Positions 1-64,000 of a stretch of 64,000 bases of DNA are shown here, piece by piece. This DNA is from Cloeon dipterum. Lineage: Eukaryota > Arthropoda > Insecta > Ephemeroptera > Baetidae. Under the pieces are notes generated by a model. That model saw only the letters and a program-made list of their open reading frames with translations. It was not told the origin of the DNA and ran no database searches. The position numbers were made by a program, and so were the translations under genes. The stretch spans positions 1,116,001-1,180,000 of the forward strand of contig NC_088789.1 in the NCBI RefSeq assembly GCF_949628265.1, read 5' to 3'. Every line of letters starts with the position of its first letter. The first letter of the stretch is position 1.

Positions 1-875
1 TGACTCATTGCTCGCGGCAGCTGCTTCGAATGACAGACAAATTTTATCATCATGACAATTTCATTCATTCTGGTTAAATCGACAGCGGAAATGAGGCGAA
101 CGAGATAATAGCAGTTATGTCGACAGTTCTTTGCTGCATTTATATTTAATTCATTCAGGATAATAATGATAACGAGATAATTTCTCACAATCAGGTCGAT
201 TAGGTTGATTTGTAATGTATAGTCGGACGGTTGCTTCAAAAGTATTTTTATTTTAAATAAAGTCTGAGCACAGTCACGCATTTTTCTTCCTGGTTTGCGT
301 GCACCCTAGCTATCAAAGCAGCGGCTTTACGGTCATTATATTGAACTCGGCAACAGAGTGTTGATTCATACAGACTCACTTGTTCACTACAAGTGCTAGA
401 CGGATATGCAACCTGCTTCTAAGTAACCCAGAGCGGAACAGTTTCCTTCCCAGTGAAAGTGTGAGATTATTATAGAATGGCCGCAACCCAACGAGTTTTT
501 TCTTGATTAGGTTGGTGCACGCTAATTTCTATTATTTTTTATTTATTCGGTTGAATGAAATTCCATTTTCAATGAGGTATTGCTTTAATAACTTAATTAT
601 CTTATTAATAAACATATTATTGACATTTTTCACACCATATCTTCTCTTCTATTTAATAATAACTATTGCCTTACTGTGATTAATACACGATTATTTTCAT
701 ATCATTAATTATTATATGATTAAATAATAGAACTGATAAAAAGGCATCTAGTGATTTGCTACTGCATAATATTAATTGTAGCAATTTCTCTATAGATATT
801 GGGTTAAGACTTAAAAATATCACTTGTTTTATTGATTTATCTTCGAATGCGAACGGTTTTAAATTATCATCTTCT
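1..875. other. Intergenic flank downstream of RPTP-1
   Basis: No gene is supported here. Positions about 280-520 are similar to 50305-50500 (downstream of RPTP-5), and shorter parts match 37940-38150 (RPTP-4) and 16740-16870 (RPTP-2). Positions 40-160 also resemble 50035-50150. The stretch is therefore the conserved downstream flank of the duplicated gene unit. Its function is unknown. Confidence 0.6.
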
Positions 876-3800
876 TCATTTGAAGTTACCGTAGGTGTCA
901 AACGAGTTCAAATATTGCTTGGCGGCTTCGTACACGAGCCCAAACTGGATCTGCATAAGGATAAAAAGAAATTAAAATTCCAATATTTAAATAAAAAATA
1001 ATAACCGCACTTCTGAGGAAACAAAGGAAGGTCTCGACTTTCTCAGGGTTCGCACTGCAAGCCCAACATCAACCTTCTGCTCCAGCTTAATTTTCTCGAT
1101 GACGAAGCCCATGGCGAGGAAAAGCCCGCTGGCAGTCACCCCGTCACTAAAAAGCATCAATCATATTTAATTAATTTTTATTAATTTTTCTCTTACTGGC
1201 AGACAATGGTGATGCTATCTTTCTCATGGGCCGTTTTCAAAGTGCCCCAAAGGTCGATGAAGGGTTGCAAGATTGGCGGAGCAGCTTGTTGCGGCATCCA
1301 GCCAAATGAGGCGCACATGACGCGCACTTTTTTGCATTTTCCTTTCTAAAATACCAATTATGAATTGAGTGATAGCGTTAAAAAGATAATTCGTACGGAA
1401 TGAAGCTCGATGTCCAAGGTTCTAATGTTATTATCATCTTCAGCATCAGCCAAGGTAACTTGTATAGCACCGAAAGCGAATCTGCGTTGCTTGGTTGGAA
1501 GAAAATCGCCCTGAAAAAAATCAATGAAAACCGGTACGAGAGTTTGATATTTTAAGAAATACGTCTGAAATGTGCGGCTCGGTGAGCACAACGATTTGCT
1601 TCACGTTGAACTGATCGATCAATCTCCAAAAATCCGCAACAGTGTTTTTCATCGGCACTTGAGTGGCGATAAATTGCTTCGCTCTGTTGTATCCGTCGAC
1701 GATAACGGCGTTGATAAAACTCATGGTCACGACATTCTCGTAAGGGAAAAGTTTTACGATCGCGTTAGACGCTGAGTAAGAGAAATAAATTAACGAATAA
1801 CTATAGAGTTTCTGATGATTGTATCTCACAGGCTATGAAATCCGGATATCTGCATTTGTCCGTTTCGTTTCTGGCAGGTGTTTCCAATCTTTGAAAATCC
1901 TTTTCGCAAATCATCTCAACTTTTGCGAAGCTCTCCTTGAGCTTTTCACTGTTCGACTGTATAAAAGGGGAATTTGGTTTTTTTATGCTTTGTTCAAGAC
2001 GTCAAGAACGTACCATTAACTTGCAATATTCCTCATAAAAATTAGCACAGCTAATTTCAAACTTGGGATTCGCAATGATCTCCAAGAGCACCAAATGGAC
2101 GAACTCGAATTGTGCCTGTTTTAGATCTTTAGTCCAATTTTTTTTACTTAGATATTATTTGTCAAGTTACCAAATTATCAACCAAATTGACTCGTTGAGA
2201 CCTCATTTGACCGAATATGCTCAATACATCAATACGATTGTGCGAACGAAACATTCGAAGGCAAGCATCAATTAAAATAATTGTGCCAGTTCTCCCAACT
2301 CCAGCACTGAAAATTACCACAAAGTAAGCCAAAAATGATAAAAGTTATGGTATGCAGAGACCTGCAGTGGATTAATATCGGATTTTTGTTCTTGTGTTGG
2401 ATAATTTTATCGATGAAAAGAGCCATCGACTGCGGATAAAGAGGCACTCCATGGTCAGGCCAGCTCGTGTAGTGCAATTGTTGGACCTATAGAGGTATTT
2501 TTATTATATTTTATTTTTAATTTTTTTTATTATGTCATTATTACGAGTCGGTTCACATTATCGCTTGAGAATGATAAAGTCCTAGTTACGTAGTCGGCGT
2601 TTATTTCCTCGTTGACAGAGCGAACAGCTACGGTGCCGTAATTTTCTTCCCTGTTGATGTCGGGCCAGTATTTTTCACACTTTATCTATTTAAAATAAAA
2701 ATTATACCTTTTTTGTGTCTTGTCGCTTGAAAGTACAAATTTACCTTGCCATCTTCCACAAGATTTGTCACCATAACAATTAAAGAAATGTTTTCCTGCC
2801 AAATCATTCTCCAGAAGTCGTTAACGGTAGATAATTTCGGTCCTTGAGTAGCAATGTAAGCCTTCGGTCGTTCAAATCCCTTGAAAATATTACAAAAGGT
2901 GTCTAAAATATTATCCAACCACGGAAAATTACATCCACGTAGTTGGCGTTGATGTAATCAGAGTTTTCGTCACCGGGAAGAAGGTCGAGTACAACCCGAG
3001 AACAATCATAGGCGGCCAAGTTACCGTAGCGATTCTTTTTCTTATTTTGAGATTTGGTGCCGCAGTCCCATGACTGGGTTTGACCGCGTGGAAATTTCTA
3101 AGTAAGCACATATTTGGCATTACAAAGAAACATTTTATATAAATGAACAACCTCGAACTCTTTCTTGAGGTTGAATGTAAGGGCCTTCTGCAAGTATCTT
3201 TCAACGTTAGTTGAGCTTGAATCTATTGGCATTTCTGTATTATCATCGGTGAATTGGTTTGCTCCTGTTTGATTCGGCAGCATCTCGTTACGTAAAATTG
3301 CTGAGTTGTTTGAAAATTGCACAGAGGATATTTGGTTTGGAGGCTGAATGTTCTTCCATTTTTTTAAATAGAACCAAACTCCGAGTCCAGTGAGCACGGC
3401 TAGAACTGCCAAAACGGTTGCGATTGGGGTGAGCGATGACGAAATGTTTCCTATAAACCATCAATCAGATTAAATTAAACCTTAATTCAATAGATTTTTA
3501 ACCTAATTTATCTTGAGTTGGGCAGTTGGAGCATGTAAAATTTTCATGCAAAGATGATGATGACATGTTCACAAAATAATAGACGGTAATACTGTGCACT
3601 CCGCAATTGCAGTTGTCGACAACTTTCGTAAAATCTCCTTTATTCTCGGTTTGGTTTACTATCACAGTTGCATTGTGGACCACCGTTAAATATATTGGCG
3701 TGCACAGAACATCACCATCTGACAAGTGAATTGAAAACGCACTGCTATTGACAGCTCGAACCTTTAAGGCTGTGGAGTCTGTTTTCAAATTTAAATTAGC

Positions 3801-6800
3801 ATCTAAAATAGAAAAAAATACAGAATTTATCTTACCAAGAGGCTTGCACTTAGTAGTAAATGTTGAATTATTTCCAGGTAGAAAATTTTGAGGATGTTGC
3901 ATCACATCACTTTCAAAAAGGGTAAATCTTATGGTGTACTCTGTTTTTGGATTCAAGTTCGAGATTGAGCACTCGTTTAATTCATTCGGAACATTTATGC
4001 TCTTATTATTCCAGTCTGATTGCGAGCTCTAAATAAAACCAATTAATTGTTATTTTTAATAAATTTTCGCGACTGAAAATTACTCACAATTTTATATTGA
4101 ATCAAAATTTGGCTGATGTTAACTGTTCCATTCAAACTTGCGAGTAAATCCAGAGCAACTGTGTCATATCCATGGCTTTTAACTTTCGGAGTCGCAGTTT
4201 GAATTTCTGAAGAAAAAAAAACAAGATGCGCTACACCATCTTAGAATTATTTCGTATATGTAAATACTTTTATGGCACTCAGGGTAGACGTATCCTATGG
4301 CGCAACCATTTAGACAGCTTCCGTTTACTGGAGAGAAACTACCGTTCAAACATGTTCGGTTGTTGGTATAAGAACACATTATGCCAAATTTGTCCCCAGT
4401 GCATCCTATAGTAGATTTAAAAAATAGATAAAAAACATGGGTGTGCTACATGTCAGCCAGACAAAAATTGAATACTCTCAATCAATTATGTCTGTTTCCT
4501 GCAAACTGCTAAAATGCATTTTAACTGATTTTAAATCAAATTAATCAGATTTAAAAAGATTTACGTTCTGTGCAGTCAGTCCCCTTGTATCCAGCAAAGC
4601 ATGTGCAATTTTCCTTGCTGTAGCACAGTTTGTCTCCAGAACATTTTCCTCCATTTTCTTTGCAATTCCCGAGTTTGTACAAAACTAAACGAATGAAAGT
4701 TTGATTAAAGAAAATAAAATGATCTATCAAATAAAAAAACCCACGTTCGTTGAAATGAGTTGTGTTTGGAATTTGGGTTTGCGCTCGTTTCTCCAATGAA
4801 TAGCAATTATCCACATACTTCATATTTGTTTTAGTAACCAATTCTCCTGCGACGAAACAATATATGAGAAAAATTAAACTCAAGCACACTGGAAACTCAC
4901 CTTCTTTGCAGAATTTCACCCCTCCAATGACAAGTGATTTATCATAGGCAGTCAGTTTAATTTTCCAGCCTTTTTTCGGTGTGATATCCTTATTTCCAAA
5001 TCGCACCGTGGTCCATTTAAAATAATTATCCATTGAGCTCACTCTTTCATCAAATTTCTTTGTTCCTTTTGCATCCAAGAGTTCAACGGAGAATATTTTG
5101 TTGCCCAAATTAATGCGTTCATTTGTTAAAAACACGGCGTCTACGCAAAACGCGCTGGTCGAATCTTTCTTCAGTTGCACTTCCATTGTACTTGAAGCAT
5201 TGTTTGGTCGAATGATGAAATCTAAAAATTTTTAAATTTAATGCTCGTGTTCGGAATATCAGGTTCTAACCTCAAATTCACTGTCACTAAGTTATATTTT
5301 GTGCGCATTACATGTTGGGGGCATAATATTATTGCTGGGATGTATCTTGTATTGATGTATGACCTCGCAAAACGTCAATAAGGAGATATTCTTAATTGAA
5401 TCTTTTACAGAACTTACATTTGAAATAATTTGGTCCAGTGATTTTTCATAATTATATTTACAGGACGCAATATCATGGTATTCAAGACTTAGAGAGAAAA
5501 ATAATTACTCACACTTATGTGTTTTGAAAAGACCTCTGCTACTTCTTGTACTCCTAATTGAAACATAATTATCGTTGTCCCCTAGTTTGGCGCTGCAAGA
5601 ATTTAAAACTAAAAGTGAAGCTCATAATAGTGTTATGTTCCGTTGAATATGAACCAATTGTTGTTGTATGCATAGACACGGGATTAAAAAAGCAAGCAAA
5701 AAAAAACTTAATATATCTTGAAAAATATTAAATAAGCTGTGGTGATCATGGAATAGTATTTAATATTTTTGGGACGATATTTTTACTATCAAATCAATCT
5801 GAGTCAAGATCCTAAAATGCTATATTGAACCGCACATAATCAAATTAAGTTAATTTCAAATTTATATCTTTTGGCTCAAGGAATCAACCTTTACAAAGAA
5901 TTGATAATCATTTAAAAGGAAAAAGAAAATTATTCAAACCTTGCTGTTTGTAAAGAAATCTTAATAATGTGTTCCCCTAAATCAATAGAATAGTTTTCAT
6001 TTGATTTGTCGAATTGTATTTCTAGTGTGGCATGTGCCCATTTCCGCCCTGCGTGGAGAACATCAGAGCCCTGTACAAATTGTGCATCACCAAACAAACT
6101 AGCAATTTGTTTGATGAAAATACCAACCTTTTTTTCAACCAGGCTATTTTTATCACAAGATGCATAAATAACTCCACTTGTATCTACTTTGGAACCATTA
6201 ATTTTTGGGCAATTACGGAGCACAGACTTATGATCATCTGCCCATCCGTCAATAACAGCATTGAGTCCGCTATTTAAAGTTGAATCGTTCGTGAAAAGGA
6301 ACTGCGCCGAGTCGTTTGCCAGAATCGAAAAATGCATCTTGAAATTATGGTATTTTGAAATCTTTATTTTTTCCTTGAATGCTTCCATCGTTAAGGTAAC
6401 CGGCAAGTCTAAAATTGACAGGTTGCAATCCTAATATACCTGGAAACAATTATTTACCATTCCAGCGGTAGTCGGTGACCATTGGATATTGGTCGATCGA
6501 GTCCTTTATGTTTGATTCCTTGATCCATTCCTTGATCCATTCCTTGAGGTTCCACTTACCGCAGCCTGTTTCTTGCACCAAGTTGCAATCGTTATCGGCA
6601 AGTGGAACACTTTTGCCGTTTAAGTCCACGACAGTTACCGTCACGGTGTCGTTAACTTTTGGTTTTGAAAATAGCATCCTTGATTATTGTCATAATACTT
6701 TATTATTTAAAAATTTGGCTGGAATTTTAATTTCATCCTTGAATGAACAAAAATATAGGCTGAATTGTTTTATTTAAAATTATAATTGCACATTAAAATA

Positions 6801-9009
6801 GGCAGAGTCCAGAGTGCTGTAACACGTGAAAAATTTCACAACTGAAACAAACTCTGTATTGGTTTATCCGCTAAAACTTGCGGATAAATTTGGTTTTTTT
6901 AATTATCAGATCTTACACAGTAATTTATCACATCAATTAATTGGAATGTTTTGTTTATACAAATACATAGAGTAATATTAATGAAAGCCATCTAGAATTT
7001 TTCAACCGTTCCCCATGGCCAACACGACCCCGTTGACTCTCGCTCTCTTTAATACTATTGGCAGCCGGTGAAAGAAGTGCCGCCGAATCTCTATTTCGAG
7101 GCGGAACCATGTGAACTTCCGGAACCTGCAGAGTAACGCGGAACGAACCACCGCGCGGCGTGACCATGCCGCGTGACGCTAAACGGCCGTAATACCCCCC
7201 GAGGAGGGTCATTAGGGGAAGGAAAAAAATCAAGTGTGGGTGGTGAGCTGGTGGATCAAAAATCAGACGACCTCACGCGGTGGTCCGAGGAGCCCAATCA
7301 GCAATTTTCGTGCCGATCGGACGGCGCGAAGCAATTTCGACCTCGCTTACTCTCGCCGACGTACCCCAAGCTCGATACATGATCGCTCCGGTGGCCCCTA
7401 CAGCCGCTGCGAGCGGGCATCGCGGGTCGATGAGCGCGTCGAGAAGTCCAGCGGGCTATGTTGACGACACGGTGGTTTTCGTTTCGACTTCCTTCGAGGG
7501 CCCCGATGGACCCCAAGGAGACTTTCTTGGAGTGCCCTTGACAAGGCATCGGAATTTACGGGATTGAACGGCTCCGCACCCTCCGCACGGCGAAAATCAT
7601 TCTTTGCGCATTCATTTTTTTACCGGTGGCGGTGTGCCGAAAAAGTGCCCATTATTTGGTATTCTGGGTAGCATCTGTTTGATCGATTAGTTGCCTATCG
7701 TCCTGGTCCCGGTAAAATTACGCAACGTTCAATAAACACCCAAATTTTCATTGTCAAATTGATTGTTGACCTTTTCTTGAAACAAAGAAATTCGCGTTTG
7801 GTTGTTGAAAGTTGCGAAATTTTACCGGGACCAGGACGCTATAGTCCATAGCCAAATCTCGGGTGGGGACACCTTCCCTGAGTGAGTGTTTGGGCCAGAT
7901 CCGTCTCTATACCCCGTGCTATACACCCCCGCCTGTTAGGACTTTTCAGCGGGTTTTGACAGGTATTCTATGACAGGTATTCTATGACAGGTATTGTATG
8001 ATCTTTCCGGTCATGAAGTCATGCTGCATGCAGATATAAGCGGACACTTTTCTCTTTTTAGGCTATCAGCTTTCATTAAAAAAAGTATTTTTGCTATTTG
8101 ATTACAATAAGGAAATACAGCGGCTACCTTTTACTAACGATAACTATTACCTACAAAAAGTGGAATACGTCCTGGTAGCTGAAGATTTTCGCCACTTTCA
8201 ACAACCAAACTTGAACATTATTTCCTTTTTGTAAGAAAAGGGCAACAATTCGACGATTTGGATGTTTGTTGAGCGATTCTCAATTTTACCGCGACCAGGA
8301 CATTTCTAATTTTAGCAGTCATCCGACGCATCTTTTTAACCGATAAACTTCTTCAAATTTGGAAAAGAATTCCTGGAATATGCTGAGCAGAACCCGAGAA
8401 AGCACAAGGCCGAGTCAAAAGGGCGTTCTTTGTTCAAGTTGCCAAATTTATTATTTTTCTCTCCTCTTTTTTGTCAGATCGTCACTGATAAATAAAATAT
8501 TGAAATCCTCGAAATTACGATTGCACAACACCCTGGACAGGAAATATTTTATGTGTTTTAGCAGTATTTCCAATACTTAAGTTATTTATAGAGTAAGCGT
8601 AAAAAGCAATGATAAGAGTGAGGTGTGAAGGCAATATTGGGATACTGCCTGTAAAGTACTGTCCTTTTTCGTCTTTTTCGAGGGAATACTCCCTTCAATG
8701 AAGACATGAAAAGTTTTCAAACAGCAAACTGATATGCATTCGTGTGGACTTTGTATATAATTATATGACTTAAAAATTGCACTTACCGCTTTGGTAATTT
8801 CTGACGAACGCGATTGGTGTTTCATCCGAGACGCAAGCAGTCACATAACTTTTGTTTCCTCCATCCCGAATAGATAACACGTATCCATCCGTGCTATTGA
8901 ATTCTGCGGTAAATTTGCAAATTATAGAATATAGGTGAACTATTTGAAGTCACGACCCACCCCTTGCTAACAGCAAAAGAAATAGGGAGACGGCGAACCG
9001 CCCCAACAT
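876..9009 (-). CDS. Receptor-type protein tyrosine phosphatase, paralog 1 (RPTP-1)
   Basis: Type I membrane receptor predicted to dephosphorylate phosphotyrosine in the cytoplasm. I traced 26 exons whose GT-AG junctions and phases all agree, totalling 4062 nt (1353 aa): 9009-8961, 8903-8787, 6655-6458, 6408-6128, 6070-5940, 5592-5513, 5221-4901, 4846-4745, 4684-4565, 4405-4268, 4206-4088, 4028-3836, 3802-3503, 3450-3152, 3097-2933, 2879-2745, 2685-2545, 2486-2362, 2306-2171, 2115-2014, 1956-1830, 1771-1563, 1510-1397, 1345-1197, 1146-1011, 950-876. Order: signal peptide (1-17), FAMeT-like module (~122-258), beta-rich module (~285-392), two EGF-like repeats (~427-512), FN3-like pair (~513-716), membrane helix (~722-744), D1, D2. 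D1 has KNRYGN, WPDHGVP (Asp974) and [10 protein letters not shown] (Cys1004, Arg1010), so it should be active; the usual Q-loop MVQT reads LVDN. D2 has CHDGVTASG without the arginine and should be inactive. Exon 3 carries a 12-bp duplication (EWIK twice). The ligand is unknown. Confidence 0.92.
7000..7565. other. GC-rich block in intron 2 of RPTP-1
   Basis: This stretch is much richer in G+C than its surroundings and contains overlapping open frames on both strands, none with a convincing family match. A short part near 7015-7050 resembles 25570-25605 in the same intron of RPTP-2, so at least some of it predates the gene duplication. It may be a decayed transposon or an intronic CpG-rich element. 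Confidence 0.4.
7699..7838. mobile_element. MITE, 140 bp, in intron 2 of RPTP-1
   Basis: Near-perfect terminal inverted repeats start with CGTCCTGGTCCCGGTAAAAT and enclose a short AT-rich core. CTAT flanks both ends (7695-7698 and 7839-7842) as a likely target-site duplication. There is no coding capacity. The clean ends suggest a younger insertion than its relatives at 8168-8301 and 26133-26275. Confidence 0.8.
7957..7998. repeat. 14-bp tandem repeat, three copies
   Basis: The unit TGACAGGTATTCTA is repeated three times in a row, with one substitution in the last copy. It lies in intron 2 of RPTP-1. Confidence 0.9.
8168..8301. mobile_element. Older MITE copy in intron 2 of RPTP-1
   Basis: It begins CGTCCTGGTAGC and ends TTTACCGCGACCAGGAC, a diverged version of the termini at 7699-7838. 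The flank TACAAAAAGTGGAATACGTCC closely matches the flank of the copy at 26133 in RPTP-2, so this insertion was present before the two genes separated. Confidence 0.7.
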
Positions 9010-9238
9010 CTTGGGTTTCGCTCAGCCGCGAGAGAAACCTGCACTGCAACAGGCAAAAACACGGAACAAAACTTTTGTCGTGTGGTTGTGACGGTATGAG
9101 AGTGATAAGGAGAGCTAGCATTCAAACAGGAAACACCAATCAAGTCTGGATTGAAAATCTGGCAAACTTCAGAGACCTAAATGAAATTCTAACAGGCACC
9201 CTCATTTTAAAAATTGAATCATTTTATTTTATGTAGCC

Positions 9239-9776
9239 TGTAGTGTACCGCGCCCCTTCGCGCGTGTTCTGGGCGCATGCGTGTGACACTGCCTATCTTT
9301 TGTTTTGTGCCGTGTGCACCAGTAATGGTCGACTCTCTTTTGCATGAATCGACGCTAATCGCTCGCTTGAATTTCTTTGTAAAACCCACCATTGGGGTAA
9401 GTTAATTTATGTGCCTAATTTTGTAATTCAATTAAGTAATTAACAAAGAATCTGTAAACGTGATTAAAGTTAAGTGTCAAAGCAAGATCTCACAGATAAA
9501 TAATGATTATAGATGTTATTTATTAGATAAAAATTCTTGTCAACCAAAGTGATGTTATTAAGATTAATAATTAAATGCTCAAGTCTGTAATAAGAATTTA
9601 ATTCTCAAAAAGTGATGTAAACAATAACCACCATAATTAATTGATTGTTGACTGATTTGAATTTGTATTTATTTTTCCAGTTCTAATACGCCACTCATTC
9701 GAGCGAAATAAATTCATCCACACACAAGCCACTGCTTTTCTCTGCCTTGCGCGTTCCTTCCCATATGAACACTTCA
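9239..9776 (+). repeat. 5' LTR
   Basis: Direct repeat of 14033-14570, starting TGTAGTGTACCG and ending CACTTCA. It contains an AATAAA polyadenylation-like signal at 9707-9712 and an intron-like GTAAGT...TTTTTCCAG interval (9397-9680). No TATA box was assigned with confidence. Confidence 0.95.
9397..9680 (+). other. Intron-like segment inside the LTR
   Basis: A consensus donor GGG|GTAAGT and a pyrimidine-rich acceptor TATTTTTCCAG bound a 284-nt AT-rich stretch. The same interval is 14191-14474 in the 3' LTR. If used, it would be a 5'-leader intron for subgenomic or read-through transcripts. The genomic RNA must stay unspliced here, since both LTRs keep it. Confidence 0.4.
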
Positions 9777-9777
9777 T

Positions 9778-9792
9778 TGGTGACCCCGCACG
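9778..9792 (+). other. Primer-binding site, tRNA-Trp type
   Basis: One base after the LTR, TGGTGACCCCG matches the complement of the 3' CCA end and acceptor stem of eukaryotic tRNA-Trp over 11 nt. The following bases fit less well. tRNA-Trp priming is typical of CsRn1-type elements. Confidence 0.7.
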
Positions 9793-9812
9793 TTGAGATA
9801 ACAGAAGCCAAG

Positions 9813-10766
9813 ATGTCCCAGCCTGACGCCAAAAAGTTGGAATTCAAGGCTCCGGTCTACTCGGCTTCGCACGCAGACAAGTTCTTCAACATTCTGGAGG
9901 GCAAATTCGCGCAGTATGGCATTGATGACGAGAAGGATCGCTACCTAACCCTCGCTTCCGCCGTGGCCTATGATGACATCCCACCAGTTGCAGCGCAGAT
10001 GCTGGAAACAACTCCGGTGGACAAGCCCTATTCAACATTGAAGTCTGCTATCTTGGACAACCTTCGTCCTGCCAACTACCCAGCCCTGAGGGATAAAATG
10101 AAGGCTCTCCCCATGGGTAACTTGAAGCCTAGCGAATATTTGACCAAACTGCGCTCCATGGCTGATGAGAAAACCAGGAAAATTTCCATCTTTGAGAGTG
10201 ACTTGCTGGAGATCTGGCGTGAGGCATTGCCTACAGAGTGGGCCACTCTCCTTGTAGCTGGTGGAGCTAAATCTGCAGACGAAGCTGCTGTAACTGCTGA
10301 TGCTTTACACGAGTATCGCAACAGGTTGGCGCTCAACAATCCTGCACCTGTTGTTTTTGCTGCCACAGCTACTCAACCAGCTCCAGCCTCAATTCCAACA
10401 CCCTTGGTTCCTCAAGCAGCTGCCGTGACCGCCAATGTTACCGAGCAGCGGTTCGTACTGCTCGAAGACGCCATTCGAGCCATGCAAGTCTCCATTACGG
10501 CGCTGGTCAACTCGGTGGCGACCAACAACAGCAACAACAATTCAGACAACAGAGGCCGCCAAAGGAGTCGCAGTAATTCTGGAAATCGCCGTTCCTTCTC
10601 CCGTGGACGTATGAATACGGGTGATCTCTGCTTCTATCATTATCGTTTCGGAGACGACGCTCGTAAATGCCAACAAGGTTGCCGCATGTACCAAGCCTTC
10701 ATGTCAGCCCAAGGTACCGTGGTCAAGGTCACCAGCTCTGCCAACCACCAACAACCTTTAAACTAG
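9813..10766 (+). CDS. gag: Gag polyprotein of the LTR retrotransposon
   Basis: Structural protein that forms the virus-like particle and packages the RNA. The frame is open from an ATG at 9747 inside the LTR. I chose the ATG at 9813 because it follows the LTR and primer-binding site and starts the conserved-looking part (MSQPDAKK), giving 317 aa. The N-terminal two-thirds resembles capsid; an Ala/Pro/Val-rich linker and an Arg/Ser/Asn-rich basic stretch follow. The C-terminal knuckle is C-X2-H-X9-C-X3-C, an unusual CHCC order. It ends at UAG directly after the heptamer TTTAAAC and overlaps the pol frame by 100 nt. Capsid boundaries are inferred. Confidence 0.9.
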
Positions 10767-13700
10767 TTCGGCAAGGCGACGTCGCGGCGGTCGTCTGCCC
10801 AACTGTTTCGTGCCGCCTTTTCATCTATGACCCACTTTCTGATATGACCTTCCTAGTGGACACAGGAGCTGATCTGTGCATTGTGCCTCGTCAAATGGTC
10901 CAAAATTTCAATGAAAAATCTGACTTTAAGCTCACAGCTGCTAACAATGAAGCTATCAAAGCCTATGGATTTGTGAATATTACTCTGTCGCTCAATCTGA
11001 GACGCGAATTTAAATGGACCTTTCTTGTCGCTGATGTCAACACCCCCATTATTGGAGCTGATTTTCTGGTCCGTTATCACCTGGCTGTCCACCTGGACGA
11101 CGCCCAGATTGTTGACAAGCTGACCAATTTGAAAGCACATGGTGTCTTGAGACCGCACAACCTTCCAAGCATTAAAATGGTTGATGTGTCCAACAAATTT
11201 TTCCTCCTGCTCCAGCAATACCCTGACCTCATCACACCTGGTCTGCCAAGAAGTCCAGTCAAGCATAAGACAGTGCACCACATCGAGACCACAGATGGAC
11301 CACCAGTGCACGACAAGTTCCGCCGCCTACCGCCAGACAAGCTCCAAGCGGCCAAGGCAGTTTTTGACCAGATGGAAGCAGAAGGTGTGGCTCAGCGAGG
11401 CATCAGTTCCTGGGCATCTCCCCTCCACATGGTGAAGAAACCTGACGGCTCGTGGAGACCCTGCGGAGACTACCGTAAGTTGAACTCCCGAACAAAAGCC
11501 GACAGATACCCCATGCGTCACATTCATGATTGCACATCGGCGCTGCACGGCAAAATAATTTTCTCAAAGTTGGACCTTTCCCGTGCATACATGCAAGTTC
11601 CGGTGGCGCCTGAAGACATTGCTAAAACTGCGGTCACAACTCCCTTTGGCTTATACGTCTTCCCTTACATGCCTTTCGGTCTGCGAAATGCGCCAGCTAC
11701 TTTTCAGCGCATGATGGATGCTATTCTTCACAAGCTCGACTTTGTGTTCGCATTTGTGGACGATCTGTTAGTCGCGTCCTCTAGTGCCGAAGAGCATGCT
11801 CAACATTTGCGAACCATTTTCGAGCGACTGGAACAGCATGGATTGCAGTTGAATGTCAAGAAATGCTTGCTCGGTGTTCCCTCTCTTGACTATCTTGGCT
11901 ATAAAATCACAGCTGAGGGACTTTCACCTCTTCCTGAGCGAGTGTCAAGCATGCTAAGGTTTCCGCTGCCAGAGACCACTGACCAACTTGCGCGATTTCT
12001 GGGGATGCTGAATTACTATCATCGGTTTCTGCCCCACATTGCAGATATTGTGGCCCCATTGCATGCCTTAATGACCGGTAAAAAGTGCCCCAAGAAGAGC
12101 AAAATTCACTGGACTGACACTACCAAGAATGCGTTTGAAGCTGCGAAAAACTGTCTTGCAAATGCCGCAGTACTTGCCCACCCTGCTGAAAATGCTCCGT
12201 TAGCCCTGGTAACAGACGCCTCAAGTGTTGCTCTTGGCGCTGTGGTGCAGCAGAAAATTGGTGAAGACTGGCAACCCTTAGCGTTTAACAGCCGCAAGCT
12301 CACCACAGCTGAGCAAAAATACGCGCCATATGACCGCGAATTGTTAGCAATTTACAACGGCATTAAAAAGTTTCGCTACTTGCTGGAAGGTCGACAGTTT
12401 TGCGTGTACACTGATCACGAACCCATCACGCACGCGTTCGTTAAAAATAGACTAGACTTTTCCCCTCGCCAACTCCGTCACTTGCAGTACATCAGTGAAT
12501 TTACCACTGACATCAAATATATTGCAGGCAAAGCGAACATTGTTGCTGATGCCTTGTCTAGAGTGGAAGCAGTGACAGCTGTGACCTGGGGACTTCGCGA
12601 AATTGCGCTTGCACAACAAATTGACCCTGATTTGGCGGACTACCTGGCACCGCAAAGCAACCTTCAACTCCAGGAGATTACATTTCCCGAAGAGCCTGAC
12701 CTCAAAATCTGGTGCGAAGTTACGCTGGAGAAGCCTCGACCATTCCTCCCAGCCCAATTTCGCCGACTGGCCTTCGACAAAGTCCACAACCTGTCCCACC
12801 CTGGCATCAAGGCGACGGTGCGCAAGGTCTCCACCCTTTTCGTCTGGCCAGGCATGAAAAAGGACTGCGCTGAATGGGCCCGCTGCTGCGTTCCATGTCA
12901 ACAAGCCAAGGTACACCGCCATACGAAAGCGCCATATCATAGTTTTCCCCTAACAACAGAACGGTTTTCCACCGTCCACATTGACTTGGTGGGCCCCTTA
13001 CCAAACTCAGAAGGGTTTCAGTATTGCCTAACCATGGTGGACCGCTACACCAGATGGCCGGAGGTGGTGCCACTTGCCTCAATCACAGCAGAAGCTGTCA
13101 TTAGAGCTTTTAAGGACGCCTGGCTTGCACGCTTTGGAATTCCTAAAACTGTAATTTGTGACCGAGGACGCCAATTTACTTCACGTGATTTTCACAGTTT
13201 TGCCAGCAACACCGGCTTCGAGGTCCAACACACTAACGCCTACCATCCGCAGGCAAATGGCATGGTGGAACGTCTCCACAGAACGCTGAAGGCTGCCTTG
13301 TCCTGCCATGGTTCATCTTGGACTGTCTCTCTCGCGCCTGTGCTGCTCGGTCTACGTTCGGCGTTGAAGGAGGATTTAGGCGCCTCGGCTGCTCAACTCG
13401 TATACGGCGAGGCTGTGCGACTACCAGGCGAATTCTTCTCCACCCCTGGCCCGCTCACACCATCAGAACTTCTCGTACGCCTGCGGAGCAACTTGAAGGA
13501 ATTTTGTCCTGTGCCTGCCTCTAGCCACGCTAAACCTTCCTTCTTCGTGCACCCAGCTTTGCAAACATCGAGTCACGTTATGCTCCGGGTTGATGCCTAC
13601 AGGAAGCCGCTGACTCCCCACTACACTGGACCACACAAAGTCTTGGAACGAGGTGAGAAAACCTTCCAAATTGAGATTAAAGGGCGCCGCACCTCTGTAT

Positions 13701-14080
13701 CTATTGATCGCCTGAAGCCGGCGTACGTCGAGTCGAAGAACGTGCCCGACCGACCAGCTGAGCCGGTGACAGTCGATGTGCCTTTACCCCCTGTAGTGCA
13801 AGTTGCCCCTCAACCAGCACCCCCCAATCCACCTGCAGCACCCCCAAATTCACCACCAGCACCCCCACCCCCCACAGCAAACCCCACAGTGCGCCAAAAC
13901 CCTGCTAACTCCAACTCCGAACAGCAAAGTGCATCGGCTCCGGCCGGTACGACTACTCGATCTGGCCGAAGAGTCCATTTTCCATCAAAATTAAGTGATT
14001 TTGTGACTTCCAGTCTCCAAATGGGGGGCCCCTGTAGTGTACCGCGCCCCTTCGCGCGTGTTCTGGGCGCATGCGTGTGA
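10667..14080 (+). CDS. pol: Pol polyprotein (protease, RT, RNase H, integrase)
   Basis: Enzymes for Gag-Pol processing, cDNA synthesis and integration, made as a Gag-Pol fusion after the -1 slip, so the functional part begins at about 10763. Residues below are numbered in the 1137-aa open frame. Aspartic protease DTGA is near 65. RT has [12 protein letters not shown] and the catalytic FVDD (near 364, F replacing Y). RNase H has VTDAS near 514 and YTDHEPI. Integrase has an HHCC zinc site (about 707-745) and D,D-35-E at HIDLVGP, DRGRQF and NGMVERL. A Pro-rich tail follows and no chromodomain is visible. The stop codon lies 48 bp inside the 3' LTR, so the LTR encodes the last residues. No frameshifts or internal stops are seen. 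Confidence 0.95.
10757..10763 (+). other. Programmed -1 frameshift site TTTAAAC
   Basis: In the gag frame the heptamer reads T TTA AAC, an X XXY YYZ slippery site, immediately before the gag UAG at 10764-10766. A -1 slip continues as CTA GTT CGG in the pol frame. A few bases downstream lie the palindrome GCGACGTCGC and a possible GGCGG/CCGCC stem, where a stimulatory structure would be expected. Confidence 0.85.
14021..14032 (+). other. Polypurine tract region
   Basis: ATGGGGGGCCCC directly precedes the TG of the 3' LTR. The G run is the expected plus-strand primer. The tract lies within the pol coding sequence. Confidence 0.65.
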
Positions 14081-14570
14081 CACTGCCTATCTTTTGTTTT
14101 GTGCCGTGTGCACCAGTAATGGTCGACTCTCTTTTGCATGAATCGACGCTAATCGCTCGCTTGAATTTCTTTGTAAAACCCACCATTGGGGTAAGTTAAT
14201 TTATGTGCCTAATTTTGTAATTCAATTAAGTAATTAACAAAGAATCTGTAAACGTGATTAAAGTTAAGTGTCAAAGCAAGATCTCACAGATAAATAATGA
14301 TTATAGATGTTATTTATTAGATAAAAATTCTTGTCAACCAAAGTGATGTTATTAAGATTAATAATTAAATGCTCAAGTCTGTAATAAGAATTTAATTCTC
14401 AAAAAGTGATGTAAACAATAACCACCATAATTAATTGATTGTTGACTGATTTGAATTTGTATTTATTTTTCCAGTTCTAATACGCCACTCATTCGAGCGA
14501 AATAAATTCATCCACACACAAGCCACTGCTTTTCTCTGCCTTGCGCGTTCCTTCCCATATGAACACTTCA
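14033..14570 (+). repeat. 3' LTR
   Basis: Same length as the 5' LTR and apparently identical by eye. It contains the pol stop codon (14078-14080) and a polyadenylation-like AATAAA at 14501-14506. It is followed by the target duplication AGCC. Confidence 0.95.
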
Positions 14571-16107
14571 AGCCTATTACATTTACTGAAATCTGAAAGA
14601 CCCAGTTTAATTATAATAATAGCTTTTATTAAACACATATTGTGTGCTACATACATATTAAAAATACGTTAAACAAATAAATAAAGTTTAATTATGAGCT
14701 TCATTAGTCCTTCTTCCGGAATTTGAGAGTATTCCAAATCTCGCAAAACATATATTAGTTTAACACTCATCATTTCATTGTACGGAGGTGTAAACTGCTC
14801 CTGTCATCTGCATTGAACATGCTATAAAGTGAATAAATTGAATTGTTTGATGCACTCAACGATTCATATGCCATGTGAATTTCCACCGGATCCTTATCCT
14901 ATAAAAACCCGCTCGGATTCTCACCTCACTCTGAAAATCCCCTTTCTTGCTCTTGAAATTAATACATTATTTGATTAAATTTATACCCCGCTGAAATGTG
15001 AAATATATTTTACTCCCTATAGTTTTGGTCTCCAAAAGGCTGAAGTGAAAAACGCTGCTGGTTTATCCATTGACGTAAATGCGCGTGTTTTTATCTCGAT
15101 TCGACGGTTGCCATAAGGTTTGATTTGTATTTAGCTTAAGATAATGTTATTTCCTTCTCAGCGTTACCTTATTTGTGTTCAGAATATATCCTAACGATTG
15201 AAAAAGTTGCGCTCACCACGCCGTTGAACGATTGAAGGCGATAATCTCGACTCGACGGAAGATGACTTTATCATATTTGAAAAACTCAGGTGTGTAAAAG
15301 CCTAGGTACGAGATCGTCGTGGAGAGCTTCTTCTGCATTTGAAAGCATGATGGACACACACAACCAATAGTGATTAGATTCTGCAGAGAATTTTGACAAA
15401 ATTAAGTTAGTCGCCCGGCCACAAAAGGCATGCTTTCTGCTGATTGTCTCTTGGTTCACATGATGAGTCCGCTGTTTGTGCCGTTGTGCGGCCCCGAGCG
15501 CTCGCCATCTGACTTCCGCATGGCGCGCACAATAATATTGTGGGATACTGGGTTCGAGCCAAAAGGAAATGCATCTGGTACCTTTGTAGTAGTCGTAGTA
15601 TTTAATCCAAAATTAAGACTGTAAATATTTCATAATAAATATTCACAGTAAAATCTCAAAGGAAAGTCATTAAATAAACAATCAATTAACGCATCAATAT
15701 GCGAGTCGAGAATATAACAAATATTAATTATCACAGTATAATCAATGCTTACCCCGGTATAATCTTCGGGTCTATTAGTTATTACAGTATAAGCGTCAAA
15801 TAACGCACGACATTATGCTCCCGGCCGGAGAGGTAAATGTGACATGACCGCGTATGCGTGCGTAGGTGAACGGTCAGTGAAGGTGTATTGTGACCGAAAT
15901 TCTCCCGAATCCGGTCACATGTATTATACAGGGTAAATGAGAAAAGCTTATCATAAAGAACATCGACATCTATAGGTCGAGATTAGTACAAACTTAGTGT
16001 GGGGTAATTTCTGTGGGGCGGGGCTTGGAAGAAATACACCTGCATTTTATATAACAAAGAGGCGACGTACCTTTATTTTCGTCGAGAACATCGCGGGCAG
16101 TGGAGAA

Positions 16108-16113
<6 letters not shown>

Positions 16114-16182
<69 letters not shown>
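16114..16182. repeat. (GA)n microsatellite
   Basis: About 34 uninterrupted GA dinucleotides. Open frames crossing it are artefacts of the repeat. Confidence 0.98.
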
Positions 16183-16183
<1 letters not shown>

Positions 16184-16433
16184 GCAGACCGGGGCGGGTG
16201 GCCGGCTAGAAGACGTCGTCCATTGACCGTTGTCCGTGTCCAAGGTCCACTGTCGCACCGAGTCCAAAGTCCTCGCAGCACTTTCACTACACCTCACTCT
16301 CCAATTGCCCCGGAAAGAATCTCCCGTTATCTTTTCGCACCCCACGACATTACCTCGGTCCTTCTCTCTCTCTCTCCATCAGGTTGTCAACGCCCTAGAG
16401 TCACTTTTAAAGACATATAATTGGTTAAAGTCA

Positions 16434-16458
16434 CCCCCCCCCCCCCCCACACACACAC
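16434..16458. repeat. Poly(C) followed by (AC)n
   Basis: Fifteen consecutive C residues followed by a short AC run. Confidence 0.95.
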
Positions 16459-17376
16459 CGAACCAAAATCCCTATAGTGTCAGCATATTTTGTTCACCTT
16501 ACGCAACGTCTGGGTCTAGACTGTTTCTCGTGTATGTGTTACCCGAGACAATGTGTGAACGACAATGTCATCACAAGTGCGATACTTTTCCAAGTAATCG
16601 ACTTATATGACATCTGCCGAGGATGCTGACTCTTCTTTCGATCGTTGAAACAGACGCTGATTCTTCTTTCAACAATAACTCCCCTCACACTTAGTCAACG
16701 CTAAATAAGCGGAAACCGCTACAATATCAACACAATGTTCGTCACATGACTGATCACTGGATGATTATGCAACCTGCTTGTAAAGAACACAAAGCGGCAC
16801 AGTTTCGTTCCCAGTGCAGGCAATGTGAGATTTTTTGATTGAATGACAGCAATCCAACCAGTTTTATTTTCTTGGGAATTTCTATGATTTTATTTGAATT
16901 TATTTGGATAAATAATATATAACATTTTGTATCATTCATTTATTGGTCACCATCGGCGTACGACTTAAATACAATTTTGTTTCTTATATCAGGCAGCTTG
17001 AGATGAGTTAAAGGCTTTTTGATACCCTCGCAAGTAAATATGATACATGATATGGTAAGAGAAAAATTACAATATTCAAAAATTTTAATGATATATAACT
17101 TCAATGACTTACACCTATTTATTAACAAAATATTGATATTTATATATCATATCATCTGTACTTCTTCCAACGGATAAATATTTTCTTACAGAAAATAGTA
17201 CGTTCATTTTCAATTCTTCAAAGATTAAATGACTAAACTGTTAAAAAGAAAAATTTGCTAATACATTAAATATAATTGTGCTGGTCAGATAATGGTTTAC
17301 AACACAGAAAATAATTAGATTAGTTGACCTATATCTTCTGTCTTTGGATAAGATCGGTTTAAAATTATTTTCCTCT

Positions 17377-20300
17377 TCATTTGAAGTTACCGTAGTTGTC
17401 AAATGAGTTCAAATATTGTTTGGCAGCTTCGTACACGAGCCCAAACTGGATCTGTACAAGGGAAAGAAATTAAAATTCAACCATTTACATTGACTTCTGA
17501 CGATTTTCGCGATAGGATTAAGGGTAATTGTCAATTTTTACCGACTTTATTTGCCCATCCTGAATTTTACATATGTTGTTAGGGGTGTTTCATAGTGTGT
17601 AACCTGAAATTTTGAGCAAAAAATTCGGGGGCTCTTTTTGGGAAATCGCGATTTTCGAAAATTGAAAAGTCGAGATAGTAACTCCGAAATATCAAGGTAT
17701 CTTCGGTCCAGATTGGAATTTTGATGTGGTTTTTTCACCTCCAGGCACAACTTTTTGAGTAGAACATGTTTGCCATTGGTAAAAAATTTGTAGGTCAAAG
17801 GTCAAGGTCACAAATTCGCATGTGTCCTACCCCTAAGTCTATATACTTCAACCCCCTCGAAAAAGGTAAAAAAATGTAGCATCTTAGGGGTAGGGGGTAA
17901 AAAGCACCCCTAAACCTTTCAGCTGGTCAGGGCAGGTCGAGACGAGTCCAACGGTGGGTAGTTTTTGCAATTCTGATAGTTAGAACCCGAGATTTGAGAT
18001 TTGCAAAAATGTCAATATTTGAAATTTTTCTATTTTCTTTTCGCGCACCGCTATTACTTGAAAAGTTTGAGACCAAAACAAATTTTAAGCACACCACTGG
18101 AAAGCTCGTTTATTATTCTAGGTAACCATATGCATAACATGTGGGGTTACAGATCAAATTCCGACGTAAATGACGAAAACAAAATCGCCGGATGATATTG
18201 TCGTCGTGCCGGACGCTCAACACGAATCCTTAAATTCAAAATATCTCGCGATCTATGAAAGTGCCCATCGATTTCTCTTCACCATTCGATTCTACGCATT
18301 CAGGGCTACATTTTTTACGTTTTCGTGAAAAAAATCCGAGCTGGCGTATTTTGTGATATTTTTAATTGAACATTTTGCATGCGAATTTGTGACCTTGACC
18401 TTTGACCTACAAATTTTTTACCAATGGCAAACATGTTCTACTCAAAAAGTTGTGCCTGGAGGTGAAAAAACCACATCAAAATTCCAATCTGGACCGAAGA
18501 TACCTTGATATTTCGGAGTTACTATCTCGACTTTTCAATTTTCGAAAATCGCGATTTCCCAAAAAGAGCCCCCGAATTTTTTGCTCAAAATTTCAGGTTA
18601 CACACTATGAAACACCCCTAACAACATATGTAAAATTCAGGATGGGCAAATAAAGTCGGTAAAATTGACAATTACCCTTAATCCTATCGCGAAAATCGTC
18701 TTCTGCTAGCATTGTATGCCATTTCCTGCTGTAATTGTTAAATTTGTTCTTAACTGTAAGACTCTGGCAAGAATAAACAACAATGATAATTGAAAAAGCC
18801 GTACTTGTGAGGAAACAAAGGAAGGTCTCGACTTCCTCAGGGTTCGCACTGCAAGCCAAGCATCAACCTTCTGCTCCAACTTAATTTTCTCGATGACGAA
18901 GCCCATGGCGAGGAAAAGCCCACTGGCAGTCACCCCGTCACTAAAGATCATGCCTTAATTATCCTATTTAAATATTTTGTATTAATTTTTCTGTCACTGG
19001 CAAACAATGGGGATGCAATCTTCCTCATGAGCGATTTTCAAAGTGCCCCAAAGGTCGATGAGATCTTTCAAGTTCGGTGGAGCAGCTTGTTGCGGCATCC
19101 AGCCGAACGAGGCGCACACGACGCGCACTTTTTTGCATTTTCCTTTCTAAAATAGCAATTTTAAAATAATTGTCTGCGTGAAAAAGATAATTCGTACAGA
19201 AAGAAGCTTGATATCCAAGGTGTTGATGTTGTTGTTATTTTGAGAATCAGCCAAAGTAACCTTTATGTCACCAAAAGCGAATTTGCGTTTCTTTGACGGA
19301 AGATATTCAGCCTGTCAAAAAGTAATGAAAACCTGCAGGAGAGTTGCATATTTTTAAGAAATACGTCTGAAGTATGCGGCTCGTTGAGAACAACGATTTG
19401 CTTCGCGGTTAACTGGTCGATCATCCTCCAAAAATCCTCGACTGTATTTTTCATTGGCACTTGAGTGACGATAAATTGCTTGGCTCTGTTGTATCCGTCG
19501 ACGATAACGGCGTTGATAAAGCTCGTGGTCACCACATTCTCGTAGGGGGAAAGTTTAACGATCGCGTTAGACGCTGATTGTGAATAAGAGAAATAGATTA
19601 ATGAATAACTAGAGAGTTACTGATGATTGTATCTCACAGGCTATGAAATCCGGATATCTGCATTTGTCCGTTTCGTTTCTGGCAGGTGTTTCCAATCTTT
19701 GAAAATCCTTTTCGCAAATCATCTCAACTTTTGCGAAGCTCTCCTTGAGCTTTTCACTGTTGTTCGACTGTATAAAAGGGAAATTTGGTTATTTTTTATG
19801 CTGAAGCCATTAGCATGCTTGTTCACAACGTACCATTAACTTGCTATATTCCTCATTAAATTTGGCACAGTCAATTTCAAACCTGGGATTCGCAATGATC
19901 TCCAAGAGCACCAAATGGACGAACTCGAATTGTGCCTGTTTTAAAATTTTTGTTAAATTTTCTTGCTCATATAATCGCATTCAAGTTACCAAATTGTCGA
20001 CTAAATTGACTCGTTGAAACCGCATTTTTGTGAAAATACTCATCACATCAATTCGATTGTGCGAACGAAACATTTGAAGGCAAGCATCAATTAAAATAAC
20101 TGTGCCAGTCTTCCCAACTCCAGCACTGAAAATCACCAGTAAATTAAAAATTAAATTTGTTTTTATATGCAGAAACCTGCTGTGGATCAAAATCGGACTC
20201 TTGTTCCTGTGTTGGTTGATTTTATCGATGAAAAGAGCCATCGACTGCGGATAAAGTGGTACTCCATGGTCGGGCCAGCTCGTGTAGTGCAATTGTTTGA

Positions 20301-23300
20301 TCTATAAAGAGAGGAATTTTAATATAGTGGTTTCTATTTTACTTGTGTGACGATTACGAGTCGGGTCGCATTATCGCGCGAAATTGATAAAGTCCGAGTT
20401 ACGTAGTCAGCGTTTATTTCCTCTTTGACTGAGCGAACTACTACGTTGCCGTATATGTCTTCCCTGTTGACGTCGGGCCAGTACTTTTCACACTTTTTCT
20501 ATTTGAAATATATATACTACGTATATATGATCGGGTCGCTTCAATATAAAAATCTACCTTGTCACCTACCACCAGATTCGTCACCATAACAATTACAGAA
20601 ATATTTTCCTGACAAATCATTCTCCAGAAATCGTTAACGGTTGATAATTTTGGTCCTTGAGTAGCGATGTAAGCCTTCGGTCGTTCAAATCCCTGGAAAA
20701 TATTACAAAAGGTGTCTAAAATATTATCCAACCACGGAAAATTACATCCACGTAGTTGGCGTTGATGTAGTCGGAATTTTCGTCGCCGGGAAGAAGCTCG
20801 AGTACAACCCGAGAACAATCATAGGCGGCCAAGTTACCGTAGCGATTCTTTTTCTTATTTTGGGACTTGGTGCCGCAGTCCCATGATTGATTTTGGCCTG
20901 GCGTAAATTTCTAAGCAAACACAAAAGCCATATATTTTCCATTAGAACACATTTTATATTAATTAACAACCTCGAACTCTTTCTTGAGGTTGAATGTAAG
21001 GGCCTTCTGCAAGTATCTTTCGACATCAGTCGAGCTTGAATCTATTGGCATGCTTGTATTATCACCAGTGAGTTGGTTTGCTCCAGCAGCAGTTGGTGTT
21101 GGTAGTATCTTGTTTCTTAAAACTTCAGAGTTGTTTGAAAATTGCACGGTAGATAGGTTTGAATGCTTAATTTTCTCCCTTTTTTTGAGATAAAACCAAA
21201 CTCCGAGACTATTGAGCACGGCTAGAACCGCCAAAACGCTTGTGAATGGGATGAGCAGTGACGAGTATTTTCCTTATACAATAGATTAGATTAAAATTAT
21301 ACTTAATTCTAATAGATTTGTAACCTAATTTAACTAGAGTTGGACAGTTGGAGCATGTAAAATTCTTTTGCAACGTTAATGACGTGTTCAAAAAAGAGAC
21401 AGTAATACTGTTCTCTCCGCATTTGCAGTTGTAGACAAATTTCCCAAAATTTCCTCCAACCACGGTTTCGTTTAATATCTCAGTTGAGTTGTGGACCACC
21501 GATAAATATTTTGGCGTACATAAGCCAACACGAACGGTCAAGTAAATTAAAAACGTACTGCTGTTCACAGCTAGAACCGTTAAAACTGAAGAATCTATTT
21601 TTGCAATTAAAATTTAGTATAAAAGAGTTAAATAAGAATTTATGTTACCAAAAGGCTTGCACTCATTGCCAGTAGTAAAACTCGATTCATTTCCAGGTAA
21701 AAAATTTTGAGGGTGTTTCATCGCATCCTTTTCAAAAAGGGTAAATCTTAACGTGTACGCTGTTTTTGGCTTCAAGTTTTGGATTGAGCACTCCTTTAAT
21801 CCATTTGGAATATTTATACTCATATTATCCCATTCTGATTGCGAGCTCTAAATAAAACCAATTTATTAATTTTATCAATTTTGGAGATTGTAGACTACTC
21901 ACAATTTTATATTCAATAAAAATTTGGCTGATGTTAACGGTTCCTTTCAAACTTGAGAGTAAATCCAGAGCAACTGTGTCATGTCCAAAACTTTTTACTA
22001 TTGGTGTCACCGTTTGGATTTCTGAAAAATATTAACAAGTAGAGCAACAAAATCTTTAAATTATTTCATGTATGTACTTCTTCGGCACTCAGGGTAGACG
22101 TATCCCTTGGTGCAACCATCCAGACATCTTCCGTTTATTCGAGAGAAATTCTCGTTTAAACATGCTCGATAGTAGGTTTCAGAACAACTTATGCCAAATT
22201 TTTTCTCTGCAGTGCATGCTATAGAAGATTGAAATTATGGAATTATTTATATGAAAATAGGAAATAAAATATGAGTTGGCTTTATCAGCCAGATAAAAAT
22301 TAAATACATCTTATAAAACAACATCATTGTTTCCTGCAAACTACTAAAACCTATTTTACTTGATTTCAAATCAAATTAATCCGATTTAAAAAGATTTACG
22401 TTCTGAGCAGTCAGTCCCCGTGTATCCAGCAAAGCATGTGCAATTTTCCTTGCTGTAGCACAGTTTGTCTCCAGAACATTTTCCTCCATTTTCTTTGCAA
22501 TTCCCGAGTTTGTACAAAACTAAACGAATGAAAGTTTGATTAAAGAAAATAAAATGATCTATCAAATAAAAAAACCCACGTTCGTTGAAATGAGTTGTGT
22601 TTGGAATTTGGGTTTGCGCTCGTTTCTCCAATGAATAGCAATTATCCACATACTTCATATTTGTTTTAGTAACCAATTCTCCTGCGACGAAACAATATAT
22701 GAGAAAAATTAAACTCAAGCACACTGGAAACTCACCTTCTTTGCAGAATTTCACCCCTCCAATGACAAGTGATTTATCATAGGCAGTCAGTTTAATTTTC
22801 CAGCCTTTTTTCGGTGCGATATCCCTTTTTCCAAATCGCACCGTGGTCCATTTAAAATAATTATCCATTGAGCTCACTCTTTCATCAAATTTTTTTGATC
22901 CTGTTGCATCCAAGAGTTCAACGGAGAATATTTTGTTGCCCAAATTAATGCGTTCATTTGTTAAAAACACGGCGTCTACGCAAAACGAGCTGGTCGAATC
23001 TTCCTTCAGTTGCACTTCCATTGAACTTAAAGCTTTGTTTGGTCGAATAATGGAATCTAATTTTTAAAACGTGTTATAACTTTCAAGTCACTGTCATTAT
23101 GTTATAAGGAAATCTTTTATAAAATAGCTTGCATTTAAATATTTTTTGTTCCAGTGATTATTAAAAATTATATTCAGCACTGCATGCAATTTTGTGCATT
23201 TCATGACTTCGAAAGAAAAATAACTATTCACTTACACTTATGAGTTTTGAAAAGGCCTCTTCTATTCCTTGTACTCTTAGTTGAAACATAATATTCGCCG

Positions 23301-26300
23301 TTTCCTAGTTTGTCCCTGCAGGAATTGAAAACTTAAAAAGAAGTTTAAGAGTGTTAGATTCCGTTTGATATAAACTAAATACCGTCGAATAAAAAGCAAC
23401 ACGATTTGACTAATAAGAAAAATATAGAATAAAAGTTAATGTAAAAAATTACCACGGAAAATCATTTTCAGGGGGATAATTACAATCAAAACCTATTTTT
23501 ATTTGAGATCCTTCTGCGGTATTCAACCACACATAACATAATCGAATTAAATTTATCACCCTTAACTCATTATTAAAGCGAGAATACACCTTAAATCTAT
23601 AAAGATTCGATAAATCATTAAAATTAAAATTAAAAAATTAAAAGTAAAAGTAAAATATTAAAAATCATTCAAACCTTGCATATTTCGAAGAAACTTTGAT
23701 ATTAACGTGGTCCCTTACATCAAACAAATCGGTTTCAATATGTTTGTCGAGTTTTATTTCTAGTGTTGCATGTGCCCATTTCCTCCCTGCGCGGAGAACA
23801 TCAAAGCCCTGTACAGATTGTGCATCGCCATCAAATTGGTAATTTTTTTTATGAAAATACCAACCGTTTTCACCAGGCTATTTTCCCCACATGATGGATA
23901 ATACACTTTACTGGTGTCCGAAAAAGTACCATCAATTTTGGTGCAATATCTGAGCACAGACGTATGCTGTTTTCCCCATCCGTCAATTACAGCGTTGAGT
24001 CCGCTATTTAAAGTTGAATCGTTCGTGACAAGGAACTGCGCCGAGTCGTGTGCCAAAATTGAAAAATGCATCTTGAAATTATGGTTTTTTGAAATATTTA
24101 TATTTTCCTTGAATGCTTCCATTGTTAAGGTAACCGGCAAGTCTAAAATTGACAGGTTGCAATCCTAATATACCTGAAATCAATTATTTACCATTCCAGC
24201 GGTAGTCGATGACCATTGGATATTGGTCGATCGAGTCCTTTATGTTTGATTCCTTGATCCATTCCTTGAGGTTCCACTTACCGCAGCCTCCTTCTAGCAC
24301 CAAGTTGCAATCGTGATCGGCAAGTGGAATACTTTTGCCGCTTAAATCCACGACAGTAACGGTTGAAATATCTGTTGCTATTCAAAAATTGCATATTGTT
24401 TATTAGGGGATCATACTCAATTATACTTCTAGAAAAATAGCTAGAATTTCCATTTCATTCTAGAGGGAACATGAATATAGGTTGAGAAAAAATAAAACTT
24501 GGCTTCATCCTAGTTGTTTCAAATTTCGTCGTTTTTAATTTCCGACCAGTTTCGACATCATCAAGTATTAAAATCATATATACATACAACAATATCATAA
24601 TGTCACATCTAAAATACACAATTCCGACACACTCAGGAATAGAGGTTGGTGATATTTGTAAAGAAGTGTTTATAATTTTTTTTGTGTCGGAATTTTATAA
24701 TTTAAGATGTGACATGTGACATTATGACATTGTTGTATGTATATATGATTTTAATTTTTTTATCCCTGTCCTCGGAGCGGGAAGGGCGCTTACTGCACTA
24801 GCACGAATGCTGAAACCCGGGTCCCAATAACACCGCGAACGGATATTATTAGCGCACCAGGCCGCACAGGGACCCAGCCCACTCAAGGGCCACTTGCCTC
24901 CGCACCGAGGACTGCATTGAAACGCTAGACATTCGTCCCGTGAAGCCAAATCACGCATGCTGGAAAGGTGCAAAGCAGCAAGTAGCGAGTCTAAGCAGTC
25001 TGTTGAGCAATTTGAGCATTTCGAGTCACTAAACTAACCACTTTTTGCCATCTCTGACATTGGGTAGCCAGTATTATAGATCTCCAAACTGCTCAAATAC
25101 CTCTCATTGCTTTGACACTCCTGAGAGTGCTTTAACAATGCGAGCCAACGGGCTGATAAAAATTTAGGTCGTACTTTTGATGACGTCGAAACTGGTCGAG
25201 CATTAAAAACGATAAAATTCGGAAGAACGAGGTTGAAGCCTGGTTTTATTTTTTTTCGACATGATAAGAACCTTGATTGGTCACGTAATTCAAGATTATA
25301 AGTTTTTATTTATTTATTTTGTAATTTTAAAATCAAATCAAAATAGGCAGAGTCCAAAGAGTGTTGAAACGATCGCCTGGAATTGGAAATTTTTAAAAGT
25401 TAAAATGAACTCTTTATTATGGTTCCTCCCAAATACTGGCAGATAAAATTGCGTTTCTCTTTTTTATCATAATTTACAGTAATTTATTACATCAATTAAA
25501 TTGAATAGCACAATACGTTGTCAATTAATTATAGTAATTAACTCAAGTCATCTAGATTATGGGATCCGATCTCTACGACCAACACGTCCCCGTCGACCCT
25601 TCGTTCTCCACCGCCGAAGGGGTAACGGGAACATTCTAGGGGCTGGTTACGCGGGGTGCGAGACGCGATATATCACGGGTGGATTTTTTCTCCATGCACG
25701 CGCTAAGCGGGAGATGGAAAAACTCAATAACCTTTGGACCACGATTTTGGGGTGGTGGCCCACCTAGGGGAGGTGTGGGTTGGTTATTTCGAGACGACTT
25801 GTCCGGGGGAGTCGGGGGTGAGCGGCGGCCTCGCGTAGGTTCCGTACTTGAAAAATGAAAGATCTCCGAATTCCACGGGGAACTCGCACGTGTTCGAGCA
25901 GTTTAGGCCGGCGCGCGATCGATAAACTTGATATGCTTGCATCATTTCCCAATTGTTACCATTTATTTCAAATTCTACGAAATTCCTAAAGTCACGATGC
26001 ATTCAGGTATGTCCGGGCACTTTGTTTCTTTTTAGAGGCTATATCAGTAGCATTATTTGCTTTAAGATAGCAATAAGAAAAGCGGCTACCTATCATAGTA
26101 CTACAATAACGATAAATACAAAAACTGGAACACGTCCTGGTAGCGGCAAAATGGCGCAACTTTCAGCAACCAAGCGCGAATTTTATATCCTTGTTGCAAG
26201 AAAAGGTCAAGAATCAGTTCGACAATGAAAATTTGGGCGTTTGTTGAGCGATTCGCAATTTTACCGCGACTTGCATTGGACAGGAAATATTTGGTTTCTG

Positions 26301-26752
26301 GTGTGTTAGTATTTTTAATACTCGAGTTATTTATAGAGTAAGCGTAAAAGGCAAGGATACAAGTGAGAAACGAAGGCATATATTGGGATTCTGCCTGTAA
26401 AGTACAGTCCTTTACGTCTTTTTTTAGGGAATACTCCCTTCAATAAAGACAAAAAGTATACAAATGGCAAACTTTTACGCATTCGTGTGTACATTGTGTG
26501 TAATTAAATGACTTAAAATTTGCACTTACTGCTCTGGTAATTTCTGACGAACGCGATTGGTGTTTCATCCGAGACACATGCAGTCACATTACCATGTTTT
26601 ACTCCATCCCGAATAGAGAGCACGTATCCATCAGTGCTCTTGAGTTCTGCGGTAAATTTGCAAATTGAAGAAAATAGGTTAACTATTTGAAGTCACGACC
26701 CACCCCTTGCTAGCAGCAAAAGAAATAGGGAGACGGCGAACCGGGCTAACAT
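17377..26752 (-). CDS. Receptor-type PTP, paralog 2 (RPTP-2), with D1 Cys-to-Ser
   Basis: Same exon plan and domain order as RPTP-1: signal peptide exon 26752-26704, then 26646-26530, 24377-24192, 24142-23865, 23808-23675 and onward to the last exon 17451-17377. It has two EGF-like repeats, an FN3-like pair, one membrane helix and tandem PTP domains. Splice sites and phases I checked are intact, so it is probably expressed as a full receptor. D1 keeps KNRYGN and WPDHGVP, but the P-loop reads [10 protein letters not shown]: the catalytic Cys codon is AGC (20179-20181) and the arginine is AAG (20110-20112). D1 should lack phosphatase activity while possibly still binding phosphotyrosine. D2 has CHDGVTASG, also inactive. 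Introns 2 and 25 carry transposon insertions. Exons 7-9 are almost identical to those of RPTP-1, introns included. Confidence 0.88.
17499..18700. mobile_element. 1.2-kb foldback element in the last intron of RPTP-2
   Basis: Two inverted arms of about 324 bp (17499-17822 and 18378-18700) are nearly identical and differ by a one-base indel. They flank a 555-bp core with no coding potential. TTCT occurs on both sides (17495-17498, 18701-18704) as a probable target duplication. The same 83-codon frame appears on opposite strands in the two arms because of the palindrome and is not a gene. The family is not recognised. Confidence 0.85.
24480..25260. mobile_element. Inverted-repeat element in intron 2 of RPTP-2
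   Basis: Ends of roughly 80 bp are inverted relative to each other and share the motif CGACCAGTTTCGACrTCATC and a run resembling AAATAAAACywGGCTTCA. The homologous intron of RPTP-1 lacks it, so it inserted after the duplication. A 0.4-kb repeat copy (24761-25155) is nested inside. Confidence 0.7.
24761..25155 (+). repeat. 0.4-kb interspersed repeat, copy 1
   Basis: Starts TATCCCTGTCCTCGG and ends GCGAGCCAACGGGCTG. Further copies are at 27595-27973 (inverted), 57455-57838 and 62075-62466. No coding capacity, terminal inverted repeat or clear Pol III boxes were found, so the class is unknown. Confidence 0.85.
25560..25960. other. GC-rich block in intron 2 of RPTP-2
   Basis: GC-rich stretch in the same intron as 7000-7565 of RPTP-1, with local similarity near 25570-25605. 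No gene is recognised. Confidence 0.4.
26133..26275. mobile_element. MITE copy in intron 2 of RPTP-2
   Basis: Positional and sequence counterpart of 8168-8301 in RPTP-1, starting CGTCCTGGTAGCGGCAAAAT. The right terminus is degraded after TTTACCGCGAC. The shared position shows the insertion predates the split of genes 1 and 2. Confidence 0.7.
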
Positions 26753-28011
26753 CTTGGGTGTACCTCAGCCGCGTGAGAATCCTGCACTGCAAATTCAAAC
26801 AGGCAAAAAACAAGGAACCAAACTTTTGTCGTGTGGCTATGACGTTGCGAGAGTGATATGATTCAAACAGGAAACACCAGTCGAGTCTGGATCATAAATC
26901 TGGCAATTTTTAGAGAGCTAAATTAAATTTTGACCAGCACTCATTTTAAAAATTATATCAACTTATTGTCTGTAGTCTAATTATTCAACATATAAGCCAT
27001 CATTTGCTGAATTCGCGTAACCATTAGCCTTTTTTCCGGGAACCATCAGACAGCATACCTGCGGTTCTTACTGGCCTGACTGATGGCAGTGTCAAATTCA
27101 ACAGGCCCCTTGTTCCTCATATCTCACCTAACTCTGAAAATCCTACTTCCTACACTTAATTTTTTGACCCGGCTGAAATCTGACATTTAATTTACACCCC
27201 AGTTTTGGTCCCCAAAAATACTGAAGTGCGAAAGAGAACTGCTGGTTTTTCCATTGACGTAACTGCTTCCAGTTTGATTTTTTGTTTTGTTGAAGCTAAA
27301 GTCATTTTCCTTCTCGATCAGGGCTATATACTATTTGAATTCAGATAAATTTTAAATAAAGCTCTTCCAGTAAATACTGACTCACAGCGGCTGCTCAGCG
27401 CACACAATCACCGTTATAGGGAAGTTATTTTGTTCCGACTTTGTCATCTAGAATAATCAATGAAATAAAACGCCCACGGGTATTGAAATTACATGTTTTA
27501 ATATAAGCATAATTCAAGTAAAGTACATAAAAGTGCACACACGATAATGAATAAAGTGTTAAAATAAGATAATTAATGCTTTAAGCATAAATTAACCAGC
27601 CCGTTGGCTCGCATTGTTAAGGCACTCTCAGGAATGTCAAAGCAATGAGAGGTATTTGAGCAGTTCGGAGATCTAATACTGGCTACCCAATGTCAGAGAT
27701 GGCAAAAAGTGGTTAGTTTAGTGACTCGAAATGCTCAAATTGCTCAACGGGCTGCTTTGCACCTTTCCAGCATGCGTCATTTGGCTTCACGGGATGTCTA
27801 GCGTTTCAATGCAGTCCTCGGTGCGGAGGCAAGTGGCCCTTGAGTGGGCTGGGTCCCTGTGCGGCCTGGTGCGCCCATTTTATCCGTTCGCGTTGTTATT
27901 GGCACTCGGAATTCAGCATTCGTGCTAGTGCAGTAAGCGCCCTTCCCGGTCCTCCGGTCCTCGGACAGGGATATAAAGAGCAAAAAAATAATAAATGGTG
28001 TAGATAAATTA
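26753..28011. other. Intergenic region between RPTP-2 and RPTP-3
   Basis: The proximal 250 bp are similar to the region upstream of RPTP-1 as far as the retrotransposon insertion point, and 27120-27290 matches 14930-15110. This is the type-A upstream region shared by genes 1 and 2. The right end is occupied by a 0.4-kb repeat copy. No additional gene is seen. Confidence 0.6.
27595..27973 (-). repeat. 0.4-kb interspersed repeat, copy 2
   Basis: Inverted copy of the repeat at 24761-25155. It ends only about 38 bp beyond the RPTP-3 stop codon, so it probably forms part of the RPTP-3 3' UTR or supplies its polyadenylation context. Confidence 0.85.
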
Positions 28012-31000
28012 TTATTTAAAGTTTCCATAGGTATCAAATGAATATAGATAGTGTTTGGCAGCTTCAAGCAACAGTTCGTACTGCACCTGTAAGATGAAGA
28101 AACAGATAAATTAAATTTTCAACGGCTAAATTAAGTTACTTGGGATGATATAAACGCTGGCCTCGATTTCCTCATCGTTCGCACTGCCAGCCCAGGATCA
28201 ACCACATGCTCCAGTTTTATTTTTTCGATTACGAAGCCAACGCCGAGGAAAAGGCCGCAGGCCGTCACTCCATCACTATCAAAGGGATAATTATATTTTA
28301 AAGTTAATTTTTTTTATAAAAAGTCACGTACTGGCAGACAACGCTGATGACATCTTTTTCATTTGAGATTTTCAAAGTTCCCCAGAGATCGAAGAGTGAT
28401 TTCAAGCTTGGCGGAGCCACTTCCCCTGGAATCCAGCCGAATGAGGCACATTTCACGCTGACATTTTTGTACTTTGCTTTCTAAAAGGTTAAATTCAATT
28501 AAAACGAAGCAAAAATATCTAGAAATTAATTACATTAATGAGTGTGATGTTTAACGTTTTCACAGATTGATATTCTTCGAAATTCTCCAAAATAACTTCA
28601 ATTCCGCCAAAGATGAGTGAGCGTTGGTTTGTTGGAAGAAATTGAGGCTAAAATATGAATATAAATTAACAGAAATTTTAAATTAGTATTATATCTATTA
28701 CTTCTGAGACGTGTGGCTCGTTGAGGACGACGACTTCTTTGACGTTAAACTGGTCGACCATCCTCCAAAAGTCCTCCACCGTATTTTTCATTGGAACTTG
28801 GGTGGCGATAAATTGTTTCGGTTTTTTGTATCCGTCGACGGTGACGCCGTTGACGAAACTCATTGTCACCACATTTTCGTATGGGAAGAGACGCACGATG
28901 TGGTTTGATGCTGAAGTAAAATGAAATAACATTCAAATATGTAAAAATCAGCAATTATTGTAATTACAGGAAATAAATTTGGGGTGTCTGCACTTGTTCG
29001 TTTCATTTTTAACCGGTGTTTCCGCCCTCTGAAAATCTCTCTCGCAGATTACCGAGATTTTAGCAAATTCCTCCCTGAGCCTTCTTTTATGGTCTCTCTA
29101 CAAGAATATTAATTAAATATTGAATTCATCATAATTCAAAACTTTACCATCAAATTGATATATTCCTCAGAAAATTTCACGCAGCTGATTTCAAACTTTG
29201 GATTTGCAATTTTCTCCAATAGAACCAAGAATGCAAATTCGAGTTGTGCCTATGTTATTTATTTACAAGATAAGCTTTTTCTTTTTAATATATTTTACCA
29301 AATTGTCGACTAAATTAGCTCGTTGTACGCGCATTCGAGTTAAAATAGCGAAGGCATCAATTTTTCCGTGTGATTGATTCATCCTCAAACAAGCATCAAT
29401 CAAAATTACCGTGCCAGTCCTCCCCACTCCAGCACTAAACTTTAAAAAAAATCAAATCTTTATTCATTTAAGAATGACCGATGAGACCTGCAGTGGACCA
29501 AAATCGGTTGCTTATTGTTGTATTGATTTATTTCATCGATGAAATTCACCATCGACTGCGTACCGTTCGGCACTCCATGGTCAGGCCATCCTGTGTAGTG
29601 CAACTGCCGGACCTGTTGATGAACGTTTTCTTATTTGCTCTTAAAAAATTCCTCGAAAATTACGATTCGTTCGATTTGATCGCGCGTAACAGACATGGTT
29701 CTTATCAAGAAATCGGAACCAAGTTCCTCCTTTATTGTGCGAACAGTCACGAAGCCGTATCTCACTTCCTGTTTGACGTCAGACCAGTAAACCTCACATT
29801 TTTTCTAGGGGAATATAAAATTAAAATCCACTCTCTTTGACCTCAACGGACATCGCACCTTTCCACCTTCCAGGATGTTCGTCACCATGACAATTAACGA
29901 AATTTTCTCCTGCCAAACCATTCGCCAGAAGTCGTTTAGGGTGTCTGCTTTTGGCCCTTGGCTGGCGATGTAAGCCTTTGGCTGTTTGTATCCCTGGAAA
30001 AATTTTTAAATTAATTTTAATAATTAATACTCTCGTGGGAGATTACATCGACATAGTTGGCGTTGATGTAGTCCGAGTTCGCGTCTCCAGGCAGAAGTTG
30101 CAGTTTCACTCGTGATGAGTCGTAGGCGGCCAAATTTTTGTAGCGATTCTTGCTCTTATTTTCCGGTTTGGTGCCATAATTCCATGATTGAGTTTGGCCA
30201 CGCGGAAATTTCTAAATTAATCGTTTTAGGATGTTAATTCATTATAACAATGAATTGTTTTTACCTCGAACTGCTCCTTCAGGAAGTTTCCAACAAGGGC
30301 AGATTGCAAGTATTGCTCAACTTCCGTTGTATTGCAATGACTCAGCCTTTCGTCGGCATCTTGATTTTCAATCAGTGGGGATTTCTGGATCGTGGCTCTC
30401 TCCGAGCTTTTTAAATATTTCACAGACGGTGGACTGGTAAGCATAGTTTTCTTCCATTTTTTACTACAAAACCAAACTCCAAGGGCAGGAAGCACGGCCA
30501 GAATTAAAAAAATGAATGCAACTGACAATGAGATGAGCAGAGTGTGGTCTTCTCTTTCTGCTAAAAATCAAAGCTTTCCTGACTGTTATTAAAAATAAAT
30601 TTAAGCTTACGTGGTACTTGACAGTTCATGCAAGTGAAAAGATACGTGTCAGGCAGTGAGTCAGTTATGGTGAGAGTTATTTTGTGTTCGCCACAATTGC
30701 AATCGTAAACAGAGATGTTGAAGTCTAACTTATCTAGGCGCTGGTCTATAATTGTTTCGGTGTTATTGTAAAGCACTGTCAACGATACGGGTTTGCATAG
30801 CTCGTCTTTTGGAGCGACGTTTCTGGCCAAGCCGATTGAAAAAATCTTGCTGTTGACGCTCTCCACTCTTAAACCTGCGGTTTCCATAAAGAATCCGTAA
30901 GATAAAACAAAAAGGCAAACATTATTAATTCTTTCCAATAGGTCTGCACTTTGTCCAAAACTTCAGTTGTTTTCCGGGAAGAAAATTTTCTGGATATTTA

Positions 31001-34000
31001 ACCGCATCATTTTCAAACAGAGCAAATCTTATCTCATAATTTGTGTTTGGCTTCAAATTGGAGAGTGAATACTTTTCGTGCGCGCTGGAAATGCGCCTTT
31101 CGCTAATATTAGTCCATTGAACTTCGTAGGTCTGTAAAGGGATTATTTTCGCTCACTGTATGGCTATTTTTATTGAATCTTTTTCTACTTTTTTATATTG
31201 AATTATGATGTCAGTAATGCCCGACGTGTCCTTTAAACTTGAGGCAATGTCCAAAGTTATCTTATCAGAATTTTTCATTTTCAATTGTGGAGTCGCTGTT
31301 TGAATTTCTATGAAATGAACTTTGTTATAACCAGGTCAACCAATAATTATAAAACATTTTTTACCTTTCTCACAGTCAGGGTAAATGTATCTATTTTGGC
31401 AACCTTCAAGACACAATCCGTTTGTTCGAGAGTAATTTCCATGTAAACAAGATCGATTTGATTTTTCAGCGCAGTTTTTTCCGTACCATCCTTCATTGCA
31501 TTCTGGTCATAAAATAACACGAATGAATAACATTCTGCAGGACATGTTTTCTTTTGAAGCTTTCGAGACCGATTTATACCTTTAATGCAATCAGGCTCTC
31601 GATATCCATAGGCGCAACCTTCTCGGCAGCGTCCGTCTTTCGAAGAATACTTCCCGCCTAAGCATTTCCTCTCAGATATTTTCAAGCAGTTTTTGCCATA
31701 CGCCGCTCCGTTGCATTCTGTCAGATCATTTTTTTTTGTTATATTTTGTAATCTTTATTTCAAATAATACAAAAAAGTTAAATAAGCAAACACGTTGCTG
31801 AAACGTCGGCAAATCAAAAAAGATAGTCGCGCTGGTCAAGGCCTATAAAGGTTTACCAGATAATTTTCCAGACATTCGTTAAAATATTAAAAGTCGCCTT
31901 GGTGTGTATTTTCCAATTATGAAAGCATTGCTACTAACCTTTCTCGCATGCTGGGAAAGAATATCCATCTTCACATCCATTCAAACAATTTCCGGTGGCA
32001 CGGTTGAGCTTGGCTCCAAAGCAGTGCTTGGTGGAAGTCTTGGAACAATTTACTCCATAGCTGTTACCCTCGCATTCTTAAATAGGTAGCAATATTTATC
32101 TATTTTCTTTTAAAATCGTCAATCAACCGGTGGTACATACCATTAATGCAATCCGGAAAGGAATATCCCTCTTTACACCCCTTCAAACAACTTCCGTCTA
32201 CATGGTTGAATAGATCATCTTTGCAATTTTTGTATGAAGTATTCCCACAATTTTTTCCGTAACTGTTGCGTTCACATGCTGAGTATGAAAATAAAATAAA
32301 TTCATAGGTGTGTTCAGCGTATATATGAGAAAATTATCATTCCCTATCAAATGAATTCGAAATACTTCCCTGTTAATTCCTCAGAATAAAAAATTTCAAT
32401 AAATCATAAAATCTGTAAACCACAAGTTTCCCGAACATTTCCCTCAATATATGGTTTCATGCGTTAATTAACTGGTCTAGTCAGGCTATGGCTATGTAGA
32501 GAATAAATTTCATTCGTTATTTTACTTCCAGGAAGTATTCTAGGATCCAAGGTTGCATAATTTCGTGGAATGGATTACTCTCTTTCCGTGTTGGTTGTAA
32601 ATCAGGTTAAGCTAAAGTATATATGGAGTGAAATTTAAAAAACATACCTTTTTCACACGGGGGGTAGTAACCATCTGCACAACCCTGTAAACAGCTTCCA
32701 TCGACACGGTTTATATCATTATTCAAGCATTTCTTCGAGGATGTATTGTAGCAATTTATACCATACTTATTACCCGTGCATCCTAAAAAGAATGTTAATT
32801 TATTATTGAATGTTTGTTATATTCAAAATACCATCGATGCAATCAGGAAGAGAATATCCAGCGGCGCACCCTTCGCGACACGTTCCGTTTGTTGGAAAGA
32901 GGTTTTCTTTAAAACATTTTCTTTGGGAAAACTGTGAGCAGTTTAGTCCAAACATAGTTCCGTGGCACTCTTTAATTTTTAAATATGAGAAAAGAGCGGA
33001 ATCAACAATTCAGTATACATACGATCTTCACAGTTATTTCCTTGATATCCAGCATAACAAGCGCAATATTCTTCCTGGTGGCACAGTTGGAAACCAACAC
33101 AGTCTCCTCCAAATAACTTCTTGCAATCAATAGGTTCAGACCAGACTGCGGGTAGAAACACTCATATGAATTAACGCTTTAATTTATTTCAACCGCTTAC
33201 TTTTGGTGAAATGATCAGTGACCTGTTCCGCCGTCGTGTCTGCTTCTTTCACCAAAGATTGGCAGTGGTTTGGATTCTCAATTTTCGGCTTATAAACCAT
33301 GAACCCTGCTCGGAAATAATGTCAATAACTTAATCTCATGAACAATTTTAATCTGACCTTCTTTGCAGAATTTGATCCCGCCAATCACAAGTTCCCGAGT
33401 GTGAGCAGTCAACGTAATCGTCCAGTCTTTTCTCAATTTTATATCGTTTCTAAATATCCTTGCTGTTGTCCATTCATTTTTCCTGGTAGTTATGATGTTT
33501 TCATTGAAGATCACGTTTCTTCGTGCATTTTTGATCTCAATTTCAAACGCTTGATTGCCTTCTGATATTTCCATTGTTGTCAGGAACACGAAATCAATAC
33601 AAAACGCATTCGGCAAATCAGATTTCAAGGCCAATTCCATTAATTTTGATGATTCAAAAGGCAGAAGCACATTGTCTAAAAAAGGGTAAAGAGATATATC
33701 GTATACTTTAAATTGTTTTTCATCTTGTAATTTCTAAATTATATACACAAATCTTAAAATTTGAGAATAACAGACGCACATTTGTGAAGTTTAAAGAGCC
33801 CTTCTTCATTTGTCCTGAAGGACAAATAATTTTCCGTCCGATAATTATTTTTTCTGCAAGAAATTTGTCAAATTAATCAATGAAAAAATCAGAGGGCTCC
33901 TTTGGAATATCTGAAAATGTGATAATTTAATTTAATTTCTACAAACAAATACCTATAATCAGGGAAGTTGATTGTTAAGGTATTTGTCATAGCTCGATAC

Positions 34001-35004
34001 TCAATTTCGCCAGGAGACTGTTGTTCTGACTTTACTTCCGCATGAACCCAATTTTTCCCTCCGTCCAGAATGATTTGGTTCTATTTGCAAAATTTATTTC
34101 ATTTTTACAGATGTCACTATATAGTCATTTAAAACATCAAACCTGAACAATTTTTAACTTTACTTCACATATCGGCCATCTTTCAAGGTTAGCATTGTAA
34201 ATAGCCGTGCAGTATTGCAACTCTGACTGATGTGTGTTACCCCAACCGTCGATAACAGCTCTGTATCCTTTCTCAAAAGTTGAGTCATTCGTTAAAAGAA
34301 ACTGTGCTGAGTCATGCGCCAGAATTGAAAAATGTAATTTGAAGTATTGATGCCTTATTGTTATTTTTGATTCAAATTTTTTGCTGGGGAAGTAAGTTGG
34401 TAAATCTGTAATTCGTTTTAATCAAAGTCCAGTTTTGAAAGATGTCATTTTAATACCATGCCAACGGAAGTCAGTAACCATTGGATAAGGGTCAAGAGAG
34501 TTTTCTGTATTGAGACTGCTTTTCCATCCACTTTTCCACTCCCAAGACTGACAGCCATTTTCGATCACTAGATTGCAATCGTATTTGGCATCAGGTGGAA
34601 GTACGGGGTTTCCATCCAAATCCACTACATCCACTTTGGTAAAGTCTTTTGTGACAATAATGTTTTCAGTTTGGTCATTAATAAAGAAAAAATATATAAA
34701 TTTGTATCTATCTAGGACATTTAACTGTCATAAAATTAAAAATCTCCTAGAACGATTCGTGGTATTATGCCATAATGAACTGACCTTGTTTATTTTCAGG
34801 TTTTTTGACAAAAGCGACAGTTTTGTCCGAAACGCAAGCCTTCAATTTCCCAAATTTTTTAACTTCAAACACGGAACCATTCGTGAAATTGGAATCTGTT
34901 AGTTTGATGACATTGTATATATCATATAAATATAGTCTCTTAATTCAAGACTCACCTTCAGCCAGGAGCAAAAGAAAGAGCAGGGCGGAGAAACGCCCAA
35001 ACAT
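28012..35004 (-). CDS. Receptor-type PTP, paralog 3 (RPTP-3), active-type D1
   Basis: Starts with signal peptide [17 protein letters not shown] (exon 35004-34956). A FAMeT-like module with [11 protein letters not shown] follows, then the beta-rich module with [11 protein letters not shown] (33670-33355), seven EGF-like repeats (exons near 33145, 32970, 32785, 32280, 32085, 31720, 31505), an FN3-like pair, a membrane helix (exon near 30570-30265), D1 and D2. D1 has KNRYKN, WPDHGVP and [10 protein letters not shown] (Cys codon 29490-29492), so it should be active. D2 has CHDGVTACG and should be inactive. The last exon ends YGNFK and stops at 28012. The cytoplasmic half is clearly more diverged from the other paralogs than they are from each other, while the ectodomain is nearly identical to RPTP-5. 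I did not trace every exon. Confidence 0.88.
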
Positions 35005-38000
35005 TTTGGGCTTTTCCAGTCACTACTGTCAAGAGCGAACACTGAACTGTGAGCAAACAAAGGAAGTAGAAAACAGATGTATTTCATAATTTTAGTTTGC
35101 GGTTATGACTAAAAAACTGTCACATTAAAAAATGCTGGAAATGAAATGCCTGCCATTTAAAAACCGTGTTAGCTGGAAAGTATTTATTCAGTCTCAGATT
35201 CAGACAGTCTTTTATTTTGTTAAGCCAAATTAACATCAATCGGAAAAATAAGTGTCCTCTTCAGTCTTCCAGCAATTGGCGTTTTTTTTCAAAATTGTAT
35301 ATTTGTGCATATACAATGTCTTAAAATGTGATGTCAGTAGGGGATCATTATACAGCACTGAGGAAGATAAAATAAAATCCATGTTTCTCTAGGAATTTGG
35401 TAACAAGTTAATTTCTTTATATTAAATTTGGTGGGTTTTCTTATTTATTTTTTCGTCTTAAATATTTTTGTGGAATAGGTTCCCCGGAAAAAAATGGGGT
35501 TGATTTTCCACTCCTTTGTCATATCCTGGTTTTTTAGCTGGGACACATACAATTAAAGTTCTGCCTAATTATTTCTATATTGTTGCTGCCGATCTCTAAT
35601 AAGCAAAGCAGGAATTGACACATCGATGACTCATATATGCAGTGTAACGACCAAAGAAGTGGTGGTGACGAGTAAGCATACTATGATTAATATGAAAAGA
35701 ATTATCCGGCCTAGAATGAGCTGGTTGACGTGGAACCAGAATTATAAAAATTGAAGTAGAGGGATTTCGGTTTTTTCAATCGGTTCTGCACTTCTAAACC
35801 AACTAAGCTAACTAGGACGAACACAAAATAGCTATTTACTCGATTTTATACGCGGTTACAATCACATTAAAAACGACTCTTCTCATTAAACGGCTTTTCA
35901 ATTAACTTTCATTAAATTTTCTACATTTTAAAAATTACTATTAAACTTATTTGTGTGATATGACGGAACACAGTCTTGCGTGATTATTTCGACATTAATT
36001 TATGTGTTGTCGATTTTTAAAGCAGAAAGTTACAAGAATAACAAATACCAAACGAGAAGTCCCCTTTTCAGATCGATCTCAGAAATAAATCTGGATTAGG
36101 ATTTACTAATAGAAATAGGAAATTAATCATTTAGCTTTAATTGAGTAAAAGTTATAGGCAGGAGAGCAATTTTTTAGGTCATGAAATAATTTTCAAAGCT
36201 ATAACTGTACACAACACAAAATAACTGACGTTATTGGATTACGAAAGTAATCATTTATCGATAATTATTAAGAAGTGAGCTTTTGCAGCGGAAGTAACAT
36301 ATGTTACTCAGTCAGACGCAAAGGAATAACATACAAAATAAAAGAGCACAAAAGAAGAGAAATTAAATTAATGCTCATCAAAACTTGTATGTTTATCTAT
36401 ACTTACTCTGAGCATCAAATTGAATTAACAGGGTCCGATTTAAGTCGGCCGGCGTTTGATTACGAAAAATAAATCAAATTGCAGTCGCTCCTATGCATCT
36501 CTCTCCACAATTCTCCCTCTATATAAGTGCAAGAGATCAAAACGCCTCTTCTTAATGCGCTGAACATTAAATAATAATATGTTCATTCGAGTGTCATTTT
36601 GGATTTCTACTGCTTTTTATATTATCATATATATTGATCAATCATCATGTGAGTCAGAGCAACGGATCCTTTCTTATTTGTTCAATTCAGACTTGAAACC
36701 AAATTAAGCGACAGAATTTCTCGTATAGGATTTTATTTCTGCTTGGATTTTGCTCAGAGCCTAATTAATATTGGCTTCCGAATTTCCCTTTCTAAAAAAA
36801 TTAGTTCCTTGCAACGATAACTGACGTCAAAGAACAAAAAGTATGGTGGACTAAACGATAACACGGAACTTTCCTTGACAACACTGAAAAAGAAAGGCCC
36901 GAACTTCGCTGGCAGTAAACTAGAGTGTGAAAGACCCTGGAAGTCATTCGACCAATCAAGCTGGGCCATAAGTTCAAATGGGTTATAAGCTCAAATGCGG
37001 TGGCCAACTTCCTGAAAAAGTGAGTGTTGTGCAGATAGCGCCTATAAAAATAATAAAAAGTGGCAGTTTGCACAATGAAACACATATCAAAGGCCATATG
37101 TATAGGTCTATGAAATTCAATTGCAAAATGATAATTGGAGAATGATACGCAAAATACAGCAAATACAAGGAAAATACGTGAACTACACAGGATCTTTTTA
37201 GACATTTTTTGGGTGCAATTGCACAATCTGCTTTTGGTCTAATTGAAATAAGGTGCGCGCAAGATTTTTCACGACAGACGTGATCAAAGAAAAATAAATT
37301 TGTTGGTCAAAATCAGAGGCAAACTGATAGTTTCCTTCGATAGCTGTTTCAAGATTTAAAAATCATATTTTTTATTAAAAAAAATTGGATTTGATAGCTG
37401 AATCACACAATAAATCATACTAAATTTCGATTTGAAGTTATTACTGTGGCGATGCCGAAACAGCGCAGTGTACAGATAGAGAAATGTTTTTACCTAATAC
37501 TGCTCCTTCAGGAAGTTACCAACAAGGCCAGGTGAAGAGTATTGCTCAACCTCCGTTAAAATGAAATGACACAGCCTTGATTGTTAATAAGAGGGGGTTT
37601 TCTGGACCTTATGGCTTTCTCCAAGCTTTTTTAAAATATTGATAGGTGCATGTATATATCTCTTTTTGGTACCTATTTTTAGATGGCCTTAGTAGAAATC
37701 ACAAAAGTGGTGAAATTATGCTCTAATGCAGAAAATCTCGATTTATATACTATCGATGGAAAAAAGAAAAAGCCACACGCGTCCACACTTGCTTCCGATT
37801 CACGTGTGTCGATTTCGATTCATGCCCGAGTTCCACGCCTTTGAAGGAGAAAGGTGATAATAATTATTGAGGAAGACAATAGGGCATATTATGAGGCGGC
37901 GGCATCCACAGAGCGCGCACAAAAATATCAACACAATATTCATGACTCATCTGCTTTTCTTCCTGGTTCGCGTGGTGCTTGTATGTATTAGACTCAGCAA

Positions 38001-38615
38001 CAAGTGTGTTGATTTCATATGTAGTTATTAACTATTGCTAGATGGTTATGCAACCTGCTTCTAAGGACAACAAAGCGGCACAGTTTCCTTCCCACTGAGT
38101 GCGAGATTTTAATTGAATGGCCGCAATCCCACTAGTTAACTCTTAATTACGTTGGTGCGAGTGAAATTCTATTATTTATTAATTAATTTGTATAATTATA
38201 TTCAAATATTTTTATTAAATACAAATTTATTGAGTTAAATTTATGAATAACTAATTTATTGACATTTTTCTCGTCATATCTTTAATACTTTACGAATAAA
38301 TTATATTTATAATTCTCTCTATTTGTCTTTCAGCGTGGTAGTACAAACAGGTGATGATGTTCTCACATGCACTCCATCTCATAGCAAAGGTAATATAATA
38401 TATATATATATTCTCTTAAATTGAATATACGTTTATTTCCGTATTTTTAATGCTTAAATGATTAAACTGATAAAAAGCATAATTTTTTACTGCATTATTA
38501 TAGTTGTGGATAGTATAGTTTATAGATTAGATTATGGTTCAAAACACAGAATATCATTTATGATTAATTGACCTATCTTCTATCTATGGATAAGGTCGGT
38601 TTTAAATTATTATCC
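35005..38615. other. Intergenic region between RPTP-3 and RPTP-4
   Basis: Holds the upstream flank of RPTP-3 (35260-35640, similar to 49490-49870 and 57950-58330), a relic RPTP exon (37495-37650) and the downstream block of RPTP-4 (37940-38150). A 141-codon minus-strand frame at 36801-37226 includes a hydrophobic stretch similar to 58320-58410, but no family is recognised. TA-rich simple sequence lies at 38395-38415. Nothing else is supported. Confidence 0.55.
37495..37650 (-). pseudogene. Relic RPTP juxtamembrane exon (RPTP-3 type)
   Basis: Resembles the juxtamembrane end of the RPTP-3 transmembrane exon (30264-30420), including the 3' end next to a GTAAAAA donor and codons for ALVGN/LLKEQ-type residues. 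Indels break the reading frame and the neighbouring exons are gone. It is the remains of another gene of the RPTP-3 cytoplasmic type. Confidence 0.65.
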
Positions 38616-41600
38616 TCAACATTTGAAGTTACCGTAGGTGTCAAACGAGTTCAAAAAGTGTAAGGCAGCTTCGTACAGGAATGCAAACTGGATCTGTTAA
38701 GGGAAAAGAAATTAAATTTAAAATATTTCAATTAAAAATAGCCGTACGTCTGAGGAAACAAAGGCAGGTCTCGACTTCCTCAGGGTTCGCACTGCAAGCC
38801 CAGCATCAACCTTCTGCTCCAACTTGATTTTCTCGATGACGAACCCCATAGCGAGGAAAAGCCCGCTGGCAGTCACCCCGTCACTAAAGGGAATGAATAA
38901 ATTATCCTACTAATTTATTTTTTATTAATTTTCTCTCACTGGCAGACAATAGTGATGCTATCTTCCTCATGAGCGATTTTCAAACTGCCCCATAGGTTAA
39001 TGAGGGCTTCCATGTTTGGCGGAGCAGCTTGTTGCGGCATCCAGCCGAACGAGGCGCACATGACGCGCACTTTTTTGCATTCTTCTTTCTAAAAATACCA
39101 ATTATTAAATAATTTTCTGCGTGAAAAAGATAATTCGTACAGAAAGAAGCTTGATATCCAAGGTGTTGATGTTGTTGTTATTTTGAGAATCAGCCAAAGT
39201 AACCTTTATGTCGCCAAAAGCGAATTTGCGTTTCTTTGACGGAAGAAATTTAGCCTGGAAAAAATTAATGAAAACCAGGAGAGTTAGAAATTTTTTTGAT
39301 ATACGTCTGAAGTATGCGGCTCGTTGAGAACAACGATTTGCTTGACGTTGAACTGGTCGATCATCCTCCAAAAATCCTCAACTGTATTTTTCATCGGCAC
39401 TTGAGTGACGATAAATTGCTTGGCTCTGTTGTATCCGTCGACGATTACGGCGTTGATAAAGCTCGTGGTCACCACATTCTCGTAAGGCAAAAGTCTAATG
39501 ATGGCGTTAGACGCTGAGTGAGAGATAAAAATTAATAAATAACTAGAGAGTTAATACTGATTGTATCTCACAAGATATGAAATGCGGATATCTGCATTTT
39601 GCGGGATCGTTTTTGGCTGGTGATTCCAATCTCTGAAAATCCTTCTCGCAAATTATTTCGAGTTTTACGAAGCTCTGCTTGAGCCATTCCCTGTTGTACG
39701 ACTGTATGAAAGTGATATTTGGTTATTTTTTTGCTAACGGCATGAATCCTGTCTTGGTCAAGACTCCCAAGATCTTACCATCAACTGGCAATATTCCTCA
39801 TCGAAATTGGCACAGTCAATTTCAAACTTGGGATTCGCAATGATCTCCAAGAGCACCAAATGGACGAACTCGTATTGTGCCTTTTTTAAATTATTAGTTC
39901 AATATTTTTACTAAATGTATCAGTCAAGTTACCAAATTGTTGACCAAATTGACTCGTTGAGACCGCATTTTGGTGAAAATGCTCATCACATCTATTCGAT
40001 TGTGCGAACGAAACATTTGAAGGCAAGCATCAATTAAAATAACTGTGCCAGTCTTCCCCACTCCACCACTGAAAATAACCACAAATTAAGCTAAAAATGA
40101 TAGGTAATGGTATGCAGAGACCTGCAATGGATCAATATCGGATTCTTGTTCCTGTGTTGGTTGATTTTACCGATGAAAAGAGCCATCGACTGCGGATAAA
40201 GTGGCACTCCCTGGTCGGGCCAGCTCGTGTAGTGCAATTGTTGGACCTGTAGAGGAATTTTAATTATGTAATAGTTTATATTTACTTGTGTGACGATTAC
40301 GAGTCGGATCGCATTATCACGGGAGATTGAAAAGGTCCGTGTTACGTAGTTGGCGTTTATTTCCTCATTGACGGAGCGAACAACTACGTTCCCGTAACTC
40401 TCTTCCCTGTTGACGTCTGGCCAGTATTTTTCACACTTTTTCTTGTCACCTACCACCAGATTTGTCACCATAACAATTAAAGAAATGTTTTCCTGCCAAA
40501 TCATTCTCCAGAAGTCGTTAACGGTAGATAATTTCGGTCCTTGAGTAGCGATGTAAGCCTTCGGTCGTTCAAAACCCTGAAAAAATATTACAAAAGCTGT
40601 GTGAAATTATATCGATGACCTCAGAAAATTACATCGACGTAGTTGGCGTTGATATAGTCAGAGTATTTGTCGCCGGGAAGAAGATCCAGTACAACCCGAG
40701 AACAGTCGTAGGCGGCCAAGTTTGCGTATCGATTCTTTCTCTTATTTTGGGATTTGGAGCCGCAGTTCCATGACTGAGTTTGGCCGAGCGGAAATTTCTA
40801 AGCAAACGCAAGAGTCATATATTTTCCAGTACAACACGTCATTTTATATAAATTAATAACCTCAAACTCTTTCTTGAGGTTAAATGTAAGGGCCTTTTGC
40901 AAGTATCTTTCGACGTCAGTTGATATTGAATTTAACGGAATTTCTCTATTATTATCAGTGAGTTTGTTTGCTCCAGCAGTTGGTGTTGGCAGTATCTCGT
41001 TTCTTAAAATTTCAGAGGTATTTGAAAATTGCACCGTAAGTTGGTTTAAAGGCAGATTTTTCTTCCATTTTTTCGTATAAAACCAGACGCCGAGACCAAT
41101 AACCACGGCTAGAACCGCCAACACGGTTGCGATTGGAGTGAGCAGTTTCCAGATGATTCCTTATCAGAATTCGTTATCAGAATTAATAATCAGAACGTTA
41201 TATTCAGCAGATTTGGAACCTAATAAATCTATAGTTGGACAGTTTGAGCATAAAAACATTTCATGCAACGTTGATGACAAATCCACAAAAGCGACGGTAA
41301 TTCTGTGCTCTCCACATTGGCAGTTGTGAACAAATTTCACAAAATTTGCTCCAACCATGGTTTCGTTCAATATCTCAATTGCGTTGTGAACCACCGTTAA
41401 ATATTTTGGCGTGCATACATCAACATTGGCATCGACGGACATGTTAATCGAAAAAGTACTGCTGTTCACAGCTTGAACCGTTAATGCTGAAGCATCTATA
41501 TGTTTTCAAAATTAAATTAGCACGAAAGATGTTAATCAGAATTTATCTTACCAAGAGGCTTGCACTCAGTAATAAAACTCAAATTATTTCCAGGCAAAAA

Positions 41601-44600
41601 ATTTTGAGTGTGTTTCATCGCATCCTTTTCAAAAAGGGTAAATCTTATGGTGTACTGCGTTTTTGACTTTAAGTTCGAGATTGAGTACTCCTTTAATTCA
41701 TTTGGAAGATATTCTAATCGTTCATTAGCCCAGTCTTGTGAGTGCGAGCTCTAACCCAGCGAGCAGAGGGGTAACCGCGGTCACTTTTCGGTCACCTGAC
41801 AAAAGTTGAACAAAATGTGGTTTTGCAATGTAGGCATGATCCTGATTCATGTTTCATTGGAATTTTTTTGAAATTTGGCTGGGATCATGCAAATTTTTAG
41901 TGCCCAGTCTCGGGCACCAAATGGGCACCTTTCGGTTACCCGGAGCGGGCAGGGGGTCACTTGCGGTCACTTAACAAAATTTAAAATAAGGGTGGTTTTG
42001 CATTTCAGGCATGATCCTGAATGATGTTTCATCGGATTTTTTTCGAAATTTGGCTCGGATAACCGAAATTGCCCGTGCCCAGCCTTGGGCACCCATCGGG
42101 CACCTTTCGGTTACCCGGAGCGGGCAGGGGGTCACTTGCGGTCACCTAACAAAATTAAAACTAAGGGTTATTTTGCATTTCAGGCATGATCCTGAATCAT
42201 GTTTCATTAAATTTTTGTCGAAATTTGCCTTGGATCACCGAAATTGCCAGTGCCCAGTCTTGGGCACCCATCGGGCACCTTTCGGATACTCGGAGTGGGC
42301 AGGCGGTTAACTATGGTCACTTGCGGTCACCTGAAAAAAATTAAACTAAGGGCGGTTTTGCATTTCAGGCATGACCTTGAACCTGGCTTGGTTGGAATTT
42401 TTTATATTTGGCTGGGATCACCTAAAATTGCCAGTGCCCAGTCGTGGGCAACCATCGGGCAGCTTTCGGGTAACTCGGATAGGATAACTGCATGCGGTGT
42501 GACCGGTTCATTAACTGTTTTCGTAAAATTTTGGGCACAGAAAAAATATTATTATGGTTATTGTAGGATTGAAAAATAAATTTTTATGCATTTAAATATG
42601 ATTGCTAAAAAGGGGCAACTTTTGGCTACCCAATGGTTAACCGATGCGCGAGCACCATTTTACTTTACTCGTTTTACACTCAAATTTGGTCAGATTTTCG
42701 TCACCGCAGGTTTTAACTTATTTTGGAAAATATTTTTTTTAAAAGTAGCTTAAGTACACAAATAAATAAATAAAATTTTTGATAACCAAATTGGGTTACC
42801 CAATGGGCAACCAATGGGCAACCTGAGAACCACCGTAAATTCTTGAGTTCGTGTTTCGTAAAAATTATTTTTTAAAAATTTATTTGGTTATAACACTTAT
42901 TAGCATTTCAAACTCTTTAAATTATTATCTCGTTTTGAGCAATAATTATTATTTTAGCTCAGCATTATCGCGCGCGCGTTTCTTTGTTACACTCGTCGGC
43001 CGCGCGTGTGGCGCCACTGTCGGCAGTAGCACCAGCTGCGGCTGCCTCTGGCTCAGTGACTGAAAACAAGCATGATGGTTGAGACGCGCTGGATTGCATC
43101 ATCATTTTTAGCCGAGAATTTCGCCGTGTTTTCGGTTGCTTTTCGACAAATAGACAACATCAACGGGTTTTTGGATGGATTGTCGATGTTCCTGATGTTC
43201 CGAAAGGTAAGGGTATGCATTGAATACATTAGATTTGCGTAGGGCGCGGCGCCGCGCGGCGGTGTACAAAAATACGCGCGCGTAGACACATATACTGGCA
43301 TCAAAATATTCGTTTTAAATTGCTTTAAAATCATCCTTGTGTCATCAGGCTAGCACCGCGTCCCGCCCTGATTGATTATTTTGATGTCCTCTGGTTGGGA
43401 ACTTGGGAATAGCTGCCTAAACGCGATGGCCATCCGGATGACAAGCCTGGACAAGTTAACAAAACTCCGGCCGCAGTATCCGCAGGTATGCAGTTGAATT
43501 CCCGGCGATATTATTGAGTAGATAATTAATACTTTGTATTTTATTTTGCAGGGTTTGTCTGCTGTTTTGTTTGCATTTTCGGCTGACGTGAAATTGATGG
43601 GACCATATGGACCCCAAAGATGTAAAGCAACGGCCATGTTTGACAGGATAAGTGCTGGACGCTGGACGACATGAGTAGGGATATTGAGTGCTTTTCTTTG
43701 TATGTTTTATGGCGTTTTTTGTGTGTTGAAATCTTTAAAATTAATATTAACAAGGCTCTAATTTTCTGCTCAAATACGTAAATTCACTTAACAAATGTTC
43801 GCAACAACTGAATTTAATTCCAATAACTATGTTTTGATTTTGTGTTTGCGGCATATTTTTATTTTAGGTTTGCATTCTCTAGATGAATATTTCTAGATTT
43901 CCCTGACAACTAATTGTAGACACAACTAATTTTTAAATTAATTTCTCTGATAGTGATCTCATAAGTTTATAAATATCAATTGCAAAAGCCTTAAATGTTT
44001 CAATTCAATAACAATAGATGGTGCCACTGGTATACTTCTGATTTTAATTCCCTCTCATTGTGTTTTTTTTATTAAAGTTAATACTGCTGCTGTGCCTTCT
44101 GGACTTATACTATTAATTTTAATGTGCTCAAAACCAAAATCAGTTACGCCGCAATCACCCTAGAAACATCAGCACATTGAAAAAAATGTAATTACACTTC
44201 GACGATGATTGGCTTATATGTTTTGGTTTCCAGCACATCAGATATAATTATTTAAAGGGTTGAATGTTGAATGCACAGCAGCAGGACCGTGTCCTCTATC
44301 TCAGTGAAATCTTATTAAAATCAAAAGAATACCAATTAATGGCAGCCAAGGGGGAATTCCCAACTGCAGGTTAACTCGTACAATTATTATAATCATCCAA
44401 TATTATTTGTTCTGTTACTGCATCACCTCAAAAATCAATGTTTTTATGGTTTTAAACGTTTTAACAATTAAGTCTCATTAATTTGTAAGTGTGCAGTTCT
44501 CCGCAGTCTATTGTACGCGATTTTTTGGTGTTGAAAAATTGTTGTTAACACTTAATAATTTATTTTTTAATTGTAACTGCTTATTCTCTGTTATTGAAAG

Positions 44601-47600
44601 GTGGAATGTAACTTAACTGCATTAGGTATAACCTTCGAATTTTCACTGCCAAACCTAGTTTTCAATTGTGAACGACTTTTAATTCGCAGGTCAAAGGTCA
44701 TGGTCACCTTTCTTTTTTGAAAATTCAATATTAGGGGATGATAGCCCTCTCAGATTTTTTGGGGTTAGCCCGTGAAAATCTGCACAAGCACACCCAAGTT
44801 TTTGAAGTACCAAAAATGTTTGCTGTAATTTGAAAATGAAAGTTGAAATACGGCTTGATGCCGCTCGATCGAGCATGCCCGTTAGTCGGCGAGTTTGTCT
44901 ATCATTTGTCAATAATATTTTAATCCGTTCCATTTGCTTAGGCACAACAAGAGGACCAAGGATTGACATAGTAAGGTCAAAATTGACCTTCAGGGTCTGA
45001 ACCTGATGAGACCCTGAGACCTGAGATAATAATTTCGAAAATGTCCAATTTCATCAATCATGGTGTCTTTTTATAGGTTTTGGCCTCTGTACAGCTAAAA
45101 AATACAGCCTAAACCGCCGAATGACAATCCTGAAACCAATTCTTGAAATAATTGTGGTAGCCATTAATCCCGACGTGATGTTAAAAAGTTTTAAAATTTG
45201 AAATCGGCAGTTTTGACTTTATATTTGAGCTGCAGAGCGGTGATAGCTTATGGAAAGACACTTAAGTTTGATGAAATTGATTTTTTAATCTCAGGATCTC
45301 GTCAGGTACAGACCCTGAAGGTTGATTTTGACCTTGATATGTCTACACTGGGCCCTCTTGTTGTGTCTAATCAAATGGAATGGGTAGAAATATTATCAAC
45401 GAATGATGGGCGAACTCGCCGACTAAAGGCCGTGCTCGATCGAGCGGCATCGAGCCGGATTTTAATTTTCAAATTCAAATTACAGCAAAACTACTGTTGC
45501 ACCTTTGAAACTTGGTGAGCTTGTGTAGAATTTCAAGGGCTACATTTCAGCCCTGAACCCCAAAAAGATCTAAGGGTTGTATCATCCCTTGATTTTGAAT
45601 TTTTGAGTAAAGGTTGCAAAAGGTGACCTTGACCTTTTCCCTGCGAATTTTTTGTAGGTTGATAAGTTGTTCATGGTGGAAAACTAGGATAGAAAATGAA
45701 AATTTCAAGGTGATATCTTAACCCAGTAAAGAGTTACAGTCCACCCTTCATTCACATAATTTGATTTACAGGGATTTTTAAAAATAGGGATCTTCAAATT
45801 TGATGTATAACATGTATTATTTAATTGTAATTTATTTGTTGTATGAATATCATCCAATAAAAGTGCTGCCCATCTAGCTGCCCACTGAAGGTAACCGCAG
45901 GCGGGCACCCAATGGTTACCTTTTGGCTACCTCTTACCTAGGGCTGTCATTTTGCGCTACAAATTTCACTTTTTTAATGAACAGAGTCAATCGACCTGCC
46001 ACCTGAAAGCCCTAGATAAAAGGTAGCCAAAAGGTAACCAATGGCTGCCCACTGGTGGTAACCTCAGCCGGGCACCCGATGGTTAGCTTTTGGTCAACGA
46101 ATTTTATCGGCCTCTCATTTATTACGCTCCCTGAATTCAGGTATACCTTTAATGTACATAAAAGGAGATTCTATGAAAGGTCATTTAATGGGTGCCCATT
46201 TGGTGACCGAATTCTGGGCATGACCACTCGCGGGTGCCCGAAGGGTTGGACATGCGGTATAACCAATGGGTGCCCATCTGGGTGCCCACGGGGGGTAGCC
46301 GGGTGACCGAACGCGGGCACCCAATGGGCACCTTTTGGTTGACTTTTTTCTCGGTGGGAAATTGGACCAAATAATTTGCAAGCTATTTTTCGAGACTGTA
46401 GTTAACTCACAATTTCATATTCAATCAAAATTTGGCTGATGTTAACCGTTCCATTCAAACTTGCGAGCAAATCCAGAGTAACCATTTCATATCCAACCCT
46501 TTTTACTTTTGGAGTCACAGTTTGAATTTCTGTAAAATATATAGAAATAAATAAGCACCAACATTTTTAAAATTTTTTAATGTATGTATGTACTTCTTTG
46601 GCACTCAGGGTACACGTATCCTTTGATACAACCATCCAGGCAGCTTCCGTTTTTTCGAGAGAAATTCCCATTAAAGCATTTCCGGTCGTTAGTTTTCGAA
46701 CAATTCGGGCCGAATTTTTTCTTAGTGCATGCTACATAGTAGATTTAAAAAAGAGAAATATATGAGAGCATGAAATGTTAGAGATAAGCTGAAATAGTCG
46801 ATTATTATGAATCAATTAGTGTCATAATGACTTCCGTGTTAGTTGTAAGAAGTGAAATTAAAATACAGACCTTTTTCACAAATCGGGGGGTAATATCCAT
46901 CTGCGCAACCCTTCAAACATTTTCCATCAACATGGTTTATTTCATTATTCAAGCATTTCTTCGTAGATGTTTTATGGCAATTTTTTCCGTACTTATCACC
47001 CGTGCATTCTAAAAAGAATGTGTATTATTACCGATTAATGTTTGTTATATTCAAAATACCATCGATGCAATCAGGAAGAGAATATCCAGCGGCGCACCCT
47101 TCGCGACACGTTCCGTTTATTGGAGAGAAGCTTTCGTTAAAACATTTTCTTTCGGTAAACTGTGAGCAGTTTAGTCCAAACATCGTTCCGTGGCACTCTT
47201 TAATTATATTAATAAGAAAAAATAGCGGCATTAATCAATACATACGAAATGCACAGTTATTTCCTTGATATCCAGCAAAGCAAGCGCAATATCCTTCCTG
47301 GTAGCACAATCGGGTACCCGAACAATCTTCTCCAAATAACTTGTTGCAATCAATAAGTTCAGACCAGACTGCGGGTAGAAACATTCTCGTATGAATTAAC
47401 TCTTTAATATAAGTAAAACGCTTACTCTTTTGGACATGAGATATGGCAACCTGTTCCGTCGTGTCTGTTTCTTTCACCAAAGATTGGCAGTGGTTTGGAT
47501 TCTCAATTTTTGGCTTATAAACCGTAAATCCTGCTCGACGATAATGACAATAACTTTAGTCATATGAACAATTTTAATCTGACCTTCTTTGCAGAATTTG

Positions 47601-49200
47601 ATCCCGCCAATCACAAGTTCCCGAGTGTGAGCAGTCAACGTAATCGTCCAGTCTTTTCTCAATTTTATATCGTTTCTAAATATCCTTGCTGTTGTCCATT
47701 CATTTTTCCTTCTAGTTATGATGTTTTCATTGAAGATCACAATTTTTTGTGCATTTTTTATCTCAATTTTAAACGCTTGATTGCCTTGTGATATTTGCAT
47801 TGTTGTCAGGAACACGACATCAATACAAAACGCATTCGGCAAATCAGATTTCAAGGGCAATTCCATTGATTTTAATGATTCAAAAGGCAGAAGCACATTG
47901 TCTAAAAAAGAAGAAAGAAATTTCTTATACGTTCAATCGCTTTTCCACTTTTTAAGAAACAAAATAAAAAAAACAAACGCACATTTGTGAAGTTTAAAGA
48001 GACCTTCTTCATTTGTCCTGAAGGACAAAACGTTCATCACCTGATTGATACTTTTACTGCAAGAAATTTGAGAAATTAATCAATAAAGAAAATCCGAGGG
48101 TTCTTGGTAAATCTGAAAATGAATTAAATCTATAGATGACACAGATACCTATCAAAGAGGTTGATTGTTAATGAATTTGTCGGAGCTCGATAGTTAATTT
48201 CGTTAAATGACTGTTGTGTTGCCATTACTTCCGCATGCACCCAACTTTTCCCTCCGATCAGAATGATTTTGTCCTATATGTAAAATTAAGTTTATTTTTC
48301 CAGATGCCACCAGTCATTTAAAGCATCAAACCTTTAAAGTTAAAAACCTTTCGTTACATGTCGACAATTTTCCACGCTCAAAATGCTCAATTGCCGTGCA
48401 GTATTGCAACTGAGACTGATGTGTGTTACCCCAACCGTCGATAACAGCTCTGTATCCATTCTCAAAGGTTGAGTTATTCGTGAAGAGAAACTGTGCTGAG
48501 TCATTCGCCAGAATTGAAAAATGTAATCTGAAGTATTGATGCGTTGGAATTTTGGATTCAAATTTTCCGTGGGTGAAGTAAGTTGCAAAGTCTGTAATTC
48601 GTTTATCAAAGTCTGATTTTTAAGGAGATGTCGTTTCAATACCATTCCAACGGAAGTCAGTAACCATTGGATAAGGGTCAAGAGAGTTTTCTGTATTGAG
48701 ACTGCGGTTCCATCCACTTTTCCACTCCCAAGACTGACAACCATTTTCGATCACTAGATTGCAATCGTATTTGGCATCAGGTGGAAGCACAGGGTTTCCA
48801 TCCAAATCCACTACATCCACTTTGGTAAAATCTTTTGTGACAAAAATGTTTTCAGTTTAGTCGTGAATTAAGATTTTTTATTAGTTTAATATGGGTTGTG
48901 TCAATAAGAGGTATTAATTTGTAATAAAATTAAAGATCTCCTAGAAATATTTGTGGTTTTAATTGTTATACTGAACTGACCTTGTTTATTTTCAGGTTTT
49001 TTGACAAAAGCGACAGTTTTGTCCGAAACGCAAGCCTTCAATTTCCCAAATTTTTTAACTTCAAACACGTAACCATTCGTGAAATTGAAATCTGTTAGTT
49101 TGAAGACATTGTATATATTATATAAATATAGTCTCTTAATTCAAGACTCACCTTCAGCCAGGAGCAAAATAAAGAGCAGGGCGGAGAAACGCCCAAACAT
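38616..49200 (-). CDS. Receptor-type PTP, paralog 4 (RPTP-4), with intron loss and D1 Arg-to-Lys
   Basis: Signal peptide exon 49200-49152, FAMeT-like module (48870-48130), beta-rich module (47896-47580), four EGF-like repeats (near 47370, 47205, 47010, 46735), FN3-like pair, membrane helix (exon near 41160-40862), D1 and D2; last exon 38693-38616. The intron between the two FN3-a exons contains a 4.6-kb insertion (41755-46358), so the gene is split but its exons are intact. D1 has KNRYAN, WPDQGVP and [10 protein letters not shown]: the cysteine remains (40124-40126), but P-loop Ala is Gly and the phosphate-binding Arg is Lys, so activity is probably very low or absent. Exons 16 and 17 are fused without an intron (40576-40301, 276 nt). 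The ancestral stop has become TGT and the next codon is the stop. Confidence 0.86.
41770..42485 (+). repeat. Four tandem repeats of about 180 bp
   Basis: Each unit contains GGTCACTTGCGGTCACcT, a stretch like TTTTGCATTTCAGGCATGAT, AAATTTGGCTGGGATCA and the GTGCCCAGTCTTGGGCACC palindrome-like end. Units begin near 41770, 41947, 42129 and 42305 and become more diverged to the right. Confidence 0.85.
43384..43674 (+). CDS. Possible two-exon small ORF inside the insertion
   Basis: ATG at 43384 runs to 43485 (34 codons), where CCGCAG|GTATGC is a good donor. A TTATTTTGCAG acceptor opens 43552-43674, which continues in frame to TGA and gives 74 residues. An upstream ATG-bearing segment (43072-43206) also ends at a donor (CGAAAG|GTAAGG), but I found no in-frame acceptor joining it. 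No protein family is recognised. The region is more GC-rich than its surroundings, as a captured gene fragment would be. It may equally be chance. Confidence 0.25.
44685..45670. mobile_element. Diverged foldback element nested in the insertion
   Basis: Left arm (about 44685-45020) and right arm (about 45285-45665) are inverted copies, shown by the same peptide string ([14 protein letters not shown]) on opposite strands. The outer ends AGGTCAAAGGTCAtGGTCAC and the complement of GGTGACCTTGACCTTTTCCC resemble the inner arm ends of the RPTP-2 foldback (17499-18700), suggesting related families. The arms are clearly diverged, so it is older. Confidence 0.7.
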
Positions 49201-50996
49201 TTTGGGCTTTTCCAGTCACTTCTTCCAAGAGCGAACACTGCACTGTGAGCAAACAAAGGAAGTAGAAAACAGATGTACTTCTTAATTTTAGCTTGCGGTT
49301 ATGACTAAAAAACTGTCTCATTAAAATAGGCTGATAATGAAATGATTGCCATTATAGAGACCGCGTCAGCTGGAAAGTGTTTATGATATTAACCGAAAAA
49401 TTTTTGATCTCCTCAAGTGCATCTGTCTGAGTATCTACATCAAATAGCATTCAAATGAACAATATGTATAAGACCTCAATACAGTTTTTTTAAGTGCTTG
49501 GCGTGGAGCCGAAATGTTTTTTCAAAATTTTACTATGGATAGAATGTCTTTAAGATTTGACACCATCAGGGGATTACATGTAGAGCACGAAGAGGAAGAT
49601 AAAATTAATATTAAGGGTCCACGCTTCACTAAGCTTTTGTTTACTTGTTTATTCTCAACTGGGTGTTTTTTTATTCATATACGTCTAAAATATTTGTGGA
49701 ATAGGTTGGCCTCCCGTAAAAATGGTATTGATTTCCTCCCCTTTGTCAAGCCCTGATTTTTTTTCAGATGGAACACATGCCATTCGCAATCCTTCATAAT
49801 TATTTCTACATTTTTGCTGCCGATCACCAAGCAGGACTCATTTACAGTAACGACCAAAGAAGTGGTACGTGCTGATTATGATTATGAAAATAATTATCTC
49901 GCTTTTAGAAAGAGGTGGTCGATGTTTCTGCCACCGCCTCTGCATCCACATAGCGCGAACGTTATTAACAAAACAATATTCCTCTCATTGCACGCGTGAG
50001 ATGCTTAAGAGGATATAACGACATAATTATCATCATTCACGGTCATCATTTCATTCGTTCTGGTTAAAATCGACTACGGATATGGAGTGAACGAGATAAT
50101 TAACCATCTTTATAGCTAGACTAATCTTTCCTGCATTTCTTCATTTGTGGAAAACATGAGATATAGTTTCTCACATTCAGTAGAATAATTTTTTATTTGT
50201 ATGTACATTCGGACTGTGCTTCAAATATCTTGTTCCAAGAATAACTATCCCCAAAGAATAAATAATCCCCCAAATTTCCTGGGACTGTCCGGATTTTTTT
50301 TTTCAAATAATCAGTCACGCATTTTTCTTCCTGGTTCGCGTGCACCGTATCAAAGCAGTGGCTTGATGGTCATTATATTGAACTCGGCACTGGACGGTTA
50401 TGCAACCTGCTCCTAAGGAAAACAACGCGGCACAGTTTTCTTCCCATAGAGTTCCAGATTTTTATTGAATGGCCGCAATCCATCCAGTTTACTCCTAACT
50501 ATATTCTTTCAAGCGAAATTCTGATTCTTATTTGTTTAATGATATTCTGATATTTTTAAAAAGGCATTAATTTAATGATTTTAACTTATTAATTAATAAT
50601 TTGTTGGCATTTTTCACATACCTAATATTATTTTTTTCTAATAAACTAATTCTCTTTACTTGTCTTTCAGCGTGGTAGTATACACAAGGTGATTATGTTC
50701 TCACATGCATTCCATCTGATTGCAAAAATAACGCTGCATAATAATACTCTCTTAATTGATTCGAGAAATCTTTGCACACCTCGCGTATTGTATAGTAGGA
50801 ATGTGAATATCATGTTTTTTCATATCTTTAATTCTTCCATGCTTAACATAATTAAACTAATAAAAATCATAATTTTCTACTGCATAAATACTATTATTGT
50901 GCACAGTACAGGCTATAGATTATGGTTTAAAACAAAGTATATCATTTTATTAATATACATATCTAGAGATAAGATCACAGTTTAAAATTATTATCC
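49201..50996. other. Intergenic region between RPTP-4 and RPTP-5
   Basis: The upstream flank of RPTP-4 (49490-49870) matches flanks of genes 3 and 5. The block at 50305-50500 matches the downstream flank of gene 1. A plus-strand TTTCAG|CGTGGTAGTA sequence at 50660-50730 is conserved at 38325-38390. No gene is recognised. Confidence 0.55.
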
Positions 50997-53900
50997 TCAT
51001 CTTTTGAAGTTACCGTAGGTGTCAAACGAGTTTAAAAAGTTTAAGGCAGCCTCGTATACAAGCCCAAACTGGATCTGTATAAGGAAAACAAATTGAAATT
51101 CCAATATTTAGATATAAAATAATAACCGTACTTCTGAGGAAACAAAGGCAGGTCTCGACTTCCTCAGAATTCGCACCGCAAGCCCAGCATCAACCTTCTG
51201 CTCCAGTTTGATTTTCTCGATGACGAAGCCCATGGCGAGGAAAAGCCCGCTGGCAGTCACCCCGTCACTAAAAATCATTAATTATATATTTATGTTTAAT
51301 TTATTCTTGTTGTTGTTTATTCTTGCCAAAGTCATACCATTATAAGAACAGATATAAAATTTACAGCAAGAAATGGCATATTTAATTTTTCTTTAGTTTT
51401 TCTCTTACTGGCAGACAATGGTGATGCTATCTTCCTCGTGAGCAATTTTCAAAGTGCCCCATAAGCTAATGAGGGCTTGCAAGTTCGGTGGACCAACTTG
51501 TTGCGCCATCCAGCCAAATGAGGCGCACATGACGCGCACTTTTTTGCATTTTCCTTTCTAAAATACCAATTATTTAACAATGGTTTGCGCGAAAGTAATA
51601 ATCCGTACGCAATGAAGCTCAATATTCAAGGTTCTGTAGGAATTGTCATCTCTAGAGTCAGTTAACGCAATCTGTATTGTACCAAAAGTGAATCTGCGTT
51701 GCTTGGTTGGAATTAATTCAGCCTGTCAAAAGTAAATATGAAAACCAGGAGAGTTGGAATTTTTTAGATATATATACCTCAGAAATATGCGGCACGTTGA
51801 GAACAACGATTTGCTTGACGTTGAACTGGTCGATCATCCTCCAAAAATCCTCAACTGTATTTTTCATCGGCACTTGAGTGACGATAAATTGCTTGGCTCT
51901 GTTGTATCCGTCGACGGTAACGGCGTTGATAAAGCTCGTGGTCACCACATTCTCGTATGGGGAAATTTTAACGATCGCGTTAGAGGCTGAGTGAGAGAAA
52001 AAATTAATAAATAACTAGAGTGTTAATACTGATTGTATCTCACAGGATATGAAATGCGGATATCTGCATTTGTCGGTATCATTTCTAGCAGGTGTTTCCA
52101 ATCTCTGAAAATCCTTTTCGCAAATTTCTTCGAGTTTTGCAAAGCTCTCCTTGAGCTTTTCACTGTTGTTCGACTGTAGCAAAATTAAATTTTTGTTATT
52201 TTTACGTTGGAAAGCTAATCTTATCTTGGTCAAGACTCTAAGAACTAAGAACGTACCATTAACCGGCAATATTCCTCATGAAAATTGGCACAGCTTATTT
52301 CAAACTTGGGATTCGCAATGATCTCCAAGAGCACCAAATGGACGAACTCGTATTGTGCCTATTTTAAATTATTAGTTCAGTATTTTTACTAAATATATCA
52401 GTCAAGTTACCAAATTGTCGACCAAATTGACTCGTTGAGACCGCATTTTTGTGAAAATGCTCATCACATCAATTCGATTGTGCGAACGAAACATTTGAAG
52501 GCAAGCATCAATTAAAATAACTGTGCCAGTCTTCCCAACTCCAGCACTGACAATGAACATCACCAGTAAATTAAAAATGATAAAAGTTATGGTATGCAGA
52601 AACCTGCTGTGGATCAAAATCGGACTCTTGTTCCTGTGTTGGTTAATTTTATCCATGAAAAGAGCCATCGACTGCGGATAAAGAGGCACTCCATGGTCGG
52701 GCCAGCTCGTGTAGTGCAATTGTTGGACCTATTGAGGAATTTTAATATAATGGTATTTACTTGTGTGACCATTACGAGTCGGATCGCATTATCGCGGGAG
52801 ATTGATAAAGTTCGTGTTACGTAGTCGGCGTTTATTTCTTCATAAACTGAGCGAACTACTACTTTGCCGTATATGTCTTCCCTGTTGACGTCGGGCCAGT
52901 ACTTTTCACACTTTTTCTATTTGAAAAATATTTATATGATCGGGTCGCTTGAATATAAAAATCTACCTTGTCACCTACTACCAGATTTGTCACCATAACA
53001 ATTAAAGAAATGTTTTCCTGCCAAATCATTCTCCAAAAGTCGTTAACGGTAGATATTTTCGGTCCTTGAGTAGCAATGTAAGCCTTTGGTCGTTCAAATC
53101 CCTGAAAAATATTACATCAGGAGTCTAAAATAAGATCCAGCCAAAAAATATTACATCAACGTAGTTTGCGTTGATGTAGTCAGAGTATTTGTCGCCGGGA
53201 AGAAGATCCAGTACAACCCGAGAACAGTCGTAGGCGGCCAAGTTTGCGTATCGATTCTTTCTCTTATTTTGGGATTTGGAGCCGCAGTTCAATGACTGAG
53301 TTTGGCCGAGCGGAAATTTCTAAGCAAACGCAAGAGTCACATATTTTCCAGTACAACACGTCATTTTATATAAATTAATAACCTCAAACTCTTTCTTGAG
53401 GTTAAATGTAAGGGCCTTTTGCAAGTATTCTTCGACGTCAGTCGATGTCTTATTTAAAGGAATATCTTTATCATTATGAGTGAGTTGGTTTGCTCCAGCA
53501 GTTGGTGTTGGTGGTATCTCGTTTTTTAAAATTTCAGATGTATTTGAAAATTGCACAGTAGATAGTTGGTTTGAAGGCTGAGTTTTCTTCCATTTTTTTA
53601 GATAAAACCAAACTCCGAGAGCAGTGAGCACGGCTAGAACCGCCAACACGGTTGTGAATGGCGTTAGCAGTGACGAGTTTGTTCCTTCAAATCCCAGAAA
53701 CCATACATTAGTGTTTGCTTTCACTCTCGGTCTCGCAGAGGCGTGTGGCCCCCGCTGGCTCTTCTGCTGCTTGTCAGGAAGCCACGAGTCACTGCGGAGA
53801 ATAGAGCATTGGGCCCGTGGCTGCCGGACCAGCAGCAGATGAAGATCCGGCCGTGGCCACACCCACACCAACAAGACAGAGAGTGAAAGAACAAAAAACA

Positions 53901-56900
53901 AATTTCTTGTAAATGTGGAGTAGGGATTCATAGGGCGCAGAATATGCGGCATTTGGCTGCGATGACGGCCCCTTAAGCTTGCAAGCACTATCTTCTTTTA
54001 TTGAAATCATGATTTATTCCGCCAGAAAGAAAATTCAGCTCACAATTCGCACTTCACATTATAGAGTATCAAATTTATCAAAACTGAAAATCTACACATT
54101 TCCAACAAGCGCGTCTTGGTGTGTATTTTACAATATGAAATCATTGCTACTAACCTTTCTCGCATGCTGGGAAAGAATATCCATCTTCACATCCATTCAA
54201 ACAATTTCCGGTGGCACGGTTGAGCTTGGCTCCAAAGCAGTGCTTGGTGGAAGTCTTGGAACAATTTACTCCATAGCTGTTACCCTCGCATTCTTAAATA
54301 GGTAGCAATATTTATCTATTTTCTTTTAAAATCGTCAATCAACCGGTGGTACATACCATTAATGCAATCCGGAAAGGAATATCCCTCTTTACACCCCTTC
54401 AAACAACTTCCATCTACATGGTTGAATTGATCATCTTTACAATTTTTGTATGAAGTATTCCCACAATTTTTTCCGTAACTGTTGCGTTCACATGCTGAGT
54501 ATGAAAATAAAATAAATTCATGGGTGTGTTCAGCGTATATATGAGAAAATTATCATTCCCTATCAAATGAATTCGAAATACTTCCTTGTTAATTCCTCAG
54601 AATAAAAAATTGCAATAAATCATAAAATCTGTAAACCACAAGTTTCCCGAACATTTCCCTCAATATATGGTTTCATGCGTTAATTAACTGGTCTAGTCAG
54701 GTTATGGCTATGTATAGAGAATAAATTTCATTCATTATTTTACTTCCAGGAAGCATTCTAGGATCCAAGTTTGCATAATTTCGTGGAATGGATTACTCTC
54801 TTTCCGTGTTGGTTGTAAATTAGGTTAAGCTAAAGTATATGGAGTGAAATTAAAAAACATACCTTTTTCACACGGGGGGTAGTAACCATCTGCGCAACCC
54901 TGCAAACAGCTTCCATCGACACGGTTTATATCATTATTCAAGCATTTCTTCGAGGATGTCTTGTAGCAATTTATTCCATACTTATTACCCGTGCATCCTA
55001 AAAAGAATGTTAATTTATTAATGAATGTGTGTTATATTCAAAATACCATCGATGCAATCAGGAAGAGAATATCCAGCGGCGCACCCTTCGCGACACGTTC
55101 CGTTTGTTGGAAAGAAGTTTTCTTTAAAACATTTTCTTTGGGAAAACTGTGAGCAGTTTAGTCCAAACATAGTTCCGAGGCACTCTTTAATTTTTTAAAT
55201 ATGAGAAAAAAGCGGAATCAACAATTCAGTATACATACGACTTTCACAGTTATTTCCTTGATATCCAGCAAAGCAAGCGCAATATCCTTCCTGGTAACAC
55301 AATCGGGTACCCGAACAGTCTTCTCCAAATAACTTCTTGCAATCAATAAGTTCAGACCAGACTGTGGTTAGAAACACTCGTATGAATAACAAAATTAAAT
55401 TAATTATAACGCTTACTCTTTTTGACGTTAGATACGGCAACCTGTTCCGTCGTGTCTGTTTCTTTCACCAAAGATTGGCAGTGGTTTTGATTCTCAATTT
55501 TCGGCTTATAAACCGTAAATCCTGCTCGCAAATAATGACAATAACTTAAATCATACGAACAATTTTAATCTGACCTTCTTTGCAGAATTTGATCCCGCCA
55601 ATCACAAGGTCCCGAGTGTGAGCAGTCAACGTAATCGTCCAGTCTTTTCTCAATTTTATATCGTTTCTAAATATCCTTGCTGTTGTCCATTCATTTTTCC
55701 TTCTAGTTATGATGTTTTCATTGAAGATCACAATTTTTTGTGCATTTTTTATCTCAATTTTAAACGCTTGATTGCCTTGTGATATTTGCATTGTTGTCAG
55801 GAACACGAAATCAATACAAAGCGTATTCGGCAAATCAGATTCCAAGGCCAATTCCATTAATTTTGATGATTCAAAAGGCAGAAGCACATTGTCTAAAAAA
55901 GGGTAAAGAGATATATCGTATACTTTAAATTGTTTTTCATCTTGTAATTTCTAAATTATATATGATACAGAAATCTAAAAATTTGAGAATAACAGACGCA
56001 CATTTGTGAAGTTTCAAGAGCCCTTCTTCATTTGTCCTGAAGGACAAATAATTTTCCGTCCGATAATTATTTTTTCTGCAAGAAATTTGTCAAATTAATC
56101 AATGAAAAAATCAGAGGGCTCCTTTGGAATATCTGAAAATGTGATAATTTAATTTAATTTCTACAAACAAATACCTATAATCAGGGAAGTTGATTGTTAA
56201 GGTATTTGTCAGAGCTCGATACTCAATTTCGCCGGGAGACTGTTGTTCTGACTTTACTTCCGCATGAACCCAATTTTTCCCTCCGTCCAGAATTATTTGG
56301 TTCTATTTGCAAAATTTATTTTATTTTTACATATATGTCCTTATATAGTCATTTAAAACATCAAACCTGAACAATTTTTAACTTTATTTCACAAATCGGC
56401 CATTTTTCAAGGTTAGCATTGTAAATAGCCGTGCAGTATTGCAACTCTGACTGATGTGTGTTACCCCAACCGTCGATAACAGCTCTGTATCCATTCTCAA
56501 AGGTCGAGTCATTTGTGAAAAGAAACTGTGCTGAGTCATTCGCCAGAATTGAAAAATGTAATCTGAAGTATTCTTGAGTTGGAATTTTGGATTGAAATTT
56601 TCCGTGGGTGAAGTAAGTTGGTAAATCTGTAATTCGTTCTAATCAAAGTCCAGTTTTGAAAGAGATGTCGTTTCAATACCATTCCAACGGAAGTCAGTAA
56701 CCATTGGATAAGGGTCAAGAAAGTTTTCTGTATTGGGACTGCTTTTCCATCCACTTTTCCACTCCCAAGACTGACAGCCATTTTCGATCACTAGATTGCA
56801 ATCGTATTTGGCATCAGGTGGAAGCACGGAGTTTCCATCCAAATCCAATACATCCACTTTGGTAAAGTCTTTTGTGACAATAATGTTTTCAGTTTGGTCA

Positions 56901-57230
56901 TTATTAATAAAGAAAAAATATATATTTGTATCTATCAAGGACATATTTAACTGTCATAAAATTAAAAATCTCCTAGAACGATTCGTGGTATTATGCCATA
57001 ATGAACTGACCTTGTTTATTTTCAGGTTTTTTGACAAAAGCGACAGTTTTGTCCGAAACGCAAGCCTTCAATTTCCCAAATTTTTTAACTTCAAACACGT
57101 AACCATTCGTCAAATTGAAATCTGTTAGTTTGAAGACATTGTATATATTATATAAATATAGTCTCTTAATTCAAGACTCACCTTCAGCCAGGAGCAAAAA
57201 AAAGAGCAGGGCGGAGCAATGCCCAAACAT
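50997..57230 (-). CDS. Chimeric receptor-type PTP, paralog 5 (RPTP-5), no FN3, D1 Cys-to-Ser
   Basis: Signal peptide exon 57230-57182, FAMeT-like module (56870-56160), beta-rich module (55887-55575), five EGF-like repeats (near 55375, 55185, 54998, 54496, 54294), then directly the transmembrane/juxtamembrane exon (53689 to about 53395), D1 and D2; last exon 51074-50997. The FN3 pair present in all other copies is absent. The last EGF exon and the transmembrane exon are both phase 1, so the join stays in frame (E-K-G-T-N-S-S). D1 has KNRYAN and WPDHGVP but P-loop [10 protein letters not shown] (Ser codon 52606-52608), predicted inactive. The ectodomain is nearly identical to RPTP-3, while the cytoplasmic part matches RPTP-2 and -4. 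The open frame also reads through 53988-53690, which I treat as intron holding a MITE. Confidence 0.84.
53718..53889. mobile_element. Small inverted-repeat element at the RPTP-5 recombination junction
   Basis: CTTTCACTCTCGGTCT (53718-53733) is mirrored by AGACAGAGAGTGAAAG (53874-53889), with further imperfect pairing inward (GTGTGGCC/GGCCACAC). The core is GC-rich. It lies about 30 bp upstream of the transmembrane exon acceptor, in the interval where FN3 exons would be expected. Confidence 0.7.
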
Positions 57231-59363
57231 TTTGGGCTTTTCAATCACTATACCGCCAAGAGCGAACACTGCACTGCGAGCAAAAAAAGGAAGTAGAAAA
57301 CAGATGTATTTCTTAATTTTATCTTGCGGTTGTGACTGAACTACTCACATTATAACAGGCTGGAAATGAAATTTCATGCTCCTATAACTGCCAGCCATAT
57401 ATACCACCGCGGTAACTGGAAAGCATTATTTAATACAATTTTTTTTGCTCTATTTATCCCTTTCCTCGGAGCGGGAAGGGCGCGCACTGCACTAGCACGA
57501 ATGCTGAAACCCGGGTCCCAATAACACCGCGAACGGATAACATGGGCGCACCAGGCCGCACAGGGACCCAGCCCACTCAAGGGCCACTTGCCTCCGCACC
57601 GAGGACTGCATTGAAACGCTAGACATTTGTCCCGTGAAGCCAAATCACGCATGCTGGAAATGTGCAAACCAGCAAGTAACGAGTCGCCTCCCAGCTCGTT
57701 GAGCATTTTGAGTCTTTAAACTATTCACTTTTTGCCATCTCTGACATTGGGTAGGAGATCTCTGAACTGCTCAAATACCTCCCATTGCTTTGACACTCCT
57801 TGTGAGAATGCCCTAACAATGCGAGCCAACGGGCTGGTTATTGTGACCTCCTGAACTCCATCTGCCTGGAAATCTACTTCTACAAGCATTCAAATAAACT
57901 TTATCAGGACCTCAATTCAGTCATTTTGGCGGGAAATCACAATGATTTTACAAAATTTTATTATGCAAAAATGTCTCAAAATGTGATGCCATCACAGGAT
58001 TTTGTACAGCACAGAGGAAGATAAAATTAAATATTATGATGAGTCCAAGTTTCTCTAGAGTTTGGTTATAGGTAAACTTCTTTAAATTGAACTAGGTGTT
58101 TTTTTATTTATATATACTTCTTAATAATTTGTAGAATAGGTTGGTGTTTGAAAAAATCTATGTTGCTGATTTTCCACCCCTTCATCAAACCCTGTTTTTT
58201 CAACAGTAACACAATTTAAGTCCTGCCTAATTATTTCTACATTTTTGCTGCCGATCACCAAGTAGGAAGTGACTCATTGATGACTCGTATACAGTATCGA
58301 CCGCAGCTTTTGGTCGTTACTGCACGGACAGTGCCTATAAAAATAAAAACGGCTGCAAACAGCACAATGAAACACACATCCAAGGCCATATGATATGCAA
58401 CCGGCGTGACTTGACTGCTTAGCGGAACAACTCCCTGCCCCTTGTAAAATACTTAATTCCTAGTGTGCAACGCAAAATATTCATACATTAGGATGTTCAA
58501 AAATCAGAACTTTGGGCGATAAAACCACTGCCTAGCAAAAACTGGGAAAATTTATTATTTTATTGCTTTTTTAACACGAGAATCAGAAATTTAAAAAAAA
58601 ATTAAAAAATATGAGATTATTTTTTACTGTCAAATAGTATTAGTTTTTAGGAATGGCGGCGGCCAGAAAAATTCATTTCTTGTTAAATCGAATATGGCGT
58701 CTCTTCCAGTCGTGCTGATTGTGCTAAATTTTCCAAAGTAATTTAAATTCGGCAAACAGAGCTGTCTATACAGATGGCAAAATCGTTCATTATTTGCAAT
58801 GTTCAGACAGCCAGACAATACCAATAAGAGCGTTTAATTTAGTTTGGTTACTTCTGCACTTGGCACATAACGATTTAATTTAAATTTTTGGCAAGGTATA
58901 AAATTACTTTAATTAAAGCAGAAATACTTTCACTGAAAAATTCATACCAATGAAAAAGTCACCAGTATTCTTAAAATGATTAACTCATCTCCGTTTCATA
59001 ATCTTCTTCTAAAATATATAAAATTATCCATTAAAAATATGATTAGCTGTTTACTCAATAATACATATTTTCTACAATTTGCTGACCAGATTTAATCAAT
59101 TTAAATATAATTTCCATTTTTATAATTTCTAGATTTTTGTTTAATTTTTACGTGATCTATTACTACCAGCTCTTCACGCCCTGAATCGTCCTCAACATGT
59201 ACTTAAACTCTGCACTCAACTTCATTCATTATGCCACCGTGTCGTTCAGGTTTGTCTGATTTTTTTTATTTTTAAATAAAATTGAACAAGTTGAGAATCG
59301 AATCGTATTTATTTTCAATGTGTTTCTCAATTGAGTTTCCAAAGGAAATAAGGGAAATAAGCA
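57231..59363. other. Intergenic region between RPTP-5 and the protease gene
   Basis: Contains the RPTP-5 upstream flank (57950-58330, shared with genes 3 and 4) and a 0.4-kb repeat copy. The stretch 58400-59300 is AT-rich with no recognisable coding or RNA feature. Confidence 0.55.
57455..57838 (+). repeat. 0.4-kb interspersed repeat, copy 3
   Basis: Close copy of 24761-25155 in the same orientation, ending GCGAGCCAACGGGCTGG. Confidence 0.85.
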
Positions 59364-61973
59364 TTAAACCCCTGGACTGTTGAAGAGTGCATCCATGACA
59401 AAGCTTATGCACTGATCAAACAGAGCGTAGTCACTGTTGCAGGAATTGCTCGTTACTGAAAGATTATTAGTTGGTTAGTCATTAATTTAACACAAATAGA
59501 CTTATAATTATTACCTCTTAAAGGGCATTGCTGTGTTGTGTTTGAATTCATATATGAGTCAAAAATCAAAATTTTCAAATATAAATAATACCTCAATGAT
59601 TGTTGCCAAAACACACTGCACTATGACTCCACCTCTCGGATTGCACTTAATCTTTCCAGATGGCAAGTCCGGCAGGGGCAGCTCTGAAAATTCGTTCTAA
59701 AATCTGTTTTTGAAACATTTAATGGTTTTACCTGTGATCAGGGATGTGCAGGAACTAACTGCCGAACTTATAATGTAAACCCAGGGGCCAGTGCGTTCTT
59801 GATTTGTGGTCAGCAGGGTTGTCAACGCATCAACATCAATATCTCCAGTGACATTATCAACCTTAAGAAAAATATCAATGTAGTGCAAGCTGTTATACTG
59901 GACTTACAATTCCGGATTGGTTGAGGTAGCATGAAATGTAGCACTGAAAAAGAGTCAAATTTGGCAAGGGCGTAAAAGTGTGTACGAAATTCTCCTCACA
60001 GCAGATTTGCCGAGTTGCTTGGCTAATCCGGCAACATCGGTTATGTTCACGGTGTTGTTTTTCTTATTATTCTGCACCTTGTTGAGGACAAACAAATTAA
60101 ATGCAGAGTTGTCTCCGCCAATTTTCTTGCAAGTGTTTTCAATTGTCTTGTTGTACGACTTAGCAAGCAAATCCTTAGCAGGCGGAGAGCAGCACTTTGT
60201 CTGCAAATTCTGCGAAATAGAAAAAACTGTCATCACAAGATGCCGTTCAATCAACGGTTTAAGTCCGTCTTTGACGACGTTTCTGAGCACACCAATCGAT
60301 TCTTGAGGGTCGAATTAGGTAGAATGGAAATTTTTCCGAGCAAAAAGTCGAGTGCGGCGTGCGTAGCACAAGTATAACTTTTTTCCCGCCAAAACAAATA
60401 CATCTGAATGCGAGAACTGCGCATGCGTTAGAGTTCGCTGGATCTGACAAAGCAGTCATTCGTATACAGGCAGTCTCTCTGCAAGTGCTCAAACCAGCTC
60501 CCACGCATGCGCACTTCTCGCATTCATATTGTTTTGGCGGGAAAAAGTTCGCATGTCACGCTGGATATCTTGGTCGTAAAAAAAACACTTTACCAATTTC
60601 GACCCTGAAGAATGGTGTGCTCAGAAAGTTCATCAAGTACCTTGAAATCTTTTGAGGCGCATTGTGGAGGTTTGGTGGTAGTTGGTGCTTTGGTTGTTGT
60701 AGGTTTTTTGGTGGTGGTGGCTTTGGTCTTGGCAGTAGTGGTGGCTTTGGCTGTGGTAGTAGGGGGAGCTTTGGTAGTGGTAGTGTTGGCACCTCCGCCA
60801 TCAATCGCTGAAATTAAATTTAATTAATCGTGCATTGTCATTGTGTCTGAATAATGCGTATACCGCTCATTTTGCTTTTAACCCAGTCAACGAATGTTGT
60901 GACCCTTGCGTACACGGAAGACGTGTTCTGGCAAAATTCGCCTCCCCACGACACTATGCCGATCTGAACCCAAGCAGTGCCATTGTTGTAGACAAGAGGG
61001 CCACCGCTGTCTCCCTGCGATTAGTTTTTAGAACAAGTGAGTGAAATGAAAACTCCATAGGAGGCTTAGCGTACTTGGCAGTCTGCTTGGTCTCTGGCTG
61101 GTGCTTTTGCACACAACATTACGTCCGAAGAATACGTCGCGCCGTACTCGGCTGAGCATGACTCATCAGAGGTGACTGTGAGAGTTGCGTACTGCAGCGT
61201 AGTGCTTAGCGTATAATCTGAAATTGTAAACTGATTATCCACAGCAATGTCATTTTTAACTTTGCATACTGCTGTCTGAAATTCTGCCAAAGCCGCTGAC
61301 GTTGGCATTCGTGCCGACCAAATCAGTGGACGCGAGTGAAGGTTGGGGCAGATTGATAAATTGAATATTACCTTAAAAACGCATTTAAATGCGCTCATTC
61401 AGAGCTTTGATTATTGTAATTATTATACTTGTTGTAGTAACTGGACTATCAAACGGAAGAAGGGCAATGTCGTTTTTTGTCGTAGCGGCAATATAAGATT
61501 CGTGGCAAATAGGTGCTGCAACGGTCTTCCTGACGTTCCCCGCCGTGGGTGTATTTCTGTTGACTATGCCGAGCACTACCTCATGTGAATATTCGGAAGT
61601 CGACCTGCAGACCAAGTTTTTACAGATTCCATATATTTACCAAGAGTCAACAAATTTACTGGATGCAGTGACACGCTGACATGGCGTACTTGGCAGCGAT
61701 CAGCGAAGCACCGCACATGTACCCACTGTTCGTCCCGATTTTCTTTATTTGCAGCCAGCCATGCCATGGGAAGTCTCCTGCAGCAGCTTCCGATCCCCCG
61801 ATGATTTGAGGGCCAAGAATTTCATTCGGGTTCACTATCAAAATTTGGATCGTTATTAGTTTGAATTAAATCTCATAGTTGACAGTCGAACATATGTGCA
61901 TGGGATGGTGCCATTTTCCATTTCCATTTGAGGAGTCGTCTGTTGCAATAACAGCATTCAACAGGACCAGGAT
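59364..61973 (-). CDS. Secreted chymotrypsin-family serine protease with OBP-like C-terminal domain
   Basis: Phase-consistent exons: 61834-61660, 61604-61429, 61371-61261, 61217-61075, 61014-60864, 60807-60604, 60301-60000, 59943-59908, 59861-59732, 59683-59592, 59530-59515, 59455-59364. A hydrophobic stretch ILVLLNAVIA at 61973-61940 looks like the signal peptide, but its start codon exon was not found. The protease has the activation end IIGG, His57 in SACHC, Asp102 in NDIALL and Ser195 in GDSGGP. Ala occupies position 189 (ADCQGDSGG), so trypsin-like specificity is unlikely. A linker rich in T, K and P follows (60800-60650). The C-terminal domain has a C-X3-C (CYISC) followed by a GI..D-rich segment and later Cys pairs, resembling insect odorant-binding proteins with extra cysteines. 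That assignment is tentative. The donor of exon 60807-60604 (GTCGAA) is weak. Confidence 0.75.
60275..60635. mobile_element. Foldback element in an intron of the protease gene
   Basis: Inner inverted arms at 60378-60428 and 60502-60549 share TTTTTCCCGCCAAAACAA. An outer inverted pair (GAGCACACCA...GGGTCGAA) lies at 60283-60312 and 60598-60627 and includes the flanking exon ends, so the intron boundaries themselves sit in the inverted repeat. Confidence 0.7.
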
Positions 61974-62074
61974 CTTTAAAATAATTCGATATAAGTTTGT
62001 TATATTAAAACCCAATATTTCTTCTCAAATACTATTTAAAATTGGACAACTCTATAATGGGCAAGCGGGGCTCA

Positions 62075-62466
62075 TTGGGGGAAGCCCAGTCCGAAAAGGG
62101 ACCAGCCCGTGTTCCAGCATCCCAATAACACCAACGAGCGGAAAAAATGGTGCCTGAGTGGCCCAAGTGGCCGCAAAGGAGCTTGGCCCGATGTGGCCAT
62201 CTTTTCGCCTACCCGCACCGAGGTCTTTAATTGAAACGCCAGACATTTGTCTCTCAAGCTGCTAAAAAGGTGCGAAAACCAGCAAGTGGCGCCTCCTACT
62301 AGCCCGTTGAGCTATTTGAGCATTTCGGGTCACTAAACTAACCACTTTTTGTCATCTCTGACATTGGGTAGGCAGCGTTAGATCTCCCGAACTGCTTTAA
62401 TAATGTCTCCCATTGCTTTGAAACTCCTCTGAGAATGCTTTAACGATGCGAGCCAACGGACTGGTT
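62075..62466 (+). repeat. 0.4-kb interspersed repeat, copy 4 (diverged)
   Basis: Shares CCCAATAACACC, ATTGAAACGC and the end GCGAGCCAACGG with copies 1 to 3, with more substitutions and indels. Confidence 0.75.
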
Positions 62467-62540
62467 TTATTGAAACGCGAGTATACCCGGCAGGAAATTG
62501 GATATCAAAAGTATATAATCCGGATTTTGATCCATTGGAT

Positions 62541-62795
62541 ATAACGTAGAATCACCAAGTAAATTAGCTTGACACTATGTTTGGGGTCTAGTACAGGCTG
62601 ATTTGGGAATACATTTTATTGTCTTGCATTGCAATGACGATTCCTTTGGATATCCTGAAGGGGATTCAGAAAGCATCCGCAAATCCAAAAGAACTCGTCA
62701 TTGTAATACAAGACAATGAAATTTGTGCCCAAATCAGCCCTTACAGACCCAAACATCGTGTCAAGCTAATTTACTTGGTGATTCTACGTTATACA
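62541..62795. mobile_element. Short foldback element
   Basis: Arms of about 115 bp (from 62541 and back from 62795) are inverted copies sharing TAACGTAGAATCACCAAGTA and GGCTGATTTGGG, with a loop of about 30 bp. The reading frames inside are a consequence of the palindrome. Confidence 0.8.
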
Positions 62796-62799
62796 CAAT

Positions 62800-63502
62800 A
62801 AAGAGAGCCTTTTACCTGCAGCCCCAAAAGGATACGTCTTTGAAGTCCACTCATTATGTGTGCTCTGTTGAAAGTGCCAGCGCACAAACTCACAGGAGTT
62901 TATAAAGGCTGTTCGCATCCTGTTCCACGTTGGAAAACGAAGAAATCGCAGCACAATCTACGTTGTGATTTAGACGTCCGGTTCTCTTCCAGAAACAGGT
63001 TGGCGACTGACGTCAAGGCTGCTGTTCGCAGTACAAAATAAAGTGGCACAAGTGTAATTAAAATGATACCGCACTTCTGGTGCATGTTCGTAGCTATCAC
63101 TTTTTCACTCATTAATTTAAAAATAGAACCTCTTATCTGAAAAATACTGTCAACTTGGGCTGCTCGCAAACTCACACGCACTCTCATTTTCAAAAAATAA
63201 AATATTAAATATAAATGCGACGTTTGAAAAAAGGGTTGTCATGGATTATGTCGATTATTGCTCTTGGGTAATTATATTTTAGAATTAAATGGCGCGGTGT
63301 GAAAAATTATAGGAGCGAGAGGCCACAGCTTTTTAGAAAGTAATAAAGATTTCCTAGCAAATCGTAAATTTTCTACATATTTTACGATTTATTTAATTAT
63401 TTAACAAATTTTAGTCTCGTTCTGATCAATTTACATTTTATTAATTTCGCTTAGGGACTTTCACATGAAACTAGGGATATTATCAGGGTCACTTGAGAGT
63501 TT
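62800..63502. other. Stretch with no recognised feature
   Basis: No supported gene, RNA or repeat. Short open frames on both strands at 62856-63193 have no family features. Confidence 0.4.
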
Positions 63503-64000
63503 TAGAATAGAATAGAATATTTATTAAACGCCAACGGCGTACAACTATTTCCAGCATTTATATGAGGCAGCTTTGGTTAAAGTCAAAGGTTTTAAAGGAC
63601 AATCAAGAATGTGGTACATACTATACAGATCAGCATTACAATAACTACATTTACATTTGTCGGTAACATCCAGGTGAAAACAAGAATTTGTGCAAATAAG
63701 AAAATGATACCCATGAAATGAATATCTGGTTAACATGGAACGATCCTTACAATTCGTTTTCTTCCAATCGGTATTTAACATTGCGGGAGTATAATAGAAT
63801 TTTGGATCAATATTTTGCTTTTTAATATTCATATTACTTACAAACTTGACAAAAGCTTCGGAACAAGTGAGAGAGAATTTTGATTTTAGCTCATTAACGA
63901 ATAGGTCGGTCTGTACAAGTTCATAAACCAATCTCGAACGCATTCGTTTATCAACGCCCAGTGCCTTTTTAAAGAATCTAGATTTAGCACTTTCTAATTT
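63503..64000 (-). mobile_element. 3' end of a non-LTR retrotransposon
   Basis: The minus-strand frame is open from the window edge to a stop near 63545. It begins with FFKKALGVDKRMRSRLVYEL, like the segment after the RT fingers/thumb in CR1/Jockey-type ORF2 proteins (FlrrilGv..., YaElG). Near its end are paired Cys/His residues (KCKCSYC..., MYHILDC) typical of the C-terminal zinc-like motif of such proteins. The noncoding tail ends in AATAAATATTCTATTCTATTCT on the minus strand, a short tandem 3' tail as seen in CR1/L2-like elements. The RT core lies outside the window. Confidence 0.75.

Follow-up and report, generated by a model that had tools for sequence, protein, structure and literature searches.

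The window analysed in this report is a 64,000-nucleotide stretch of contig C4 (C4:1116001-1180000), and the genome that we searched along with it comprised 190 Mb in 10 contigs. By its 94 matches to Chitin_bind_4 this genome looks arthropod, whereas a mere 5 matches to the olfactory-receptor family point away from a typical winged insect; a pattern for the 18S 5' end had no hit. Gene models were made with a purpose-written, GeneWise-style spliced aligner, and we observed by this means that the window carries 5 tandem RPTP genes, all on the minus strand and each with TM, D1 and D2 segments. The layout is that of classical two-domain RPTPs (TM, then two Y_phosphatase domains): Pfam Y_phosphatase (PF00102) matched the gene 1 model twice, at 391 bits, and the D1 of gene 2 could be aligned end to end with PTPRS (4bpc), its best solved relative. 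The span of 876 to 57230 that a preliminary description of this DNA had given for the array agrees with our models, in that the stop codon of gene 1 lies at 876 and the gene 3 start at 35003 corresponds, by DNA match, to approximately 57228 in gene 5. The locations of the genes and their parts are collected in Table 1.

Table 1. Locations of the 5 RPTP genes and their parts, numbered from the first nucleotide of the window
Feature	Position	Strand	Basis or remarks
Gene 1, canonical D1	876..6644	-	Spliced alignment; Pfam Y_phosphatase twice; model starts at head
Gene 1, head	6644-4565	-	
Gene 1, EGF-like unit	4405-4268	-	
Gene 1, FN3	4206-3836	-	
Gene 1, membrane-proximal domain	3802-3503	-	
Gene 1, TM/juxtamembrane	3450-3152	-	
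Gene 1, D1	3097-2014	-	
Gene 1, D2	1956-879	-	Stop at 876
Gene 1, D1 exons with WPD loop and 10-residue P-loop	2171..2486	-	Cys TGC, Arg AGA
Gene 2, predicted dead D1	17377..24363	-	Gene 1-like head; D1 20910-19834; last exon 17451-17380
Gene 2, D1 exons with WPD loop and 10-residue P-loop	19990..20301	-	Ser AGC, Lys AAG
Gene 3, canonical D1	28012..35003	-	D1 30211-29148; D2 to 28015
Gene 3, signal-peptide exon	about 35003-34955	-	Placed by eye
Gene 3, head	34640-33023	-	
Gene 3, EGF-like units	within 32967-31366	-	At least 6; then FN3, TM
Gene 3, D1 exons with WPD loop and 10-residue P-loop	29299..29612	-	Cys TGC, Arg AGG
Gene 3, tract shared with gene 5	31895..35147	-	Matches gene 5 57372-54112 at 94.2% identity (3,276 columns, counting introns and 5' flank)
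Gene 4, altered D1	38619..48826	-	Head of gene 3 type (48826-47246); stalk, TM, D1, D2 of gene 1 type
Gene 4, D1 exons with WPD loop and 10-residue P-loop	39933..40246	-	Cys TGC, Lys AAG
Gene 5, predicted dead D1	51000..57228	-	DNA match with gene 3 used to set 5' end
Gene 5, D1 exons with WPD loop and 10-residue P-loop	52411..52728	-	Ser AGC, Lys AAG

Three of the genes depart from the common plan in their exon arrangement. The last exon of gene 2 lies approximately 1.35 kb beyond its expected place, behind an enlarged last intron, and gene 4 has a 4.7 kb intron, between 46411 and 41750, and is without one of the D1 introns. In gene 5, a head of the gene 3 type, followed by at least 4 EGF-like units, is connected to TM, D1 and D2 of the gene 4 type; FN3 and membrane-proximal exons were looked for in this gene, and none was detectable. 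Two genes had appeared at some point to be broken. For gene 2, this reading was dropped because a DNA alignment and an exon search explained the apparently missing last exon and the apparent frame breaks in D1 and D2 as faults of the reference and of the search range. In gene 5, the FN3 stretch aligns to nonsense, yet the EGF-like and TM exons are both of phase 1 and we do not regard the gene as broken; possibly, it encodes a shorter receptor, with a putative splice from the EGF-like to the TM exon.

Spliced alignment across the intron that splits the P-loop, which is positioned inside the Ser codon after the Cys, yielded the same D1 P-loops as had been reported previously for genes 1 and 3, for gene 4 and for genes 2 and 5. 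The nucleophile is Cys in genes 1, 3 and 4 and Ser in genes 2 and 5, and the P-loop Arg of genes 1 and 3 is replaced by Lys in genes 2, 4 and 5 (codons in Table 1); the next P-loop residue is Ala (GCT) in every gene except gene 4, where it is Gly (GGT). The rest of D1 is kept, as the preliminary description had it, with the WPD Asp and KNRY Tyr present in all 5 genes. In a DNA alignment of the cytoplasmic regions of genes 1, 2, 4 and 5, length changes fell in introns and none fell inside D1 or D2 coding exons, the exception being the one entire intron absent from gene 4. The spliced models gave a single frameshift flag, in D2 of gene 5 near 51267, and the same DNA alignment has no coding indel there.

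The extracellular segments were less readily assigned to known domains. No confident Pfam match was obtained for the head, the EGF-like repeats or the stalk, and the gene 3 head, taken whole, had no Pfam match at E 0.01. For the second head block, PF12248 (farnesoic-acid domain) was considered and rejected, the score of 19.3 bits being under the curated cut-off of 24.2, and a structural model of this block was too poor for use (pLDDT 57). A model of the third head block, built from the 5 window sequences, reached a pLDDT of 80.5 and resembles the beta-sandwiches of CBM61, CBM6, CBM32 and fucolectin (best Foldseek E 5e-4, TM-score 0.5-0.6), which gives a hint that the heads may bind glycans.

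Block-by-block comparisons distinguished 2 head types, each extending from the N-terminal block through the farnesoic-acid-like and beta-sandwich blocks and the linker to the first EGF. Type alpha is present in genes 1 and 2 (90-100% identical) and type beta in genes 3, 4 and 5 (77-97%), and identity between the types is 50-64%. The remaining parts of the genes are grouped differently: the stalk of gene 4 sides with those of genes 1 and 2 (76-88%), and the TM-D1-D2 segments of genes 4 and 5 group with those of genes 1 and 2, against gene 3. Silent divergence between genes 1 and 2 was 0.109 in the head, as compared with 0.308 in the stalk, 0.289 in TM, 0.345 in D1 and 0.276 in D2, and between genes 3 and 5 it was 0.127 in the head versus 1.17 in D1. 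With silent differences treated as independent, the difference between head and rest had Fisher p values of 6e-6 (genes 1 and 2) and 1e-34 (genes 3 and 5). The tract shared by genes 3 and 5 (Table 1) is a recent head exchange. As read from these alignments, recombination within the introns that separate the domain exons has reshuffled heads and cytoplasmic cassettes, and conversion patches also occur elsewhere, in the D1-D2 linker of genes 1 and 2 (100%) and in the D2b segment of genes 2 and 4 (97%).

Each head type is thus found on canonical and altered receptors alike, and the sharing is recent. The "related ectodomains" of the preliminary description were an understatement: the heads that canonical and dead genes have in common separated later than the remaining parts of these genes. 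Paired receptors are recognized by clustering of genes that are nearly identical in the ligand-binding region and differ in cytoplasmic function, and by conversion or recombination in the ligand-binding exons. With respect to the first of these features, genes 1 and 2, and likewise genes 3, 4 and 5, have the appearance of paired receptors at sequence level; the lower silent divergence of the heads and the 3.3-kb tract of genes 3 and 5 correspond to the second. Head dN/dS was about 0.6 for genes 1 and 2 and 0.58 for genes 3 and 5, and D1 dN/dS about 0.17 for genes 1 and 2, a contrast which indicates diversifying heads on a conserved enzyme domain.

The family is not confined to the window. A family-specific D2 exon gave 26 matches in the genome, 22 of them strong (E 2e-14 or better) and all 22 on contig C4. 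The 22 strong loci correspond to 20 D1-D2 genes and 2 relics, one at 603 kb with stops in its D2, the other at 29.285 Mb, where D2 exons are present and the 4,400 bases retrieved yielded no D1. We read the catalytic codons in 21 genes, whose D1 alignments had no frameshifts or stops on inspection, and then removed A18960k, a distant gene without a strong match to the D2 exon, which was left out of the codon tests and is counted below with the other PTP loci. Genes outside the window are named by their position on C4, with the prefix A in the 0.6-2.5 Mb region and the prefix B in that of 29.2-30.1 Mb. As a frame for these observations, the five-gene locus of the preliminary description holds in that the 5 genes are present, but is too narrow, as the family has at least 20 genes and its WPN type occurs outside the window.

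Judged by the presence in D1 of both HCX5R and WPD, 7 of the 20 genes are predicted to be canonical and 13 are altered. The canonical genes, with Cys, Arg and WPD Asp all kept, are genes 1 and 3, A0608k, A1082k, A1098k, A2538k and B29210k, and the altered genes fall into 3 classes. The K class comprises genes 2 and 5, with Cys to Ser and Arg to Lys, and gene 4, with Arg to Lys only. Genes A1012k, A1020k and B29222k make up the S class, in which Cys is changed to Ser and the Gly before the Arg to Lys, the Arg itself being kept; A1012k and A1020k also have WPE, and B29222k has KNRF. The W class, 7 B genes with WPN for WPD and with Cys and Arg kept, represents the commonest alteration and lies entirely outside the window. 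In the aggregate, the altered D1 domains have the sequence marks of pseudophosphatases, the replacements of essential residues in the PTP fold numbering 5 for Ser at Cys, 3 for Lys at Arg, and 7 for Asn and 2 for Glu at the WPD Asp. D2 is predicted to be non-catalytic in every full-length copy aligned, with a motif of the VCHDGVTASG type that has Ala at the Arg position; the gene at 29.51 Mb was covered over 457 of 636 reference positions, with its D2 codons outside this reading. Among 14 other classical PTP loci, taken from about 22 that we grouped from the matches listed by a scan in which 150 of 175 candidates were scored (a few matches near the score threshold of 150 being treated as chance and ignored), Cys and Arg were kept in all 14 and the WPD Asp in 12. 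The altered share of 13/20 in the family differs from that of 2/14 in the other PTPs with p = 0.005, a value that is overstated since family members are not independent.

Alterations are narrowly placed within D1. When 25 sites in catalytic or binding motifs were compared with those of the 7 canonical genes, the 13 altered genes showed changes at only 5, namely the Cys, the Arg, the Gly before the Arg, the WPD Asp and (once) the KNRY Tyr; the Q-loop Gln, KNR, the KCEKYWP residues, the His and the other P-loop residues among these sites are unchanged in all 13. We also considered 43 deeply conserved D1 positions, defined as the same in all 7 canonical genes and in 90% or more of 10 further PTPs that the genome encodes. 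Class-wide changes at these positions were Glu to Gly and Arg to Lys in K, Cys to Ser and Gly to Lys in S, and Asp to Asn in W, the Glu to Gly change adjoining an alignment gap, and a few more positions were altered in single members only. This pattern looks like one in which chemistry was lost and a putative phosphotyrosine pocket retained. Replacement of Cys by Ser and of the WPD Asp by Ala are standard substrate-trapping mutations of PTPs.

The changes did not arise once only. The Ser codon is AGC in genes 2 and 5 and TCC or TCA in the S class, and AGC and TCC are each one step from TGC but not one step from each other; also, the K, S and W classes form separate clades in D1 trees (support at least 98). 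From these differences we deduce at least 2 origins for Cys to Ser and at least 1 for Asp to Asn. Within the K class, gene 4 groups with gene 5 (support 79 in the nucleotide tree and 83 in the protein tree), so that either Cys was lost twice or it was regained in gene 4, for example by conversion. A chance origin of the changes in the window is disfavoured because changes of the same kinds are seen at these sites, with different codons, elsewhere in the family.

Codon maximum likelihood on a D1 tree of 20 genes and 254 codons, with a separate omega for each clade, gave values of 0.214 for K, 0.384 for S, 0.199 for W and 0.149 for the rest, and omega = 1 was rejected for each altered clade (p = 4e-13, 3e-5 and 1e-23 for K, S and W, respectively). 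Without the stem branches, the values were 0.194, 0.304 and 0.218, and the four-class model was better than the one-ratio model with p = 5e-4 with stems and 0.054 without; constraint on the S clade is somewhat relaxed, its omega of 0.38 exceeding that of the rest. It should be noted that gene conversion can lower omega and conflicts with the single tree of the codon model. By the same scheme, D2 omega was 0.205-0.406, a range which indicates that constraint on the altered D1 domains is similar to that on a PTP fold that works without catalysis. For the dead pair of genes 2 and 5, D1 dN was 0.038 and dS 0.239. The preliminary description had regarded the dead copies as maintained and had named neutral evolution of D1 as the contrary outcome; our tests reject neutrality for the clade of genes 2, 4 and 5 (of which gene 4 keeps Cys). 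At sequence level, we consider it close to certain that the altered genes encode non-canonical receptors and are being maintained.

Ectodomains outside the window were compared for 10 of the 15 genes. The neighbours B29210k (canonical) and B29222k (dead) have ectodomains in common, with dS 0.06-0.27, and a D1 dS of 0.21; plain tandem duplication explains this pair, because D1 is no more diverged than the head. The dead cassette of B29222k is near that of A1012k (D1 dS 0.235) despite an unrelated ectodomain (dS at least 1.4). The canonical genes A1082k and A1098k are nearly the same in D1 and have diverged ectodomains (dS 0.6-2.4), and heads of the WPN pair B29620k/B29640k are diverged also (dS 1.1-1.2); head sharing is therefore not general. 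Modularity, by these comparisons, is general; for heads shared between canonical and dead genes, the window offers a clear case and one further place a plausible one.

Our main conclusion from these genomic comparisons is that recognition heads and predicted catalytic states are inherited as separable modules in a lineage-specific RPTP family. As to what such an arrangement might accomplish, we favour, tentatively and with a little less than even confidence in the full mechanism, a lineage-specific paired-receptor system in which the dead RPTPs act as decoys or antagonists of their canonical partners. The canonical and altered members of a pair would bind the same ligand; the canonical member would dephosphorylate tyrosines near the engaged receptor, and the altered member would hold the ligand, and possibly a phosphotyrosine substrate, without turnover or product release. 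The altered member would thereby oppose its partner and raise local tyrosine phosphorylation, a logic like that of inhibitory and activating paired receptors that in this case would be built from phosphatases. Competition for shared ligands or substrates, which the preliminary description had suggested, would fit, with a biochemical precedent in PTPRU (PMC7320164). Counting against the paired-receptor reading, gene conversion among tandem genes is common even without function.

It might be supposed that the altered copies are young and decaying, with catalysis lost first and the remainder to follow. The 2 real relics, the enlarged last intron of gene 2, the lost stalk exons of gene 5, and the raised S-clade omega with the better fit of the four-class model are the sort of observations that this would lead one to expect. 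Against it are the open frames, the rejection of omega = 1 in each altered clade, the low dN relative to dS between the D1 segments of genes 2 and 5 and the concentration of changes at catalytic residues, and we regard decay as highly improbable. It is also improbable, although somewhat less so, that the altered D1 domains are still enzymes, but slow ones or ones with a different specificity, an idea that applies chiefly to gene 4 and the 7 WPN genes, which keep Cys and may have some activity left. Among the 13 altered genes, the P-loop Arg is kept in 10, the Cys in 8 and the Q-loop Gln in all, and PTPRK D1 with Glu for the WPD Asp is still weakly active, with turnover down about 115-fold (PMC7320164). 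Genes 2 and 5, A1012k, A1020k and B29222k, however, have Ser as nucleophile and hence no thiol, and genes 2 and 5 are without the Arg as well.

A third possibility is that altered copies are kept for scaffolding, dimerization or roles with D2 partners, and that head sharing is a by-product of conversion or unequal crossing-over, with no selection by ligand. The fact that D2, predicted to be dead in all full-length aligned copies, is constrained nonetheless indicates that the family uses dead PTP folds anyway, and the conversion patches in the D1-D2 linker and in D2b lie outside the heads. Yet the breakpoints place both head types on both catalytic states, and canonical and altered partners are adjacent at 2 places on the contig; we consider scaffolding unlikely, while taking it seriously. 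The paired-receptor reading can also be put in a more specific form, about which we are rather doubtful: an arthropod system derived from RPTPs in which recombination equalizes the heads, and in which at least 3 chemical routes (Cys to Ser twice and Asp to Asn once, plus Arg to Lys) would have led to substrate-trap-like antagonists for the same ligand, perhaps a glycan.

Pseudophosphatases have usually been studied gene by gene. Here, a single family has 7 canonical and 13 altered members, with several near-matched pairs and varied catalytic losses, and occurrence of the same head on live and dead tails makes substrate trapping, ligand blocking and scaffolding directly testable against one another. 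If our reading is true, the paired-receptor principle, with its vertebrate immune examples, extends to phosphatases and to an arthropod. Dead RPTPs, Cys-to-Ser pseudophosphatases and paired receptors are each known singly; among the open-access papers searched, we recognized no description of this RPTP family or of any phosphatase paired-receptor system, nor did we find there the combination that appears to be new, i.e. interchangeable heads and repeated catalytic loss in one RPTP family whose altered copies are maintained.

Comparisons can be drawn with 4 known systems. The two-domain RPTPs of the LAR/PTPRS type resemble the C4 family in a D1 that can be aligned end to end, and the C4 genes differ from them in a head, EGF-like and stalk region without confident Pfam match and in the Ala at the P-loop Arg of D2. 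STYX, MK-STYX/STYXL1 and STYXL2 are pseudophosphatases with another residue at the catalytic Cys, namely Ser in STYXL1 and STYXL2 and Gly in STYX, but they are of the DUSP type and are described as signalling adaptors (PMC8269279); they are not receptors and are without ectodomain exchange. PTPRU is an RPTP in which D1 and D2 are both non-catalytic, and it is reported to bind substrates of its active paralogues, for which it is a proposed competitor (PMC7320164); like the altered C4 genes, it is an inactive RPTP kept beside active paralogues. It differs in keeping the Cys, in its altered WPD (WPE), pTyr and P-loops and in being one gene among the human RPTPs, whereas in the C4 family Cys to Ser, Arg to Lys or Asp to Asn has occurred in at least 13 of 20 genes, beside canonical genes with near-identical heads. 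The Siglec-11/Siglec-16 and CEACAM1/CEACAM3 pairs are neighbours of opposite cytoplasmic function with ligand-binding exons kept alike through gene conversion (PMC5701461, PMC2832619). Those pairs, however, are Ig-fold immune receptors of vertebrates with ITIM/ITAM-type motifs; the C4 family is from an arthropod, sets canonical against altered phosphatase domains and has a head for which a CBM-like fold is predicted.

Genes 1 and 2 of the RPTP array are 100% identical in the exon that encodes the linker between the two cytoplasmic phosphatase domains, D1 and D2, and their near-identity extends from this exon through most of the next intron. This stretch is a short, recent conversion patch, within D2 sequence that is otherwise 75–96% identical between the two genes.

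Gene 4 is distinguished by the precise absence of a D1 intron, which is present at the corresponding position in genes 1, 2 and 5, and also in the model of gene 3. The genes vary as well in the number of EGF-like units in their ectodomains: at least 6 were counted in gene 3, at least 4 in gene 5, at least 3 in gene 4, and at least 1 in each of genes 1 and 2.

Coordinates of features in and around the RPTP array
Feature	Position	Strand
Near-identical patch (linker exon and following intron), gene 1	1800-1956	-
Near-identical patch (linker exon and following intron), gene 2	19608-19767	-
Ty3/gypsy-like LTR element	9237-14330	+
Its direct repeats	9237-9536; 14031-14330	
Dispersed element, copy	24722-25033	-
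Dispersed element, copy	27717-28007	+
Dispersed element, copy	57374-57715	-
EGF-like units, gene 3	31366-32967	-
Site of absent D1 intron, gene 4	40442/40441	-
EGF-like units, gene 5	54156-55182	-
Trypsin-like exon	61066-61398	-

Downstream of the array lies a trypsin-like exon, whose match to PF00089 (21.8 bits) is barely above the cut-off. At the family relic at 29.285 Mb on the same contig (C4:29281501-29285900), an ankyrin-repeat-like stretch is followed downstream by RPTP D2 exons; RPTP D1 was not found in a search over this interval.

A young LTR element sits between genes 1 and 2; its direct repeats, of 300 bp each, are 100% identical, and its open frame matches reverse transcriptase (RT), RNase H and integrase. 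Copies of a dispersed element, found on both strands around the RPTP genes, have a translated stretch of 21 residues in common.
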